Positions 1 to 64,000 of a stretch of DNA of 64,000 nt are shown in pieces. Source of the stretch: Butyrivibrio sp. (lineage in GTDB: Bacteria > Bacillota > Clostridia > Lachnospirales > Lachnospiraceae); NCBI GenBank assembly GCA_023664865.1, contig JAMPEU010000013.1, positions 23,367-87,366 on the forward strand. The letters run 5' to 3'. The notes beneath the pieces were generated by a model that searched no databases, was not told the DNA's origin, and saw only the letters and a list, made by a program, of their open reading frames with translations. Both the position numbers and the translations under genes were made by a program. Positions within the stretch are counted from its first letter, which is position 1. Each line of letters starts with the position of its first letter.

Positions 1-530
1 TCCAATATCATCTGCTTAATATTCGCCTGAATTTCATTCTTGCCTGTCGTCAGCACACTGTCAACCTTATATGAGCCTATTGTGGTTCTGATACAGTTCT
101 GCGCGATATTCCTGAGTATCTCTTCGGGATCCTCGGATGCGTACAGCGCTTTCACAGGATCTGTCACGCGGTACTCCGCATAGAAATCCACGTTGATAAA
201 ATTATAGTCCGACGTAATCATTATAGCGTCCGTATCGTCACCGCTGCCATCCAGACTATATCCGATGGAAAAACCCTTAATAGTCGTATTCACCTTAGTT
301 ACCGTCTGGATAAAGGGAATTTTAAAATGCAGCCCCGGCGTCGTTACCGCCTTAGGCTCTCCAAAAGTGCATACTACCGCCTGCTCCTCTTCCTGAATGG
401 TATAATACGAACCTCTAACAATGATAAGCGCCGCAATGACTATTACCACAATTACGGCTATAAATGCAGTTTTGCCGTTATTTTGGCTTTTGTTTCTTTG
501 CGGCTGGTTCACCCTGTTTCCTCCAATCAT
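1..530 (-). CDS. hflK: HflK-like SPFH/band-7 membrane protein (partial, 3' end beyond window)
   Basis: This is the amino-terminal part of a membrane-anchored band-7/SPFH protein of the HflK type, which with HflC surrounds and modulates the FtsH protease. What is seen: a short polar N-terminus rich in N and Q, one transmembrane segment (AFIAVIVVIVIAALIIV, about residues 20-36), then the SPFH start (EEEQAVVCTFGEPKAVTTPG, LHFKIPFIQTV) and a stretch typical of the domain (YRVTDPVKAL). The gene runs off the left edge, so its C-terminus and any hflC partner are not visible. The ATG at 530 is preceded by GGGAGG eight bases upstream. A GTG six codons later also has a GGAGG before it, so the exact start is not certain. 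It is transcribed away from the phosphatase gene at 851. Confidence 0.85.
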   Translation of the reverse strand, partial: MIGGNRVNQPQRNKSQNNGKTAFIAVIVVIVIAALIIVRGSYYTIQEEEQAVVCTFGEPKAVTTPGLHFKIPFIQTVTKVNTTIKGFSIGYSLDGSGDDTDAIMITSDYNFINVDFYAEYRVTDPVKALYASEDPEEILRNIAQNCIRTTIGSYKVDSVLTTGKNEIQANIKQMIL

Positions 531-674
531 AACTTTTCCTCCCGTATATAATTGCTTGATTTTTACTAAAAGATATTATATAACAAAGTTCTATATAATA
601 CTAATAAAATATTCCTAAAATTATTAGGAAATGTTGTTAAACATTTTGATGGCGATATGTTATAATGTTATATA

Positions 675-804
675 GTGCAGATTTTATATTTTGTAAGCAT
701 ACACGCTTGCGCTCCAACCTCACCGCAGCGGTACTAAGCTCGAAAAAACCTCGCTAAGTACCGGCGGCTCACTAGGGTATGCTTGCAAAATATAAAATCT
801 GCAC
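675..804. repeat. Family-1 hairpin element, copy A
   Basis: This 130-base element lies between divergent genes, upstream of both hflK and the phosphatase. The outer arms 675-702 and 777-804 are nearly perfect inverted repeats (GTGCAGATTTTATATTTTG and its complement). The interior carries the family core CGCAGCGGTACTAAGCTCG and CTAAGTACCGGCG. Its outer arm differs from the CATGAACTCATATG-like arms of most other copies, yet still pairs with itself. The rest of 531-850 is AT-rich with no gene seen. Confidence 0.85.
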
Positions 805-850
805 AGTATACCTTTATAAGATTTGTATTTAGAAAGGAACATAACCCGAC

Positions 851-1582
851 ATGAGAATAATTTTTATAAGACACGGCGATCCGGACTACGTTAATGACTC
901 GCTTACGGAAAAAGGCATCCGTGAAGCCAAACTTCTGGCAAAAAGGACGGCAAAATGGGAAAACATAACGGATATATACTGTTCTCCGCTTGGCAGGGCG
1001 CAGAAGACAGCCTCTTATTCACTTGCAGCGATGAAACGTAACGCCACAACTTATGAATGGCTTAAGGAATTTTTCTATCCGATTGATGATCCCACTACCG
1101 GGCGGCACGGCGTTCCGTGGGACTTTATGCCGGAATACTGGACTGAAATCGATGATATGTATGATAGGAATAACTGGAAAAATACGGAAATCTACCGTTC
1201 CAATCCCGAACTGATTCCGGCGTATAACGAAGTATGTACCGGGATAGACGGTATTCTGGAAAAATACGGCTACAAACGTTACCATAACTATTATGTGACG
1301 GAGCATAAAGAAACTCCCGAAACCCAGGACGCAACTATTGTGTTCTTCTGCCATCTCGGCGTGACTTTTGTAATGATGAGCCATTTGCTCGGCGTCTCGC
1401 CCGCTGTGCTTTTCCACGGTTTCTTTGTAGCGCCTACTTCCCTGACTATCCTTACAACCGAGGAGCGTATTCCGGGCAAGGCGGTATTCCGCACGCAAGT
1501 TCTGGGCGATACTACCCACCTTCACGACGGAACAGAACCAATTTCTGAGGCAGGGTATTTTACAGATGTATTTCAAGATTGA
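851..1582 (+). CDS. Histidine phosphatase family protein (phosphoglycerate mutase-like)
   Basis: A 243-residue protein of the branch-1 histidine phosphatase superfamily. The N-terminal RHG catalytic motif is intact (IIFIRHGDPDYVNDSLTEKG), followed by the usual PLGRAQKTA segment holding the second Arg. The C-terminal catalytic His lies in FFCHLGVTFVMMSHLLG. Such proteins remove phosphate through a phospho-His intermediate; the substrate cannot be told from sequence. An insert between the RHG motif and the C-terminal His (WLKEFFYPIDDPTTGRHG and after) is longer than in cofactor-dependent mutases, so this is not simply gpmA. The ATG at 851 follows AAAGGAAC with usual spacing. It is monocistronic, with repeat copy A upstream and the convergent anti-sigma gene downstream. 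Confidence 0.85.
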   Translation: MRIIFIRHGDPDYVNDSLTEKGIREAKLLAKRTAKWENITDIYCSPLGRAQKTASYSLAAMKRNATTYEWLKEFFYPIDDPTTGRHGVPWDFMPEYWTEIDDMYDRNNWKNTEIYRSNPELIPAYNEVCTGIDGILEKYGYKRYHNYYVTEHKETPETQDATIVFFCHLGVTFVMMSHLLGVSPAVLFHGFFVAPTSLTILTTEERIPGKAVFRTQVLGDTTHLHDGTEPISEAGYFTDVFQD

Positions 1583-1616
1583 AAAACAAATTAGTTGATA
1601 TTTCAGCATCGCCGGC

Positions 1617-2735
1617 TTAGCCAGTGGTGCTGATATTTCCAACTATCTCTAAAATCCAATTTGCGTCCTCTTCTTCCAATTCAAAATAATGACCTTCAAC
1701 AGCCAAAAGCTTGCAGCTATCGTTGCAAAACTTTGCATACAACTCTTCGCCATTGACGTAAAAGATAAAATTTATATCATATGGACAATTAGAATCAACC
1801 GATTTGATATTTGCACGCTTTAATATCCCTTTCATTTGCTCTATTTCATTCTCGCTAAACTGATATGACTCGCCTTTATCCGTAAACAATTCAATTTTTT
1901 CAATTAAATCAAACTTAATACCGTCCAATTCTCTATATTCCGCCAGCGCTTTAATTTTTCCTACCGCCTCCGATGATTTCAGCCAAAAGCAGATATCATT
2001 TTCCTCTTTATCTGAAATTACATCTATACATATCCTATCATCATCAAATACGCTAAAATTCACCTGTATATGTTCACTATCCATCGTCAGCAATACAATG
2101 GAAAAATCAATTCCCAATAAATGTGCATTCGGATTTATAGTTTCCGCTTCGCTAAGTATTTTTGAATTTTCAATACTATTTATAAAATCAATAATATCTT
2201 CCCGTTTATCTTGAATTATCGTCCTGTCCCTTCCGGCAATTTTCTTTGTAACAGCTATTATAGTGCTTTGCGGAAAGGATATATGGTTGTCATTTAAAGA
2301 AAATGAGGTATCTTCGCGATTTAAGTATATCGATTCTGAATTAATGGCAAGCGCATCTCCTTCAATTAATTTGTTTTCTGTCAAAAGCGTACTTTCTTCT
2401 CCTATATCTGTATGATGGCTATATAAAACAGAATCTTCCCAGATGTTTTTCATAGTCTCAAAAAATTTATTTCTATACGCCGCAACGCTCATTGACAGCA
2501 GAAAAGTCAAACCGCTTGCACATATCATGAAAACAGCCGCTTTCTTAGCCTGTCTTACAAATATGTTTATCCATGGATGCGCTTCCCTTCGTATTTGTTT
2601 TTTCATTCTACGCTCAAATTTATCTGAAAATTGATATTCATAATTAGTCTGACTTTCCAGCTCCTTTATAATAGCCGTATCGACAAGCGGCATATATTTA
2701 TAAAGCCATTCATCAGTTACCTGAATACGTTCCAT
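1617..2735 (-). CDS. Membrane-anchored anti-sigma factor partner of the adjacent ECF sigma factor
   Basis: A 372-residue protein with a cytosolic N-terminal section of about 63 residues, one transmembrane helix (AAVFMICASGLTFLLSMSVAA, about 66-86) and a large external domain. It overlaps the end of the sigma gene by 23 bases. That arrangement, with the single-pass topology, is standard for ECF sigma/anti-sigma pairs in Firmicutes. The N-terminal section lacks an HxxxCxxC zinc anti-sigma motif, so it is not a ZAS-type protein. The extracellular domain shows no recognised fold and may be the signal sensor. Function is inferred mainly from operon position and topology. Confidence 0.7.
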   Translation of the reverse strand: MERIQVTDEWLYKYMPLVDTAIIKELESQTNYEYQFSDKFERRMKKQIRREAHPWINIFVRQAKKAAVFMICASGLTFLLSMSVAAYRNKFFETMKNIWEDSVLYSHHTDIGEESTLLTENKLIEGDALAINSESIYLNREDTSFSLNDNHISFPQSTIIAVTKKIAGRDRTIIQDKREDIIDFINSIENSKILSEAETINPNAHLLGIDFSIVLLTMDSEHIQVNFSVFDDDRICIDVISDKEENDICFWLKSSEAVGKIKALAEYRELDGIKFDLIEKIELFTDKGESYQFSENEIEQMKGILKRANIKSVDSNCPYDINFIFYVNGEELYAKFCNDSCKLLAVEGHYFELEEEDANWILEIVGNISTTG

Positions 2736-3267
2736 TCTCGTTATCCTCCAATTTTCTTAACGCTTCCTCAATCAGCAGCTTGCCTCTGGCAATCCGCTGT
2801 CTGACTGTTCCTTCCTTAATTCCACACAATTTTGCTATTTCATTATTTTCTAAATTTGCCGAATATTTCAGTAAAAAAATGTCCCTATATTTTACCGGCA
2901 AGTTCTTTAATACATCTAAAACGCTGTTTTCCACATCTGTCTCCGTATATGATAACTGCACATTCTCATTAAGTTCATCTATGTATATTTCCTTCTGCAT
3001 TTGTATGCGCCTCTTTCTATATATGTCTATTGACACATTCTTTGTAATGGCAACCAAATACCTTTTTGTTGCCACGCTGTCAGTTTCTCCTACTTTATCC
3101 ATGTTTTTACTAAGACGCATAAACGCCTCATGTACAGCGTCTTCCGCGAGAAAATTATCCCGCAGTATATCTGTGGCGACTTTCTGCAGCAAATATCTAT
3201 ATTTTTCATATAGAATGACAAATTTTCTTCTCTCTTTCTCAGTATCTATCATCATCAAAAAAATCAT
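2713..3267 (-). CDS. ECF-family RNA polymerase sigma factor
   Basis: A 184-residue sigma-70 family factor with only regions 2 and 4. Region 2 is at about residues 15-85 (NFLAEDAVHEAFMRLSKN, then TKRYLVAITKNVSIDIYRKR). Region 4 is at about 115-170 (LKNLPVKYRDIFLLKYSANL, then AKLCGIKEGTVRQRIARGK as the helix-turn-helix). The ATG at 3267 follows GAGGG with six-base spacing. In-frame ATGs a few codons later are alternatives. It is translationally coupled to the anti-sigma gene. A candidate ECF promoter at 3312-3340 suggests autoregulation. Confidence 0.9.
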   Translation of the reverse strand: MIFLMMIDTEKERRKFVILYEKYRYLLQKVATDILRDNFLAEDAVHEAFMRLSKNMDKVGETDSVATKRYLVAITKNVSIDIYRKRRIQMQKEIYIDELNENVQLSYTETDVENSVLDVLKNLPVKYRDIFLLKYSANLENNEIAKLCGIKEGTVRQRIARGKLLIEEALRKLEDNENGTYSGN

Positions 3268-3311
3268 GCTTTTCCCTCGTTAATGCTATTCTTTGGTTTT
3301 CTCATTAATTA

Positions 3312-3340
3312 TAACGAAAAATCTAAGACGTTTTGTTACA
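3312..3340 (-). promoter_or_regulatory. Candidate ECF-type promoter for the sigma/anti-sigma operon
   Basis: Read on the minus strand there is TGTAAC (3340-3335), an 18-base spacer and CGTTA (3316-3312). This resembles the AAC-containing -35 and CGT-type -10 of ECF sigma promoters. It lies about 45 bases upstream of the sigma start codon, so the sigma factor may activate its own operon. Experimental support is absent. Confidence 0.5.
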
Positions 3341-3351
3341 TTTATATATAA

Positions 3352-3387
3352 AAAAAGAGCCCATCACATTGACAGACTCCCTTTAAG
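3352..3387 (-). terminator. Intrinsic terminator of trpS
   Basis: On the minus strand a ten-pair stem (GAGTCTGTCA with TGATGGGCTC, including wobble pairs) closes a three-base loop and is followed by a run of T. It sits directly after the trpS stop codon and isolates trpS from the sigma operon. Confidence 0.75.
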
Positions 3388-3395
3388 TTAATAAT

Positions 3396-4400
3396 TTATC
3401 TGATTTTTTCTGGAAAACCTACCTTTTTTTGCACTTTACGCAGGGTTTTGTTAGCGTAATAACCGGCTTTTTCCGCATTCGCTTTAATAATGCCGTCGAT
3501 ATATCCTTTGTCCTTGCTAAGACTGTCAAATCTCTCCTGCAGCGGACGCAATATATCTACAACTGCCTCTCCTACCGCCATTTTAAAGTCGCCGTAGCCT
3601 TTCCCGTCAAACTCTCTCTCGGTTTCTTCCGGCGTCTTATTAGTACATGCACAATATATATCGATTAGATTTCGTATTCCGGGCTGCTCTTCACAGTAGC
3701 GCACCTGACCTTCCGAATCCGTAACCGCCCTTTTGAATTTGCGGATAACCGTATCGGCATCATCCATAAGGTATATGCTCGCATTCGGATTTTCATCCGA
3801 CTTTGACATTTTCTTCGTCGGATCCTGCAGCGATTTGATGCTTGCCCCGGTCTTGCCGATATACGGCTCCGGAATTGTAAAGACATCACCGTAAATCGAA
3901 TTAAAACGCTGCGCAATATCTCTGGTAATCTCAAGGTGCTGCATCTGATCCTTGCCTACCGGCACCACATCTGACTGATAAAGCAGAATATCGGCTGCCA
4001 TCAATACAGGATAGGTAAAAAGCCCCGCGTTGATATTATCCGCATGTTTTGCCGCCTTGTCCTTATACTGAGTCATACGGTTTAATTCGCCCATATATGT
4101 AAAGCAGTTTAATATCCAAGATAATTCGGCATGTCCCGACACATGCGACTGGAAATATATGCAGTTTTTCTCAGGATCCAAGCCTGCCGCAATATAAAGC
4201 GTGAGCAGATTTCTTGCGCGCTTGCGCAATTCCGCGGGATCTTGCCTTATGGTAATCGAATGAAGGTCTACCACAGAGTAAAAACACAGATATTCGTCCG
4301 CCAACGTCACCCAGTTCTTAAGCGCACCCAGATAATTGCCAAGCGTCAGACTTCCCGTTGCCTGCATACCGCTGAATAAAACCTTTTCTCCATCTATCAT
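3396..4400 (-). CDS. trpS: Tryptophan--tRNA ligase
   Basis: Class I aminoacyl-tRNA synthetase charging tRNA-Trp. Visible signatures are the HIGH-like motif in MQATGSLTLGNYLGAL, the dimer/active-site stretch MAADILLYQSDVVPVGKDQ with the QHLEITRDIA segment, and KMSKSDENP as the KMSKS loop. Length (334 residues) matches bacterial TrpS. An ATG five codons upstream (4415) is possible, but the GGAGG that would serve as SD lies inside that extension, eight bases before the ATG at 4400, so 4400 is preferred. No T-box leader was found in the 150 bases upstream. It appears to be a single-gene unit with a clear terminator. Confidence 0.95.
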   Translation of the reverse strand: MIDGEKVLFSGMQATGSLTLGNYLGALKNWVTLADEYLCFYSVVDLHSITIRQDPAELRKRARNLLTLYIAAGLDPEKNCIYFQSHVSGHAELSWILNCFTYMGELNRMTQYKDKAAKHADNINAGLFTYPVLMAADILLYQSDVVPVGKDQMQHLEITRDIAQRFNSIYGDVFTIPEPYIGKTGASIKSLQDPTKKMSKSDENPNASIYLMDDADTVIRKFKRAVTDSEGQVRYCEEQPGIRNLIDIYCACTNKTPEETEREFDGKGYGDFKMAVGEAVVDILRPLQERFDSLSKDKGYIDGIIKANAEKAGYYANKTLRKVQKKVGFPEKIR

Positions 4401-4567
4401 AATATAATCCTCCATTCTTACTCAAACCGTGAGTTGTTATTAATAATTCTCTACATTTTCCATTTATCAAGCCTGAGCCAAAATAATATAAAACAGCACA
4501 ACTAAGTTTAACATTGCATCCATTGTTAGTCAAGACATACCAATCCCGAATTTCCTTAAACGTATGA

Positions 4568-4747
4568 CATATCAGCCCACAGGCGGCAGGAACACATATG
4601 TTCCCCGACGCGGTCCTTGAAAAACGCCGGTACTTGGTGAAAAAGTCGCAAAGCGGCTTTTGAACTTAGTACCGCTGCGCTTTTTCACGGAACGAGAGTG
4701 TGCCGCAAGGGGAACATATGTGTTCCTGCCGCCTGTGGGCTGATATG
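4568..4747. repeat. Family-1 hairpin element, copy B
   Basis: This 180-base element lies between trpS and the small Cys/Asn-rich gene. Its outer arms are about 40 bases long and almost perfectly complementary, with GGCGGCAGGAACACATATG on the left matched on the right. The core is in reverse orientation (GGTCCTTG, CGCCGGTACTTGGTG, CTTAGTACCGCTGCG, then the complement of the CGCTCTCGCTCC motif). Arm changes are matched on both sides. Confidence 0.9.
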
Positions 4748-4826
4748 CTATTTTCACAAACGAAACAGGGCACTCATAACAGTATGAATGCCCCTTCATC
4801 AACCCTAATGTAATGAATAGTTGTTT

Positions 4827-5078
4827 CTAATCTTCTTTTTCCTCACAGCCGCAAGTCTCTCTGTTATCCCTAAACGGCCTTGCCTCAAACCTCGGCTCAA
4901 ATTTCAAATCATCACAGCCACAGTCATTGTTGTTCACGCCGCTGTTGCAGCCGCAGTCATTATTATTGTTATTGCTGCAGCTGTTGTTATTGTTGTTTGA
5001 ACATGAGTTCTGCTCCTGACAGCGTCCGCGTCCATTGTTCCCCATTAATAAAAATAGTAAAATAATCCATGCGTTCAT
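4827..5078 (-). CDS. Small Cys/Asn-rich protein of unknown function
   Basis: A protein of 83 residues. The N-terminus is hydrophobic (MNAWIILLFLLMGNNGRGR). It continues into low-complexity segments in which CS or CGC pairs alternate with runs of four or five Asn, then an acidic CGCEEKED tail. Eight or more Cys in a short Asn-rich chain suggests a surface or spore-associated structural peptide or a metal/disulfide scaffold; this is inference only. The longer frame from 5105 is rejected because a strong AGGAGAGGG SD lies just upstream of the ATG at 5078. The repetitive AAC/AAT tracts may make the gene length-variable between strains. Confidence 0.6.
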   Translation of the reverse strand: MNAWIILLFLLMGNNGRGRCQEQNSCSNNNNNSCSNNNNNDCGCNSGVNNNDCGCDDLKFEPRFEARPFRDNRETCGCEEKED

Positions 5079-5138
5079 AGATGTTTCCCTCTCCTTTTTT
5101 CTCATAAGATATCTTATGCAAAAAGGAGCGGTCTGCCA

Positions 5139-5669
5139 CTATTTTATCAATACACGCTTACGAATATACCTGAACGTATAGTCCTCGCCCTTTTCAGCAA
5201 GCATCCGCAGCAGCAGCTCCAGTTTTCTTTTAGTGCTTTTATGGAGCATCTGCAAACCTTTTCCCTTCTTATAATATTCAAGCGGTGATTTATCCGTATA
5301 ATTCTTCCCATTATATACTTTAGACGCCGCGATTCTGTCCATCAACATCTCCACAATATACTCATTCGGCATAGGCACGGGCACAATTTTCCCCTCAGTT
5401 TCACTATAATCGAGCCAATACTCAAAATGGTGCCTGTTTCTGCCCTTATGGTGCAGCCATGCCGAAGAATAGCCTATGTCCTCGCGCTCGGCATTATTAG
5501 GGCTCCTATATCCCTGATAATATTTTGCCCCGGCAAGAAATTCCGTCGGGCTGTACTTGGACAAGTCATGTAAAAGCCCCTGTTTATATAAACCTACCTT
5601 AAAACAACCCTTCATCACCAAATATCTATGGTATGTTATTGTCTTGAAATGCAGCCACGCCTTGTTCAT
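5139..5669 (-). CDS. DUF5662 family protein
   Basis: A 176-residue protein resembling the DUF5662 family, common in Firmicutes and phages and without known activity. It has a conserved HDLSKYSPTEF segment (about 34-44), a His-rich WLHHKGRNRHHFEYW segment (about 71-85) and a MLMDRIAASKVYNGKNY segment. The His/Asp spacing recalls HD-type metal-binding helices, but no canonical HD motif is complete, so catalysis is only a possibility. It starts four bases inside the end of the GH13-like gene, so the two are translationally coupled. Confidence 0.75.
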   Translation of the reverse strand: MNKAWLHFKTITYHRYLVMKGCFKVGLYKQGLLHDLSKYSPTEFLAGAKYYQGYRSPNNAEREDIGYSSAWLHHKGRNRHHFEYWLDYSETEGKIVPVPMPNEYIVEMLMDRIAASKVYNGKNYTDKSPLEYYKKGKGLQMLHKSTKRKLELLLRMLAEKGEDYTFRYIRKRVLIK

Positions 5670-7702
5670 ATGTTTTTCTTTCCTTTTAACGTATTTGATT
5701 TTATTGTGCCAAACACGGCAATCGAGCGCGGCGGAAGCATAACTTTATCAAGCTGCATTGTTTCCGATAATTGCTTCGCTTCTGTTAATTGCCTTGTTTC
5801 TGTCTGCTGCTTTGCCTCCACAGGCTCTTTTTTTGCTGCCTTTGATATCTCCGCAGATTTGCCTGCTATTTCACATTCCGCCGCCATGTGCTTATCATTT
5901 GCCGCATATGTCGTTAAAAGCTGCGTCCATTCCCGCCCTTTGGATATCTGCGGCAGTCCGAAACTGTAAGATTCCCAGTGCATGTTCACGGCTATATATA
6001 ACAGCCCGCACTCCGCCTCGCCGTTATTTCCATAGCGTGTGCAATACATGATTCCGAGGCTTCTGCTGTCCGTTTCCATCTCCGGTATCCAGGCGTCTTT
6101 TCCATGGAAAGAAATATCGGGAAAACCGCATGAAAAATAATCCATTCCCATAAGCGGCTCTTTTGCATGCAAAACCGGCTGTTCTTTACGAAAAGCGATA
6201 AGCGCTTTAGTATAATCAAAAAGCTCCCTGTTGGTTTTAAGCCTGTTCCATTGCAGCCAGCATATCGGATTATCCTGACAATACGGATTATTATTCCCCT
6301 CCTGCGAATTGGCAAATTCGTCCCCGCTATAGATAAGCGGCGTCCCCTGCGACAGCATTACAAATGACAGCGCGTTCTTCATCTGGCGCATCCTAAGCTC
6401 CAATATCGCTTTTTTGCGGGTTTTCCCTTCCACGCCGCAGTTCCAGCTGTAATTCTCGTTTACGCCGTCTTTATTGTCTTCACCGTTTAATTCGTTGTGC
6501 TTACTGTTATATGAAACCAAATCGCACAGGCAGAATCCGCTCTGCCTTGCCATATAATTTACTACGCCCCTGTCCGAATAATTTTGGCGGCAAAGGTTCA
6601 TCAGGCTGCCAATCATATCGGAATCGCCCTTTAACAGCCTGCGCATCTCATATAAAAAGGCATCGTTCATAAAACCGAAATTCTTATACTCTGTTTTTCC
6701 AGTTTCCGCGCCGTTTAGGGAAAAATCGTCCTTCTCACTGATAAGTTTAGTCCCGGCAAACAATGGTTCGCTTTTCAGCATCTTAATCGGAATATCTACG
6801 CCCATCAACTGAAAACCGTCCACATGATATTCAATCACCCAATGCTTTAAAATATCCACTATTTTTATATAACTGATCTCCGGCGGAAAATAAAACTGCA
6901 TCATTACTTCTATTTTATTGCGATGCAGCGCCTTAACCATGTCCTTAAACTCCGCCACGGCGTCTTTGTCATAAGAATAAGCGTATTTAGGCATAAAATA
7001 CAAGCCTTCCTGATAGCCCCAATAATTGACTCTTGTAGTCAATTTTCCATCTGTACGCGTTTCTTTTGCTACAGCCTGTTCCGAGTTTCCAGCTTTATAA
7101 GCGTTCGCCGCCTCTTCCATGCTCATTGGCTGGTTTTCTTCTTTAAAAACCTCGTCAAATTCATATGACGGCATTAACAGCACGGAAGTTATCCCAAGTT
7201 CTTTTAAATAGGGAATTTTCTCCGTTACTCCCGCATATGTCCCCCGGCATTTGACTTCCGACGATTTATGTTTGGTAAAACCGCGCACGTGCATCATATA
7301 AATAATGCTGTCCTCAAATGAATATAAGGGAGCCTGGTCGCCTTCCCAATCATAGGCATTATCATACACTTTGCAGCGCGACGGCGCATCCTTTGCCTCT
7401 CCATATTTCCTGTCCTTATCAAGCGCCCTCGCATACGGATCCTGAATAAGCTCAGTCCCCTGATAGAAAAGATATGAGCAGTTTCTGTCTTTATAGCCTT
7501 CAAGCAGCATGGAGTATACATTCCCGCGTCTGTACTCCTTAGGAAACGGAATATAAGCGCCGGATTTATTGTTTTTATCATATAAAACTATGCCAAAATC
7601 GGTCGTCTTTTCACAGACCGCCGAGATATGCAGCCCTTCCGGTACAAATTTTACACCTAAAGGGTAGATATCCGAAGCTGTAATGTTAAAAGATTTGCGC
7701 AT
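5666..7702 (-). CDS. GlgX/isoamylase-like GH13 protein with degenerate catalytic site
   Basis: A 678-residue protein with an N-terminal CBM48-like domain (about 1-110), a GH13 barrel (about 130-560) and a C-terminal beta domain. The barrel matches glycogen-debranching enzymes in NYWGYQEGLYFMPKYAYS, HNELNGEDNKDG, NYSWNCGVEGK and LSQGTPLIYSGDEFANSQ-GNNNPYCQDN. The catalytic blocks are altered. Region I reads IEVMMQFYFPPE instead of the usual D..NH form. Region II reads VDGFQLMGV, so the nucleophile Asp of GFRFD is absent. Region IV reads ARQSG instead of AHDG. Only the Glu of region III may remain (LISEKDD). A repetitive EAKQ/TE segment interrupts the C-terminal domain. The ATG at 7702 has GGGAGG upstream. 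Probably a glycan-binding or regulatory pseudoenzyme. Confidence 0.8.
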   Translation of the reverse strand: MRKSFNITASDIYPLGVKFVPEGLHISAVCEKTTDFGIVLYDKNNKSGAYIPFPKEYRRGNVYSMLLEGYKDRNCSYLFYQGTELIQDPYARALDKDRKYGEAKDAPSRCKVYDNAYDWEGDQAPLYSFEDSIIYMMHVRGFTKHKSSEVKCRGTYAGVTEKIPYLKELGITSVLLMPSYEFDEVFKEENQPMSMEEAANAYKAGNSEQAVAKETRTDGKLTTRVNYWGYQEGLYFMPKYAYSYDKDAVAEFKDMVKALHRNKIEVMMQFYFPPEISYIKIVDILKHWVIEYHVDGFQLMGVDIPIKMLKSEPLFAGTKLISEKDDFSLNGAETGKTEYKNFGFMNDAFLYEMRRLLKGDSDMIGSLMNLCRQNYSDRGVVNYMARQSGFCLCDLVSYNSKHNELNGEDNKDGVNENYSWNCGVEGKTRKKAILELRMRQMKNALSFVMLSQGTPLIYSGDEFANSQEGNNNPYCQDNPICWLQWNRLKTNRELFDYTKALIAFRKEQPVLHAKEPLMGMDYFSCGFPDISFHGKDAWIPEMETDSRSLGIMYCTRYGNNGEAECGLLYIAVNMHWESYSFGLPQISKGREWTQLLTTYAANDKHMAAECEIAGKSAEISKAAKKEPVEAKQQTETRQLTEAKQLSETMQLDKVMLPPRSIAVFGTIKSNTLKGKKNI

Positions 7703-7921
7703 GTAATTCCTCCCGGTGCAATAATTGCAAAATAACCGATAATCCAACCATTTTATATATTTTACCATATTTCTCCGATAATCAAAACAAAAACTTTGAA
7801 TATCGGGGAAATTTTCTTGAATATATGAAATTATTTTTGTACAATATAGTCAGCATGGTTAATTATAAAACTGCATAACTATATGTCGCGGTTATACACA
7901 GAAAGGAGCCATTCACCCCAT

Positions 7922-8287
7922 ATGAAGAATGAAGATTTTGAAATAATCAAACCTGAGCAGTCTAATGAGGCGCCGGAAGAAATGACGGTCGAGCTTGACT
8001 TAGACGACGGACAGCACGTCACATGCGCGGTCGTCACCATCCTTACCATATCGGACAAGGATTATATCGTTCTGCTCCCTCTTGATGAAAACGGCAATAA
8101 CAACAACGGCGAAGTCTGGTTCTACCGCTATTTTGAAGATGAAAACGATGCCAACAAAGAGCCGGTTTTAGAATATATCGAAGACGATGAAGAGTATGAA
8201 ATTGTCGGCGAAGCTTTTGACGAATATCTGGATTCTGCGGAGTTTGATGAGATTGTTGCTAGCGAAGATGCGGATACTGAAGAATAA
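7922..8287 (+). CDS. DUF1292 family protein
   Basis: A very acidic protein of 121 residues matching the DUF1292 family (B. subtilis YrzB-like), small cytosolic proteins found throughout Firmicutes and of unknown role. Family-like segments are MTVELDLDDGQHVTCAVVT, DKDYIVLLPLDENGN and EVWFYRYFEDE, followed by an acidic C-terminal tail. The ATG at 7922 is the natural family start, though the GGAG is 13 bases upstream, longer than ideal. An upstream ATG at 7883 adds 13 unfamiliar residues. Confidence 0.8.
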   Translation: MKNEDFEIIKPEQSNEAPEEMTVELDLDDGQHVTCAVVTILTISDKDYIVLLPLDENGNNNNGEVWFYRYFEDENDANKEPVLEYIEDDEEYEIVGEAFDEYLDSAEFDEIVASEDADTEE

Positions 8288-8322
8288 TCGGTATCCTTAT
8301 TTTGTAATACTTTAGTTGAGCA

Positions 8323-8513
8323 GGCGGCATGAACACATATGCTCACTGACAAGGCCCTTGTAAAACGCCGGTACTTAGTGAAAAAGCTGCTTTTTAGCTT
8401 TTGAACTTAGTACCGCTGCGTAACAATAAGAATGTCCGCGTAGCGTGGCATTCGTTTGTTTATACACGGAGCGAAAGCGTGCCTTGTCAGTGAGCATATG
8501 TGTTCATGCCGCC
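8323..8513. repeat. Family-1 hairpin element, copy C, with internal insertion
   Basis: This 191-base element lies between the convergent DUF1292 and helicase genes. The arms GGCGGCATGAACACATATG and its complement are perfect. The core is in reverse orientation. Between CTTAGTACCGCTGCG and CACGGAGCGAAAGCG there are about 42 extra bases (8420-8463) not present in other copies, which form a small hairpin of their own (GAATGTCC...TGGCATTC). Confidence 0.9.
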
Positions 8514-8526
8514 CCACAGCCTTCAC

Positions 8527-10419
8527 CTACGTTTTAAGTATAGGCTCAAGGAATCTCGACGGCGTATCCCGTCCGTCTTTTTGGCTGCAGTAAAGAATAT
8601 GCAGTTCTTTCTTTGCCCTTGTCATCGCCACGTAGAACATCCTGCGCTCTTCTTCGAGCGCATCTTTCGTTGCAGCCTGCTTTAGTGGAATCCTGCCCTC
8701 GTTTACGTCCGGAAGATACACGGTATCAAATTCCAGCCCTTTTGCGGCGTGCATGGTAAGAAGGCATATGCCGTTTGCCTCTGCCTCTGACTCTTCCCCA
8801 GACGCCAGCACTGGCTTTACCTCTTCCCGCTTATTTCTTACAAGTTCTCTGCATTGACCGATATAGTCATTCATAGTTGGAAAACTGTCATACTGCTTAG
8901 AAAAAGCCTGAAAGTCATCCGCTATGCTTAAAAACTTTTCGCTTGTCTCTTTATCGTAATTATAGCGGATATAATCGTCGTATCCTATGACTTTCCTGAT
9001 ATAATTTATTGCCGTATACGGTCTTAAGCTCCCCACCCGCTCTATATCGTGGAAAAGCTTGCGTGCCACTTCCTGCATCTTGGCGTCACCACGATAATAT
9101 TTGAGCAGTTCGTCCAGTACCACAGGGCTGTTCACGGCGCTGTTCTTCCTTATATATCTTAACGGCCTGTTCATGAAAAGATGGAAAAGTTCGCGGCTCC
9201 TGTTGCCGTTTGCAAACTCCATATACGCAAGAATGTCTTTTATCACAAAATGGTCGTATTGGCACTGGATTTTCTCCCGCATTATAAAAGGGATTTTATT
9301 CACAAGCATTTTTTCCGCAAGCAGGCTGCATTCGTGATTGGTACGGTAAATAACCGCCGTATTCGATAAAGACTCCGGCGCATTGTTTGCCGCCAGTTCC
9401 TTTAACATATGTATAAGTTCTTCATTCTCCGTATCTGCATTGGGATATGACTGTATAATAACGCCTTTGCCATCGTTATGTGAGGCGTGTATGGCTTTCT
9501 CAAAACGGCTCTTATTCATATTTATAACGCTCAAGGAATCATTCACAATCTGCTCATGGCAGCGGTAGTTGGTATCCAGTATAAGCTGTTTTGCATCAGG
9601 ATAATCTTCCATGAACTTAAGCATTATATCAGGGTTAGCACCCCTGAAACCGTAAATCGACTGGTCGTCGTCCCCCACTACGAACAGATTGTTCAAAGGG
9701 GCGGCAATCTCCTTTATAATCTCATACTGCAAAGAATTAATATCCTGAAACTCGTCAATCATGATATAATGGTATCTCTCCCGCCACTTACCGCGCAGCT
9801 TGGGGTTATCCTTAAGGAGCTTTAAGCACAAAAGCCCCATATCGTCAAAATCCAGCTTGTTAAACTCCCTAAGATACTGATTGTATTCCCGATAAATGCG
9901 CTTAAGCTCATTTTTATCAAGCGAATCGTCAACAAACGCCTCTGCCGGAAGCGCGTCGATTTTCTCCCCATTATTCTTAAGCCTGCCAATCTGTTCAAGC
10001 ACGTTTTCAACTTTCTCGTTATTTAACAGCATTGCCGAGGCCGGCATATGGAGTATATGCAGCAAAAGCTTTCTTTTTTCAATTTCCGTGATAAGCGTAT
10101 AATTACGATATTTCCCGGTCTGTCTTAAGATATGGTAAAAGACTGCATGAAAAGTGCCAAAGTTTACGGACGCATCCTTCTTATCCATAAGCCTGCAGAA
10201 ACGCTGCTGCATTTCTTTAGCAGCCGCTTTGGTAAAAGTAATTACCAGAATATCCGCCGGCTCTATCTTGCAGTGTTCTATAAGATATCTGATGCGCTGC
10301 GTGATAACGAAGGTTTTGCCGCTGCCGGGACCAGCTATAACCTGCATGGTTCCGGCAGCAGACTCAATAGCCCTTTTCTGCATAGGATTTATTGTTAATT
10401 CAGTTGTTAATTCAGGCAT
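8527..10419 (-). CDS. UvrD/PcrA-like superfamily 1 DNA helicase
   Basis: A 630-residue SF1A 3'-5' helicase. Motifs in order: Q motif region ([13 protein letters not shown]), Walker A AGPGSGKT, motif Ia [11 protein letters not shown], motif [11 protein letters not shown], motif [16 protein letters not shown], motif IV LDTNYRC, motif [17 protein letters not shown] and motif [18 protein letters not shown]. It is shorter than PcrA/UvrD (about 720-750) and lacks the long C-terminal tail, so it is a UvrD-like paralogue, not the housekeeping pcrA. It overlaps the end of gltX by eight bases and is probably co-transcribed with it. Confidence 0.9.
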
Positions 10420-11878
10420 TCTGTAATTTTTCTATTCCCTTTCTTATTCTGGCAAGCGATTCTTCCTTGCCTAATACTTCCATTATTTCCGTAGCCCCCG
10501 CCGGAGTCATCTGTTTGCCGGAAACGGCGGTTCTGACAGGCCACATGACATAACCGTTCTTACATTCTTTTTTCGCCACATAATCGGTAAGCGTCTGATA
10601 CAGCGCATCGTTGCTGTAGTCTTCCTGAGCCTCAAGTATAGGAAGAAGATTGTTAAGCACTTCAAGCGAAGACTCCTTGCTGGTTTTCATTTTCTTATGC
10701 GCATACATTTCCGCATCATATTCCGGCAGTTCATTAAAGAAATCCACCAGTTCTTTAATATCGGGGAAAATCTCTATCCTGGTCTTTACCATCGCCGCGA
10801 TTTTCTTTAAGTCCAAGTCCTTTGTAACAGCCTCCTTAAGATACGGCTCCGCCATCTGATAGAACCTGTCGAAGTCCATCGCCTTAATGTATTCCCCATT
10901 CATCCATTTAAGCTTAGTATAGTCAAAAACCGCGGGCGACTTGGAAATATGATGGTAGTCAAACTTCTCCACCAGCTGCTCAAGCGTAAAGATTTCTTCC
11001 GTTCCCTCAGGAGACCAGCCAAGCAGCGCCACGAAATTAACGACAGCCTCAGCTAAGAACCCCTGCTCGATTAAATCTTCATATGAAGCATGTCCGCTGC
11101 GCTTGGCAAGCTTATGATGCTCTTCGTCCGTAATCAGCGGACAGTGTACATACTCCGGCACTTTCCAGCCAAACGCCTCATAGAGCCGGTTATACTTAGG
11201 GGAGGATGAAAGATATTCGTTCCCCCTGACTACATGAGTAATCTCCATCAGATGATCGTCTACCACATTGGCAAAGTTATATGTCGGGAACCCGTCCGAC
11301 TTAATCAGGATCATATCGTCTAATTCCGCATTATCCACGGAAATGTCACCGTAAATATCGTCGTGGAATACCGTCGTGCCTTCCGTCGGATTGTTCTGCC
11401 TGATAACATAGGGCTTACCCGCCTTCAGATTAGCCTCAATCTCCTCTTTAGGCAGATGCAGACAGTGCTTGTCATAGACGTTTATCTCTTTATCCGCCAC
11501 TTTCTGGGTAAGTGAGGCAAGCCGCTCCTTGTCGCAGAAACAGTAATACGCCTCTCCCTTATCGATAAGCTCTTTAGCGTATTTTAAATAAATGCCCTGA
11601 CTCTGCCTCTCGCTCTGCACATAAGGACCATATCCCTTATCATTATCAGGACCTTCGTCAGGAACAAGCCCTGTCTCCTCAAGCGTGCGGTTGATAATCT
11701 CGACCGCGCCCTCTACATAACGCTCCTGATCAGTATCTTCAATACGCAGTATAAAATCCCCGCCCTCATGCTTGGTGATTAAATACGCATATAAAGCCGT
11801 CCGTAAATTTCCCACATGCATACGCCCCGTCGGACTCGGCGCATACCTTGTTCTTATTTTCTGCATCTTAATAATCAT
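10412..11878 (-). CDS. gltX: Glutamate--tRNA ligase
   Basis: Class I synthetase that attaches glutamate to tRNA-Glu (and possibly tRNA-Gln in organisms with GatCAB). The HIGH-type motif is in [20 protein letters not shown], and the KMSKS loop has the form [10 protein letters not shown]. An anticodon-binding helical domain occupies about 330-480. Length, up to 488 residues, is typical. The ATG at 11878 has GGGAG only a base or two upstream. The ATG at 11866 ([12 protein letters not shown]) fits the family start better, so the first four residues are uncertain. Confidence 0.95.
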
Positions 11879-11997
11879 ACTCCCTTCAAATAAATTACGT
11901 TCAGTTATTCACAAAGCTGTTTAAATTCATGCCTAAATTTTATTCGTTACACATTTTCCACATGAGTTATCAGTTCTCGATAACCAGAGTTTTGGGA

Positions 11998-12148
11998 GCA
12001 ACATGGACTCATATGATTTCTCTTGAGGTCCTTGGAAAACGCCGGTAGTTAGTGAAAAAGACGCAAAGCGGCTTTTGAACTTAGTACCGCTGCGATTTTC
12101 CACGGAGCGAGAGCGTACCTCAAGTGAAAGCATATGAGTTCATGTTGC
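11998..12148. repeat. Family-1 hairpin element, copy D, with family-2-like termini
   Basis: Between gltX and the hydrogenase gene. The arms are GCAACATGGACTCATATG and GCATATGAGTTCATGTTGC, with the core in reverse orientation (GGTCCTTGGAAAACGCCGG). The inner stem uses GGAAAA/TTTTCC where others use GTAAAA/TTTTAC. Just outside the arms lie CCAGAGTTTT on the left and AACTCGTGACAG on the right, closely matching the ends of the family-2 hairpins. Confidence 0.85.
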
Positions 12149-12193
12149 CTGAACTCGTGACAGCACATAGTAATTTCATATTGACTAAACTTA

Positions 12194-13669
12194 TTACATC
12201 TGCGGAATCTTATGCTCCGCCGCCTGCTTAAACCCTTCGACCGCCTTTGCTGCCTGCGGAATCGCGATATTTGTTCCCGCCCCTGCGACGCAGCCGCCCG
12301 GACACGCCATCCCTTCAATCAGACAGCCGTTCTTCTTTCCTACCTTGGCAAGCATAAGCACTTTTTTACATTCGGAAAGGCTTTCCGCATGTTCTATTTT
12401 GACATCCACATCGGGATAATATTCCCGCACACATTCCTCTATAGCCGACGCCACGCCGCCCGCCACGCCATATCCGCGCCCTGCGCCCGTAGCCCCCGAC
12501 ATCTGATCCATTGCCTGAATTTCCTTGAGCAAAATCCCTTTCGCCTCAAACATGCCGGTTAATTCTTCAAACGTTATAACGAAGTCCACGTCAGAACGGA
12601 TTGTACGCCTTGAGGCTTCCAGCTTCTTTGATGCGCATGGTCCGATAAATACCACCTTCGCATCGGGATGCTCTTCTTTAATCACCCTCGCTGTCGCCAC
12701 CATAGGAGTCAGTGCATTCGATATCTTGTCTATCGTTTCCGGGAAAAACTTCTTCGCCAGCACAGACCATGACGGACAGCAGGAAGTCAGACTGAACGGC
12801 AGCTTGCCTGTCGCCACTTCCTTCGCATAATGTTCCGCCTCCGCCATCGCTCCCATATCCGCGCCGATTGCGGTTTCATATACATCATAAAATCCTAACT
12901 GTTTCAACGCCGTCTTTATCATATCCGGCGTAACGTCCGGTCCGAACTGCCCTACAAACGCCGGCGCAACCTGCGCGATAATCTTCTGTCCGGACTGCAT
13001 GGCGCGGATTAACTGGAAAATCTGCGATTTATCGGCAATAGCCCCAAAAGGACAGCTTACCATGCACTGTCCGCAGGAGACGCATAAGTCGTTATCTATA
13101 AGCGCACGCCCTTTCGCGTCATTTTTAATCGCATTTACGCCGCAGGCTCCAGCGCACGGCCTTACCTGATGCGATATGGCGTCGTAAGGACAAACCGCCT
13201 TACATTTTCCGCATTTAATACATTTCTCTTTATCAATAACGGACTTGCCGTTTTTCATGGAAATCGCCCCACGCGGGCAGACTTCCCTGCAGGGGTGCGC
13301 TACGCAGCCCATACACTTATCCGTCACCTGATAACTGTTTTCCGGACAGGCGTTACAAGCCGAGGGAATGACCTGCATAAGCGGCGGTTCATAATATTTC
13401 TCGGCAATATTGCTTTCTTCCAGCCCCTGAGTCAAATGGACGGGGCGGTTTTCAGGCCTTAAGGAGAGTCCCATTGCCAGCCTTATCCTTTCACGCACAA
13501 TCGAGCGCTCCCTGTATATGCTCTCGTATTCCGATTCATCATAATTGACGATTTTATATGGCAGAGCCTCAATATCATCTATTAAATTTTCCGAAGTGTA
13601 TGCAAGATTAGCGACTTCTTTAAAAATCCGCCGCCTGTTCTTGCGAACCTGAGTATCGATTCCCCTCAT
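12194..13669 (-). CDS. Monomeric [FeFe] hydrogenase, group B type
   Basis: A 491-residue iron-sulfur protein. An N-terminal helical section precedes ferredoxin-like cluster motifs (CMGCVAHPCREVCP, CIKCGKCKAVCP, CAGACG, CVSCGQCMVSCP), then the H-cluster domain. H-cluster loops are L1 TSCCPSW, L2 GPCASKK and L3 EGMACPGGCVAGAG, so all four cluster-ligating Cys are present. The form of L2 (no MPCxxKxxE) points to group B. It probably couples ferredoxin to H2 production or uptake during fermentation. The maturases HydEFG are not in the window. ATG 13669 follows AGGTG with six-base spacing; the longer frame is less likely. Repeat elements flank the gene on both sides. Confidence 0.88.
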   Translation of the reverse strand: MRGIDTQVRKNRRRIFKEVANLAYTSENLIDDIEALPYKIVNYDESEYESIYRERSIVRERIRLAMGLSLRPENRPVHLTQGLEESNIAEKYYEPPLMQVIPSACNACPENSYQVTDKCMGCVAHPCREVCPRGAISMKNGKSVIDKEKCIKCGKCKAVCPYDAISHQVRPCAGACGVNAIKNDAKGRALIDNDLCVSCGQCMVSCPFGAIADKSQIFQLIRAMQSGQKIIAQVAPAFVGQFGPDVTPDMIKTALKQLGFYDVYETAIGADMGAMAEAEHYAKEVATGKLPFSLTSCCPSWSVLAKKFFPETIDKISNALTPMVATARVIKEEHPDAKVVFIGPCASKKLEASRRTIRSDVDFVITFEELTGMFEAKGILLKEIQAMDQMSGATGAGRGYGVAGGVASAIEECVREYYPDVDVKIEHAESLSECKKVLMLAKVGKKNGCLIEGMACPGGCVAGAGTNIAIPQAAKAVEGFKQAAEHKIPQM

Positions 13670-13728
13670 ATATTTCACCTCTGCTATATTTTTGCACAAA
13701 CTTTGATGGAAGTCAACAACGCATCGGT

Positions 13729-13862
13729 GGCATGAACTCATATACTTCCCCTTGAGGTACGCTCTCGCTCCGTGTAAAATCGCAGCGGTACTAAGCTCGA
13801 AAATACCTCGCTAAGTACCGGCGTTTTACAAGGACCTCAAGATGAAGTATATGAGTTCATGC
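13729..13862. repeat. Family-1 hairpin element, copy E
   Basis: Between the hydrogenase gene and the ABC permease gene. The arms are GGCATGAACTCATATACTTC and its near complement. The core is forward: CGCTCTCGCTCCGTGTAAAA, CGCAGCGGTACTAAGCTCG, CTAAGTACCGGCGTTTTACA. The apical loop is the short CGAAAATACCTCG form, also seen in copy A, instead of the AAAAGC...GCTTTTT form. Confidence 0.9.
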
Positions 13863-13889
13863 CTTAACCAATCACTTTGAACAATATCA

Positions 13890-16010
13890 CTATCTTTTCC
13901 TTCGTTTCCACCAGATTATAATTCCCGCGGTAAGGCAGCATATCGGTATTATAATAATTGATACGGCTCCAGCCACCACTATGTCCCGCGTGGTAAAAAT
14001 CAAAGATTCGGCATCATAATATTTAACAGGAATCAGCACGGAGCTTTCATGCTCTACAAGCGAGCTTAACATGCCACAGAACAGTTTCAGGTTATTGCCG
14101 GGGACAATATCGTCTGCAGCCACGGTGAACATATTTTCCGAGGCGGCAAATATAACATTGGAATAATTATCGTTTCCTACATGTTTCTGCGCTTTTAAAG
14201 CTATTACAAACGGTCCGTCGATATCTCCTTCCGCTTTGGAAAAGTCGGTGCTTATATCCACTCCATCGCTGATTTTACTATAGGCGCTGTCGCTTGTTTC
14301 CAGTAACGGCTGATAATATATGCTGTCTGAATCCCTATCATAGCTCAATCCCTGCGCATAAGGCGCAAAAACAGCCGTATCATATACGCCGTCCGTTATT
14401 ATTTCATCATAATCAATCTGCGGGAACAACATAAAAGGATTTTCGTTATAATACATCCCCATGTCGCCCTCGGCAACCATGCCCTCCACAAGAGAAACCC
14501 CGTAATATTCAAGGATTCTCTCAAAATTCGGCAGTTCTTCTTCCACCCATGTGGGTACGATTATCGCGTTGCCGCCCTTTTCCAGATATGCAATGACCTT
14601 ATCCGCATCATCAGCCGAGAAATCAGAAATAGGCGCGTTGATGATAATCGCATCCGCATCTTGCGGAATTTCACTTGCCGAAAGCAGAGAAAGCGTGTTG
14701 TACTCTATATTTTCTTTTTGAACCGCATCGATATACTTCTCTTCCAACGCAAGTTCGTTATGCCCTGTTATCACATATATCTTAGGCATATCGTCCGTCG
14801 TCACATAGGCAAGGGCGGAAACAATCTGCCCTTCTCCGTCATATCCGGTAACTTGGTACTGATATGTCATATAGTCTATTTCATATGTATAAATATTTTC
14901 ATAATCAACCACCTTGCTCCGGTTAGGCCCTACCACTATCAGGCTGTTATAACTTGGGGCAAAATCTGAATAATTGGTATAAAACTGCGGATTCACATCA
15001 GGATCGACATACATTATCGTGACATGTTCCGATAAATCCCCGATTTTTTGCAGCATCTTATCCAGATTTACATCCTTGTTCTGCTCGTCTTCAAGGACAT
15101 AGATTGTAACATCATCCGATATGGACGAGACAAACTTCCTCGTCTCTTCCGTGGTGGTAAAAAGCTTATTGGAAGTCATATCATATGAAAGCATATTTTC
15201 GGGCAGCTTAAATACCAGCACATTGACTATAATAGTCAAAACCAATGAAACCGCTATCAAGTCCAAACTGTATGCTCCAAGCTTAAGCCCCCTGCCCGCT
15301 GCAGAATACCTGCGTTTCTGAATCGACTGTATGGTGCAGATCAGCATGAATATTGTGATTGTCACATAATATACCACGGACGGCAGATAGAAACTGCCGT
15401 TTAACATCTCCTCAAATCTTCCGGACATATCAAATGCGCCTAAAATCTTAGTAAAAACATTTCCGGTCGGCGAAATCATACTGCATATGCCCGGTATGAG
15501 ATAGCCTAAAAACAAAACCGCAAAAGTGAGTACCGCAGCTATTATGACGCTTTCTGTCAGCGACGATATAAACATGCCTATCGCCAGCGAAAGCGCGCCG
15601 TACAACAAAAAGCCAATAAGAGCCGTGTATGACACTCCCATTTGAAAAGTTCCAAAAAATGACATTACAATCGGCAGCAGGGCAATTATTACAATCGGAA
15701 CTGCAAATACCGACAACAAGGCAAAATATTTTCCCAGCACAATTTTCCCCACGCTCACAGGCGCAGTCAGAATAAGCTGGTCTGTCTTATGCTTTCTGTC
15801 TTCCGCCAAAATCCCCATAGTCAGAATCGGCACTACGATTACAAGTATAAACACAATGCTCGCCAATATCCCCGAAATATTGGGGTCTCCATAAAAAATA
15901 TTGTATGCGGTAAAATATATGCCTGTTATAAACAAGGTCGCTGCCAGATACAGCCAGCCTATAAAGGAATGAAAAAATGACATAAACTCTCTTTTATATA
16001 TGGCAATCAT
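13890..16010 (-). CDS. ABC transporter permease fused to GldG-like domain
   Basis: A 706-residue membrane protein. Residues 1-235 form an ABC-2 type permease with about six transmembrane helices (FIGWLYLAATLFITGIYF, ASIVFILVIVVPILTMGIL and others). A further helix at about 245-270 leads into an extracytoplasmic GldG/ABC-type uncharacterised domain (VTIYVLEDEQNKD, PKIYVITGHNELALEEKYID, YLEKGGNAIIVPTW) of about 380 residues. A C-terminal helix (VVAGAVSIIIIPICCLTAGI) ends in WWKRRKR. Such fusions are widespread in Firmicutes and Bacteroidetes; in the latter GldFG acts in gliding, but here export of an unknown substrate is more likely. Its start immediately follows the ATPase stop. Confidence 0.85.
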   Translation of the reverse strand: MIAIYKREFMSFFHSFIGWLYLAATLFITGIYFTAYNIFYGDPNISGILASIVFILVIVVPILTMGILAEDRKHKTDQLILTAPVSVGKIVLGKYFALLSVFAVPIVIIALLPIVMSFFGTFQMGVSYTALIGFLLYGALSLAIGMFISSLTESVIIAAVLTFAVLFLGYLIPGICSMISPTGNVFTKILGAFDMSGRFEEMLNGSFYLPSVVYYVTITIFMLICTIQSIQKRRYSAAGRGLKLGAYSLDLIAVSLVLTIIVNVLVFKLPENMLSYDMTSNKLFTTTEETRKFVSSISDDVTIYVLEDEQNKDVNLDKMLQKIGDLSEHVTIMYVDPDVNPQFYTNYSDFAPSYNSLIVVGPNRSKVVDYENIYTYEIDYMTYQYQVTGYDGEGQIVSALAYVTTDDMPKIYVITGHNELALEEKYIDAVQKENIEYNTLSLLSASEIPQDADAIIINAPISDFSADDADKVIAYLEKGGNAIIVPTWVEEELPNFERILEYYGVSLVEGMVAEGDMGMYYNENPFMLFPQIDYDEIITDGVYDTAVFAPYAQGLSYDRDSDSIYYQPLLETSDSAYSKISDGVDISTDFSKAEGDIDGPFVIALKAQKHVGNDNYSNVIFAASENMFTVAADDIVPGNNLKLFCGMLSSLVEHESSVLIPVKYYDAESLIFTTRDIVVAGAVSIIIIPICCLTAGIIIWWKRRKR

Positions 16011-17051
16011 TTACTCTTCCTCCTGTTCTGCCTCATTGTCGGCATTATCTTCATTTTCGGTATTATCCAATCCATCTGTATCTTCTACTGCCGCACCTTC
16101 CGCTGCTGCATCTTTATTTGCCGCATCGTCAGTAAGCTGTAGGAAAATATCCTCCAGCGTCTTTTCCAGTTTATTCATGGACAAAACCGGCATGCCGCCT
16201 GCAGTCAGCGCAACCGATAATTCCTTACGGATATCTATATCCCCTTGCGTAACCACGCATATCTTTACATTCTCCTCTTCCGCCGCCTCACAATTAAACG
16301 ACTGCACATTCTCTATTTTGGATAAAATCCCTTCCGCCTTTTCCACGCTGCCAAGCGCAGTGATTTCAATTTCCACTGACTTCTCCATCAGTTTCTGCAA
16401 GCCCTGCGGAGTATCGCTTGCCATAAGCCTGCCGTTTGATATAATCATGATATGGTCACATAACGTGCTTACTTCCGACAAAATATGCGAACTAAGTATA
16501 ATCGTATGGTTTTCCGAAAGCCTTTTAATCAACGCCCTGATTTCAATAATCTGTTTCGGATCGAGTCCAACCATAGGCTCGTCTAAAATAATCACATCGG
16601 GATAACCGACTATCGCCTGCGCCAGCCCTACCCTCTGCTTATATCCTTTGGACAGATTTTTAATCAAACGCCCTCCCACGTCAAGAATTTCCGTCATTTT
16701 CATGATTTCCTGAATCTGCGCGTTTCTTTCTTCCTTAGGAACTTTCTTAAGTTCCGCGACAAATTTAAGATACTCAAGCACCGTCATATCCGTATACAAC
16801 GGCGGAATCTCCGGCAGATAGCCTATGCACTTCTTCGCCTCTTGCGGCTTTGTAAGCATATCATATCCGTTGATCTCCACGCTGCCGTCCGTTGCCGCAA
16901 TATACCCCGTCATAATGTTCATCGTGGTCGTCTTGCCCGCGCCGTTTGGTCCAAGAAAGCCGAATATCTGCCCTTTTTCTACTTCAAATGATAAATTATC
17001 CACGGCTGTATGGCTGCCGTATTTTTTAACAAGATTATTTACTTTTATCAA
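16011..17051 (-). CDS. ABC transporter ATP-binding protein (GldA-like)
   Basis: A 346-residue ATPase. Walker A GPNGAGKTT is at about 35-43, the Q-loop at LPEIPP, the signature LSKGYKQRVGLAQA, Walker B VIILDEPMVGLDP and the switch His in ILSSHIL. After about residue 300 there is an extended acidic tail (ENEDNADNEAEQEEE) that is not part of the fold. It directly precedes the permease-GldG gene (stop and start adjacent) and surely forms one transporter with it. ATG 17051 has AAAGGAGC upstream. Confidence 0.92.
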   Translation of the reverse strand: MIKVNNLVKKYGSHTAVDNLSFEVEKGQIFGFLGPNGAGKTTTMNIMTGYIAATDGSVEINGYDMLTKPQEAKKCIGYLPEIPPLYTDMTVLEYLKFVAELKKVPKEERNAQIQEIMKMTEILDVGGRLIKNLSKGYKQRVGLAQAIVGYPDVIILDEPMVGLDPKQIIEIRALIKRLSENHTIILSSHILSEVSTLCDHIMIISNGRLMASDTPQGLQKLMEKSVEIEITALGSVEKAEGILSKIENVQSFNCEAAEEENVKICVVTQGDIDIRKELSVALTAGGMPVLSMNKLEKTLEDIFLQLTDDAANKDAAAEGAAVEDTDGLDNTENEDNADNEAEQEEE

Positions 17052-17092
17052 ATTACAACGCTCCTTTTAGAAAAAAAACACATTTTTAAAAC

Positions 17093-17119
17093 ACACGAAA
17101 ATAATTATAACATACTATA
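17093..17119 (+). promoter_or_regulatory. Candidate mother-cell (sigma-K-like) promoter for cotJABC
   Basis: AC at 17093, a 16-base spacer and CATACTATA at 17111-17119 match the loose sigma-K pattern (AC, CATA-N3-TA). The site is 70 bases before cotJA. In B. subtilis cotJ is sigma-E dependent, and a good sigma-E -35 is not seen here, so the assignment is tentative. Confidence 0.35.
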
Positions 17120-17188
17120 TTATTAAAATCACTTAAAAATAGAACTTTGAAATAAAAATTTATTTCAAGTGCTAAAGAAAGGGAAAAC

Positions 17189-17383
17189 ATGAATACTGTT
17201 AATACTTCCGTGCGTAAACCGTTCGGAAATAACGAATGTTTTGACAAATGCCCGGTTGCAATGGCATATGTTCCGTGGCAGCGTCTTACCAATATCTATG
17301 AGGATTTGGACGAAGCGCTCATGAACGGAACAATATTTCCGGAACTAAATAAACCGTTTTCAGGAAGGAGATGTTGTAAATGA
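17189..17383 (+). CDS. cotJA: Spore coat associated protein CotJA
   Basis: A 64-residue protein of the CotJA family, first gene of the cotJ operon, which encodes inner spore coat components made in the mother cell. The family core is visible: CPVAMAYVPWQRLTNIYEDLDEALMNGTIFPEL followed by the KPF motif. Clostridial versions often carry Cys near the ends, as here (ECFDKC and RRCC). The SD GAAAGGGAAAAC precedes the ATG. It overlaps cotJB by four bases. Confidence 0.93.
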   Translation: MNTVNTSVRKPFGNNECFDKCPVAMAYVPWQRLTNIYEDLDEALMNGTIFPELNKPFSGRRCCK

Positions 17384-17655
17384 CAAGGACTTTTCAATCA
17401 GAGCAGGAAAAACTGCTCCACAATATCAGTCTGATGGACTTCGTAATAGTTGAAATGACGGAATATCTTGACACCCACCCTTCAGACAGCGAAGCCATCG
17501 ACTATCTGCAGCACTATGTCCGTATGAAAAACCAGGCAATGCGTGAATATGCTTCAAAATACAGCCCGCTTACAATATCTTCTGCTGACGCATCTTCCTG
17601 CAATGAATGGACTTGGGCAACAACACCTATGCCGTGGGAAGGAGGCTGTAATTAA
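17380..17655 (+). CDS. cotJB: Spore coat protein CotJB
   Basis: A 91-residue CotJB family protein. Family-like features are the central helix MDFVIVEMTEYLDTHPSDSE, the DYLQHYVRMKNQAMREYASK segment, the Pro-Leu-Thr motif and a C-terminal WTWATTPMPWEGGCN, a Trp-rich ending typical of clostridial CotJB. It requires CotJC for assembly in B. subtilis. It overlaps cotJA by four bases; its stop overlaps the cotJC start (TAATG), which indicates tight translational coupling. Confidence 0.93.
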   Translation: MTRTFQSEQEKLLHNISLMDFVIVEMTEYLDTHPSDSEAIDYLQHYVRMKNQAMREYASKYSPLTISSADASSCNEWTWATTPMPWEGGCN

Positions 17656-18275
17656 TGTTTAAATATGAAAAAAGACTGCAATTTCCTGTAAACATCAAAA
17701 ATCCCAGCGCTATGCTGGCGCAGGCAATCATAAGCCAGTACGGAGGTCCCGACGGCGAAATGGGCGCTTCCATGCGTTATCTGTCACAACGTTACGCTGC
17801 GCCTTACCGCGAGGTCGCAAGCATCTTAACCGACATCGGCACCGAAGAACTCGGTCATCTTGAAATGGTTGCCACCATCATTCATCAGCTTACCAAAGAC
17901 TTATCCATGGAGGAAATTGAAAAATCCGGGTTTGCCAACTACTATGTAGACCATACCATCGGCATTTGGCCGCAGGCGGCAGGCGGTGTTCCATTTAACG
18001 CATGTGAATTCCAGTCTACCGGCGACATCATCACAGACTTAACCGAGGATATGGCAGCAGAACAGAAAGCAAGGACCACATACGACAACATTCTGCGTCT
18101 TGTACGCGACGATCCTGATGTCTGCGAGCCGATAAAATTCCTCCGTGCAAGAGAGGTCGTACACTTCCAGAGATTTGGCGAAGCGCTGCGCATAGTGCAG
18201 GATAGATTGAATGAGAAGAACTTCTATGCGTTCAATCCGGGCTTTGACTGCAATCCGGCTAAGAATGCGAACTAA
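17655..18275 (+). CDS. cotJC: Manganese catalase family spore coat protein CotJC
   Basis: A 206-residue ferritin-like protein of the manganese catalase family. Helix-borne metal ligands are visible: ILTDIGTEELGHLEMVATIIHQL (E..EH), and REVVHFQRFGEAL in the fourth helix. It is shorter than cytosolic Mn catalases (about 270-300) but normal for CotJC. It is deposited in the spore coat and may protect the spore from peroxide. Third gene of the operon, followed by a hairpin terminator at about 18309. A diverged copy of its last 33 codons lies 2.9 kb downstream (21063-21165). Confidence 0.93.
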   Translation: MFKYEKRLQFPVNIKNPSAMLAQAIISQYGGPDGEMGASMRYLSQRYAAPYREVASILTDIGTEELGHLEMVATIIHQLTKDLSMEEIEKSGFANYYVDHTIGIWPQAAGGVPFNACEFQSTGDIITDLTEDMAAEQKARTTYDNILRLVRDDPDVCEPIKFLRAREVVHFQRFGEALRIVQDRLNEKNFYAFNPGFDCNPAKNAN

Positions 18276-18308
18276 GTAGTTTGATAAATTGTAATTCATA
18301 ATACTGAT

Positions 18309-18358
18309 AAAAGGGTGTCACTGTATTATCAAGATAGATAAAACGTGTCACCCTTTTA
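18309..18358. terminator. Hairpin terminator between cotJC and the exonuclease fragment
   Basis: AAGGGTGTCAC (18311-18321) pairs with GTGTCACCCTT (18345-18355) with one mismatch and is followed by TTTATT on the plus strand. On the minus strand the preceding AT run is short, so it mainly serves cotJABC. Confidence 0.6.
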
Positions 18359-18386
18359 TTCAACTCCTATTTTATTCCTATTCCCT

Positions 18387-18764
18387 TCAAAACTTCCCAT
18401 AACTTGTTATCATATCATCAGCTTCACAATCATCTGTTTCTATGTAGCTTATGCCCAAATAGTCAAGTATTTTATAAATATCCGGTAATTGTGAGAACGG
18501 ATTTTCTTCTTCATTGACAATGCTATAATCAATTCTATTTGCTTTATAATCAGCATCTATTTCACAACGGCTGTTTTCATGCTCCCCATCAAATACAACA
18601 AGGATATGTGTAGGTTTCACCTTTCGTATTATCTTTATCAATGCCCCTGTAAATCCCAGTGTTCCCTGTATTGCTTTTCCATCATTATTAATAATTCTTG
18701 CCGGCATACCAAAAAACATTTGAAAAAGCAAATTACTGCCGTCAACTATCAATAACTTATCCAT
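18387..18764 (-). pseudogene. Truncated 5'-3' exonuclease (PolA N-domain-like) fragment
   Basis: 125 residues corresponding to the start of a FEN/5'-3' exonuclease domain: LLIVDGSNLLFQMFFGMPAR with the first metal-binding Asp, HILVVFDGEHENSR, YKANR, and ETDDCEADDMITSY with the second acidic cluster. Homologous domains run for about 290 residues, and the frame stops right after the EADDMITSY motif. Later acidic ligands and the helix-hairpin-helix are therefore missing, so activity is unlikely. ATG 18764 has a weak GGCGG upstream, so the N-terminus looks intact and the 3' end is lost. It belongs to the remnant-rich patch 18.3-21.5 kb. Confidence 0.7.
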
Positions 18765-18894
18765 ATATTTTCCGCCTTTCCTTTATACACTTACAAGCCA
18801 AATATATGGGGTAAGTTAATTCTATACACACTTCAAGAATGAAATTGATAAAATATTAAACTAACAAATTCCGGAATAGTTATATTTTTAGCAG

Positions 18895-19428
18895 CTATTC
18901 TACTACAATATCAAACCCTTCATAAATTCCAACCGGCACATTTTCCCCAAAAGAATATTGCTCCACTTTCTCTTTTTCAAACTGATATACCATAATTTGT
19001 CCTTTATCCGAGTCTACTATCCAATATTCTCTAACGCCTGTGGTCTCATATTTAAGCATTTTTTTAATATAGTCCATTGACCTGCTATTTGGTGAAACGA
19101 TTTCAATAATCCAATCCGGCGCCCCATGGCAGCCTTTATCATCTAACTTAGTCAAATCACAAATGACCGATATATCAGGTTCCACATAATTTATATCATC
19201 TTTATTTAAAAATACGGCAAATGGAGCTGGAAATACCTTGCACTGACCATTATTATGTTTAATATAATCGTTAATCTGGTAAGATAATTCCATTACAAGC
19301 GTCTGATGCCTGGTATTTGGTGGCGCCATATTATAAATCTTCCCATCAATTAATTCTGCCCGCTCTCCGTCCGGCAACTCATAAATATCCTCAATCGTAT
19401 ATACTTTTTCTTTTTTTAATGCTTCCAT
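18895..19428 (-). CDS. Uma2-family putative restriction endonuclease-like protein
   Basis: A 177-residue Uma2/DUF820 protein with the PD-(D/E)XK-type fold. It has the N-terminal YTIEDIYELPDGERAELIDG, the conserved APPNTRHQTLVMELSYQI, and catalytic-site candidates in VEPDISVICDLTKL, GAPDWIIEIVSPNSRSMDYIKK and TTGVREYWIVD. The family is expanded in cyanobacteria and some Firmicutes, often near mobile or degenerate DNA; its biological role is unsettled. ATG 19428 follows GAGGTG with six-base spacing, three codons inside the longest frame. Upstream (19440-19690) only decayed coding-like sequence is seen. Confidence 0.8.
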   Translation of the reverse strand: MEALKKEKVYTIEDIYELPDGERAELIDGKIYNMAPPNTRHQTLVMELSYQINDYIKHNNGQCKVFPAPFAVFLNKDDINYVEPDISVICDLTKLDDKGCHGAPDWIIEIVSPNSRSMDYIKKMLKYETTGVREYWIVDSDKGQIMVYQFEKEKVEQYSFGENVPVGIYEGFDIVVE

Positions 19429-19692
19429 TGCTAGCACCTCTTTTATATAATCTGTAATCTTTCCTTCATTCGTTGTGAAATTTCAGGTATCATTTGATAT
19501 TCTTCTTCCAATCATATTCCCTTTACGATAAAAGCATTTTCTCATTCCTTTCTAACCCTATATTCGCTGTTCCACTGTTCCTGATTATACTTATATGATA
19601 TCATTATCCAAAGACATTTTTCCCTACTCCTACGGCAACATGTATTCTTCACACCTTTATTGTCATTATCTAAAATATGTAACTCAGATATA

Positions 19693-20181
19693 TTATTCTC
19701 CAATCCAAATATCTCCTTCTTCTGCATTTATTGGCTCATCAGCAGCAAAAAAGATATTAGGTGGAAGTGTATACAAATCAGTCTCTTTTGCCATTACCCA
19801 ACCACCAGACGGATTGTTTCGAATTTTATTAGCCAATGCACTGATAATTTGTGCCTTCAAACCACTTGGCGTATTCCAAAATTTACAAACCCTGCCAGTA
19901 CATACTCTCTCTAAATTTTTTTAATTTATTTTTATTTCAGGTTTAAATTTCTCATTCAGAAAAGCAAGTACGGGTATATTGTTCTTAATTGCATACTCAA
20001 ATTCTCTCTTTGTATAACTTACCCCTTCCAAATCGATTGAGCCATAGCAATTACCAATGATGAGAATAACATAATCCACATCGTCTAATAACGTCTTTAT
20101 ATAGTCAATCTGTTTTTCATTCGTTGCTGGAAAATATTCCCTTCTAAGTAAAATTCCATATACTACTCTTTTGCATCTCAA
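19693..20181 (-). pseudogene. DUF4062 domain gene, 5'-truncated and frameshifted
   Basis: Two adjacent minus-strand frames together read like one DUF4062 protein. The upstream part (to 19921) has REYFPATNEKQIDYIKTLL, DYVILIIGNCYGSIDLEGV and SYTKREFEYAIKNNIPVLAF. The downstream part is in another frame and continues with LERVCTGRVCKFWNTPSGLK, ALANKIRNNPSGGWV and a stop at 19693. These are the usual FREKV...KFWN...GWV continuation of the family. The N-terminal first strand (VFVSSTYKDL-like) is absent. So a frameshift near 19921 and a lost 5' end make this a pseudogene. DUF4062 often occurs in STAND/NTPase signalling proteins. Confidence 0.7.
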
Positions 20182-20278
20182 ATACCTGATATCTCTTTTG
20201 CTTTATATAATATAACCTATTTTAAAATTTCATACCAGAGTTTATGCAACAAACCCTTTCTCTACCTTAAAAATCTCC

Positions 20279-20635
20279 TTACAAAGCATCGTTACTTTTT
20301 AATATCCGCTCTACTTCTTTCTTCAATTCAGGTAAATCATACTGTATCGTATCCCATGCAGATTCATAATCCAGATTAGAATACTGATGTGCAAATATAT
20401 CTCTAATTCCACACCATTCTTTCCACGGGATTATTTTCTCCTGTAACCTTAATTCATCCGAAATTACCTTGCACAATTCTCCTATTTGCAAAATACACAT
20501 ACAACAGGCATTTTGAAATACTGAATTACCCTTAAATGAATTATAATCATTATGAAACATATCACACGCCTCATTCACTTGTATACAATAAGCCAAAATC
20601 TTTTTAAGAATGATAACATCCCTGCTATTCTTCAT
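20279..20635 (-). CDS. HepT-like toxin (DUF86/HEPN RNase)
   Basis: A 118-residue HEPN-domain protein. The RX4HXY active-site motif is intact in IRDIFAHQYSNLD (R, four residues, H, one residue, Y). The Tyr is the site that MntA-type partners modify by AMP transfer in characterised HepT/MntA systems. The upstream helices contain ILQIGELCKVISDEL. The gene overlaps its antitoxin by 11 bases, as in typical modules. Likely a ribosome-independent RNase toxin kept inactive by the partner. Confidence 0.88.
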   Translation of the reverse strand: MKNSRDVIILKKILAYCIQVNEACDMFHNDYNSFKGNSVFQNACCMCILQIGELCKVISDELRLQEKIIPWKEWCGIRDIFAHQYSNLDYESAWDTIQYDLPELKKEVERILKSNDAL

Positions 20636-20915
20636 ACAATAATATCTCCGTTCCGGCTATCGCTGTTCTAAAATCCTCTTCAACTCCTGTTGTGGTAATC
20701 AGATCAACTGAAAGTTGCAGTGTCTCCTGAATCATCTGGCGCATTCCCGAAAGCTGCAGTAATGACATTGGCTTTCCTTTTTCCACCAGCAAATCTATAT
20801 CACTTTTGTCATTCGCTGTACCTTTTGCATAAGAACCAAATAAATACAATCTCTTTACGCCATAATGATGTGCTATAGGCACAACAGCCTTTTGAATTTC
20901 ACTAATATTAGACAT
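20625..20915 (-). CDS. MntA-like nucleotidyltransferase antitoxin
   Basis: A 96-residue minimal nucleotidyltransferase. The signature GS-X10-DXD is complete in FGSYAKGTANDKSDIDLLV, and a third acidic residue probably lies at VDLITT. Such proteins neutralise HepT toxins by adding AMP groups to the conserved Tyr. It is first in the two-gene unit. ATG 20915 is preceded by AAGGAGATAG. The pair sits in the accessory patch downstream of cotJC. Confidence 0.88.
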   Translation of the reverse strand: MSNISEIQKAVVPIAHHYGVKRLYLFGSYAKGTANDKSDIDLLVEKGKPMSLLQLSGMRQMIQETLQLSVDLITTTGVEEDFRTAIAGTEILLYEE

Positions 20916-21062
20916 ACAGACTATCTCCTTATCTGAGCTATATTATATACTTTTAGCTTTTTCAACCTATTTTCTTTTAGCATACCACATCTTTCAAAAA
21001 AATACAAACCAGCAAAAACCCTGATAAACACTGGTTTTGAAGGCAACTACTTAAATTGATAA

Positions 21063-21165
21063 TTTCGGGGAAAGGCTGTGCATCGTTCAGGATAGGCTGA
21101 ACGAGAAGAACTTTTATGCGTTTAACACGGGATTTGACTGCAATCCTGCGAAGAATACGAACTAA
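21063..21165 (+). pseudogene. Remnant of a second cotJC 3' end
   Basis: This plus-strand stretch encodes FGERLCIVQDRL, NEKNFYAF, TGFDCNPAKNTN and a stop. It corresponds to the last 33 codons of cotJC at 18175-18275, about 86 percent identical at DNA level over 98 aligned bases. Most differences fall at third codon positions. Matching continues a few bases past the stop (AAGTAGTTT). There is no start and no upstream cotJC sequence. The rest of 20916-21289 holds nothing else recognised. Confidence 0.85.
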
Positions 21166-21289
21166 GTAGTTTAATATCATTTAATAATTCACATTTGTCA
21201 ACTGAGTGATGTTCGTGGTTTCATAATTCCGCTGACAATTCTTTGTCAAATACATTCCTAATGGTATTAATTCTTTTCAATAATTTCCT

Positions 21290-21508
21290 TTATTTCTTCG
21301 GATTTTTGCGGGTTACATTCTGCATCATTTCATTTCCATACATATTTACAATCTGTATCGGATTTCCACATTCCGGGCAAAGCGCATACAAAGACAATCT
21401 TTTATCTTTCTGTGTTCTGTAGTAAGGATACTCATGGTATGTTCGCTTTTCAAATTCGTCTGCTGAAAGTTCCAGTGCTTTTCCTTTTTCTATTGCAAAA
21501 ACATCCAT
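21290..21508 (-). CDS. Short zinc-ribbon-like protein or N-terminal fragment, function unknown
   Basis: A 72-residue frame starting MDVFAIEKGKALELSADEFE with a plausible AAGGCGG upstream. It contains CPECGNPIQIVNMYGNEMM. Only one CxxC pair is present, so a full zinc ribbon would need more chain; the Lys-rich end RKNPKK looks abrupt. It may be the N-terminal piece of a longer protein cut short by decay, in line with the remnants next to it. No function is proposed. Confidence 0.45.
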   Translation of the reverse strand: MDVFAIEKGKALELSADEFEKRTYHEYPYYRTQKDKRLSLYALCPECGNPIQIVNMYGNEMMQNVTRKNPKK

Positions 21509-21637
21509 ATCATCATACCGCCTTCATGTTTCTATAGTAGGATTACTATGCCCAATAAAACTAATATCTATTTTTCTTGCATTTCATCTTTCCTCAATTT
21601 AATATTATAATATTTATTTTTCAAAAACTCATTCCCC

Positions 21638-23650
21638 TCAAATCCTCGTCCAGACCTGCATCTCGCCTTCACCCCTATTTGCCCATAGGCAATAAGGAAT
21701 CCATGTCAGGGTTACACGCTCGTACTCGGCTTTTGCATGTGCAAAATACAGTTCTGTCTCCTGCCGCACCTTCTGCCGCCAGCCCTGCGCCGTAATGACA
21801 GTTACCGTCTCTCCTGCGATGTTTCTCTCCTCTGTTTTATACTCGGCGTCCTCGTCCATTTTTATTAAGTGTAAGTCTTTTCCGTTGTCCGCCTCTTCCA
21901 GGCAATATACCACAGGACCGCGCATTATTGCCGCTTTGCCGATATTTTCACGTACTCTTAAATCAGCCTCGACAATCTCTGTCTCCATCGTAAACTCTAC
22001 TTGCAAAGAATCAGACTTCCATTCCTTTGTGAAATATAAATAACCGTCCTTTTCCTTTACCTTTGCATCTTCCACCCCATTTCCGCTTATATGGTACTGT
22101 CTGCACCACTTAGGAATACGAAACGCAAGCGTAAAGGTTTCGGCTTTTTCACATTTTACCTGAATATTTACATCCCCATTCCACGGAAGTCCTGATTGCA
22201 TATCAATTTCCACGGAATTTGAATTAAATTTCTTTTCAAAATGAATACCCATATATAAATGCACGAAAACCGTATCTGCGGTTTCGGTGAATACATATGT
22301 GCCGATAGAGCCAAGCAGCCTTGCCAGATTGGGCGGGCAGCAGGCGCAGCCGAACCATTTCTGTCTAACGGGCTTTATATGTTCTTTCCGCTGGTCCTCA
22401 TGGCATGCCTCCGGCAATACTTCCAACGGATTTGTGTAAAAAAAGCTGGTTCCATCTAAGCCTATACCGCTAAGAATAATATTATAAAGCTCCCGCTCCA
22501 TAATATCCGCATATTTGGAATTGGGATTCATTTTTAACATACGCTGCGCGAAAAAAATCATGCCGATAGACGCGCAGGTTTCGGCATACGCCGTATCGTT
22601 AGGCAGGTCATAGGCAAAAGAAAACGCCTCGCCCATATGTGTCGCCCCGATTCCGCCTGTAATATACATCTTTTTCTCAGTTATATCCTTCCAAAGCCGT
22701 TCACATGCGGCGTTAAGCGCCTCGTCTTCCGTCAGCCTCGCAAAATCCGCCATTCCCGAATAAAGATAAACCGCCCTTACCGCATGTCCAAATGCCTCGG
22801 ACTGCTCACGCACAGGAATATGCGCCTGATAATACTGGTAACGCAATTCTTCATTATCATTCACAGCCGCAGGATTTTCCGCGTCAAAGTAATACGGTTT
22901 CTTACCTCTTTCGTTAATAAAATACATCCCCAGATTGCGGTATTTCTCTTCTCCTGTCACCTCATACAGTTTCGCTAACGCCATCTCTGCAATCTCATGA
23001 CCGGGATATCCGCGCTTTTTTCCGTCTTCTATGCCAATATCAGCGGCAACACAGTCAGCATATTTACAGGCGGCATCTAACAGCCTGCGTTTCCCCGTCG
23101 CCTGATAATAAGCCACAGCGCCCTCAATAAGATGCCCCATGCAATACAATTCATGATGGTCGCGCAGATTGGTAAACCGCTTACTGATATCATTAATGAT
23201 ATAAAACGTATCAAGATAGCCGTCGGGCTGTTGTGCCCTGCACACAATCTCAATCGCTTCGTCAGCGGTCTTTTCCAACCCCTTATCAGGATACTGGCGC
23301 AGGATATAAGCCACGGCCTCTATCCATTTGGCGAAATCGCTGTCCTGAAAAACAAAACCATAAAAATCCTCGCCCGGCTCGTCTGCATTTTCCGGCCAGA
23401 CACAGAAACCGTTAGTCGTATGTACCGGCGGCGTATAATCCTTCTCATCCGCCTGCCTCTGCGTGATTTTGCCCGCCACTTTAAAATTGTGCATGCAATA
23501 GCTGGGCTGCACGCCCGGTATTCTGTCGTTTAAGACTTCCCATTGGTAAGGGATAACCGTATCGCGCACCAGTTCAATCTTCTTTTGCCAAAAAGAATCC
23601 GTAACTTTAAGCCTGTCCATCGAAACTACATCTGATATCTGTCTGTTGCC
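21638..23650 (-). CDS. Glycoside hydrolase family 127 (beta-L-arabinofuranosidase-like)
   Basis: A 670-residue protein matching GH127. It has the N-terminal FWQKKIELVRDTVIPYQW, an all-alpha barrel with DGYLDTFYIIN and HHELYCMGHLIEGAVAYY, the segment TGGIGATHMGEAFSFAYDLPND, and the catalytic metal site WFGCACCPPNLARLL, in which a Cys nucleophile and neighbouring Cys bind zinc in HypBA1. C-terminal beta domains complete the usual length. It lacks a signal peptide, so it would act in the cytoplasm on imported arabino-oligosaccharides. No transporter or regulator adjoins it. Start chosen at 23650 (MGNRQISD); the SD is weak. Confidence 0.88.
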   Translation of the reverse strand, partial: GNRQISDVVSMDRLKVTDSFWQKKIELVRDTVIPYQWEVLNDRIPGVQPSYCMHNFKVAGKITQRQADEKDYTPPVHTTNGFCVWPENADEPGEDFYGFVFQDSDFAKWIEAVAYILRQYPDKGLEKTADEAIEIVCRAQQPDGYLDTFYIINDISKRFTNLRDHHELYCMGHLIEGAVAYYQATGKRRLLDAACKYADCVAADIGIEDGKKRGYPGHEIAEMALAKLYEVTGEEKYRNLGMYFINERGKKPYYFDAENPAAVNDNEELRYQYYQAHIPVREQSEAFGHAVRAVYLYSGMADFARLTEDEALNAACERLWKDITEKKMYITGGIGATHMGEAFSFAYDLPNDTAYAETCASIGMIFFAQRMLKMNPNSKYADIMERELYNIILSGIGLDGTSFFYTNPLEVLPEACHEDQRKEHIKPVRQKWFGCACCPPNLARLLGSIGTYVFTETADTVFVHLYMGIHFEKKFNSNSVEIDMQSGLPWNGDVNIQVKCEKAETFTLAFRIPKWCRQYHISGNGVEDAKVKEKDGYLYFTKEWKSDSLQVEFTMETEIVEADLRVRENIGKAAIMRGPVVYCLEEADNGKDLHLIKMDEDAEYKTEERNIAGETVTVITAQGWRQKVRQETELYFAHAKAEYERVTLTWIPYCLWANRGEGEMQVWTRI

Positions 23651-23705
23651 CATAATATATAGCCTTTCTTTTTCCAAATACAATTAATTCCATATCTCCG
23701 ACTTT

Positions 23706-25388
23706 TTAACTTTTCACAACTTGCGTTTCCACAAGTTCCTTAATCTTATCTATTTCAACCGGTTTAGAGTAATAATACCCCTGAAACATAGTCGCCTTAT
23801 AGCCCCTAAGATAATCCTGGAGTTCTTCCGTCTCTACGCCTTCAAGGCAGGTACTCATGCCGGAGCTGTTGGCAAACTCCACAATCGCCTTAACCATCGC
23901 CTGTTTCTTGGTATCTTCGGTAATTCCGCGGATAAAGCTCATATCCAGTTTAATCTCGTCCATAGGCGCATGCAGCACGATGCCCGAGGAAGCGCTTCCC
24001 GTTCCGTAATCGTCCATTGCCATGCGTATACCGAACTGCTGAAAGAATTCCACTTCCCTTTTTATTACATCTATCGGCATGTCCTTGCAGCGTTCCGTCA
24101 GTTCCAGACACAGATGGTTGGGCGGAAATTTAGTGTCTTCCAAAATCCGCAATACTTCAGCGCGGAACTCTTCTCTTTCCATCTGTCTCGCCGATATATT
24201 GACATTTAGTACAAATTCCGGCAGTATTTCAAGCAGTCCCACAGTCTCTTGCAGCGCCGTGCGCAATACGAAGTTGCCCAGCTCATACATTGCCGGATCT
24301 GACTCCATCCACTCGATAAATATGCCGGGCGGCACTTTTCCGTAAGGCTCCCTGCGCCATCTTACAAGCGCCTCCGCCCCTACGATGCGCCCTGTCCCTG
24401 ATGCCACAATCGGCTGATATTCCACATAAAACCCCTTACAGTCTTCATTAACAGACTGATGGATTAATTTAATCAGGTTCAGATCAATATCTTTGGATAT
24501 ATAAGTTTCGTCATTGAAAATCACTAGTTTCCCCTGATGCTCCGTCTCTGAATGTTCAAGGGCATAGGCGACTTTAGACCTTACAGAATCCGCTTTTCCG
24601 TCATACTGCTCAATCAATATGGCTCCCGCGCTTATCTTTAACGTGACTTGCTTATCGTCTACGTTAATTCCCCTAACCAGCTTATCCCTAAGCCTCATTT
24701 CAAAATTAATCAGCTTATTCCGGTCTCCGCCCCTTAAGATAAAGCCGAACTTAGAACCGTTAAGGCGGTATACCGAGCTGCACTCGTCCATCATATAGAT
24801 GAGCTGCAGCGACATCTCTTTTAAAACCCTGTCTGAGAAGTCATTGCCATAAATAATATTCAGGTTGTTAAACCGCTCCAGCTTAATAACAAGTACGGCA
24901 AACTCTCTTTTATTGCCAATCTCTGCCTCTAAGTCTTGTGTAAACCTTGCATGGGAATATAAATCGGTCAAGGCGTCAATCCGCGCCTGAAGGTTCTCAT
25001 TATGCAAAAGAATAAGCAGATAATCTTCATTATTCTTCTCATCCGTCACAATATTCGTGTGAAAGCTGAACATGCAGTATTTCCCCGAAACCGCCTTCAT
25101 GCGGACGCATAACTCCTCATCCAGTTTCTCGCCCCTTATCTTTTCAGGAATCTTCTCTTCGTACTCCCATAAATCGTCAGGGTGGATAATTTTCCCCATA
25201 ACCTCATAGTGGTCTAACGTATATGTATCCTCAATGCCAAAATAAGCCTTCGCCGCATCGGAAAACCATGCCATGTTCTGTTTCAGGTTTAAAATGTATA
25301 TATATGTGCCTTCCGCCAGCATATTGAATTTGTTCATCATCAAATCAATATAGCCTTCGTTCTCATGCCAAAATTCATGCTCCATCAT
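23706..25388 (-). CDS. PAS-GGDEF(degenerate)-EAL protein, predicted c-di-GMP phosphodiesterase
   Basis: A 560-residue signalling protein: PAS-like domain (about 15-130), GGDEF domain (about 135-295), EAL domain (about 305-555). The GGDEF signature is lost, reading LNGSKFGFILRGGD where GGDEF is expected, so cyclase activity is unlikely. The EAL domain keeps its catalytic residues: GAEALVRW, NVNISARQM, LELTERC, MDDYGTGSAS, IKLDMSFIRG, LEGVETEEL. It probably degrades cyclic di-GMP under PAS control, possibly with GTP sensed by the degenerate GGDEF. No transmembrane segment. ATG 25388 has GGAGG six bases upstream. It is divergent from the pot operon regulator. Confidence 0.88.
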   Translation of the reverse strand: MMEHEFWHENEGYIDLMMNKFNMLAEGTYIYILNLKQNMAWFSDAAKAYFGIEDTYTLDHYEVMGKIIHPDDLWEYEEKIPEKIRGEKLDEELCVRMKAVSGKYCMFSFHTNIVTDEKNNEDYLLILLHNENLQARIDALTDLYSHARFTQDLEAEIGNKREFAVLVIKLERFNNLNIIYGNDFSDRVLKEMSLQLIYMMDECSSVYRLNGSKFGFILRGGDRNKLINFEMRLRDKLVRGINVDDKQVTLKISAGAILIEQYDGKADSVRSKVAYALEHSETEHQGKLVIFNDETYISKDIDLNLIKLIHQSVNEDCKGFYVEYQPIVASGTGRIVGAEALVRWRREPYGKVPPGIFIEWMESDPAMYELGNFVLRTALQETVGLLEILPEFVLNVNISARQMEREEFRAEVLRILEDTKFPPNHLCLELTERCKDMPIDVIKREVEFFQQFGIRMAMDDYGTGSASSGIVLHAPMDEIKLDMSFIRGITEDTKKQAMVKAIVEFANSSGMSTCLEGVETEELQDYLRGYKATMFQGYYYSKPVEIDKIKELVETQVVKS

Positions 25389-25520
25389 ATGTAACCTCCG
25401 CCTGTCCCATATCGCTTGCAGCCAAATTTCCCTAAAAACCCTTTTAACAATTATAATATGCTGTTATATAAAATACAATAAAAATTTACCATTCTCATTC
25501 ACAGCCTATATGCCTATATA

Positions 25521-25665
25521 GCATGAACTCATATGTTTCCCTGAGTGGTCCTTGTAAAACGCCGGTACTTAGTGAAAAAGCTGCTTTTGGGCTTTTGAGC
25601 TTAGTACCGCTGCGATTTTACACGGAGCGAGAGCGTACCACTCATGGAAACATATGCGTTCATGC
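25521..25665. repeat. Family-1 hairpin element, copy F
   Basis: Lies between the divergent EAL-protein and polyamine regulator genes. The arms are GCATGAACTCATATGTTTCC and its complement (right arm GCGTTCATGC has one change). Core in reverse orientation with GGTCCTTGTAAAACGCCGG. It stands about 55 bases before the pot promoter, so here it is not at a 3' gene end. Confidence 0.9.
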
Positions 25666-25717
25666 CCCAGACAACTATGAATAGTAACAAACAAATAAAA
25701 ATTTTCAAATTAACGTA

Positions 25718-25745
25718 TTGACATCTCACCATATATATGTATAAT
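25718..25745 (+). promoter_or_regulatory. Sigma-A-type promoter of the XRE-pot operon
   Basis: TTGACA (25718-25723), a 16-base spacer and TATAAT (25740-25745), both perfect hexamers. The transcript would start near 25752 and lead into the regulator gene at 25847. Confidence 0.8.
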
Positions 25746-25768
25746 GGATATCAACGCTTGTTTAGTGT

Positions 25769-25789
25769 TAGTAAACTTTTAGTTTATTA
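25769..25789. promoter_or_regulatory. Candidate operator for the XRE-cupin regulator
   Basis: TAGTAAACT, three bases, AGTTTATTA: an inverted repeat with one mismatch, lying just downstream of the predicted transcription start. Its position and symmetry suit autorepression by the encoded XRE protein. No binding data. Confidence 0.4.
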
Positions 25790-25846
25790 TGACTGAATAC
25801 GGTGAATTTACGGATAACTTGATATTTTGAAGAGGAGATATCTCAC

Positions 25847-26404
25847 ATGGACCAAACAAACAGAATGGAAATCGGCAACAAAATCAAGGAACTTCGCAAT
25901 AAAAAAGGGCTTACACAGGAAGAACTTGCAGACCGATGTGAGCTTTCCAAAGGGTTTATCAGTCAGTTGGAAAACGACCTGACTTCACCCTCTATCGCTA
26001 CTTTAGTCGATATACTGCAATGTCTCGGCACAAATTTACAGAGTTTTTTTGCCGACATGACGGATGAACAGATTGTATTTGGGAATAACGATTACTTTGA
26101 GAAACGTGACGACGAGCTTCATAACACGGTAGAATGGATTATACCGAATGCACAGAAAAACATGATGGAGCCTATCAGGGTTACACTGGATGCCGGAGGT
26201 TCTACCTATCCCGACCTTCCGCACGAGGGCGAAGAGTTCGGTTATGTCTTATCCGGCACTATATACATAATCCTCGGCAACAGAACGATAAGGGCAAAAA
26301 AGGGCGAATCCTTTTATTTTAAGCCCGATTCGGAGCATTACATAAAAGCAGGCTTAAAATCGGGTGCGGTATTCATCTGGATAAGCACCCCGCCCAATTT
26401 TTAA
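25847..26404 (+). CDS. XRE-family regulator with C-terminal cupin domain (PuuR-like)
   Basis: A 185-residue protein. Residues about 8-65 form an HTH_3 domain (IKELRNKKGLTQEELADRCE, LSKGFISQLENDLTSPSIAT). Residues about 110-180 form a cupin domain (HEGEEFGYVLSGTIYIILGN, KKGESFYFKPDSEHYIKAG). This architecture is typical of PuuR/polyamine-responsive repressors placed in front of potABCD. The SD AAGAGGAGAT precedes the ATG. The gap to potA is 56 bases with its own SD. Probably senses putrescine or spermidine through the cupin and represses the operon. Confidence 0.9.
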   Translation: MDQTNRMEIGNKIKELRNKKGLTQEELADRCELSKGFISQLENDLTSPSIATLVDILQCLGTNLQSFFADMTDEQIVFGNNDYFEKRDDELHNTVEWIIPNAQKNMMEPIRVTLDAGGSTYPDLPHEGEEFGYVLSGTIYIILGNRTIRAKKGESFYFKPDSEHYIKAGLKSGAVFIWISTPPNF

Positions 26405-26460
26405 ATTGTAACGCACAAGCATATTAACAGTTATATTTTTGATAAACGGAGGAATTACCA

Positions 26461-27534
26461 ATGCAGAAAGAATTAATAAGACTTGAGAATATTTCAAAAT
26501 CATTTGACGGTCAGATGGTTTTAGACGAGCTTGAACTTAATATTCATGAGAATGAATTTCTAACCCTCCTTGGTCCTAGCGGCTGCGGCAAGACTACCAC
26601 CCTCCGTATCCTTGGCGGTTTCGTCAATCCGGACACGGGCAAGGTAATTTTTGACGGTCAGGATATTACCAATGTGCCGCCGAATAAAAGGCATCTGAAC
26701 ACAGTATTTCAGAAGTACGCTCTTTTTACGCATATGACAATCGCCGAAAATATAGCGTTTGGCTTAAAAATCAAGAAAAAATCCAAAAGCTACATAGACG
26801 ATAAAATAAATTATGCCTTGAAACTGGTTAATCTTGAAGGATACGGCAATCGTATGCCGGACTCATTAAGCGGCGGCCAGCAGCAGCGTATCGCCATCGC
26901 AAGGGCAATCGTCAACGAGCCGCGGGTGCTGCTATTAGACGAACCGTTAGGCGCGCTCGACTTAAAGCTCCGCCAGGAGATGCAGTACGAATTAATCCGT
27001 ATGAAAAACGAACTCGGCATTACGTTTATCTATGTTACCCACGACCAGGAAGAGGCGCTTACCATGTCCGATACGATTGTCGTCATGAATCAGGGCTATA
27101 TACAGCAGATAGGCACGCCCGAATCCATATATAACGAGCCTGAAAACGCTTTTGTTGCGGATTTTATCGGCGACAGCAATATAATCGGCGCTACCATGAT
27201 TGAAGATAAATTAGTGGAAATCCTCGGCGCGAAATTTACCTGCGTGGATACAGGCTTTGGCAATAATAAGCCCGTGGATGTCGTAATACGCCCGGAAGAC
27301 GTGGAGCTTATCGAGCCTTTAGACGGCACGATTAAAGGCGTTGTAACGCATCTGATTTTTAAGGGCGTACACTACGAGATGGAAGTTATGGCCAACGGTT
27401 TTGAATGGCTCGTCCACTCTACCACCCTTTTCCCTGTCGGGAAAGAAGTCGGCATCAGAGTAGATCCTTTCAATATCCAGATAATGAACAAGCCTGAATC
27501 TGAAGACGAGGAGGCGGTCGCAGTTGAAATCTAA
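26461..27534 (+). CDS. potA: Spermidine/putrescine ABC transporter ATP-binding protein
   Basis: A 357-residue importer ATPase. Walker [11 protein letters not shown]-loop [11 protein letters not shown], signature [14 protein letters not shown], Walker [13 protein letters not shown], switch THDQEEA. A C-terminal TOBE-type regulatory domain follows after about residue 240 ([15 protein letters not shown]). Together with potBCD it forms a complete polyamine uptake system. Start at 26461 follows GGAGG. The end overlaps potB by 11 bases. Confidence 0.93.
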
Positions 27535-28342
27535 AAGTAAATTATTGGCAGCTCCGTATATATTCTGGTCGGCGCTGTTCATCATCATACCGTTATGCAC
27601 CATTATTTATTATGGAATCACAGATAAAACCGGGGCTTTTACCTTGGAAAACATCGCCGCGATTGCCTCTGTCGGACATGCGAGGGCGCTTTGGCGCGCA
27701 ATTTTGCTATCTTTAATCAGTACGGTGATATGTTTCATACTTGCCTATCCGCTCGCCATGATACTGACAAATATGAAGGGCGGGCAATACGGCTTTATCA
27801 TCCTGATTTTTATACTGCCTATGTGGATGAACTTCCTGCTGCGCACGCTTGCATGGCAGACACTGTTGGAAAAAAGAGGCGTAATAAACGGCATACTCTC
27901 TTTCCTTGGCTTGCCCAATATACATATTATCAATACGCCATACGCCATTATACTTGGAATGGTATATAACTTCCTGCCGTTCATGGTTTTGCCGCTTTAT
28001 AACGCACTTTCTAAAATTGACGAAAACGTCATAAATGCGGCAAAGGACTTAGGCGCAAACAAGGTGCAGACTTTTTTCCATATAACGCTGCCCCTATCGG
28101 TGCCCGGCATTATCAGCGGCGTGACGATGGTATTTATCCCCGCCCTGACTACTTTCGTAATCAGCACGCTTTTGGGCGGCAGCAAGGTTCTTCTTATCGG
28201 AGACGTAATCGAGCAGGAATTTACCCAGGCAAGCAACTGGCATCTGGGCAGCGGCCTGTCCATAATATTGATGATATTCATTATTATAAATATGGTTGTC
28301 ACTTCGCTGTTTAATAAGGAAGATTCCGTTTCACTCTTCTGA
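27524..28342 (+). CDS. potB: Spermidine/putrescine ABC transporter permease PotB
   Basis: A 272-residue inner-membrane permease with six predicted helices ([60 protein letters not shown] and later ones). The EAA-like loop that contacts PotA is present as [20 protein letters not shown]. The start codon is TTG at 27524, inside the end of potA, with GGAGG nine bases upstream; no nearby ATG is better placed. Confidence 0.92.
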
Positions 28343-28405
28343 TAACAGACACTGACGATGTTTTATTCACATAAATTTGCCGACCGGGAAAGGGGCATTG
28401 TTATT

Positions 28406-29173
28406 ATGAAAATACTCAGGAAAATATATGTAGCGTTGATTTTTATATTTCTCTATGCGCCGATTGCAACATTAATCGTCCTCTCATTTAATGCAAGCAA
28501 GACGCGTTCAAAATGGGGCGGATTTACGCTGCAATGGTATGCGGCGCTGCTTGAAGATGAAACAATACTCAATGCGCTTGGCAATACTTTGATGATTGCC
28601 TTTGCCGCTTCCACAGTGGCGGTTATAATCGGTACGATTACCTGCGTCGCCATGGGCGGAATGAAACGCAAGCCGCGCATAATCCTGATGGGCATTACCA
28701 ATATCCCCATGTTGAACGCCGATATTGTAACCGGTATCTCGCTGATGCTTTTATTTATCAGTCTGGGGCTTAGATTTGGTTTCGGCACTATCCTGCTATC
28801 GCATATCACGTTTAATATACCTTATGTGATTTTGAGCGTAATGCCGAGAATGTCACAGCTTAACCCCAATACCTATGAGGCGGCGCTGGATTTGGGCGCA
28901 CCGCCCGTAACGGCGTTCTTCAAGGTAGTGCTGCCTGATTTAATGCCCGGCATACTTTCAGGCTTTTTGATGGCGTTCACCATGTCGCTTGATGATTTTA
29001 TCATAACCCATTTTACTAAGGGGGCGGGCGTGGATACCTTGTCCACCAAGATATATACGGAAGTGAGGAAGGGGATTAAGCCTGAAATGTATGCGCTTTC
29101 CACGATTATATTTGTGACCGTGCTGGTGCTGCTGCTGTTGGTGAATATGACGCCGAATAAAAAGCAGAGGTAG
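28406..29173 (+). CDS. potC: Spermidine/putrescine ABC transporter permease PotC
   Basis: A 255-residue permease, partner of PotB, starting MKILRKIYVALIFIFLYAPI. Six helices are evident. The EAA loop is YEAALDLGAPPVTAFFKVVL, followed by LSGFLMAFTMSLDDFIITHF typical of PotC. The start at 28406 is preferred to the longer frame from 28358 because AAAGGGG lies just upstream and the family begins at this hydrophobic segment. Repeat copy G separates it from potD. Confidence 0.92.
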   Translation: MKILRKIYVALIFIFLYAPIATLIVLSFNASKTRSKWGGFTLQWYAALLEDETILNALGNTLMIAFAASTVAVIIGTITCVAMGGMKRKPRIILMGITNIPMLNADIVTGISLMLLFISLGLRFGFGTILLSHITFNIPYVILSVMPRMSQLNPNTYEAALDLGAPPVTAFFKVVLPDLMPGILSGFLMAFTMSLDDFIITHFTKGAGVDTLSTKIYTEVRKGIKPEMYALSTIIFVTVLVLLLLVNMTPNKKQR

Positions 29174-29186
29174 GTTAATAAAGTAC

Positions 29187-29327
29187 GTTGTACAATATAT
29201 ACAAAACAACGTAGGGCACGCTTTCGCTACATTGCCGCCAGTAGCGGTACATAAGGTGCTAAAGTACAGCACCTAAGTACCGACGGCGGCACAGTACCCT
29301 GCTTATGTTTTGTATATATTGTACAAC
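29187..29327. repeat. Family-1 hairpin element, copy G (divergent), inside the pot operon
   Basis: Between potC and potD in the same transcription unit. The arms GTTGTACAATATATACAAAAC and its complement are long and AT-rich, unlike other copies. The core is recognisable but diverged: GGGCACGCTTTCGCTAC, TAGCGGTACATAAGGTGCT, AGCACCTAAGTACCGACGGCGGC. The apical stem AGGTGCT/AGCACCT is unique. All stems still pair. Confidence 0.8.
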
Positions 29328-29393
29328 TCACGCTATGAAATAGTAAATTCCGTAATTACCTAAAGTAAGCAGAAAGATTAAGAGGTACTTAAA

Positions 29394-30476
29394 ATGAATA
29401 AATTACATAAGCGAATATTTAAAAAAATATTGGTTATATCGCTGTCCGTTGCGCTTATTACTCAGACAGCCGGCTGCGGTCTTCCAAAGCCTTTGGAAAA
29501 CGGTATGGTTATCGTGTATAATTGGGGGGAATATATTGATCCTGAGGTTATTACCATGTTTGAGGAAGAAACCGGTATAAGGGTTATATATGACGAGTTT
29601 GAAACCAACGAGACCATGTTTCCGAAAATTGCCGCGGGTGCAGCTAAGTATGACGTAGTCTGTCCTTCTGACTATATGATAAATAAAATGATTGACAACG
29701 ACTTGCTTGCGGAGATTGATTACGAGCATATCCCCAATGCAAAGGCAAATATAGGAAATCAATATTGGGAAATGTCGGAAGGATTCGATCCCGGCAACAA
29801 ATATTCGATACCTTACTGCTGGGGAACCGTAGGCATACTCTACAATAAGACGATGGTTGACGAGCCGATAACGAAGTGGGCGCAGCTTTGGGACGAAAAA
29901 TATAAAGATGAAATTCTGATGCAGGATTCCGTGCGAGACGCCTTTATGGTGGCGGAGAAATTGTACGGATATTCCATGAATACTGTTGACTATGACGAAC
30001 TTCAGACAATTAAGGAATCGTTAATACAGCAAAAACCCCTGGTTCAGGCATATGTAATAGACCAAGTCCGCGATAAAATGATTGGCGGCGAAGCGGCTAT
30101 CGGGGTTATTTATTCAGGCGAGGCGATTTACACCCAATACGAAAATCCCGATTTGGAATACGTTATCCCCGAAGAAGGCACTAACGTATGGATTGATTCG
30201 TGGGTGATTTTAAAAGACGCCCCCAACAAAGAAAACGCGGAGAAATTTATTGACTTCATGTGCCGTGAAGATATTGCGCTGCTTAACTTTGAGTACATCA
30301 CCTACTCTACCCCTAACGACGCAGCCAAAGAGCTTATTGAAGACGAGGAAATTAAAAACTCACAGATTGCTTTTCCGGATTTGTCACAATATAAGAATCT
30401 GGAAACCTATCAGTATCTGGGGGAAGAAAACGATACGTTGTATAATGAATTGTGGAAAGAAGTTAAGTCGTATTGA
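29394..30476 (+). CDS. potD: Spermidine/putrescine-binding lipoprotein PotD
   Basis: A 360-residue substrate-binding protein. The N-terminus has a lipoprotein signal (KKILVISLSVALITQTAGC, lipobox TAGC with the lipid-bearing Cys at about 28). The mature part begins with the PotD-like MVIVYNWGEYIDPEVITMFE and includes YDVVCPSDYMINKM, YCWGTVGILYNK and VWIDSWVILKDAPN. The binding-pocket acidic residues cannot be fully assigned by eye. The SD GAGGT precedes ATG 29394. Last gene of the operon; element H follows. Confidence 0.93.
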   Translation: MNKLHKRIFKKILVISLSVALITQTAGCGLPKPLENGMVIVYNWGEYIDPEVITMFEEETGIRVIYDEFETNETMFPKIAAGAAKYDVVCPSDYMINKMIDNDLLAEIDYEHIPNAKANIGNQYWEMSEGFDPGNKYSIPYCWGTVGILYNKTMVDEPITKWAQLWDEKYKDEILMQDSVRDAFMVAEKLYGYSMNTVDYDELQTIKESLIQQKPLVQAYVIDQVRDKMIGGEAAIGVIYSGEAIYTQYENPDLEYVIPEEGTNVWIDSWVILKDAPNKENAEKFIDFMCREDIALLNFEYITYSTPNDAAKELIEDEEIKNSQIAFPDLSQYKNLETYQYLGEENDTLYNELWKEVKSY

Positions 30477-30491
30477 CTGCAATAGTCATTA

Positions 30492-30644
30492 AAGCACATG
30501 GACGCATATAATTCCCTTTGAGACACGCTCTCGCTCCATAAAAAACGCAGCGGTACTAAGTTCAAAAGCTAAAAAACAGCTTTTTCACTAAGAACCGGCG
30601 TTTTTTAAGGGTCTCGGCAGGGAATTATATGCGTCCATGTGCTT
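30492..30644. repeat. Family-1 hairpin element, copy H
   Basis: Between the convergent potD and lipoprotein genes. The arms AAGCACATGGACGCATATAA and its complement are perfect. Core forward: ACACGCTCTCGCTCC, AACGCAGCGGTACTAAG, CACTAAGAACCGGCG. The inner stem is TAAAAAACGC with GCGTTTTTTA. It may act as a shared terminator, but no T-run directly follows the outer stem. Confidence 0.9.
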
Positions 30645-30685
30645 AACCTATTTATCAAACTTCTTGCTTAAATTTTTAAGTTATT

Positions 30686-31216
30686 TTACTTCAACGCCTG
30701 AAACGAATCGCTCAATGCGTCCGCCACATACTGCTCACACATCACGAACATCACTAAATCGCCCACATTCTCTGCGATAGCGGTTTCTGCGCTCGTACAT
30801 ACCCATTTATTCAAATCGGCATTATCCAACAAAGCCTTCTTGACCGTCTCAACATCTCCGGTATCGACGCGGAGCAGTACAAGCTGATAAGGAATCGGCG
30901 ACATCATTGGCACAGATACAAGCCCTTCTGTATATACGACTTCCGATGTGCCTAAAAACGCCTGCGCATTTTCTTCCGTAAGCACATCCGTAATATACCC
31001 CTGCATAGCCTCTTTGGTTTCAGCATCAATATCCACATCGGCATACAACTGCGTCAAAATATCCGTCAACTCCCCTTCTACATGCACATCCGCACCATCA
31101 CCCGAACTTCCACACGCCGTACACACAGACATACACAACACTAACATTAATACCGTTAATAAAACCACAGACATCTTCCTGCTTTTATGCCCCTTATTCT
31201 CTACTCTCCCATTCAT
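30686..31216 (-). CDS. Lipoprotein of unknown function
   Basis: A 176-residue protein with a lipoprotein signal peptide (KMSVVLLTVLMLVLCMSVCTAC, lipobox CTAC followed by GSSGDG). The mature part of about 140 residues has no recognised domain. It contains LTDILTQLYADVDIDAETKE and PIPYQLVLLRVDTGDVETVK. The pattern of hydrophobic segments around a short turn recalls small secreted DUF4358-type lipoproteins, but this is not certain. ATG 31216 is chosen because GGAGGG lies eight bases upstream; the longer frame would place the SD inside the gene. Confidence 0.7.
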   Translation of the reverse strand: MNGRVENKGHKSRKMSVVLLTVLMLVLCMSVCTACGSSGDGADVHVEGELTDILTQLYADVDIDAETKEAMQGYITDVLTEENAQAFLGTSEVVYTEGLVSVPMMSPIPYQLVLLRVDTGDVETVKKALLDNADLNKWVCTSAETAIAENVGDLVMFVMCEQYVADALSDSFQALK

Positions 31217-31256
31217 AACCATGCCCTCCTGCATTTCTATTAATATTTATCAAATT

Positions 31257-31406
31257 ATTACAAAATTCTAATTCCATAATTAAAATTACAACATTCATTT
31301 TCATAATTAATTAAAATTACAAAGTTCTATTTCCATAATTAATCAAAATTACAAAGCTCTATTTTTATAATTAATTAAAATTGCAAAATTCATTTCCATA
31401 ATTAAA
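31257..31406. repeat. AT-rich tandem repeat, five units of about 28-33 bases
   Basis: Five head-to-tail units follow the pattern ATTACAAAGTTCTATTTCC then ATAATTAATTAAA, each with a few changes. They lie upstream of the lipoprotein gene and just before the family-2 hairpin at 31423. No spacers separate the units, so this is not a CRISPR array. Possibly a curved, upstream-element-like DNA or a slippage product. Confidence 0.75.
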
Positions 31407-31422
31407 GTTTAGCCAATAACCA

Positions 31423-31508
31423 GAGTTTAGAAATCATGAACAAAATAAGGAGCGACTTACCGCTTTTCAGGCATTGGAGCTCCGTTTTTGTTCATGATTT
31501 CTAAACTC
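31423..31508. repeat. Family-2 hairpin element, copy 1 (overlaps YkgJ-type stop codon)
   Basis: Outer arms GAGTTTAGAAATCATGAACA and its complement. The interior holds AAGGAGCGACTTACCGCTTT, TCAGGCATTGGAGCTCCG and TTTTTG. The last bases of the right arm (CTA at 31501) are the stop codon of the minus-strand gene that follows. The same core is present at 52040 and 63817. Confidence 0.9.
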
Positions 31509-32154
31509 GTCCCAGCAAATTTGTATGAAATATGCTCATCCTCTCCTCAAACTGCCCAAAAAAATCCCCCGCAGTATACAGAGTCTCATAAAAAACACGC
31601 AAAAGCTTCATATTGACCGCCTTCATCGTCTCCATATCGTCTGAATCAAGCTCCATGCCGCTAAATTTCTCTTTTAACCCTTTACACAAACCATGCCATT
31701 TAATCAAAAATTCTTCATATTTTCCGCTATTCGCTATTCCCAGCCATTTTTTTATCTTGACTTTCGCAGCAGTCGTATTAGTACAAGCGTCTTCCAATAG
31801 AAAATATTGCAGCCTGCCTTCATCATAATTTCGCCCCAGCGGAAACAGCCTGCACAGCCCCGGACGAAACGCATGTATGGCGCATCTTCCCTTCCCATTT
31901 AAAAAACCGCAACATTCCAAAGAACCCTGCATTTTTATATTCGGCAGAATCAATCCGTCATTTATACTAAGCTCTATCAACTCTTTTTCCTGTAAAAGCC
32001 CGGCAAAGCTACTGCCAAGATTGCACTCTAACTGCCATATGTCATATGGATCAAGCACTATCGACTGCCCCATCCCCCTACAACACTCAGAACAGCCCTT
32101 GCAGTCATTACACCCCGCCTTTACCATGTCGTTTAAATTATATAATCCATCCAT
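31501..32154 (-). CDS. YkgJ-type cysteine-cluster (CxxCxxCC) protein
   Basis: A 217-residue protein with the N-terminal zinc/iron-chelating cluster of the YkgJ family: CNDCKGCSECCRGMG (about 15-29), plus later Cys in MQGSLECCGFLNGKGRCAIH and FRPGLCRLFP. The family binds a metal or Fe-S centre; its biological role is unknown. The rest is helical. ATG 32154 is the only good start, with GATGGA-type sequence nearby and no strong SD. Its stop codon lies within the family-2 hairpin. Confidence 0.85.
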   Translation of the reverse strand: MDGLYNLNDMVKAGCNDCKGCSECCRGMGQSIVLDPYDIWQLECNLGSSFAGLLQEKELIELSINDGLILPNIKMQGSLECCGFLNGKGRCAIHAFRPGLCRLFPLGRNYDEGRLQYFLLEDACTNTTAAKVKIKKWLGIANSGKYEEFLIKWHGLCKGLKEKFSGMELDSDDMETMKAVNMKLLRVFYETLYTAGDFFGQFEERMSIFHTNLLGRV

Positions 32155-32242
32155 CGTGACTTCATTTTACTACATATTATCAATACAGTAAATGATTTTT
32201 ATTCATATAATTATTATACAAGTAACAGTTCACCTCCAGATG

Positions 32243-32388
32243 GCATGGACGCTTATGTTTCTCTGAGTGGTCCTTAAAAAACACCGGTCCTTAGTGAAAA
32301 AGCTGCTTTTTAGCTTTTGAACTTAGTACCGTTGTGTTTTTTACGGAGCGAGAGCGTGCCACTCTGAGAAACATAAGCGTTCATGCTG
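32243..32388. repeat. Family-1 hairpin element, copy I
   Basis: Between the YkgJ-type gene and the ABC ATPase gene. The arms are GGCATGGACGCTTATGTTTC and its near complement. Core in reverse orientation, with the inner stem changed to TAAAAAACACCGG and CCGTTGTGTTTTTTA. This is a good example of paired changes compared with GTAAAACGCCGG and CCGCTGCGATTTTAC in copies E and F. Confidence 0.9.
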
Positions 32389-32401
32389 CCTAAGAACTAA
32401 A

Positions 32402-33022
32402 CTATTCCACAATCCTTCCATCCTTCATTTTATACACAACATCACAGAGCGAATTAATATCCTCCTTATAATGAGACGCAACCAGAATCAATTTCCCGCG
32501 TTTCTTCTCTTCAATAATGCGCTCCCTCGCGTTAGCTACGGAGCCTTCGTCCAAAGCGCTGAGCGGCTCGTCCAGAATCAGAATTGCCGGATCTTCCATA
32601 AAAGCCATCGACAATGCAAGCTTCTGCTTCATTCCAAGTGAATATTTTCCTACCGTTTTCTTCTCATTCGGATCTAAACCGAACATTTCCAGCGTTTCGC
32701 GTATACGCGCGCCGTCAGCTTTCTTATTATATTCCGCAATTACGGCAAGATTCTTATAGGCGGTATAATACGGTATGTACTCAGGCCGCTCAATAATGAA
32801 CCCTACATCTTGAAGAAGGTCTGTCAGCTCATTTCCATCTATGGTGATTGTTCCGGACGTTTTCTTCATAAGCCCCAGCAGGACTTTAAATAATACGGTC
32901 TTGCCCGCTCCGTTATCGCCCACAAAACCATAAATATTTCCCGAATCAAGCGTCAGATTTATATCTTTTATAAGTTCTGCTCCCTTTACTGTCTTAGTAA
33001 CATTATTCATCTTGATCTGCAT
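32402..33022 (-). CDS. ABC transporter ATP-binding protein
   Basis: A 206-residue ATPase, short and without a C-terminal regulatory domain. Walker A GDNGAGKTV is unusual in ending with Val after the T/S position; the signature is YSLGMKQKLALSMA, Walker B ILILDEPLSALD, switch ASHYKED. It overlaps the end of the permease gene 33003-33917 by 20 bases, so it is co-translated. ATG 33022 is preferred; it is preceded by GGGGGATTTGGGAA. The three genes 32402-34833 form an exporter or immunity-type transporter. Confidence 0.88.
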   Translation of the reverse strand: MQIKMNNVTKTVKGAELIKDINLTLDSGNIYGFVGDNGAGKTVLFKVLLGLMKKTSGTITIDGNELTDLLQDVGFIIERPEYIPYYTAYKNLAVIAEYNKKADGARIRETLEMFGLDPNEKKTVGKYSLGMKQKLALSMAFMEDPAILILDEPLSALDEGSVANARERIIEEKKRGKLILVASHYKEDINSLCDVVYKMKDGRIVE

Positions 33023-33917
33023 TTCCCAAATCCCCCTTCTTATAGTAAATCCATACTCCAATCCCCGTTATGATACACAAGGCAAGGCCCGAAAGAATAC
33101 CGTACCATATCCAGTAGTTAAAGTCGTCACTTATATCCCTAAATGAAAACAAAGGAATGATGGTAAGCTTATAAACATCTATATGATCCCTCTGCACAAG
33201 CTGCAATGCCCGGTCATAGAATACAATTCTGCAGTAGTCAAAATCATAATAAAGAAAGACTGCCACTGCCAAAAGGAAGACAATAACGCCCACCCCATAT
33301 TTAGTCTTCTTCGTCAGGAGCGTTATAAGGCCAGAAAGCAATCCTAAGAAAATAAAGCCAAGCGTGCTGCGCAGCAAAACTAAAATAACCGCCGCTAAAA
33401 CGGGATACTCCATAAAGCCATCAGCCAGCATAATCATGCCCATGTGCTGCCCTCCAACTTTCAGCTGCTTAAACATTATGCTAAGATATGCAGGCCACTC
33501 AAGTGAAAAATCATGAATCCGTATGCCTGACATAAGGACTGTCAGGAACACAAACCACGCCACATAAAGCATAGAGAATGCAATAATACGCATAAGCGCT
33601 GAGACCGCCGCCTTCTTTCTTGAAATGCAGTGCATAACTGCCTGTTTTTCCAAATATTCGTCCCGCACGATGTCCGGTATTAATAAAATATATCCTACAA
33701 TAAGAATATCCACATAAAAATACAAATAATTGAATGTCTCAAGCAGGACAACCGCAACAGTAGTCTGGTCTCCGCCGCGGAACTGGCTTGAATACCCAAT
33801 GACGTTGCTCATTTGTTCTAACACAGCAGGAATAAAAAGAAACGTAATCATTAACATCTTGATTCGCACAGCCGGTTTGCGCAGCAAAGCTGCAATCTGA
33901 CTCCTAATCATCTGCAT
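33003..33917 (-). CDS. ABC transporter membrane protein
   Basis: A 304-residue integral membrane protein with about six transmembrane segments (IKMLMITFLFIPAVL, YLYFYVDILIVGYILLIP, MRIIAFSMLYVAWFVFLTVL, LLRSTLGFIFLGLLSGLITL and others). It has the charged N-terminus and a long hydrophobic C-terminus seen in ABC-2 type exporters of the bacteriocin/antibiotic kind. It overlaps its neighbours on both sides (14 bases upstream, 20 downstream). Substrate unknown. Confidence 0.8.
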   Translation of the reverse strand: MQMIRSQIAALLRKPAVRIKMLMITFLFIPAVLEQMSNVIGYSSQFRGGDQTTVAVVLLETFNYLYFYVDILIVGYILLIPDIVRDEYLEKQAVMHCISRKKAAVSALMRIIAFSMLYVAWFVFLTVLMSGIRIHDFSLEWPAYLSIMFKQLKVGGQHMGMIMLADGFMEYPVLAAVILVLLRSTLGFIFLGLLSGLITLLTKKTKYGVGVIVFLLAVAVFLYYDFDYCRIVFYDRALQLVQRDHIDVYKLTIIPLFSFRDISDDFNYWIWYGILSGLALCIITGIGVWIYYKKGDLGNADQDE

Positions 33918-34833
33918 TTCCCCCTTCCATATACAGATTCTTCGCCCTTCTTTGCAAAATCTTTGCCAGATTAATGAGCAGGACTATCAGGAATATTAAT
34001 AACGCATAATGATATAGGTTGCCATATGAAGAATTACCCATTTCAGAGCGGAATGTAAACTTATTAAGAAACATAGACACATAGGAATCTGTACCAAACA
34101 GGCATCTTAGCATATAAAGCGCCTTATCTTCTATAATAAAATAAAGAATCGGAACTGCCGTCATAAGCACCCTGTTATCTGAAAAGAATGCTATTACAGA
34201 CGCCATAAGACCAAAAAGTACCCCTTCGATAAAATATTTAATGCCGCCGACAAACCACCATGCCCACGGGTTATGAACCGCAGCTACCACATTATGATAT
34301 CCCCAGCCGATAGTGTGATTATCCAAGAAATCAGTATATTGTGAATAATATTCCGCAGCCTCTTTAAAGAAAGGATTGTATGTAGTAAGCAAAACTGCAA
34401 GCAGACATATAGACGCCAATAACAGCGCCCCTAATACTCCGCTTAAGATAGCGCTGGCAGCGAGTTTACACCAATAATATCTTGAAAATCCGACTCTCTG
34501 CGTCTGCTGTATATAATATCCGTTTCTCTTATCGTCCATAATAGTATAAGCATAAGCCAGCGAACCGATAAACGGAAAGAAATTGTGGAACAACTGCATA
34601 CTGGTTATATTCTGAATTTCCAACTGCGGAGTAAACGTCGGTCCATGCAATGCTTCATAAACCAGTCCTTTAAAGCCGTAATAATAAACGGTCAGCGGCC
34701 AAATGTACCGCAATACCATATGCAGTATAAATACAAGCGAAAAAATACCGAGTACCGACCAAAACCTTTTGTTTGACAGTCCCCGCTTTAAGTCTAAATA
34801 TAAATCGTATAGTATGGATTTTGATTTCGTCAT
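33904..34833 (-). CDS. ABC transporter membrane protein (paralogue of the next gene)
   Basis: A 309-residue membrane protein starting MTKSKSILYDLYLDLKRGLS. It has about six helices (WSVLGIFSLVFILHMVLRYI, LAASAILSGVLGALLLASIC, FIEGVLFGLMASVIAFFSDN, LLIFLIVLLINLAKIL), an external stretch after the first, and a short cytosolic tail. The segment DDKRNGYYIQQTQRVGFSRYY resembles the DEYLEKQAVMHCISRKKAAV region of the partner, so the two permeases may form a heterodimer. ATG 34833 has AAGGAGC eight bases upstream. Confidence 0.78.
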   Translation of the reverse strand: MTKSKSILYDLYLDLKRGLSNKRFWSVLGIFSLVFILHMVLRYIWPLTVYYYGFKGLVYEALHGPTFTPQLEIQNITSMQLFHNFFPFIGSLAYAYTIMDDKRNGYYIQQTQRVGFSRYYWCKLAASAILSGVLGALLLASICLLAVLLTTYNPFFKEAAEYYSQYTDFLDNHTIGWGYHNVVAAVHNPWAWWFVGGIKYFIEGVLFGLMASVIAFFSDNRVLMTAVPILYFIIEDKALYMLRCLFGTDSYVSMFLNKFTFRSEMGNSSYGNLYHYALLIFLIVLLINLAKILQRRAKNLYMEGGNADD

Positions 34834-34852
34834 ATGTGTTTGCTCCTTAAAC

Positions 34853-34895
34853 AGCGCCAACAGGATTATCCTATGGCGCTGATTGTGTTATTATA
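34853..34895 (-). promoter_or_regulatory. Promoter -10 and 28-base dyad in front of the ABC exporter operon
   Basis: On the minus strand TATAAT (34895-34890) is followed about ten bases later by a two-tier dyad: AGCGCCA, AGGAT, ATCCT, TGGCGCT (34880-34853). The dyad begins at the likely transcription start and ends just before the SD. It could be an operator or a 5'-end hairpin of the mRNA. No convincing -35 was found. Confidence 0.5.
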
Positions 34896-35015
34896 GTCCG
34901 CTAATGCCTTTAATATACAGCAATGTTTAAGCATTTTACAAGTGGCAAAACCATGACAAATTAATGTCAATTCAGTGCCAATATGTATAAATATCAAATT
35001 GCTATTATGTATCTT

Positions 35016-35108
35016 TTATATAAAAATTTTATATTCCTCTGCATATTTATCATTCTGAGTCGCATCAATAATTTTGTCAAGTATTTCTTTCTTGGCTTTC
35101 AGTTCCCA
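35016..35108 (-). pseudogene. Short 3' coding remnant beside a half repeat element
   Basis: An in-frame stretch of 30 codons ending in TAA reads WELKAKKEILDKIIDATQND then KYAEEYKIFI. It has codon use and amphipathic pattern like real protein, but no start: its upstream end abuts the CAGAGTTTAGTCACAATGG sequence at 35109. Probably the tail of a gene broken by the repeat. The rest of 34896-35280 is AT-rich with no gene seen. Confidence 0.4.
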
Positions 35109-35137
35109 CAGAGTTTAGTCACAATGGACGCATAATC
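35109..35137. repeat. Half copy of a family-1/family-2-like arm
   Basis: CAGAGTTTAGTCACAATGGA followed by CGCATAAT. It aligns with the left outer flank and arm of copy D (CAGAGTTTTGGGAGCAACATGGACTCATATG, with gaps) and with the GGACGCATAT arm of copy H. No matching right arm follows. Confidence 0.45.
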
Positions 35138-35280
35138 TATACACTAATATATTTTACATTTTCATTTTACTACATTGTTGTAATACTGTGAAGTATTTAT
35201 TTTGCCGCCTATTTGATTTAGTTTGCTGCAATTATTTTATAAAAATCAGTATTCAGCGCACATCTTATATATTAAAATAA

Positions 35281-35323
35281 AAAAGCAAAAAGCTCCCGAA
35301 TTGCAGATGCGCAATTCGAGAGC
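35281..35323 (-). terminator. Intrinsic terminator of the secreted-protein gene
   Basis: On the minus strand GCTCTCGAATTGC pairs with GCAATTCGGGAGC across a short loop, followed by TTTTTGCTTTTTT. It lies 33 bases after the stop codon of the secreted-protein gene. Confidence 0.85.
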
Positions 35324-35355
35324 CGTCTATTATGTTAATTGTTGATTTGCATTAA

Positions 35356-36276
35356 CTATTCTTTTGCCTTTCCACATACCGAACATGCCTCATCAGTTCC
35401 GTCTGTGTTATGATTTTCGGTGGCATTACACTCAGAGCATTCATGAGCAGTATCGTTTCCCTCAGTCCACTTATGTTCCTCTGTTTCTCCACACTTTGTA
35501 CACTTATGACCATTATCCGACTCCTCCCACTCATGCGTACACGAAGCTGGAGGTGTATCTACCGTTCCCGAACCTGAACTGGAACTCGAATCCGAACTTG
35601 AACTAGAACTGGAACTGGAACTTGAAGAAGTAACAGCCTCTTCTTCATCATCATCGTCATCGTCCGACGGTACCACTTCCGGCTTGCTTGCTGCTACAAT
35701 CGTTGTTTCTACTGCTTCAACGAATGAATCCTGAACCTGTACTAATGCTTCCTGCACTGCAGGTTCATCTCCTAAAGTGCCTTCCATAATTGCCAATATC
35801 GCCGCCGAACCCGGAACAACTTCCGCCCCGACGCTCTCAAGCGCATTTGTCATAGCCGCTTTTAAGCTTGCAACAGTTGAAAGCCTCATATCCTCTGATG
35901 CCTTCCTGCTCTCAAGTATTCCATATGCTACATAGTGTTGGAATAAAACATCGGGATCATTTCCGAACGCTTCAACTACGTCGGGATATAAAGCCGCATA
36001 CTCTTCCGCATTAAAGAGCTTGCGCAGCCTTGCCTCTACATCAGTGCTGTTAGACATACGGCCTTCGGCTTTTCCAACCATTTCATAATGCTGTTCCAGA
36101 ACCTCCGGTGAATCGCCCAATTCAGCGACTACATCAGGATTCTGCTCTGCATACCATACCGGGTCAAACGCTGCCGCATTGCTGGTTATGCCTGCCCCAA
36201 AGAATATACATGCCGCAATCCCAATAACAGCGATGCCCCTTACTGCTTTAAATGTTGATTTCGTAAATTTTGTCAT
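35356..36276 (-). CDS. Secreted protein with DPVWYAEQNPDV repeats, poly-Ser linker and CxxC zinc-ribbon-like tail
   Basis: A 306-residue exported protein. It has a signal peptide (IAVIGIAACIFFGAGITSNAAA, cleavage likely after AAA near residue 35). Two repeats of a surface-protein motif follow: FDPVWYAEQNPDVVAELGDS and YAALYPDVVEAFGNDP. Then come a helical stretch, an acidic DDDDDDEEE run, a linker of about 25 residues almost all Ser, and a tail of CTHEW, CTKCGETEEHKW, CSECNATENH and CSVCGKAKE. The tail Cys/His could bind zinc or form disulfides. No cell-wall anchor is visible. Its role is unknown. Confidence 0.75.
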   Translation of the reverse strand: MTKFTKSTFKAVRGIAVIGIAACIFFGAGITSNAAAFDPVWYAEQNPDVVAELGDSPEVLEQHYEMVGKAEGRMSNSTDVEARLRKLFNAEEYAALYPDVVEAFGNDPDVLFQHYVAYGILESRKASEDMRLSTVASLKAAMTNALESVGAEVVPGSAAILAIMEGTLGDEPAVQEALVQVQDSFVEAVETTIVAASKPEVVPSDDDDDDEEEAVTSSSSSSSSSSSSDSSSSSGSGTVDTPPASCTHEWEESDNGHKCTKCGETEEHKWTEGNDTAHECSECNATENHNTDGTDEACSVCGKAKE

Positions 36277-36470
36277 TTTTCTTCCTCCTGCTTTTATTTT
36301 CGCTATATATTGTGTAGCTGATTTATATTTTAGTCCAGCCCCCCCCGCAGAGTCAATGGTAAAAATACATAAAAAACTACGACGCGTATGTAATAATTAC
36401 CCAAAATATTACGAAACGTAATAAACTTGCTTAAATGTAAAAGCTCCATATTTTAAGGCTCCTTGCATAT

Positions 36471-36502
36471 AAAAAATGCCGCAACCATCAAAGTTACGGC
36501 AC
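36471..36502 (-). terminator. Intrinsic terminator after the RNase H gene
   Basis: On the minus strand GTGCCGTAAC pairs with GTTGCGGCAT around a seven-base loop, followed by TTTTTAT. It starts directly after the stop codon of the RNase H gene. Confidence 0.85.
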
Positions 36503-36504
36503 TT

Positions 36505-37179
36505 TCAAGTATTCACCCTTTTAATTTCAGGTATTCCGTCTGCATCCGTCAAAGCGGCTTTCGCCAATTTGTCAACTTCTTCATTATATTTATTTCCGGT
36601 ATGCGCTGCTACCTTCTGAAAGGTAATTTCAATCTTCTTGGCACAGTCTTTCATAAAATCCGCATATTTCTTAGTCAAATCATTTTTTGCTTTCCATTTG
36701 CCCATAGCCCACATTTCTATTCCACTATAATCATAACAAAGCTTTATGGAAGAATAGCCGTTTTTAATACTCCATTTCGTTGCAAACATAGCCCCCAGCA
36801 TTTCGCCTGTGACATTTCTTAAGGCAATGGACTCAGGATTATCACCATTTCCGGATTCACGGATAATCCCGCCATTTGGCAGAAGCATGATGCAGCCAAA
36901 CGAGTACCTGCCGATTTGTTCATCAAAACTGCCGTCTACATATGCTGTAACTTGATTCTCCTTTAATTCATACGAATCAAGCACAGAAATATCATTGGTA
37001 AATATATCGCTATCTCCGCTTCTTTCCCCAGCCAAATATGCCCAAGCCTCTTCCTTTGTTGCAAAGCCTTTGTACTCTGCATTAGGATAGCCTTCTACCA
37101 CCGCCTTGCACTCTTCCCATGTTTCAAATATTCCTTCTGCCTTTCCCTTTCGTACAGCATATACATTCTTTTTAGCCAT
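36505..37179 (-). CDS. rnhA: Ribonuclease H with N-terminal viroplasmin (RNA/DNA-hybrid-binding) domain
   Basis: A 224-residue protein. Residues about 3-50 form a viroplasmin/HBD-like domain (YAVRKGKAEGIFETWEECKA, YKGFATKEEAWAYL). Residues about 78-215 form the RNase H fold with the catalytic acids in AYVDGSFDEQIGRYSFG, VTGEMLGAMFA, LCYDYSGIEMW and EEVDKLAKAAL. It removes RNA from RNA/DNA hybrids. ATG 37179 has GGAGAAAT upstream. The HAD gene lies directly upstream with a 19-base gap, so the two may be co-transcribed. Confidence 0.9.
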   Translation of the reverse strand: MAKKNVYAVRKGKAEGIFETWEECKAVVEGYPNAEYKGFATKEEAWAYLAGERSGDSDIFTNDISVLDSYELKENQVTAYVDGSFDEQIGRYSFGCIMLLPNGGIIRESGNGDNPESIALRNVTGEMLGAMFATKWSIKNGYSSIKLCYDYSGIEMWAMGKWKAKNDLTKKYADFMKDCAKKIEITFQKVAAHTGNKYNEEVDKLAKAALTDADGIPEIKRVNT

Positions 37180-37198
37180 AATTTCTCCAACTGAATTT

Positions 37199-37693
37199 CT
37201 AATTTAACAAATTTTCTGCTTTTTCTATGTCCTCAACGGTCAAGCCTATAGTTGAGTCGGGCTTTACCTGGTGCTGTTCTACCTGAGCATTATGTAAATC
37301 CAAATCATCAAGCACTACCCACTTGCTGACATCTTTATGTGCCTTTAACCAATAAAGAATCTCGTCAGCCTTCACCATGCTAAACTTCTTTGTTTTTCTG
37401 ATTTCTTCCGTAGTCAAATCAGGCGTTACTCCATCTATGCACAAACCTTCCCTGTCTAATAGTTCAAGCAGTCTCTGCGTTTCTACACGGAGCGGTTTTA
37501 ACTCAGAATCAAACCATGTACGCCATCCTGAGTGAAGAATTATTTTTGCATTTGTTCTTTTTACTAAAAGCGCCAGCAATTTGATTTTTTCTTCATCAAT
37601 CAACGTGCCATCGCTGATTTCCCTCTGATGACCGACATTCCAAAAGTTAGAATTAAGTACACCATCTATATCTAAAAATAAAACTTTTATCAT
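37199..37693 (-). CDS. HAD-superfamily protein (SAK-type HAD_2 domain)
   Basis: A 164-residue HAD-like protein. Motif I is VLFLDIDGVLN (DxDG). The Thr/Ser motif II may be LHSGWRT; a Lys is in TKKFSMVKADEI; the acidic motif IV is in WVVLDDLDLHN. The short length and motif form resemble the HAD domain found in Swiss-army-knife RNA-repair proteins (phosphatase acting on nucleic-acid ends). The biological substrate is not known. ATG 37693 follows AGGAAGA. It sits between RNase H and a SIR2-TPR gene. Confidence 0.75.
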   Translation of the reverse strand: MIKVLFLDIDGVLNSNFWNVGHQREISDGTLIDEEKIKLLALLVKRTNAKIILHSGWRTWFDSELKPLRVETQRLLELLDREGLCIDGVTPDLTTEEIRKTKKFSMVKADEILYWLKAHKDVSKWVVLDDLDLHNAQVEQHQVKPDSTIGLTVEDIEKAENLLN

Positions 37694-37773
37694 CGTAATT
37701 CTTCCTATAAATATTAGCAAGCTGTGCTATGGTACACATAATGATCACCTTCTATTTCCATTAAAATAAGAAA

Positions 37774-39636
37774 TCACAATTTCGACGCAATTTCTTCATC
37801 TGCTACCGCTTTTTCAATCTCTCCCATTAAACGATAAACTTTCGCTCTGAGTATATAGGCGTTTTTATCTTCAGAATTTAGTTCAATTACTTTGGTATAA
37901 TCAGAAAGCGCTTTCTCATTTTCTCCCATGCCAGCATAGGTGACTCCGCGATTATAATAAGCATCCTCATAATCCGGCTTTAACTCGATTGCTTTGGTGT
38001 AATCTGAAAGCGCTTTCTCGTTTTCGCCCATGTCAGCATAGGTGACTCCGCGATTATAATAAGCTTTCTCATGATCCGGCTTTAACTCGATTGCTTTGGT
38101 ATAATCTGAAATCGCTTTCTCATTTTCACCCATGTCAGCATAGGTGGCTCCGCGATTATTATAAGCATCATCATCATCTGGCTTTAGCTCGATTGCTTTG
38201 GTGTAATCTGAAAGTGCTTTCTCATTTTCGCCCATGTCAGCATAGGTGTTTCCACGATTATAATAAGCATCCTCATAATCTGGCTTTAACTCGATTGCTT
38301 TAGTGTAATCAAAAAATGCTTTCTCGTTTTCGTCCATTTCAGTATAGATGTTTCCGCGATTATTATAAAACACAGCTATGTCTGGTTGCTTTTCAATTGC
38401 GTATGAATAACATTCAATTGCACTTTCATACTTTCCTAAATTATAATATCTATAACCTTGACGCCAATAGTCCCACGCTGTCATTTGATTCGATTTTTTG
38501 CGTTCATTCTCCGATATGGCTAATCGATCTTCTATTTTTTCTATTTCCTTCCTAAACTCATCCTCACTCTGATTTGGCTCTCCATTTATATCCATTGTAT
38601 TAATATTTTCTTCACGTTCAATGAGTTTATTATATTCTGTCTCATAATTTTCAATTTGCAATTTCATCCGGTCTTCTAAGTATTTCCCTGTTTTATGAGG
38701 TTCAATATTATCAGGAAACAAAGCATTCCCAATAGCAAGCATTATAGCATCAAAACCAGCTGTGCGAACAAGAAAACCTTTCTTCTGCTGCACAAGCTTT
38801 TGTATTTTTTCATTAGGGAGTCCGTACTCTTCCATATAGCACCAGTATATGCCATTTCTCATCTTTACACTTTCTTCAGCCAAAAATTCCATCAAGCTAT
38901 TATCCCCTCCACCATATCCAATGACTATCGGCGTATAGCTTTGAAATACACTTTCCAAGACATTATGCCATTTATCTTTTAAACTATCAGTTTCTTCCGG
39001 CATGTTCAGTGGATCAAAGAAAATTCCCCTATGCACTTTAGCTATTATAGGTCGGCTAATATTCGGATCTCCTGCATAATCTGCCAGAAGCTCATGATTT
39101 ATTACGAGAGGCTTACTACTCGTATACATAAATAACGCATCCTCGACCAGACTATCAAAATTTGTTGTTATAACCAAATTATTTCTGCCTTTATCCGTCA
39201 ACATGAGCGTCAATGGATGATATCCAAAACTTGGGTTTGCATCAGCCATTAATTTTTCAAGATAATGATATCCATTTCTAGAGTTGGGAAAAAAACGAAG
39301 TTTATATATATCAAAATAATATTCACTTGGAAGCGGCGTTCCCAAGTCTTTTGACTTTTTCCAAGCTTCTTCTATTTCCTTGAAATCGTATTCCAGGCGA
39401 TTCTCCCCTTTCAGTTTTTCAGCAGTTTCATGAACTTCTGCTAACCCCGGATGTTTCTCCATTTCTGACATCCATCTTCGTTCTAATTCACCGCCCATAG
39501 GAATGCCGGAAGATACCGATGCACCTGAGCCAAGAATAAAGCAAAATCTCTCAGAGCTATCTATGCCTTCCTTGATAGCTCCAACAAGTCGTATTGTCGA
39601 TATTATTCGATAATCCTCGATAATTTGTTTATCCAT
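37774..39636 (-). CDS. SIR2-like domain protein with tetratricopeptide repeats (possible defence NADase)
   Basis: A 620-residue two-part protein. Residues about 1-300 form a SIR2_2-type domain: FCFILGSGASVSSGIPMGGE (NAD-binding GAGxS...GIP), LVITTNFDSLVEDAL, PIIAKVHRGIFFD with the catalytic His, and PIVIGYGGGDNS. A coiled linker follows (about 320-385, NYETEYNKLIEREE, EKIEDRLAISENE). Residues about 390-615 hold six full TPR units and a half unit. Similar SIR2 fusions deplete NAD during phage infection. The inner TPR units are almost identical at DNA level. ATG 39636 follows AAGGAGC with eight-base spacing. Confidence 0.82.
   Translation of the reverse strand: MDKQIIEDYRIISTIRLVGAIKEGIDSSERFCFILGSGASVSSGIPMGGELERRWMSEMEKHPGLAEVHETAEKLKGENRLEYDFKEIEEAWKKSKDLGTPLPSEYYFDIYKLRFFPNSRNGYHYLEKLMADANPSFGYHPLTLMLTDKGRNNLVITTNFDSLVEDALFMYTSSKPLVINHELLADYAGDPNISRPIIAKVHRGIFFDPLNMPEETDSLKDKWHNVLESVFQSYTPIVIGYGGGDNSLMEFLAEESVKMRNGIYWCYMEEYGLPNEKIQKLVQQKKGFLVRTAGFDAIMLAIGNALFPDNIEPHKTGKYLEDRMKLQIENYETEYNKLIEREENINTMDINGEPNQSEDEFRKEIEKIEDRLAISENERKKSNQMTAWDYWRQGYRYYNLGKYESAIECYSYAIEKQPDIAVFYNNRGNIYTEMDENEKAFFDYTKAIELKPDYEDAYYNRGNTYADMGENEKALSDYTKAIELKPDDDDAYNNRGATYADMGENEKAISDYTKAIELKPDHEKAYYNRGVTYADMGENEKALSDYTKAIELKPDYEDAYYNRGVTYAGMGENEKALSDYTKVIELNSEDKNAYILRAKVYRLMGEIEKAVADEEIASKL
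37880..38400 (-). repeat. 102-base tandem repeats encoding TPR units
   Basis: About five consecutive 102-base units encode 34-residue TPRs with the pattern AYYNRGVTYADMGENEKALS then DYTKAIELKPD. Neighbouring units differ by only a few bases, unlike the diverged first and last units. This shows recent expansion or gene conversion, and the number of units may vary between strains. Confidence 0.9.
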
Positions 39637-39671
39637 GCAGCAACGCTCCTTATTGTTTTCTCCCCACTTAT

Positions 39672-39708
39672 AAAAAAGCCCGCAAACGTTATATTTACGA
39701 GCTTTTTT
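39672..39708. terminator. Terminator hairpin between GGGtGRT and SIR2-TPR genes
   Basis: AAGCCCGCAAA and TTTACGAGCTT form a stem (wobbles allowed) with a T-run on either strand. On the minus strand it follows the GGGtGRT gene stop by about 45 bases and precedes the SIR2-TPR SD. Confidence 0.75.
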
Positions 39709-39750
39709 CACTTTTCTTCATTTTAAATTTTAGAACTTGCCACAATTTCT

Positions 39751-40761
39751 TTAGAACTTCCCAGCCTTCGCCGCTTCCTCAATCGAAACCGCAACCGCAA
39801 CCGTAGCGCCTACCATCGGGTTGTTGCCCATGCCGATAAGCCCCATCATCTCAACGTGTGCGGGTACTGAAGATGAACCGGCAAACTGAGCGTCTGAGTG
39901 CATACGTCCCAATGTGTCTGTGAAACCGTAAGAAGCCGGACCAGCCGCCATGTTGTCAGGATGGAGTGTACGTCCCGTACCGCCGCCTGAAGCAACTGAG
40001 AAATATTTCTTTCCTGCCTCTGTTCTTTCCTTCTTATATGTACCTGCTACCGGGTGCTGGAATCTGGTAGGATTGGTAGAGTTACCGGTAATGGAAACGT
40101 CTACGTTTTCTTTCCACATAATAGCAACGCCTTCCGGAACAGAGTTAGCTCCGTAGCAGTTTACCTTGGAACGAAGTCCGTCAGAATATGCAATCCTCTC
40201 AATTTCTTTTACTTCGTTTGTATAAGGATCATATTCCGTCTCAACGAAAGTGAAACCGTTGATTCTGGAAATAATCTTTGCCGCGTCTTTGCCAAGTCCG
40301 TTCAGGATAACGCGCAGTGGTTTCTGGCGAACCTTGTTAGCCTTCTCTGCTATACCGATAGCGCCCTCTGCTGCTGCGAATGACTCATGGCCTGCAAGGA
40401 ATGCAAAGCAGTCAGTCTCTTCCTCTAATAACATCTTGCCTAAGTTGCCGTGTCCAAGGCCTACCTTACGAGTATCAGCAACAGAGCCGGGGATACAGAA
40501 TGACTGAAGCCCTTCGCCGATTGCAGCGGCTGCTTCCGATGCTTTCTTGCAGCCTTTTTTAATTGCGATTGCCGCGCCTACCGTGTAAGCCCAGCATGCG
40601 TTTTCAAAACAGATAGGCTGGATTTTCTTAACCTGCTCGTATACGTCCAAGCCAGCGTCTTTGGTAATTTTCTCAGCTTCTTCAATAGAAGAAATGCCAT
40701 AATTTTTTAATACGGAATTGATTTTGTCAATTCGTCTTTCATATGATTCAAATAAAGCCAT
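39751..40761 (-). CDS. GGGtGRT family protein
   Basis: A 336-residue protein of the GGGtGRT family, named for the segment here seen as SGGGTGRTLHPDNMAAGPASYGF. Other conserved stretches are CFENACWAYTVGAAIAIKKG, FLAGHESFAAAEGAIGIAEK and VDVSITGNSTNPTRFQHP. The family is common in anaerobic Clostridia and is almost always next to an Fe-S scaffold-like gene, as here. Its biochemical role is not established. ATG 40761 follows AGGAGGAATAAG. Gap to the upstream scaffold gene is 32 bases, so they form one operon. Confidence 0.88.
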   Translation of the reverse strand: MALFESYERRIDKINSVLKNYGISSIEEAEKITKDAGLDVYEQVKKIQPICFENACWAYTVGAAIAIKKGCKKASEAAAAIGEGLQSFCIPGSVADTRKVGLGHGNLGKMLLEEETDCFAFLAGHESFAAAEGAIGIAEKANKVRQKPLRVILNGLGKDAAKIISRINGFTFVETEYDPYTNEVKEIERIAYSDGLRSKVNCYGANSVPEGVAIMWKENVDVSITGNSTNPTRFQHPVAGTYKKERTEAGKKYFSVASGGGTGRTLHPDNMAAGPASYGFTDTLGRMHSDAQFAGSSSVPAHVEMMGLIGMGNNPMVGATVAVAVSIEEAAKAGKF

Positions 40762-40793
40762 CTTATCTTATTCCTCCTGTTTTTATTTAGAGA

Positions 40794-41486
40794 TTACTCA
40801 CATCTGGGATCGATAATCTTAACAGCGTCGTCAACGCGGCCATACTGTCCACATGCTTTTTCATATGCTGTGTTCGGGTCGTCGCCTTTCTTGATGAAAT
40901 CTGTCATTTTGCCAAGACTTACGAACTTGTAGCCAATAATCTCATCATTTGCATCAAGCGCGATTCCTGTTACATAGCCTTCAGCCATTTCAAGATAGCG
41001 GGGACCTTTCTTTAAGGTTCCGTACATTGTGCCGACCTGGCTTCTTAAGCCTTTGCCTAAGTCCTCAAGGCCTGCGCCTACAGGAAGACCTTCCTCTGAA
41101 AAAGCAGACTGGGTACGACCGTAAACAATCTGTAAAAACAGTTCTCTCATTGCCGTATTGATTGCATCACATACAAGGTCAGTATTTAAAGCTTCCATAA
41201 CGGTAAGCCCCGGTAAAATTTCTGATGCCATCGCAGCCGAATGCGTCATGCCTGAGCAGCCGATTGTCTCAACCAACGCTTCCTGAATGATACCCTCTTT
41301 TACATTCAGCGTCAGTTTACATGCACCCTGCTGGGGAGCGCACCAGCCTACGCCATGTGTCAAACCGGAAATATCTTTTACTTCTTTTGCCTGAACCCAT
41401 TTTGCCTCTTCTGGGATTGGAGCACAGCCATGATGTACACCCTGTGCCACAGTACACATCTCTTCAACTTCTTTTGAATAAATCAT
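40794..41486 (-). CDS. Iron-sulfur cluster assembly scaffold-like protein (NifU/IscU family)
   Basis: A 230-residue protein with an IscU-like fold: WCAPQQGACKLTLNVKEG, IQEALVETIGCSGMTHSAAM with a ligand Cys, and a third conserved segment. A C-terminal extension of about 90 residues (YGTLKKGPRYLEMAEGYVTG) is absent from standard IscU. It is the usual partner of GGGtGRT proteins. ATG 41486 is chosen because AAAGGAG lies seven bases upstream; the frame from 41609 passes through a 5'-leader hairpin. The 365-base leader to manA also holds element J. Confidence 0.85.
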   Translation of the reverse strand: MIYSKEVEEMCTVAQGVHHGCAPIPEEAKWVQAKEVKDISGLTHGVGWCAPQQGACKLTLNVKEGIIQEALVETIGCSGMTHSAAMASEILPGLTVMEALNTDLVCDAINTAMRELFLQIVYGRTQSAFSEEGLPVGAGLEDLGKGLRSQVGTMYGTLKKGPRYLEMAEGYVTGIALDANDEIIGYKFVSLGKMTDFIKKGDDPNTAYEKACGQYGRVDDAVKIIDPRCE

Positions 41487-41547
41487 GTGATAACTCCTTT
41501 CGATTATGTAATAATTATTTGATAACAGATTATTTCCGCCCGCATCC

Positions 41548-41582
41548 TGCCTATGCCGAGCTGTCCGGCTTTGCATAAGGCA
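41548..41582 (-). promoter_or_regulatory. Leader hairpin upstream of the Fe-S scaffold gene
   Basis: On the minus strand TGCCTTATGC and GCATAGGCA pair around an inner AGCCGGACAGCTCGG stem-loop. It lies about 60-95 bases before the SD of the scaffold gene. It has no T-run and may be a regulatory 5' leader structure. Its type was not recognised. Confidence 0.35.
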
Positions 41583-41701
41583 AAATCCTGAACTTCCATA
41601 TTCTGTCATAACCGTTATATTAATTTTCGCACATAACAGCTAAAAAATCCAGTAGTTTATTTAATTAAATATAACTTAATGCTATCATTCACAGTCACCT
41701 G

Positions 41702-41848
41702 GGCATGAACTCATATGTTTCTGTGAGTGGCACGCTCTCGCTCCGTGTAAAATCGCAGCGATACTAAGTTCAAAAGCCGCTTTGCGTCTTTTTCACTAAG
41801 TACCGGCGTTTTACAAGGACCACTCCCAGAAACATATGAGTTCATGCC
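41702..41848. repeat. Family-1 hairpin element, copy J
   Basis: Arms GGCATGAACTCATATGTTTC and its complement are perfect. Core forward: GGCACGCTCTCGCTCCGTG, CGCAGCGATACTAAGTTC, CACTAAGTACCGGCG. It ends five bases before the manA stop codon at 41853, so it may serve as the manA 3' structure. Confidence 0.9.
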
Positions 41849-41852
41849 TCAA

Positions 41853-42800
41853 TTAACCATGTGCAAAAGTTGATATTATAAGTTGTAATTCACCCTTAAT
41901 ACAGATATCTCCGTAACCGTAAGGCAAAATGAAATGGTCGCCTTTACGGACTGTCTCGCCGTTTAACTCCCCTTCTCCACCGATAACGCTCATTATGAGG
42001 AAATCTTCTTCCTGCCGCATTTCAAACTTATTCGTTATATCTAATTTCCAGACTTTATAATAACCGCATTCCACTAACAGATTCAGTTTATTTTCCGGCA
42101 GCTTATCCGCCTCAAGAATACTTTCTTCTACGGATTTAGCCGGCACGGTGATAACATCAAGACTCTTTTCAAGATGCAGTTCTCTGGGCTTTCCGTTAGT
42201 AAGCCTGTTATAATCATATACCCTGTATGTAATATCACTGTTCTGCTGTGTCTCAAGAATCATCAGCCCGCCCTTAATGGCATGTACGGTTCCGGGCTCT
42301 ATCTGAATAAAATCGCCTTTCTTTACGGGAATCTCGCGAAGCAGCTCATTCCATCTGCCCTCTTTCACCATCGCGTTAAGTTCAGCTTTAGTGGCGGCAT
42401 TGTGTCCTACGACAAGCGACGCGCCTTCTTTGCTGTCCAATACATACCAGCACTCTGTCTTACCAAGCGAACCGTTCTCATTCGCCATCGCATATGTATC
42501 ATCAGGGTGTACCTGAATGCTTAAATCGTCTTTAGCGTCAATTATTTTCACCAGCAGCGGAAATCTGTCCTTATTCGTATTGCCGAACAATTCGGGATTT
42601 TCCTTCCATAGCTGCGATAAAGTCCTGCCTTCATACGTGCCCTTCTTTATGGTGCAGTCGCCGTTAGGGTGCGCACTGACTGCCCAGCACTCCCCGGTAT
42701 TATCGCCGGGTATCTTATAAGGCCAGTCCTTTCCCAGCCTGTCGCCGCCCCATATCATTTGTTTAAACACAGGATTTAAAAAAAGAATTTCTCCTGACAT
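41853..42800 (-). CDS. manA: Mannose-6-phosphate isomerase, class I
   Basis: A 315-residue zinc enzyme interconverting mannose-6-phosphate and fructose-6-phosphate. Seen: LNPVFKQMIWGGDRLGKDWP at the N-terminus, FPLLVKIIDAKDDLSIQVHPDD with the metal-binding Gln/His of the YQDPNHKPE-type region replaced by the short bacillus-type form, the Glu in GKTECWYVLD, and the third metal-binding part FIQIEPGTVHAIKGG. The length is that of the short, B. subtilis-like class. ATG 42800 follows GGGGAG. Downstream of it lies repeat J. Confidence 0.93.
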   Translation of the reverse strand: MSGEILFLNPVFKQMIWGGDRLGKDWPYKIPGDNTGECWAVSAHPNGDCTIKKGTYEGRTLSQLWKENPELFGNTNKDRFPLLVKIIDAKDDLSIQVHPDDTYAMANENGSLGKTECWYVLDSKEGASLVVGHNAATKAELNAMVKEGRWNELLREIPVKKGDFIQIEPGTVHAIKGGLMILETQQNSDITYRVYDYNRLTNGKPRELHLEKSLDVITVPAKSVEESILEADKLPENKLNLLVECGYYKVWKLDITNKFEMRQEEDFLIMSVIGGEGELNGETVRKGDHFILPYGYGDICIKGELQLIISTFAHG

Positions 42801-42863
42801 AATACAACATCTCCCCAAAATATATTACTTCCGCCGCAATCAATCTATAGCAGCCTTATATGC

Positions 42864-43976
42864 TTAGCAGGAAGCGATTATCGACGTAAGGTAAAACGGC
42901 ACCACATCGTCCGCATGAGCTTCTTTAATCCTTACTTCTACTTTATGCGTCTTATTCTCAATATGATGCGCTATTGTGTCAAGCGCAAGGCTGTCGCCCC
43001 ATGTTTCCTCGAAATTAGCGTCAAGCACGACTGCGTTTTCTTCATCGCCGTCCACTATCGCAACTGCAATCGGCGCAGGCTTATTGACCGACTTGCGGTA
43101 CTGCACGGCAAGCTCCGTGCCTTTAATCTCAAATACTATGCTTGCATCCTTATCAGACGCCGTCCAGCCGCAGCGGAATATATCCGTCACATATTTCTTA
43201 AGCGCATCGTCTTTAACAAAGCCATTGCATACAGGCTCGCAGTTATAATTCTGATAACGCATTGCACTCTCATAAGCATTAGCAGTTACGGCTGCCGGCA
43301 TAGTGAACTTTTCTTCCGGCTCGTCTTTTTGCCCGTACACTTTTTCTAAGAAATCACAGATTACCTCGGCGAGTAAAGCATGCCCTGCTGTATTAGGATG
43401 CAGGTCGTCAGGCGTAATTTCACGGTTGGGAATAGCCCCCGAAACCACTTCCTTATAGATAGTGGATTTCATGCTGACGCTCGGAAGCATGTAATGCGCT
43501 CCAATCTCACGATGTTTCTCTTCCGCACTCACTCCTGTATCATAACAGATGTTATGCACCAAGAAGACTGCCGGTTCAAACGGATTGCCATATACTTTTC
43601 GCACCAGACCTTCGTATGTCTCTTTATAAAAATCAGTATTTTCGTCATTTACGGAGAACTCAATCAGAACCAAGTCCGGCTTGTACATAAGCACATCGTC
43701 GTTTACTCTTGAGACGCCAAACTGCGAAGTCGTGCCGCCTATGCCGGCATTGATATATGTAAAAGCCGTTTTGGGAAATTTCTTAACAAACCAGTCATAG
43801 ACAAGATAAGCATAACAGTTGGTATGCTGCGTGGAAAGCGAACCCTGCGTAATAGAACCGCCTAAGAAAGCCAGCGTCATCTTATCCCCTGCCTCTGCGC
43901 GTTTCATAAGCTCCTTTAATCTGTGGAGATTACCCCTGTTTACCCAACCTTGTTCTGCATGAACATTATATGCCAT
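42864..43976 (-). CDS. SGNH/GDSL hydrolase family protein
   Basis: A 370-residue esterase-like protein. The SGNH blocks are present: LAFLGGSITQG (block I Ser), GIGGTTSQFG (block II Gly), LIEFSVNDEN (block III Asn) and PDDLHPNTAGHALLAE (block V Asp/His). Residues 1-225 form the hydrolase, and about 235-370 a beta-rich C-terminal domain (VFEIKGTELAVQYRKSV). Family members are often carbohydrate acetyl esterases; the substrate here is open. No signal peptide is seen, so it is likely cytosolic. It lies 63 bases upstream of manA and may share its transcript. Confidence 0.85.
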   Translation of the reverse strand: MAYNVHAEQGWVNRGNLHRLKELMKRAEAGDKMTLAFLGGSITQGSLSTQHTNCYAYLVYDWFVKKFPKTAFTYINAGIGGTTSQFGVSRVNDDVLMYKPDLVLIEFSVNDENTDFYKETYEGLVRKVYGNPFEPAVFLVHNICYDTGVSAEEKHREIGAHYMLPSVSMKSTIYKEVVSGAIPNREITPDDLHPNTAGHALLAEVICDFLEKVYGQKDEPEEKFTMPAAVTANAYESAMRYQNYNCEPVCNGFVKDDALKKYVTDIFRCGWTASDKDASIVFEIKGTELAVQYRKSVNKPAPIAVAIVDGDEENAVVLDANFEETWGDSLALDTIAHHIENKTHKVEVRIKEAHADDVVPFYLTSIIASC

Positions 43977-44046
43977 TATAATTACCCCCTGCCTTATGCT
44001 TAGTATGATACAAATATTGTACTATTTACTTGCTGAAAAGACAAGA

Positions 44047-44640
44047 CTATTCTTCGGACACTTCCACTTTTCCTTCAAAGAAATATAAAATCAGAGCTGT
44101 GACAATACCAAACAAACATACTATTATCCAATACTTTTCTGCCTTTAAGTCCTGTTGCACGATAGCATAGTCTGTAATTACTTTATTGTGGTCAAATCCT
44201 AATACATCATCAGCATAATCAGCAGGTGTATCTTCAACTTTTATTTTACCTACAAATGACACATTTACATGAAACCCGTCCTGCGAACCATTCAAAAGCG
44301 CAAGCGACTCTTCATCATTAATCCATATGCGTATATAATTTCCATCGTCAAATGGAATAATATATCCGGCGTATGTATCAATCAAATTGTCCCAGTTTCC
44401 AAAAGTATAAATTGAATAATCGACATCAGAACTGGTAGGTCTGCGCTTATTTACTACATAAGATGTAATCGTTCCGGTTACATATCTGCCTGCTTTAAGA
44501 CTGTCTTTAGAAAAATATGCAAGCGGCTGCGCCTGATTATATAAATTAATTCTTAGTATAGATATGACAATTCCGCCTATACTTAATAGGAAAATCAACA
44601 GGGAGATAATTGTCATTCGGGAAACATATATTTTTTTCAT
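44047..44640 (-). CDS. Two-pass membrane protein of unknown function
   Basis: A 197-residue protein with an N-terminal helix (MTIISLLIFLLSIGGIVISI, about 9-28), an external domain of about 130 residues and a C-terminal helix (WIIVCLFGIVTALILYFF, about 170-187) with an acidic tail. The external domain contains SLKAGRYVTGTITSYVVNKR and YAGYIIPFDDGNYIRIWIND, which fits a small beta-rich sensor or interaction module. I do not recognise the family. ATG 44640 has a weak SD. Confidence 0.6.
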   Translation of the reverse strand: MKKIYVSRMTIISLLIFLLSIGGIVISILRINLYNQAQPLAYFSKDSLKAGRYVTGTITSYVVNKRRPTSSDVDYSIYTFGNWDNLIDTYAGYIIPFDDGNYIRIWINDEESLALLNGSQDGFHVNVSFVGKIKVEDTPADYADDVLGFDHNKVITDYAIVQQDLKAEKYWIIVCLFGIVTALILYFFEGKVEVSEE

Positions 44641-44710
44641 TCTGACGCCGCCCTTCCACTTTCAGACTATAACACAAGTTATCTAACTGTACAAGAAATA
44701 ATTCCCAACA

Positions 44711-44739
44711 GAATAAAATCTTCCACTTGGGAAATACTA
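44711..44739 (+). promoter_or_regulatory. Candidate forespore (sigma-G/F) promoter of the spoVAF-like gene
   Basis: GAATA (44711-44715), a 17-base spacer and AATACTA (44733-44739) fit the sigma-G pattern with one mismatch in the -10. The overlapping GGAAATACTA matches the sigma-F -10 consensus. This fits forespore expression of a germination gene. Flanking TTCCCAA and TTGGGAA form an inverted repeat. Confidence 0.45.
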
Positions 44740-44780
44740 TAAAATCAATAAAATTTTATTTTTGGAAGGAGTTTGGTCTG

Positions 44781-46202
44781 GTGGAGAAAAAAGAAACAAT
44801 GACTACGTCATTAGATGAAAATATGCGCTATCTGGCTGACAGACTTGCGCCCGGCACCAATTTTGACATCGTTTACAGGGTAATTGAAGTAGGCGGCAGG
44901 CAGGCGTGCATATATTTTGTGGACGGTTTCTGTAAAGACGATTTGATGATGAAAATCCTGCAATACTTCATAGGCTTAAAGCCTGATGATATGCCGCAGA
45001 GCGCCTACGAGATGGCAAAAAAGGCTACCCCGTATGTGGAAGTCGATTTGAAAGATAAATGGGACGATATCTTTTTCAATATCTTATCCGGCGTATTCGC
45101 CCTTTTTATCGACGGCTATGACAGATGCGTTTTAATAGATTCAAGAACCTATCCTGCAAGGAGCGTAGAAGAACCTGAAAAGGACAAGACGCTGCGGGGT
45201 TCTAAAGACGGCTTTGTGGAAACGGTTGTATTCAATACGGCGCTTATCAGGAGAAGAATCCGCAGCACGGAGCTTAGAATGGAGATGATGAACGCCGGTA
45301 AAAGTTCTAAAACCGACATTGTACTCTGCTATATGGATAACAGGGTAGACCATGAATTTTTAAATAAAATTAAGAAACGTATCTCGGAAATAAAGGTGGA
45401 CGCGCTCACGATGAATCAGGAAAGCCTCGCCGAATGTCTGTATAAAAGGTGCTGGTTCAATCCGTTCCCGAAATTCAAATTCACGGAGCGTCCGGATACC
45501 GCGGCGGCGCAGGTATTGGAAGGCGATATTATAATCCTTGTGGACAACTCTCCGTCTGCAATGATTGTGCCAACCTCGATTTTTGATATTGTGGAAGAGG
45601 CGGACGACTATTATTTTCCGCCGATTACAGGGACATATCTCAGGCTCTCGCGTTTCATAATAAGCATTTTGACTTACCTGATTACGCCTACGTTCCTGCT
45701 TCTTATGCAAAATCCTGACTGGATACCCGAATCATTTCGGTTTATCATGGTTAAGGAGTCCTCGAATATACCGCTTATCGCACAATTTCTGATACTGGAG
45801 CTGGCAATCGACGGGCTTAAGCTTGCCGCCATCAATACCCCGAATATGCTCAGTACGCCGCTTAGCGTCATGGCGGCGCTTGTACTGGGAGAATTTTCGG
45901 TCAACAGCGGCTGGTTTAATTCAGAAGTGATGTTATATATGGCGTTTGTAGCGATTGCCAACTATACACAGTCAAGCTATGAACTCGGCTACGCATTAAA
46001 ATTCATGCGAATCCTCAATCTGATACTGACTGCGATATTCGGCTTATACGGATATATAGCGGCGATTGCCATACTGATTCTCGCGATTGTATTTAATAAG
46101 ACTTTATCAGGCAAAAGCTATATCTACCCTGTACTGCCCTTGAACCCCAGACAGTTAGCGAAAAGATTTTTCCGCCTAAGGCTGCCCGAATCACGCGAAT
46201 GA
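44781..46202 (+). CDS. spoVAF: GerA-family spore germination protein (SpoVAF-like)
   Basis: A 473-residue protein of the GerAA/SpoVAF family. A soluble N-terminal domain (about 1-280) contains VYRVIEVGGRQACIYFVDGF and DIVLCYMDNRVDHEFLNKIK. A membrane domain with about five helices follows (LSRFIISILTYLITPTFLLL, LIAQFLILELAIDGLKLAAI, LSVMAALVLGEFSVNSGWF, ILTAIFGLYGYIAAIAIL) and a basic tail. Here it is a single gene without GerAB or GerAC, which favours SpoVAF over a nutrient receptor subunit. The start is GTG 44781 with GGAAGGAG nine bases upstream; the frame to 44727 lacks an SD. Confidence 0.83.
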   Translation: MEKKETMTTSLDENMRYLADRLAPGTNFDIVYRVIEVGGRQACIYFVDGFCKDDLMMKILQYFIGLKPDDMPQSAYEMAKKATPYVEVDLKDKWDDIFFNILSGVFALFIDGYDRCVLIDSRTYPARSVEEPEKDKTLRGSKDGFVETVVFNTALIRRRIRSTELRMEMMNAGKSSKTDIVLCYMDNRVDHEFLNKIKKRISEIKVDALTMNQESLAECLYKRCWFNPFPKFKFTERPDTAAAQVLEGDIIILVDNSPSAMIVPTSIFDIVEEADDYYFPPITGTYLRLSRFIISILTYLITPTFLLLMQNPDWIPESFRFIMVKESSNIPLIAQFLILELAIDGLKLAAINTPNMLSTPLSVMAALVLGEFSVNSGWFNSEVMLYMAFVAIANYTQSSYELGYALKFMRILNLILTAIFGLYGYIAAIAILILAIVFNKTLSGKSYIYPVLPLNPRQLAKRFFRLRLPESRE

Positions 46203-46259
46203 CGCTGATATCGCGATGTTTTATCCGCTGGTTGAGTAAAAATGGAAACTTATCATATG

Positions 46260-46694
46260 TTATTGTTTCCCTGTGCTGCCGTGACCTCCTCTGTCTTTAT
46301 TGCCGAGGCTTTCCACTTCATCGAAAACAATTTTAGGCTGGTTTTCCATGATACGAAACTGACAAATTCTGTCATTAATATGAATCTGCGTGTCACGCAC
46401 GGCGTATGCAGGCATAAACCACTGGTCGTTATCTCCGCAGTAGGAGCAGTCAATGACGCCCATGTGGTTGACCTGTATAATGCCGAAGTTCTTAAAGGTG
46501 GAGCTTCTCGGAACCACATGCGCTTCATAGCCTTCGGGAAGTTCCATCGCCATGCCGAGCGAAATCAGTCGGAACTCGCCCTTCTTCATTGTCACCTCTT
46601 CCGCGCAGCGCAAATCAATCCAATCGGATTTGCCGTCTATGTAGGTTAATTTATCTATTTTATCCGTGAAGTATTTGATTTTGATTGTTTTCAT
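46260..46694 (-). CDS. dut: dUTP diphosphatase
   Basis: A 144-residue trimeric-type dUTPase that hydrolyses dUTP to dUMP and pyrophosphate. Motif 1 is [10 protein letters not shown], motif 2 [10 protein letters not shown], motif 3 [14 protein letters not shown] with the catalytic Asp, motif 4 DRICQFRIM and motif 5 RGGHGSTGK. All five are intact, although motif 1 is altered from the usual AGxDL. It lies upstream of nothing on its strand and is convergent with the spoVAF-like gene. The nearby nrdDG operon shares its role in supplying dNTPs. Confidence 0.92.
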
Positions 46695-46793
46695 TTATGA
46701 AACTATACTCCTTTTTACCTTACATATTTTTAAGTTTTTGATTTAAAATCGTGACAGTAAATGAACTGCTTTATAAATGGAAACAGCCATTAC

Positions 46794-47303
46794 TTAACAG
46801 TACATCACAGGCACGGTAATATTCTCCGATTCAAGCGTCTTTTGCACATCAATCACCCGCTGGTTGCTGCTTCCGCGCCAAAACAGCTTGGTATCCTTTA
46901 ATTCTGCGACAAACTCACCGTCCACCAGTACGTCAACGTATCTTACAAGGTTATCGCTGACAATATTCTCCCAGACATCGCCTGTATAGAGCCAGATTGT
47001 CTTATTAGGATACTTCTGTTTAATCTCCGCCATAAGCGCCCTGACATCCGCCCTATTGGCAGCATGAAGCGGATCTCCGCCTGAAAAGGTAACGCCCTTT
47101 ATATAATCTTTATCAAGCTGTTCAAAAATTTCCTGTTTCGCCCCTTCGTCAAACAACACTCCGCCGTCGGGATCCCACGTTACCGGATTATGACATTCCC
47201 TGCAGCAATGTTCGCAGCCTGCAACCCACAAAACCACCCGCAGCCCGTCCCCATTCAACATATCGTCCTTAGTGATATTATGATATCTCATACAATCTCT
47301 CAC
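46794..47303 (-). CDS. nrdG: Anaerobic ribonucleoside-triphosphate reductase activating protein
   Basis: A 169-residue radical-SAM enzyme that installs the glycyl radical on NrdD. The cluster motif CX3CX2C is in AGCEHCCRECHNPVTW. SAM-binding GGDP is in GVTFSGGDPLHAANR. Length is typical. A GTG at 47303 opens the frame; an ATG four codons later (47291, MRYHNITKDD) fits the family start better. It lies 18 bases behind nrdD and belongs to the same NrdR-controlled operon. Confidence 0.93.
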   Translation of the reverse strand: MRDCMRYHNITKDDMLNGDGLRVVLWVAGCEHCCRECHNPVTWDPDGGVLFDEGAKQEIFEQLDKDYIKGVTFSGGDPLHAANRADVRALMAEIKQKYPNKTIWLYTGDVWENIVSDNLVRYVDVLVDGEFVAELKDTKLFWRGSSNQRVIDVQKTLESENITVPVMYC

Positions 47304-47321
47304 ATTCTGCTACTTAATATT

Positions 47322-49511
47322 TTACATACTCTTTCTCTCCGCTATTTCCGCCATCTTGGCGTCGCTCAGCCTCGTATCGCCGTGGACGCGGGAATAAGCA
47401 AGATATCCGTTCATTCTGTCTATCTTAGTCAGGTTGCGGCTGCCGCATACGGGGCATACGTCCATCTCAAGTTCCTGATGTCCGCAGTCGTCGCAATATG
47501 CAAGGGAAAGGTTTACGCCCTCATAGAATCCCATTTCCATTGCCCGCCTGATTAGCGTCTTGATTGCCTCAATATTATAGTCAATCGGATATTTGACATA
47601 CTGTATCTTGCCGCCGTTGGAAAGTTCCCAGAAACGATATTCCAAATCCTGTTTCTCAATCGGGGTGATATCTTCCGTCACATGGCAATGGAAACTGTTG
47701 GAAACATATTCCCTGTCAGATACGCCTTCCACTATGCCGTACTTTGCACGGAACTGCTTCACCTGCAATCCGCACAAATTCTCGGCAGGCGTTCCGTAAA
47801 TGGCGTACAGATGTCCGTCTTCTTCTTTATATTCGTTAATCTTATTATTAATATGCTCTAATACTTCCAGCGCAAACTGTCCGTCTTCAACTAAAGATTT
47901 TCCGTTATAAAGCTCCTGCAGCTCATTGAACGCCGTGATTCCGAAACTTGCCGTAGCAGTCTTTAAAATAGGCTTAATCTTGTCATGGAGCTGCAGATGC
48001 CCTTTATAGAATCCGCCCTCGCAATAAGCAAGCGGATTGGTTGACGCACGCATTTCTCCCAGATAAGCATAAGTCCTCTTATGCAGCTGCCTGATTAGAT
48101 TTAAGTAATAATCCAGCACGTCGTAGAAATCTTTGCTTTCCTGACGCGACTTGGCAAGAATCATCGGCAGATGCAGCGATACCACGCCTATATTGAACCT
48201 TCCTACAAAAACAGGCGTATCGTTATCATCAGCAGGGTGCATTCCGCCTCGCTCATACCACGGTGAAAGAAAAGCTCGGCAGCCCATAGGCGAGATAACC
48301 TTGCCGTATTGCTTATACATGCTGGGGACATAGCCCTTTCCTGTCAGGCTCAACCAGTCGGGATACATCGTCTTAGCCGAACACTGTACTCCGGCTTCAA
48401 ATACGTCTTCCAGTTCTTTCCCCGGTCCATGCAGATTTTCATCATAGAGAAAAACAATCTTCGGGAACAATACAGGTTTCTTACACTCTTTCTTTCCCTG
48501 CCCTGTCTTACGCACATTTAACATTATTATCGTGGCAAGCTTGGCAAACCTGCCCGTCCCTATTCCCGCTGTAACTGTGATAAACGGATAATCCCCGCGG
48601 CTGCTTGCCACGGTATTAAATTTATATTCCCAGCCCTGAAAGCCCTGCTCAAATTCCCTTTTTACGTCCGCCAGGGCCTCTGCATCGGCTCTTTCTTCGC
48701 TGATTCCAAGGTCTTTATACTTTTTAAGGCTCTTCTGATATGTCTTCTCCGCATACGGCTCAAGTATCTTATCTACCTCCGGCACGGTAAAACCGCCGTA
48801 CTGCTGGCTTGCCGCGCTCAATACGATATCGCCTATGACGTCAAACGCCACATCCAAGGTCTTCGGCTCGTTATACCAGATATTGCCCATTTCAAAGCCG
48901 CCTTTTAGCACTTCGGCAACATTGAACAGGCAGCAGTTCATGGTATCCCTTCTTGCCGACATATCATGCACATAGAGATATCCGTCGCGGCACGCCTGAA
49001 TCTCTTCCGTAGTCATGAAAAACTTCTGGTACAGTTCTTTATTGAATTGATTAAAGATAAGGCTTCTCTTAGTGGAAACAAGGGCGCTGTCCGTATTAGC
49101 GTTCTCCTTATCTCCTATGTACATAATAGACTGGCTTTTCTTATAAACCTCGTCCATCATGCGTACAAAATCCTGCTTATAATTACGATAGTCGCGGTAA
49201 CTCTTCGCCACAATCGGCTTTACGTCCTCTAGGGCGCTCTCCACTATATTGTGCATAAGCTGAATCGGGATTTCATCTTCCCCAAGCTCATTTACCTTAT
49301 TGATTACAGTCTGGCAGATATGCCTCTTCTCTTCGTCCGTAAACTTAGTCAGTGCGCGGTAAGCGCTTTTGCCTACAGCGTCCACGACTTTCTGGACATT
49401 GAACCCTTCCAGGCTGCCGTCCTTTTTGATGACTTTAACATCTCTATCCGGTTTAAATTCTGCTCCGAAATCCTCTCCCGCCGTACTCTGCGGCTCTAAC
49501 AGATTACTCAT
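47322..49511 (-). CDS. nrdD: Anaerobic ribonucleoside-triphosphate reductase (class III)
   Basis: A 729-residue glycyl-radical enzyme reducing NTPs to dNTPs without oxygen. An N-terminal ATP-cone (VIKKDGSLEGFNVQKVVDAV) is followed by the catalytic barrel. The C-terminal zinc site is CDDCGHQE...CPVCGSRNLTKI, and the glycyl-radical region reads RMNGYLAYSRVHGDTRLSDA, similar to the RxxGYL motif. ATG 49511 is chosen; an SD of AGGAGTGGGGG lies in the leader. Two NrdR-like boxes lie between a strong promoter and this start. Confidence 0.95.
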   Translation of the reverse strand: MSNLLEPQSTAGEDFGAEFKPDRDVKVIKKDGSLEGFNVQKVVDAVGKSAYRALTKFTDEEKRHICQTVINKVNELGEDEIPIQLMHNIVESALEDVKPIVAKSYRDYRNYKQDFVRMMDEVYKKSQSIMYIGDKENANTDSALVSTKRSLIFNQFNKELYQKFFMTTEEIQACRDGYLYVHDMSARRDTMNCCLFNVAEVLKGGFEMGNIWYNEPKTLDVAFDVIGDIVLSAASQQYGGFTVPEVDKILEPYAEKTYQKSLKKYKDLGISEERADAEALADVKREFEQGFQGWEYKFNTVASSRGDYPFITVTAGIGTGRFAKLATIIMLNVRKTGQGKKECKKPVLFPKIVFLYDENLHGPGKELEDVFEAGVQCSAKTMYPDWLSLTGKGYVPSMYKQYGKVISPMGCRAFLSPWYERGGMHPADDNDTPVFVGRFNIGVVSLHLPMILAKSRQESKDFYDVLDYYLNLIRQLHKRTYAYLGEMRASTNPLAYCEGGFYKGHLQLHDKIKPILKTATASFGITAFNELQELYNGKSLVEDGQFALEVLEHINNKINEYKEEDGHLYAIYGTPAENLCGLQVKQFRAKYGIVEGVSDREYVSNSFHCHVTEDITPIEKQDLEYRFWELSNGGKIQYVKYPIDYNIEAIKTLIRRAMEMGFYEGVNLSLAYCDDCGHQELEMDVCPVCGSRNLTKIDRMNGYLAYSRVHGDTRLSDAKMAEIAERKSM

Positions 49512-49550
49512 ACTAAAAACCCCCACTCCTGTTTCTTACATCGCCTTTGT

Positions 49551-49597
49551 ACAAAATATAGTTTTTCGTTTACATAACATCACCATATTTAGTGGTC
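49551..49597. promoter_or_regulatory. Tandem NrdR-like boxes upstream of nrdDG
   Basis: Box 1 is ACAAAATATAGTTTTT (49551-49566) and box 2 CACCATATTTAGTGGT (49581-49596). Both resemble the ACACWATATATWGTGT NrdR consensus. The centre-to-centre distance is about 30 bases, the three-turn spacing known for NrdR pairs. They lie immediately downstream of the promoter at 49606. Confidence 0.65.
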
Positions 49598-49605
49598 GTA
49601 ATATT

Positions 49606-49634
49606 AGTATAAGATAATACCATTCTCATGTCAA
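49606..49634 (-). promoter_or_regulatory. Strong sigma-A-type promoter of nrdDG
   Basis: On the minus strand TTGACA (49634-49629), a 17-base spacer and TATACT (49611-49606). The transcription start would fall near 49599, so the NrdR-like boxes lie across the initially transcribed region. Confidence 0.8.
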
Positions 49635-49677
49635 TCTACAGATAAAAAGATTTTCAGAAATATTTACAAAAATTGCA

Positions 49678-50670
49678 TCATGTATAATTTTTTATAATTT
49701 CATCAACAAACTGCTTATATTGCGTCACCACATTTTCCGGCGCAATAAGCTGCGCTCCTGCCCCCAGCCCCGTAAGCCAGCCGAAAAACTGCCCGCTTAT
49801 CGCTACGGTCACGCGTACCGAAAAATGGTCTTTATCCCGCTCTCTTATAGATACATCCTGCCCGAACCTGTCCATTACCACGCCTATCAGCTGGTTTTCA
49901 AGCTGTATGGTGACTGCCTCTTCCCTGCCGCCGTACATGCTGAATGTCTTATTCGCATAGTCGGCTATGTCAAAACGCTCGAATAAGGCGCTCCCCTCAC
50001 GTTTCACATTAGGCAGCTCCTTTATGCTCCCCATCTTATCCACGCGAAAATGCTTAATCTTATCCTCTTCGCCGTCGTGCGCAATCAGATAGTAATTCTC
50101 GTCTTTACAAGTCAGCGCCCACGGACTCACAGTATATATTTTTCCATCCCGCCGCGGCACAAGTTTCTTCTCCAGATTCCATTCCAGATATTGAAAGGAA
50201 ATCTGCTCGTTATTCTGGATTGCCCTGTGGATATCGTCCACAATATAATAGATGCTCTCGTTGGCGGTCTTAATGCGGTTTGCGACATATACCTGCCTTT
50301 GCAGCTGCTTTGCATCGGACTTGGACGCAAGCTTCTCTATTTTTGCTATGAGTTCTTTAGACTTCTTTAAGGTAATGAACTTTGAGGACTGTACGACTTC
50401 CACCAATAACTTTAATTCCGCCAGTTCAAAATCCCTGCCCGCCATATAATATCCGCCGTTTGTCTTGGATTTGGACAAAATAATATCGTAGCCGAAATCT
50501 ATGAGCTGGTTGATATCATTATAAATACTCTTACGCTCCGCCTTTATATCATACTTTTCCAACTCTTCAATCAAATCTTTTGTAGTTATACAATGCTCCT
50601 CGTCTGTCAGTTCAGAGAGAATTTTTACAATATACAATAACTTTAGTTTTTGGTTTGATGATTTAGGCAT
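49678..50670 (-). CDS. WYL-domain transcriptional regulator
   Basis: A 330-residue regulator. An N-terminal winged helix-turn-helix (KLLYIVKILSELTDEEHCIT, DLIEELEKYDIKAERKSIYN) precedes a WYL domain at about 140-215 (SFQYLEWNLEKKLVPRRDGK, YTVSPWALTCKDENYYLIAH) and a WCX-type C-terminal extension. The WYL domain in such proteins binds ligands such as ssDNA or nucleotides. Neighbours do not point to a target. ATG 50670 lacks a strong SD (GGGAAGGAGC is 12 bases upstream). Confidence 0.88.
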   Translation of the reverse strand: MPKSSNQKLKLLYIVKILSELTDEEHCITTKDLIEELEKYDIKAERKSIYNDINQLIDFGYDIILSKSKTNGGYYMAGRDFELAELKLLVEVVQSSKFITLKKSKELIAKIEKLASKSDAKQLQRQVYVANRIKTANESIYYIVDDIHRAIQNNEQISFQYLEWNLEKKLVPRRDGKIYTVSPWALTCKDENYYLIAHDGEEDKIKHFRVDKMGSIKELPNVKREGSALFERFDIADYANKTFSMYGGREEAVTIQLENQLIGVVMDRFGQDVSIRERDKDHFSVRVTVAISGQFFGWLTGLGAGAQLIAPENVVTQYKQFVDEIIKNYT

Positions 50671-50696
50671 ATATCATGCTCCTTCCCTATATCTGT

Positions 50697-50725
50697 TAAA
50701 AAAAGAGCCGGCTAAGCAGCCAACC
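50697..50725 (-). terminator. Intrinsic terminator downstream of the small membrane gene
   Basis: On the minus strand GTTGGCT pairs with AGCCGGC (wobbles) around GCTT, followed by CTTTTTTT. It lies upstream of the WYL gene and ends the 50806-50985 transcript. Confidence 0.75.
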
Positions 50726-50805
50726 CTTTTGCTTGCTAAATCTACATTTTCACATGAACAGCGCAATAAATGCACAGACCTGCTGAATAATTGCTTTTAC
50801 TTTAT

Positions 50806-50985
50806 TTATTCACCACCGGAAACCGATTGTTCCACATTATCGCCGCCAACCGCCGCAAGCTTCTTATCTTTGCTTATACGCCACTTCGCGCCAATAACAC
50901 ATGCTATGATAACAAGCACTACAATTAATAAAAACAACAGTAAATATGAAAGAAATGCGTTAATAAAAAGTATTAAATTACCCAT
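50806..50985 (-). CDS. Small single-pass membrane protein
   Basis: A 59-residue protein starting MGNLILFINAF, with a strong transmembrane helix (YLLLFLLIVVLVIIACVIGA, about 14-33), then a basic patch (KWRISKDKK) and a soluble tail. The ATG at 50985 has AAAGGG eight bases upstream, and the terminator above fits its 3' end. The opposite-strand frame 50729-51019 is probably a shadow. Function unknown; similar small proteins are common in Lachnospiraceae. Confidence 0.6.
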   Translation of the reverse strand: MGNLILFINAFLSYLLLFLLIVVLVIIACVIGAKWRISKDKKLAAVGGDNVEQSVSGGE

Positions 50986-51079
50986 CGGTTTCACCCTTTC
51001 CGCAGCGCCTTATATGTAACTTACAGCCGCTTACAAATTCTTCCTGTATTATAACACCAAACAGATAATATCGTCAAGC

Positions 51080-51988
51080 CTATCTGCTATGCCCGCCGCC
51101 ACCATGTGAATGTCCGCCGCTCGACGTATGGTGTCCGCCGCCACCGCTGTGCGAACTTCCACCGCCGCCGCTGCCGCCGCTGCTGGTTTCAATCGTCCTG
51201 CTTACGACATTTTTGCGTAAGAATATATCATCCCGCCTTCTGTAGTCTGGCTGTCCGCCATTTACATACGTTCTGGTATTTACAGTCTTTGCACCCTTCC
51301 TAGAAGTCATATTAACAGCTATGTAGATTAACGCCGCAATCGCCGCAGCCATGAATGATATATACGGCGGATACTCTGTAACTATATATCCGGAATCCGT
51401 CATATCATAATAGACGTTATCTACAAATGTTTTATATGCACGATACGGATTGCTGTCAACATCTTCATAAAATACGTCCAGAATATTGTTAAGCATACTG
51501 AGACTGTATCTGTCTTCAACTTTCCCTGTAGTACACATCCATGTATACACATGTCCGTCGTCTTCACGGTAAATATTATCAAGCAGCAGAACGCCGTCGC
51601 CTATCGGCTTATTATATCCAAACTTATGCTCCTCATAGAAATTATCCGCATAAATCATCGTGAACTCGTCATAATCAGCTCCCGAATCATATGAGCGGGC
51701 GTACTCCTTCAAAGACTCATTTAGCGTTACTAACACAATATCCGCCTGAATCTGCTTCTCCCGCTCGGCAATCTGCTCCCTTAACTTATCCTCTTCTTCG
51801 TCGGTCAGCACGTCGGCATAATCAAAGACTCTTTCTGTAGTAGTACATTCCGTATTAGTCCTTTCCGTCGATACACTATTTTTCGCACCGTTAATAAGCC
51901 GCGAAGCCACACCAAGCGCCACCACTATCCCCAACGCTATAAACAGAAACCTAAAGTGTCTAAAATATTCTTTCATTATAATAACCAC
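51080..51988 (-). CDS. TPM-domain (TLP18.3/Psb32/MOLO-1) membrane protein
   Basis: A protein of about 300 residues with an N-terminal helix (FLFIALGIVVALGVASRLI), then a TPM domain at about 48-195 (VFDYADVLTDEEEDKLREQI, GDGVLLLDNIYREDDG) and a second helix (ISFMAAAIAALIYIAVNM). It ends in a low-complexity Gly/Ser/His tail (GGSGGGGSSHSGGGGHHTSS). The topology suggests an extracytoplasmic TPM domain, a role in membrane or envelope maintenance. The His-rich tail could bind metal. The frame opens with GTG 51988; ATG 51976 (MKEYFRHFR) is an alternative. Confidence 0.82.
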   Translation of the reverse strand: MVIIMKEYFRHFRFLFIALGIVVALGVASRLINGAKNSVSTERTNTECTTTERVFDYADVLTDEEEDKLREQIAEREKQIQADIVLVTLNESLKEYARSYDSGADYDEFTMIYADNFYEEHKFGYNKPIGDGVLLLDNIYREDDGHVYTWMCTTGKVEDRYSLSMLNNILDVFYEDVDSNPYRAYKTFVDNVYYDMTDSGYIVTEYPPYISFMAAAIAALIYIAVNMTSRKGAKTVNTRTYVNGGQPDYRRRDDIFLRKNVVSRTIETSSGGSGGGGSSHSGGGGHHTSSGGHSHGGGGHSR

Positions 51989-52039
51989 ACGCCTTTCTAA
52001 GTCTGCGAATTTATGTCCCTAAGACATTTTCAATACCCA

Positions 52040-52121
52040 GATTTTAGCCTAAATGAACAAAATAAGGAGCGACTTACCGCTTTTCAGGCATGGAGCTCCG
52101 TTTTTGTTTTTAGGCTAAACT
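52040..52121. repeat. Family-2 hairpin element, copy 2
   Basis: Between the TPM and zinc-ribbon genes. The arms are GATTTTAGCCTAAATGAACA and its near complement ending CTAAACTC. The core is AAGGAGCGACTTACCGC, TTTTCAGGCATGGAGCTCCG, with one T fewer than in copies 1 and 3. The flanking right end continues ATGACAG. Confidence 0.85.
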
Positions 52122-52147
52122 CATGACAGTAGATAATATTCTCAAAG

Positions 52148-53125
52148 TCATACATAAAACCGCAGCACCATCTCAAACATCGCCGCCACGGCCACAAAGA
52201 CCGTCGCCGCATATCCTATCATTTTCCTGACAGAAAGCGGCGTCTTACCTATCGCCTTCCCTGTCTGCCCGTTCACATAGAATGTATATGTCTGCTCCCT
52301 GTAGCGGTATGTATATATCCATACCGGGAAAAGCGCATAAAAATATCCCAGCCTTTTGGTGCGTACATCTCTATGAAAAGGCTTAAGCGTCGAGTACCCC
52401 GACAGCGATTCATTAAGAATTGCTTCCGCCGAGCCCCGCACCTTTGCAAGCGCCCTATGTTCTAATGTTATTGCGTCCTGATTGAAAAACTCGGCATAAA
52501 AGCCCGACATATATTTTTCCTGAAAATTTTCCAACGCCCTATAATCATAAGGCTCCATTAAATCCATTGTGCCATCGTCCATTAAAATTGATGCGTCCAC
52601 AGGGATTTTATCATAATCAATATCCATGTCGCGCACCACTTTATAATGGCTGGTCTCGGTATATTCCTTATTGCCGCTGCGCCATGAGCGTACTCTGGTC
52701 CCTTCTCCGTCAAATACGCAGTTAGCCATATAATCGTATAACCAGAAAGGCACATAAGAGCCTTCCATTTTATCTAAAGAAGCCTCCGAAAGAAAACTCG
52801 ATGGGGTAAAAGCGCGTTTCTTAAACTCTTTTTTCAAGATTTCCTTTACGCTCTCTTTTCCTACCTTAAATGGCATAATGAGATTGGGATTATAGCTGCC
52901 TTGAACTTTATCGTCAAACACAATATAGTGTCCGCAGTGTTCGCACCTTAGAGCCGACGTATACTCGCTTGGATTAAGCGGTGCGCCGCAGTTAGAACAT
53001 ATATCTTCCGAACTTCCTTCCAACTTCTGCTCACTGTCAATCCCCTCACAGTGCGGGCAGTACATCGCTTTCTTTTCCGGACTGTAGACCACATTGCCGC
53101 CGCAGTTACGACATTTAAAAATCAT
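52148..53125 (-). CDS. Zinc-ribbon membrane-associated protein of unknown function
   Basis: A 325-residue protein with three N-terminal zinc-ribbon pairs: CRNCGGNVVYSPEKKAMYCPHC, ICSNCGAPL and RCEHCGHY. A folded middle section (about 75-290) includes SYVPFWLYDYMANCVFDGEG and FPVWIYTYRYREQTYTFYVN. A C-terminal helix (MIGYAATVFVAVAAMFEMVL) probably anchors it. Such proteins often sit beside TPM-domain genes, as here. No enzymatic motif is recognised. It overlaps the MutS-like gene by 11 bases, so they are coupled. Confidence 0.75.
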   Translation of the reverse strand: MIFKCRNCGGNVVYSPEKKAMYCPHCEGIDSEQKLEGSSEDICSNCGAPLNPSEYTSALRCEHCGHYIVFDDKVQGSYNPNLIMPFKVGKESVKEILKKEFKKRAFTPSSFLSEASLDKMEGSYVPFWLYDYMANCVFDGEGTRVRSWRSGNKEYTETSHYKVVRDMDIDYDKIPVDASILMDDGTMDLMEPYDYRALENFQEKYMSGFYAEFFNQDAITLEHRALAKVRGSAEAILNESLSGYSTLKPFHRDVRTKRLGYFYALFPVWIYTYRYREQTYTFYVNGQTGKAIGKTPLSVRKMIGYAATVFVAVAAMFEMVLRFYV

Positions 53126-54854
53126 TGAGTTTTCCTCCCTTATGCCATTGCCCTGTCTTTAAAAAAGTCTGCGCCATTGTCTCCGCATCATTTACGAGGT
53201 CCTTATCATATCCAAGGACCTTGAGAAGCGCTATAGCGTTTCTGGAAACGGCAGGACCTTTCTGCAATTTATAATTAAAAAGTATATCGTTTTTCTCTAT
53301 TTCTTCTTCAAAATGATAATTATCGTATACATCAGATAAGAGCTTGGTCAGCTCCAAATCATGAGTCGCAGCAAAGCATATTACGTTCTTTGCCGCAAGC
53401 GCTTTAAGAATCTGCGTAGACGCCGCTATACGCTCTACCGTATTTGTACCGCGCAATACTTCGTCTACAAAACATAACACATGTTTTTTGTCCTTTTCGG
53501 CACAGGCAACGTTATTCAAAATTCTGCGGATAGATTTTACTTCCGCCATATAATAACTGTCGCCGCTCTCTATGTCGTCTTTTAAGGACATGGAAGAATA
53601 TATGCGGAACATTACCCCTTTATATGACGCTGCCATACAGGTATGTATGGTCTGCGCCAGAATAGCGTTTACCGCTACTGCGCGCAGGAATGTAGACTTG
53701 CCGGAAGCATTGGAGCCGGTAAGCAGCACTCCTTTGTCCACTTCTATATCGTTCTTTACCGGATTATTCAATAACGGATGATATAATTGTTTTATATTAA
53801 TATAACCATCTTCGTCTTCTTCCGTAATAAACTCCGGAATACAATAATCGCCCTTTAAATTTGTGCGGTATTCGCCTACGACGATAGCAGTCTCTATCAT
53901 TCCCATAACAGTAACCATTTCGTCTATGTCGCCTATATGATTTCTGACAACCCTGAGCATTTGATTGAATTTTATCAAATCGAGATAAAAAATCATTCGC
54001 AGATAATCAAATAAAGTTTCTAAAATATTGCCGTTTGCCGACATTCCCCCACGTCCGCCTGAACTTGAGAACACGATAAAAGAATTGCGTCTGAAATTCC
54101 CCATTGCCTTATAGCATTTCAAAAGACGCTCCTGCTCTTTATCAATTTCGCTTATGGAATATTTGCCGATATCATTCGCCGCATCCAATAGCCGGGATAT
54201 ATAAGCGAAACTCGTGATATAATGACCTATCTCTTTCTGTTCCTTAAAATAATTAATCATATTATAGCTTATAACCACCAACAGCGCGCAGCACCCTAGG
54301 GGTACGGAGACAAACATCAGTCCGAGACTTATAATGACTAGAAGGAGTGCCATATAATATCTAAAACTGTTGCGCTCTCCTAATGTATCAAGGAAACTAA
54401 GATACTCGTACAGTGAATATTTGCTCATTCTTCCAAGCTGCGCAAACTTCACCTGTAGTTTAACCCTTAAGTCCGCATTATCCATAAAATATCTGACATG
54501 GCTTTCAAAACGCTCAAGTTCCTCCTTGCTCTGAACCGGCGTGCGCAGCCTGTAATAAAGATATTCATCGCCCGCAGAGCTGTGGGAATAATTCATCTTG
54601 CTGTATATCCTGTCCATGTTTAAATCATTCCATGTAATATCATCAAGCTGATTCGCCTCTTCATGCTCTTTATAATACATGGGGATATGCTGCTCAAGTT
54701 CGTCTGTATCATATTCTCTGTCCACGGCATCTCCATACCGTTCATAAAGTTTCTTGATGAAACGCTTTCTCTCATTCATGCTGTTTATATAGCCCATTAC
54801 CATAATCAACAGAATGAAAAGAAGCATTGCTCCCGCAAAAATAAAATATTCCAT
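53115..54854 (-). CDS. Membrane-anchored MutS-family ATPase
   Basis: A 579-residue protein with an N-terminal transmembrane helix (YFIFAGAMLLFILLIMVMGY), a MutS domain III-like helical part (WNDLNMDRIYSKMNYSHSSAGDEYLYYRL), a central pair of helices (MALLLVIISLGLMFVSVPLG, CCALLVVISYNMI) and a C-terminal ATPase. Walker A is TGSNASGKSTFLRAV, the Walker B region reads VLCFVDEVLRGTNTVER, and the loop CFAATHDLEL holds the His. The mismatch-binding domain I is absent, so it is not a mismatch repair MutS; its function is unknown. Confidence 0.82.
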   Translation of the reverse strand: MEYFIFAGAMLLFILLIMVMGYINSMNERKRFIKKLYERYGDAVDREYDTDELEQHIPMYYKEHEEANQLDDITWNDLNMDRIYSKMNYSHSSAGDEYLYYRLRTPVQSKEELERFESHVRYFMDNADLRVKLQVKFAQLGRMSKYSLYEYLSFLDTLGERNSFRYYMALLLVIISLGLMFVSVPLGCCALLVVISYNMINYFKEQKEIGHYITSFAYISRLLDAANDIGKYSISEIDKEQERLLKCYKAMGNFRRNSFIVFSSSGGRGGMSANGNILETLFDYLRMIFYLDLIKFNQMLRVVRNHIGDIDEMVTVMGMIETAIVVGEYRTNLKGDYCIPEFITEEDEDGYINIKQLYHPLLNNPVKNDIEVDKGVLLTGSNASGKSTFLRAVAVNAILAQTIHTCMAASYKGVMFRIYSSMSLKDDIESGDSYYMAEVKSIRRILNNVACAEKDKKHVLCFVDEVLRGTNTVERIAASTQILKALAAKNVICFAATHDLELTKLLSDVYDNYHFEEEIEKNDILFNYKLQKGPAVSRNAIALLKVLGYDKDLVNDAETMAQTFLKTGQWHKGGKLNDF

Positions 54855-54932
54855 AACTCATGTTATCCAATCTGGCAACTATTCATTACCCGTTCAATTA
54901 TAAAACCTGATAACTGCTTATCAGTTTCACAA

Positions 54933-56237
54933 TTATCCAATCTGTTCTTTTATTTTCTCCGCCTTGTCATAGATGGCGTCAACATCAATGAAATCCGCAA
55001 ATTTACCGTCCATATATAAAATCTGGCCGTTTATCATTGTCATTTTTATATTCTGTTTGCTGCCGCTGTAAACAATATTCTTAGAAATATTGTTAATAGG
55101 CTGCATATTAGGCTGGCGTAAGTCTATCATTATCATGTCCGCAAGCCTGCCTTCTTCCAGCACATCGGTATCCGGAAGGTTCATTGCCTTAGAGCCGTTT
55201 ACCGTTGCCATTTTTAGCACTTCCCATGCGTCCACGGCGGATGCGTCCATTGCCTTTAATTTAGCAAGCCCCGTTACCAGGAACATCTCGCGGAACATAT
55301 CCAGACAGTTATTGCTTGCAGGACCGTCCGTTCCGATTGCTACGTTTATTCCTTTCTCAAGGTATTCGGCTATCGGCGCTATGCCGCTGGCAAGCTTGGT
55401 ATTCGAGCCCGGATTCGTCACCACGCTTAAATTTCTCTTTTTAAAGATTTCCATATCCTCTTCATCAAGATAGACGCAGTGGTATCCGCCGCCGCCGTAA
55501 TCATATATGCCTAAAGAATCAAAAAGCTTGGTCGGCGACATTCCGTAACGCTCTATACAACCATCTGTTTCCGACTTAGTTTCCGCCAGATGCGTAAATA
55601 CCGGCGCTTTATATTTATGCGCAAGCTTGGCTACGCTCATTAGAAGTTCTTTAGAACATGTATATTCCGCGTGGAAGCCGATGAAATAACTAAGCAGTGG
55701 ATTGTCGTTATTATATTTTAAATAACACTCTTCCGTCTTGGCAAGCGATTCGCTAAAATCCCCCTGTCCGCTCATGCCGCTTACCTGAACGCAGCGCATA
55801 CCCATATCCACACAGGCTTTTGCAATCGTATCAGGAGTCAGATACATATCGAAAATCGCCGTAATCCCGCTTGTCAGATATTCCAGAATTGCCAGCTTGG
55901 TAAGATGGTAAATCATTTCCCCGTCCATTCTTGCCTCAACCGGAAATATCTGTTTCGTCAGCCAGTCCTGCAGCGGCATATCGTCAGCATAAGAACGCAG
56001 CAGAGTCATACCCGAATGGGTGTGAGCATCTTTAAAGCCCGGCATAAGAAGGTTTCTTCCACAGTCAATTTCCTTATCCCATATTATGCTCTGGAGCTTT
56101 AACTTGCGGTAGACTTCTTCCGTATCCGCGCCGTCTCCCACATATATAATGCGCTCGTTCTGAACCCAGACCTCGCCTTCTAATATTTTATCGTCTTTCA
56201 TTGTAAGTATCCGCGCGTTATAAAATCTGATATTCAT
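54933..56237 (-). CDS. Amidohydrolase (5'-methylthioadenosine/S-adenosylhomocysteine deaminase-like)
   Basis: A 434-residue metal-dependent amidohydrolase. The metal ligands are in GFKDAHTHSGMTLLRSYAD (HxH), IGFHAEYTCSKELL, PVFTHLAETKSE and NVAIGTDGPASNNCLDMF, all intact. The family deaminates adenosine-like compounds such as MTA and SAH, or guanine/cytosine analogues; the nucleoside-salvage neighbours (cdd, purine nucleoside phosphorylase) support a nucleoside role. ATG 56237 is preferred to 56246 by SD spacing. Confidence 0.85.
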   Translation of the reverse strand: MNIRFYNARILTMKDDKILEGEVWVQNERIIYVGDGADTEEVYRKLKLQSIIWDKEIDCGRNLLMPGFKDAHTHSGMTLLRSYADDMPLQDWLTKQIFPVEARMDGEMIYHLTKLAILEYLTSGITAIFDMYLTPDTIAKACVDMGMRCVQVSGMSGQGDFSESLAKTEECYLKYNNDNPLLSYFIGFHAEYTCSKELLMSVAKLAHKYKAPVFTHLAETKSETDGCIERYGMSPTKLFDSLGIYDYGGGGYHCVYLDEEDMEIFKKRNLSVVTNPGSNTKLASGIAPIAEYLEKGINVAIGTDGPASNNCLDMFREMFLVTGLAKLKAMDASAVDAWEVLKMATVNGSKAMNLPDTDVLEEGRLADMIMIDLRQPNMQPINNISKNIVYSGSKQNIKMTMINGQILYMDGKFADFIDVDAIYDKAEKIKEQIG

Positions 56238-56340
56238 ATATCTCATGTTCCTTTCTGCAGAATTTACGTTTTCATGCGGTCAGCCCAGTAAATGCGCAGA
56301 CCTGTTAAATAGTTGCTTCCATTCTATCAGCTTAATTATA

Positions 56341-56769
56341 TTACATGCCGAGATTTGAAGCCCCGAATCCATTCGGAAGCAGTTCTTCAAGCGTCTGCAC
56401 CTTATAATCATTTACCGACTTAGCCACAATAATATCAAAGTCCTTCGGGTTGCAGAATTCCATCATCACCTGTCTGCATACCCCGCATGGATAGGCGTAA
56501 GACGTTATCTCTTCTCCTTTTGCACCGCCGACAATGGCGATAGCTTTAAACTGCCGCACACCTTCGCTTACCGCCTTGAAAAATGCCGTCCGCTCTGCGC
56601 AGTTTGTCGGTGAATACGCCGCATTTTCAATATTGCAGCCCGTGTATATGCTGCCGCCTTCGGTAAGCAGCGCCGCGCCCACCTGATAGCCTGAATAAGG
56701 GGAATACGAAATCTTTCTTACCTCTAGCGCCTTATTTATTAAGGTTTCTGCCATAGCTTTATCTATCAT
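56341..56769 (-). CDS. cdd: Cytidine deaminase
   Basis: A 142-residue homotetrameric-type cytidine deaminase converting cytidine or deoxycytidine to uridine forms. Zinc and catalytic sites are NCAERTAFFKAV (Cys and catalytic Glu) and YPCGVCRQVMMEFC (CxxC). The N-terminal SPYSGYQVGAALL binds substrate. ATG 56769 has GGAG-poor upstream sequence; the start is conserved in length. It lies 31 bases behind the purine nucleoside phosphorylase gene, so a shared operon is likely. Confidence 0.93.
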   Translation of the reverse strand: MIDKAMAETLINKALEVRKISYSPYSGYQVGAALLTEGGSIYTGCNIENAAYSPTNCAERTAFFKAVSEGVRQFKAIAIVGGAKGEEITSYAYPCGVCRQVMMEFCNPKDFDIIVAKSVNDYKVQTLEELLPNGFGASNLGM

Positions 56770-56800
56770 TGATTAACAGCTCCAGTCTTTAAATCCATTC

Positions 56801-57634
56801 TTATAATACATTAGCGAACTTTTTAACCGTTTCCGTCAGAAGCTTCTCAAATTTCGGTGCAACGGCGTTTGCAGCCGCCTGTACTTCCTCGTGTGTAAGC
56901 GGCGTGCTGTTCATGCCTGCCGCCAGATTGCATACACAGGATACGCCGCAGATTTTCATACCCATATGGTTTGCCGCAATCGCTTCCACTACCGTACTCA
57001 TTCCTACCGCGCTTACGCCGAGCATATTCAACATCTTAATCTCCGCCGGAGACTCAAAAGACGGTCCTGTTAATTGCGCGTACACGCCTTCAAATAATTC
57101 GATATCATTCTCTTTCGCCGTACTTCTGATGATTTCCTGAAGGTCTTCATCATAGACATGCGTCATATCAGGGAATCTTGTGCCTAGTTCGTCGATATTC
57201 GCACCTATTAACGGATTGGGGGCAAAACATGAAATATGGTCGGTAAGCATCATCAGGCTGCCGGCATGCAGTTTGGGATTAAGACCGCCCGAAGCGTTGG
57301 TTAAAAACAATATTTCCGCACCCATCATTTTCATAAGTCGTGTAGGAAGCACTACGTCGGTAATCGGATAGCCTTCATAATAATGCACCCTGCCCTGCAT
57401 AAGCACCACAGGCACCTTGTCTATATATCCGAAGATAAATTTGCCTGCATGTCCCGGAACCGTAGAAACCGGAAAGCCCTCAATCTCACTGTAAGGAAGC
57501 TCCGCCCTTACGTCTATGGTATTGGCAAAGTTCCCAAGCCCCGAACCGAGAACCACTGCAGCCTTAGGCTCAAAGTCGATTTTCGCCTTATAACATTCAT
57601 AGCATTTTAAAAGTTTCTCATACACTTTATTCAT
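56801..57634 (-). CDS. Purine-nucleoside phosphorylase (class I, trimeric)
   Basis: A 277-residue phosphorylase cleaving purine nucleosides with phosphate. Motifs are VVLGSGLGNFANTI, STVPGHAGKFIFG, RVHYYEGYPITDVVLPTRLM, FLTNASGGLN (substrate contact), AQLTGPSFESPAEI and GMSTVVEAIAANHMGMKICG. Length and motifs match the PunA/PNP family and not hexameric DeoD. ATG 57634 follows AGGAGGAG. It heads the salvage group with cdd. Confidence 0.93.
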   Translation of the reverse strand: MNKVYEKLLKCYECYKAKIDFEPKAAVVLGSGLGNFANTIDVRAELPYSEIEGFPVSTVPGHAGKFIFGYIDKVPVVLMQGRVHYYEGYPITDVVLPTRLMKMMGAEILFLTNASGGLNPKLHAGSLMMLTDHISCFAPNPLIGANIDELGTRFPDMTHVYDEDLQEIIRSTAKENDIELFEGVYAQLTGPSFESPAEIKMLNMLGVSAVGMSTVVEAIAANHMGMKICGVSCVCNLAAGMNSTPLTHEEVQAAANAVAPKFEKLLTETVKKFANVL

Positions 57635-57795
57635 ATCAATTCTCCTCCTGCTCAGCCTGCGGATTTAGCATAATCTCCCCGCAATCCATTATATTTTAAT
57701 ATAGTATATCATTTTCTGATAAAATAAAAAAGAGATATCTTGTAATTATATCTCCTTTCTCCTTCTTAACATTTCATGCTGCTCACGGTATAGAA

Positions 57796-57946
57796 GCGGC
57801 ATGAACTTATGTGCTTCCACTTGAGGCACGTTCCCACTACGTGGAAAATCGCAGCGGTACTAAGCTCAAAAGCTATAAAACAGCTTTTTCGCTAAGGACC
57901 GGCGTTTTCCAAGTACCTCAAGCGGAAGCACATAAGTTCATGCCGC
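57796..57946. repeat. Family-1 hairpin element, copy K
   Basis: Between the purine nucleoside phosphorylase gene and spoIVA. Arms GCGGCATGAACTTATGTGC and complement are perfect. Core forward with altered CGTTCCCACTACGTGG in place of CGCTCTCGCTCCGTG, and inner stem GGAAAATCGC with GCGTTTTCC. Copy L follows 61 bases later. Confidence 0.9.
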
Positions 57947-58007
57947 CCAAGGCTGTGATTAATATACAATTTATGAATAGTTTATTCCGCTTAATTCACG
58001 TTTCCAA

Positions 58008-58157
58008 GCGTCAGGGACACATATGTTCACTGAAAAGGTCCTTGTAAGACGTCGGTACTTAGTGAAAAAGCTGTTTTTTAGCTTTTGAACTTAGTACCGC
58101 TACGCCTTACACGGAGCGAGAGTGTGCCTTTTCTGTGAACATATGTGTCCCTGACGC
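58008..58157. repeat. Family-1 hairpin element, copy L
   Basis: Arms GCGTCAGGGACACATATGTT and complement are perfect. Core reverse; the inner stem is GTAAGACGTCGG with CCGCTACGCCTTAC, different from the GTAAAA/TTTTAC of most copies but still paired. The region 57635-58248 holds only copies K and L and AT-rich flanks. Confidence 0.9.
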
Positions 58158-58248
58158 CCCCGAACAGCACAAGCACTTAAGAATATCGCCTGTATCGTTC
58201 TCTTTCTCACCATTTAATTACATACGTTATCTACAAAATCCGACATAT

Positions 58249-59736
58249 TTAGATAATAATACACACCATTCCGCCGTTGCTGTCGTTCACGATTTTTTGC
58301 ATAGTTTCCTGCAATTTCACCTGACTCTCCTCATTTATCATGGCAATTTTGCTGGATATTCCGTCATTTACCAGTTGTTCTATGGTTTTCCCGAAAATAT
58401 TGGTCTCCCAGATGCCCTCGTCGCTTGTTCCGGTATCGGAAATATATTGTATCAAATCCTTCGCCTGCATCTCGGTTCCGACAATCGGCGATATCTCGGT
58501 TTCGATACTCGCCTTAATCATATGGATGCTCGGACTCTCCGCCTTAATCTTCACGCCGAACTTATTGCCCTGCTTGATGACTTCCGGCTTCTCTAAGACA
58601 ATCTCGTCTTTATCCGGCATAACCACGCCGTATCCCTTATATCTTACGGACTCCATCGCGTGAAGCACCTTCGTATATTCCCGCTTCATTTTCGCCATCT
58701 CTTTAAGCACAGATAACATCTGATATTCACTGGTTATAGACTCGCCCACCAGCTCGCTTATCATTTCATAATAATAGGTATCGTCCAAATCCAGAACTAT
58801 CCTGACGCTGCCGTCCGACATATTTACGCCGTCTAACTTACACTTTCTGATATATTCACTTTCCAGCTCAAAATTCGCTCTGGTGATATCCCTGACATTG
58901 GTAAGCTCGCCCATAAGATTTTTCACCTGAGCGATTATATCCTGTTTCATTTTATGGTCATATGCAAGCATCTCCACCCATTTAGGCATATAAAACTCAA
59001 TCATTGTCAGAGGGAACTCATATAAAATGTTCTCCATGATATGATTTATATCGTCCTGCTTTAGCTGCTCGCAGTTGACGCTCATAACCGTGACCTGATA
59101 TTTTTCGCTTATCTCGTCGGCAAGCTGCCTTGTTTCTTCCGCATAAGGTTTCGAGGAGTTAAGAAGCACGATAAAAGGCTTATGCATCTCCTGAAGTTCC
59201 CTTATGGTTCGCTCCTCCGCATCAAGAAAACTGTTTCTTGGCAGTTCACCGAAACTTCCGTCGCATGTCACTACGATGCCTATTGTGGAGTGGTCTTTTA
59301 TAACCTTGCGTGTTCCTATTTCCGCCGCCTGGGTAAACGGTATTTCTTCTGACGACCACGGAGTCTTAACCATTCTTTCGACATCCTCTTCCATATGCCC
59401 TGCCGCGCCGTCCACCATATAGCCCACGCAGTCAATAAGCCTGACTTTGACATTAATATCCGCGTCCAGACTAATCTGTGCAGCTTCCTTAGGAATGAAT
59501 TTCGGCTCTGTCGTCGTAATCGTCCTGCCGCCCGCGCTCTGCGGAAGTTCATCTTTTGCCCGCTCCTTCTCGTTCTCATCTTCCATAAACGGCAGTACGA
59601 GTAAGTCCATAAACCTTTTAATAAAAGTGGACTTTCCGGTTCTTACAGGACCTACAACGCCTATGTAAATTTCTCCCCCCGTCCTGTCCTGTATATCCTT
59701 GTAAACTGCATATTCATTTCTGTTATTAATATCCAT
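58249..59736 (-). CDS. spoIVA: Stage IV sporulation protein A (spore coat assembly ATPase)
   Basis: A 495-residue ATPase that polymerises on the forespore and anchors the coat. Features are MDINNRNEYAVYKDIQDRTG, Walker A GVVGPVRTGKSTFI, switch region TTTEPKFIPKEAA, LIDCVGYMVDGA and the conserved C-terminus GGMVCIII. The ATG 59736 is preferred to the frame from 59829: AAGGGG lies seven bases upstream, and the longer frame overlaps the lactonase gene and contains the candidate promoter. Expected to be sigma-E dependent; a matching promoter and an overlapping inverted repeat lie at 59742-59791. Confidence 0.96.
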   Translation of the reverse strand: MDINNRNEYAVYKDIQDRTGGEIYIGVVGPVRTGKSTFIKRFMDLLVLPFMEDENEKERAKDELPQSAGGRTITTTEPKFIPKEAAQISLDADINVKVRLIDCVGYMVDGAAGHMEEDVERMVKTPWSSEEIPFTQAAEIGTRKVIKDHSTIGIVVTCDGSFGELPRNSFLDAEERTIRELQEMHKPFIVLLNSSKPYAEETRQLADEISEKYQVTVMSVNCEQLKQDDINHIMENILYEFPLTMIEFYMPKWVEMLAYDHKMKQDIIAQVKNLMGELTNVRDITRANFELESEYIRKCKLDGVNMSDGSVRIVLDLDDTYYYEMISELVGESITSEYQMLSVLKEMAKMKREYTKVLHAMESVRYKGYGVVMPDKDEIVLEKPEVIKQGNKFGVKIKAESPSIHMIKASIETEISPIVGTEMQAKDLIQYISDTGTSDEGIWETNIFGKTIEQLVNDGISSKIAMINEESQVKLQETMQKIVNDSNGGMVCIII

Positions 59737-59741
59737 ACAAA

Positions 59742-59781
59742 AACCCCTTCCATACTTAGTAAAATGTATGTTGAAGGGGTT
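59742..59781 (-). terminator. Inverted repeat: lactonase terminator that covers the spoIVA SD
   Basis: On the minus strand AACCCCTTC (59781-59773), CATAC, an ATTTTACTAA loop, GTATG and GAAGGGGTT (59750-59742), then TTTTTG. It has terminator form, and its 3' arm contains the AAGGGG SD of spoIVA. Confidence 0.7.
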
Positions 59782-59791
59782 GTTTTTATGA
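59763..59791 (-). promoter_or_regulatory. Candidate sigma-E promoter of spoIVA
   Basis: On the minus strand TCATAAA (59791-59785), a 14-base spacer and CATACATT (59770-59763). The -10 matches the sigma-E CATACAHT consensus fully; the -35 matches five of seven positions. The start would fall near 59755, downstream of the 5' arm of the inverted repeat. Confidence 0.65.
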
Positions 59792-59810
59792 CTTGATATT
59801 TCTAAGCTGT

Positions 59811-60878
59811 TTATTTTCCGCCCTGGCACTTATGGAAAATAATACAGTTAGGCTGCGGTACTTTTATTTCCTTGCCGTTCATGACAAGTAAGCCTTTCTC
59901 CAAATCTACGTTAAAGAACGTCATGCTGTTGCTCTCATGATTGAGCGATACCAGATGCCTGTTATCAGGGAAAAGCACAGCGTCTTTAGGATAATCTCCG
60001 CTTATCGGCAGGCATAAGATTTTTTCAAGCATACCTGTTTCGTTATCTATCTTATATACCACTGCGCTGTTGTCGCCCGCATTTGAGCTTACCATATAAT
60101 TAAAATCATTGGAAATATTTAACGCGCTTGCCGCCGAACCGCCCGCATGATAATCATTCAGCGTGGAAATAGTCTGTATCTTCTCAAATTCCGGAGTGTC
60201 TCTCGACTCTTTGTATGTGTATACGGTAATATAGTTCTTAAGTTCATGCACTATATATAAGAACTTCCCGTCCTGTGAAAACTTCATATGCCTCGGAGCC
60301 GACTCCTGCTCGCTTCTAATCATATCTATCTGGCTAAGCTTTCCCGTAGCATGATTGAAACGGTATACATTTACATGATCCATCCCCAAATCCGCAGCGC
60401 ATAAGAATTTATTATCCCTCGTCATTTTTACGCAGTTGATATGCGGCCTGAAATTACGTTCGGCAATGCTGCCTAAACCCTTATGATATATTTCGTCTGT
60501 GATTTCTCCGACTGCGCCGTTATCCTGTAATCTCAAAACGGTAATCTTGCCGTCATGATACCCGCCTACAAACAGGAACTTATCATCATAATCCGTAGAA
60601 AGATAGCAGCCTCTCATTCCATTGATGCTTCCGTTATTAATAACCTCAAGTTCCCCTGTGGGTAAAATCTTATAGGCTTCTACGCCAAAGTCGGTAATGG
60701 AATACAAATATTTCTGATTATGGGAAATCGTAATATAGGAAGAATTAGTGATTTTTATATGGCTTTTTTCCGTCATACGCCCGTTTTTCATATCGACATC
60801 ATATATCCTTATGCCGTACTGGTCTTTGTCACCTATGGTATAACTTGACACATATGCTACATACTTATCCTGCTTCAT
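59811..60878 (-). CDS. Lactonase-family beta-propeller protein (6-phosphogluconolactonase-like)
   Basis: A 355-residue seven-bladed beta-propeller of the YbhE/lactonase type. Repeating blade motifs include SYITISHNQKYLYSITDFG, FRPHINCVKMTRDNKFLCAAD with the conserved RPH, HMKFSQDGKFLYIVHEL and SALNISNDFNYMVSSNAG. Its activity is not certain: members act on 6-phosphogluconolactone or cis,trans-muconate lactone. ATG 60878 follows GGAGGAAATTT. It is 75 bases upstream of the spoIVA start. Confidence 0.85.
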   Translation of the reverse strand: MKQDKYVAYVSSYTIGDKDQYGIRIYDVDMKNGRMTEKSHIKITNSSYITISHNQKYLYSITDFGVEAYKILPTGELEVINNGSINGMRGCYLSTDYDDKFLFVGGYHDGKITVLRLQDNGAVGEITDEIYHKGLGSIAERNFRPHINCVKMTRDNKFLCAADLGMDHVNVYRFNHATGKLSQIDMIRSEQESAPRHMKFSQDGKFLYIVHELKNYITVYTYKESRDTPEFEKIQTISTLNDYHAGGSAASALNISNDFNYMVSSNAGDNSAVVYKIDNETGMLEKILCLPISGDYPKDAVLFPDNRHLVSLNHESNSMTFFNVDLEKGLLVMNGKEIKVPQPNCIIFHKCQGGK

Positions 60879-60922
60879 ACAAATTTCCTCCGTTCACAAA
60901 ATCTATTCTGCCATTTTCTTAA

Positions 60923-62494
60923 TCAGATATCAAAATCATCGCCGGGCTTGATATCAATGTCGAACTTCATCTTATCCGGCGGCACCTCATACTGAAAATC
61001 CATTTCCCGCTTCTCGTGTTTTTTAGGCAAAGGCAGCGGATTTTCAATATAGCGCGGCTTGGAAACCATGGGTTCTGCTGTCTTAGTCTCGCTTGCTGCC
61101 GTAGGTTCTGCGCTCTTAGTTTCGGTCGCCACAACACCTGTTATTTCCGTTGTATCTTCTCTCTCGTCCGTCTCATTACTCTTTACAGGCTCTGTTTTTG
61201 TAACTGCTACGCAGCTCTGCTGTACTCCCAATCCGGCAAGCACGCTCCAAATAAATATCGAAAACACCTGATATGGTAAAACTCCTGCCTTGGAAAGCGG
61301 GCTTGGCGCCATTAGCAGCATAAGTATTATCCACGGCGATGAGTTCTGGCTCTTATGGCTGTTCCAAAACGATAAAATCAAAAATGCCGCCAGAAATACC
61401 TGAATATAACATTCTATAATATAATATCTCGTTTGATGGAAAACATAGTCAATCGGCAGATGGCTCATATAGAGATTATACCACGCATATGCCACATTTA
61501 TATATGCTTTCCTGCTTACATAAGCATCAACTGCAAATATCCCCGCAACGGTAATTAACGCCGCCACAAATACAATTACAATTATCAGAGCGGAAAATCC
61601 TGTGCTGCGCTCCGTTTCTGTTTCCACGCCCTCGTCCGTATTCGACTCAGCCTGCTTAGCCTGTGCCGTCGGAATTGCCGTAAACAGAGCCGGCAAGAAA
61701 ATAAGCAGCGTCAGCGAAACCGCATCGAAATATGTAAGCGTTCCTACAACAATTCCTGAAAATGCCGCAAACCACACTGAGGCAAATGCACTAAGCTTCC
61801 CATTGCCGTATGCTTTCACGAAACTTCCTACTATAATCATACCTATAAGGTACAACATCAAAAACATACATTCAGGCGTGATATCAAAAATACGGTTCAC
61901 GTATACGGAAGAAAACGCCAGGATAGACAGCGCAATACATGAGGCAGTCTTTCCCGCTAATTTTCTCACAGTAAAATATGCAAGAATAAGCGTCAATATC
62001 TGTAATGCAATCTGAAAGCACACAGCCGCTCCCAGATTATTTCCGTTAAATAATAATACAATGTGCAGAAGCGTCGTATACAGGCTCGAAGCCCCATGCA
62101 ATATCTGATTTCCCACAGTTAAGCCGCCCGAAGACGCCATAATGAAATATTCCGTCATTTCGGCGGATGTTCCGGCATACTGCACATACAGATATATCCG
62201 ATAGCACAGAGCTGCGATACATATACAGAAAACCAACGCACTCTCCGATATCAGCGCAGCTTTTTTACTTATTTTAAGTTTTCTAACCCAACCCGAAACT
62301 GCCTTATTAAGAAAAAGATAGCTGCATATAAGAAGTAAAAATACCAAAACGCCGAAGACAATCGTATTGTATCCGACTTCCGTATTTACCTCGTTTTTCC
62401 AGAATAATATTGTATATACGGCAAGCATAACCCCTGTAACGCAGCAAAACAGCGCCCAGAGGATACAGCTAAACCACGTTCTTTTATATGCCAT
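60923..62494 (-). CDS. Polytopic membrane protein, glycosyltransferase-39-like topology
   Basis: A 523-residue membrane protein with about ten to eleven helices in residues 1-420 (FSCILWALFCCVTGVMLAVY, YNTIVFGVLVFLLLICSYLF, AALISESALVFCICIAALCY and more). The first external loop region (YAGTSAEMTEYFIMASSGG) resembles that of ArnT/PMT-like proteins, but no catalytic DD or E pair is clear. A soluble C-terminal tail of about 100 residues is rich in TETK/AEP repeats and ends in a conserved-looking PRYIENPLPLPKKHEKREMD stretch. ATG 62494 follows GGAG; role unknown. Confidence 0.65.
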   Translation of the reverse strand: MAYKRTWFSCILWALFCCVTGVMLAVYTILFWKNEVNTEVGYNTIVFGVLVFLLLICSYLFLNKAVSGWVRKLKISKKAALISESALVFCICIAALCYRIYLYVQYAGTSAEMTEYFIMASSGGLTVGNQILHGASSLYTTLLHIVLLFNGNNLGAAVCFQIALQILTLILAYFTVRKLAGKTASCIALSILAFSSVYVNRIFDITPECMFLMLYLIGMIIVGSFVKAYGNGKLSAFASVWFAAFSGIVVGTLTYFDAVSLTLLIFLPALFTAIPTAQAKQAESNTDEGVETETERSTGFSALIIVIVFVAALITVAGIFAVDAYVSRKAYINVAYAWYNLYMSHLPIDYVFHQTRYYIIECYIQVFLAAFLILSFWNSHKSQNSSPWIILMLLMAPSPLSKAGVLPYQVFSIFIWSVLAGLGVQQSCVAVTKTEPVKSNETDEREDTTEITGVVATETKSAEPTAASETKTAEPMVSKPRYIENPLPLPKKHEKREMDFQYEVPPDKMKFDIDIKPGDDFDI

Positions 62495-62506
62495 CAATTC
62501 GCTCCA

Positions 62507-63778
62507 TTATATTTGCTTTAGCGCCTGCTCCAAATCGGCTATTATATCATTCACATGCTCAATACCGACGGAAAGACGTATCAAGTCGGGCGCAACGCCT
62601 GCTTCGGCTAACTGCTCATCATTCATCTGCCTGTGCGTATGGCTCGCAGGGTGCAGGACGCAGGTTCTCGCATCTGCAACATGAGTCACGATTGCGGCAA
62701 GTTTGAGCTTATCCATCATATCGGAAGCGGCTTTCCTTCCGCCCTTAAGTCCGAATGAAATAACGCCGCAAGTACCCTTAGGCATATACTTTTTAGCAAG
62801 TTCATAATATTTATTGCTCTTAAGCCCCGGATAATTTACCCACGCCACTTTCTCATGGGCTTCCAGATATTCCGCCACCTTCTGCGCATTATAGCAATGC
62901 CTCTCCATACGCAGCGGCAAGGTCTCTAAGCCCACGTTCAGAAGAAAAGCGTTCTGCGGCGACTGTATAGAGCCTAAATCCCTCATTAACTGGCTTGTAG
63001 CCTTAGTGATATAAGCAGCTTTACCGAATTTCTCCGTATATGTAATTCCATGATAGGATTCGTCGGGAGTGCATAAGCCCGGAAATTTTTCGGGATGCTT
63101 CGTCCAGTCAAAATTGCCGGAATCCACGATACAGCCGCCTACCGACATAGCATGTCCGTCCATATATTTAGTCGTGGAATGTGTCACTATATCCGCGCCC
63201 CATTCAAACGGATTGCAGTTAATCGGCGTAGCAAACGTGTTGTCTATAATAAGCGGCACCTGATGGCTGTGCGCAAGAGAGGCGAATTTCTCAATATCCA
63301 GCACCACAAGCGCAGGATTAGCGATAGTCTCTGCAAATACGCATTTGGTATTCTCCTTAAAAGCCTTGTTCAGCTCTTCTATATCCGCATCGGGATCTAC
63401 CACGGTACACTCGATTCCCATCTTCTTCATCGTGCAGGTCAACAGATTAAACGTACCGCCGTACACTGTCGAAGACATAACCACATGGTCGCCCGCCTCA
63501 CAGATATTGAATACCGCATAATAGGTCGCCGCCTGTCCCGAAGACGTTAGCATTGCCGCCACTCCGCCTTCAAGCTCGCAGATTTTAGCAGCTACATATT
63601 CATTAGTAGGATTCTGCAGCCTGGTATAAAAGAAACCGCTCTCCTCTAAATCAAACAGCCTGCCCATCTGCTCCGATGAATCATATTTAAAAGTCGTACT
63701 CTGGTAGATTGGCAGCACCCTCGGTTCTCCGTTCTTCGGTTTCCACCCTGACTGTATACATATTGTTTCTTTTTCCAT
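62507..63778 (-). CDS. metY: O-acetylhomoserine sulfhydrylase-like PLP enzyme
   Basis: A 423-residue Cys/Met metabolism PLP-dependent enzyme. The PLP lysine is in [20 protein letters not shown] (SxTKY), an N-terminal [20 protein letters not shown] holds the family start, and [30 protein letters not shown] and [20 protein letters not shown] complete the pattern. It most likely makes homocysteine from O-acetylhomoserine and sulfide. ATG 63778 follows GGAGG with eight-base spacing. No SAM riboswitch is present; only the family-2 hairpin lies upstream. Confidence 0.9.
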
Positions 63779-63816
63779 GTATCCATCCTCCACTTTTTCT
63801 AATATTTTCATATCCA

Positions 63817-63901
63817 GAGTTTAGACGAAATGAACAAAATAAGAAGCGACTTACCGCTTTTCAGGCATTGGAGCTTCGTTTTTGTTCATTTTGTCTAAAC
63901 T
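63817..63901. repeat. Family-2 hairpin element, copy 3
   Basis: Between yebC and the metY-like gene. Arms GAGTTTAGACGAAATGAACA and its complement. The core AAGAAGCGACTTACCGC and TTTTCAGGCATTGGAGCTTCG carries a paired change (AGAAGC with GCTTCG) compared with AGGAGC and GCTCCG in copies 1 and 2. Confidence 0.9.
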
Positions 63902-63914
63902 CATAATGACAATA

Positions 63915-64000
63915 TTACTCATCCCAATTATGATATACCGCCTGTACATCGTCGTCCTCTTCAAGAAGGTCTAAGGTTCTTTGCAGATTCTTGACTGCAG
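63915..64000 (-). CDS. YebC/PmpR-family transcriptional regulator (partial, C-terminus)
   Basis: The last 27 codons of a minus-strand gene running off the right edge: AVKNLQRTLDLLEEDDDVQA, VYHNWDE and a stop. This is the characteristic YebC-type ending (DDVQxVYHNWE). YebC-family proteins act as transcriptional regulators or, in recent work, translation factors at polyproline stalls. Confidence 0.85.
   Translation of the reverse strand, partial: AVKNLQRTLDLLEEDDDVQAVYHNWDE

Follow-up and report, generated by a model that had tools for sequence, protein, structure and literature searches.

Computational proof of RNA structure rests mainly on covariation. The 64,000-nucleotide stretch of Butyrivibrio sp. 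DNA analysed here (the window) carries a family of intergenic hairpin elements whose stems differ between copies and stay paired. Do these matched changes reflect a folded RNA, a DNA cruciform or the correction of one arm by the other during mobilisation, the three options that an earlier note on this DNA had placed side by side? We consider it somewhat more probable than all other readings together that this is a mobile palindrome family whose arms are templated from one another by template switching, with an occasional flip of the spacer.

Each of the 12 copies listed in the earlier note proved to be real, being matched by a covariance model with 58.7 to 107.6 bits (the 39 rows from which this model was built include 5 of the 12). 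Positions are those of the window:

Copy 1, 657..822, plus strand: AT-rich, differing arms (657-702/777-822) and a short loop; model match 691-789, 86.9 bits.
Copy 2, 4575..4740, minus strand: long arms; model match 4602-4713, 77.3 bits.
Copy 3, 8322..8511, minus strand: additional hairpin within the one-sided loop, core inverted (by eye) at the same site of the close relative G020; model match 8343-8492, 61.5 bits.
Copy 4, 11998..12146, minus strand: model match 12017-12128, 86.0 bits.
Copy 5, 13729..13863, plus strand: short loop, G020 orthologue with three compensated pairs; model match 13747-13846, 107.6 bits.
Copy 6, 25521..25667, minus strand: model match 25537-25648, 88.5 bits.
Copy 7, 29187..29327, plus strand: GTTGTACAATATATAC arm type, core diverged; model match 29206-29308, 58.7 bits.
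Copy 8, 30494..30639, plus strand: model match 30513-30623, 88.0 bits.
Copy 9, 32241..32387, minus strand: model match 32259-32369, 86.0 bits.
Copy 10, 41702..41848, plus strand: model match 41720-41831, 84.9 bits.
Copy 11, 57797..57945, plus strand: model match 57816-57927, 87.1 bits.
Copy 12, 58007..58157, minus strand: orientation opposite to copy 11; model match 58027-58137, 87.1 bits.

The element is a long hairpin that combines outer arms, the stretch CGCTYNCGCT (conserved on one side), an inner stem and the core hairpin CGCAGCGGTACTAAG...CTAAGTACCGGCG. That the copies share this core and the one-sided motif is borne out by counts far above expectation. The motif CGCTCTCGCTCCGTG has nine matches in the window with up to 3 mismatches (0.94 expected; none of 100 shuffles reaches nine), and AGCGGTACTAAG has 15 with up to 2 mismatches (3.4 expected), 11 of them inside the listed copies. 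Arms, inner stem and their pairing were seen as described. The outer stem is variable yet paired as claimed, but its variants are more diverse than the earlier note had it: the arms of copy 1 (listed there at 675) and copy 7 are entirely unlike those of the other copies, so that the window holds at least three arm types. The core is kept in copy 1 and diverged in copy 7, and the latter was left out of alignment A3.

The family is widespread in the window's own genome (G000, 3.82 Mb), with at least 150 covariance-model matches, and in relatives, among them G020 with 86. Under stricter filters, 7 of the 291 genomes of a sample of the class match, all of them among the 10 sampled from the window's own family, and the other 281 genomes gave no match. 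A pattern scan of named genomes returned at least 88 stretches whose titles include Lachnospiraceae, Blautia, Roseburia, Acetatifactor, Clostridium sp. and others; since the pattern demands an exact core, these rows overstate core conservation. The host range is apparently the window's bacterial family, Lachnospiraceae by the titles of the matching records. Plasmid and phage collections contained no match, and a scan of viral contigs with a sporulation protein, run to place the host, was negative too. Rfam, which the earlier note had proposed to search together with related genomes, showed no match at gathering over the window and none over an element copy in six loci at E up to 1. Neither Rfam nor the literature searched, mainly open-access and including PMC8040213 (a human-microbiome screen for candidate structured RNAs) outside its supplementary tables, yielded a name for the family. 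For the comparisons below, 99 of 109 and 62 of 74 model matches were kept from two lists, the first including the window copies; the dropped rows scored below 30 bits and, with few exceptions, represent kept copies read on the other strand. Two further lists contributed 69 of 71 copies (two at contig ends dropped) and 47 of 56 (nine that repeat these sites in named loci dropped).

Concerning mobility, 44 copies of G000 have both flanks in G020, and 18 of these sites appear short enough to be empty; between the genomes G016 and G039 this holds for 4 of 28 sites. The comparison of empty and filled orthologous sites, a check that had been suggested for this family, gave 10 clean empty sites by eye among 28 candidates (nos. 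1, 4, 5, 9, 11, 12, 14, 19, 23 and 24), the rest being neighbouring copies or unclear. The 8-nt flanks agree at 0.419 as compared to 0.322 after shuffling (maximum of 200 shuffles 0.393), as measured in 34 copies, out of 161, in which both GTTACTNTTCACAG ends could be recognised, and for seven other flank lengths (5-7, 9-12) agreement is not above shuffles. Flanks overlap by 7 and 11 bp in G016 copies with a different end, CACGGAAATCAATTTTCAGTCAGC, and by 21 bp (25 by eye) in a single copy of G020. Clean empty sites and a tendency towards shared 8-bp flanks show that the elements are mobile. A derivation of the arms from pre-existing palindromes of the target was rejected, the arms being absent at sites read as clean empty ones. 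Like miniature inverted-repeat transposable elements (MITEs), the elements are short and non-coding, are present in many copies, have terminal inverted repeats, leave empty sites and show a short target duplication. Unlike in MITEs, copies from the same genome differ in their ends, which match each other inside a given copy, and it is the inner core that is conserved; terminal inverted repeats exist within arm types (GTTACTNTTCACAG; CACGGAAATCAATTTTCAGTCAGC) and differ between types. As part of the explanation given above, and with the same slight preference, we regard the family as non-autonomous, MITE-like palindromes of about 200-230 bp.

Mobilisation would be by a transposase of the cut-and-paste type acting in trans; the searches described here revealed no such enzyme. 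The statement that no transposase is nearby holds as far as it was checked: there is none among ten window proteins compared with Pfam, and none is obvious by eye in the first 70 residues of the listed ORFs. A search for a parent element with one end type, in G039 only, gave 73 end matches; of the 20 inspected, 12 proved to be copies interrupted at an assembly gap or the end of a contig, 5 were isolated ends, 2 were half copies and 1 was a short derivative. An Rpn-type gene beside two G039 element ends, the one neighbouring protein compared with Pfam, was considered as a partner and discarded, since it sits between separate copies and its family has only 2-4 matches per genome. The Y1 transposase (PF01797) is found in none of four genomes, with the control positive in 5 of 14. 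REP, REPIN and BIME elements with their RAYT (Y1) are likewise high-copy intergenic palindromes; the present elements differ in the absence of Y1 from these four genomes and in their length of about 200 bp, REP being 20-40 bp long with GTAG- and CGTC-tagged groups in the available part of PMC3733652.

The matched changes between copies are real and exceed the controls in comparisons of pairing, arms and paralogues. In 39 diverse sequences 89.9% of the pair cells pair, against 28-43% with partners slid by 1-3 columns, a control that leans towards structure because the structure was read from the same sequences. Cells changed on both sides number 135 versus 45.6 after shuffling (none of 500 shuffles as high); the weakest covariation measure, further pair types, gives 42 versus 37.8 and is reached by 31 of 500 shuffles. 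In G000, the left arm agrees with its own right arm at 0.806 and with the right arm of another copy at 0.607; for 81 of 97 copies the own right arm ranks within the top 5%, and for 59 it is best or equal best. The corresponding figures for G020 are 0.804 and 0.624, with the own right arm in the top 5% for 42 of 62 copies and best for 24. Two close named genomes yielded 14 copies, of which 11 were used after one truncated copy and two duplicates had been dropped; own arms here agree at 0.942 versus 0.674, which none of 2000 permutations reaches, and most copies have a private matched arm sequence. Arms vary between copies and species yet remain complementary, and the core is conserved. Between nearest paralogues, 34 of 41, 121 of 142 and 457 of 543 two-sided changes keep Watson-Crick pairing in the three identity bins beyond the closest, in order of distance; the closest bin itself contains zero two-sided changes. 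Transversion pairs account for 29-34% of compensated doubles in the same three bins, as compared to 27-43% transversions among singles. Doubles appear gradually with divergence, none keeping pairing in the closest paralogues; sequential compensation would give the same course.

At shared sites the core can lie inverted. Shared filled sites scored as inverted in 5 of 24 cases between G016 and G039 and in 2 of 17 between G000 and G020; the reverse run of G020 against G000 gave 2 of 18, and one of these two sites had also come up in the forward run. Six inverted sites were aligned (the five of G016/G039 and L194), and flipping the core raised identity each time, for example from 357 to 384 positions. 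Four of these (L303, L305, L322 and L194) are clean inversions that match nearly base for base after the flip, rare loop variants included. For L297 and L323 the case is less clear, and separate insertions may be involved; L191 and L213 also scored as inverted and lie outside the aligned set. The window copy at 8343 has, by eye, an inverted core relative to G020, with a different loop. Breakpoints vary between loci by our reading of the alignments, and homologous recombination between arms could also flip the core. A second line of evidence is the orthologous pair L188/L037. From CATG inward, two compensated pairs are the sole differences within this pair, which would fit a two-sided change made in one step; immediately beyond CATG there is a one-sided difference. 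Compensated doubles can also be mimicked by gene conversion from other copies. As the sole source of doubles it may hold in general but is hard to reconcile with L188/L037, since no other locus in the DNA examined has exactly this loop.

Core inversions and the L188/L037 pair point to arm-to-arm copying at the DNA level. During replication or repair, one arm would serve as template for the other by template switching between inverted repeats. Such a switch would copy new mutations across the stem and at times flip the spacer. The arms would drift together and the core would keep its one-sided motif, because the strands of the core are too unlike to template each other. Template switching has a published signature, namely arm homogenisation together with spacer inversion: both have been described in yeast coding genes (PMC8604942), and similar footprints in rRNA and microRNA hairpins (PMC8794818), in each case as far as the available parts of these papers go. 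An inversion of the spacer between unchanged outer sequences is seen at our shared sites. The difference is one of scope, since here a whole mobile family would be affected instead of coding genes or rRNA and microRNA hairpins.

The tempo of change at orthologous sites limits this reading. Among strict orthologues, one-sided changes and compensated doubles stand at 27 to 3 for G016/G039 (10 loci) and 14 to 9 for G000/G020 (4 loci). In the per-locus counts all three G016/G039 doubles come from the doubtful locus L302, and 6 of 10 G000/G020 doubles from L199, possibly a replaced copy. The excess of singles implies that correction in place is slow at best. A looser count, which includes likely independent insertions, gave 38 compensated and 7 broken doubles (11 loci) and 114 singles; the stricter set is preferred. 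Arm-to-arm correction during mobilisation, as the earlier note had put it, is the best supported of the three options as regards correction, by virtue of the core inversions and L188/L037, and is not upheld as regards timing, since compensated doubles also occur at sites common to two genomes. A confinement of compensation to copying events was dropped after a comparison by eye of orthologues and close paralogues, which show no clear difference.

Selection for a DNA hairpin or cruciform, in which a host or transposition protein recognises the fold, arm-breaking mutations are lost and compensated ones kept, is the alternative to be taken most seriously, given the excess of singles and the slowly evolving core; we hold it possible, at well below the standing of arm templating. 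At shared sites the core carries 23 substitutions in 847 positions (G016/G039) and 15 in 318 (G000/G020), against 77 in 946 and 56 in 388 for flanks that include poorly aligned intergenic DNA (p 5e-7 and 1e-5). The arms are likewise slower than the flanks in G016/G039 (34/811, p 0.0008) and not clearly so in G000/G020 (33/328, p 0.09). The slower change of the core, and of the arms in one genome pair, suggests constraint. Unpaired motifs are moreover conserved within covarying stems. However, selection alone does not predict the inversion of the core, shared sites often show one-sided changes that break a pair (13 and 23 by the per-locus counts), and no cognate protein was found in a search that covered the Y1 transposase (no match in four genomes) and few other enzymes. 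A folded RNA, transcribed at gene 3' ends, whose hairpin stabilises, terminates or processes transcripts, appears unlikely and is the least supported of the three original options. Under selection on the RNA of one strand, G-T is expected to outlast A-C. One-sided stem changes comprise 324 G-T and 338 A-C (p 0.61), that is 304 and 326 among paralogues, whose pairs share ancestry and are not independent events, and 20 and 12 among orthologues. This equality speaks against G-U tolerance and fits a cruciform in which both strands fold. Mismatches inside copies (G-T to A-C 42:76, 20:53 and 31:29) form a count that we take to be inflated by shared ancestry and by one fixed mismatch. In favour of an RNA, predicted folds are stable (nine loci), and the arm boundary has a gene 3' end at a median distance of 21 nt (193 ends) and a 5' end at 90 nt (189 ends), as counted with simple ORF calls and without a random-placement control in 230 copies, of which 27 that overlap an ORF call and 12 located at the edge of a locus were set aside. 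The core points with the genes in 73 of 123 cases, a slight excess (p 0.047); against this, the bias is weak, copies occur in all three gene arrangements, and the Rfam searches were negative.

Inversion of the core at shared sites would also be explained by invertible switches, in which a recombinase would turn round the core that lies between the arms and thereby alter the expression of neighbours. In invertons, a segment between inverted repeats occurs in both orientations. The likeness is evident, with orientation compared here between species only; the difference is that invertons are single loci and ours a dispersed repeat family. The available part of PMC11892184 treats invertons as invertible elements. 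In our alignments the breakpoints differ between loci by eye, and we regard switches as very improbable. Scarcely more probable is the further thought that the more than 100 dispersed gene-end palindromes form a genome-wide self-flipping set, in which arm copying and core inversion would be frequent enough for the core to change strand and function at numerous loci in the same population.

Returning to arm templating, strong covariation in the absence of a G-U signal, in a family with core inversion, implies that covariation can come from the copying of DNA arms. The family is thus a test bed for false-positive calls of RNA structure and, for bacteria, a dense record of what happens between inverted repeats. 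A second, unrelated repeat family with the core AGGAGCGACTTACCGCTTTTCAGGCA has 96 matches in G000 (up to 3 mismatches) against none in the reversed control. Its arms are matched and variable as well (own arms 0.888 versus 0.636, reached by none of 2000 permutations; 26 of 35 copies measured, 9 lying outside the pattern). We infer that a shared mutational process explains matched arms in both families more easily than two separate RNA functions.

A second family of intergenic hairpins is present in the window, the core of which is conserved and unlike that of the main family, while the matched arms are specific to each copy. This family has 96 matches in the window's own genome. Its copies in the window, together with the tandem repeats found there, are as follows.

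31416-31508, intergenic hairpin of the second family
52033-52125, intergenic hairpin of the second family
63810-63902, intergenic hairpin of the second family
31263-31409, AT-rich tandem array in the gap separating two genes, unit length about 31-32 bp
37753-38364, 102-bp tandem repeat, reported as five overlapping 204-nt copies and lying mostly within an ORF (37774-39711)

Some main-family copies carry an extra hairpin within the one-sided loop (window 8343-8492; also locus L245:11378-11529), and this inserted hairpin bears a second CACGCTACGCG-like motif. A tiny CAGATAATTTACGAAGTAAATTTTCTG-like hairpin is found within copies of the main and the second family alike, at these loci.

L171:2719-2819, tiny hairpin within a repeat copy
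L189:3969-4069, likewise
L207:13912-14012, likewise
L206, likewise

Incomplete elements were also observed. A short remnant (L333:1847-1917) has lost its middle but retains the two ends of the element, and half elements are fused to other DNA at L338 and L352.
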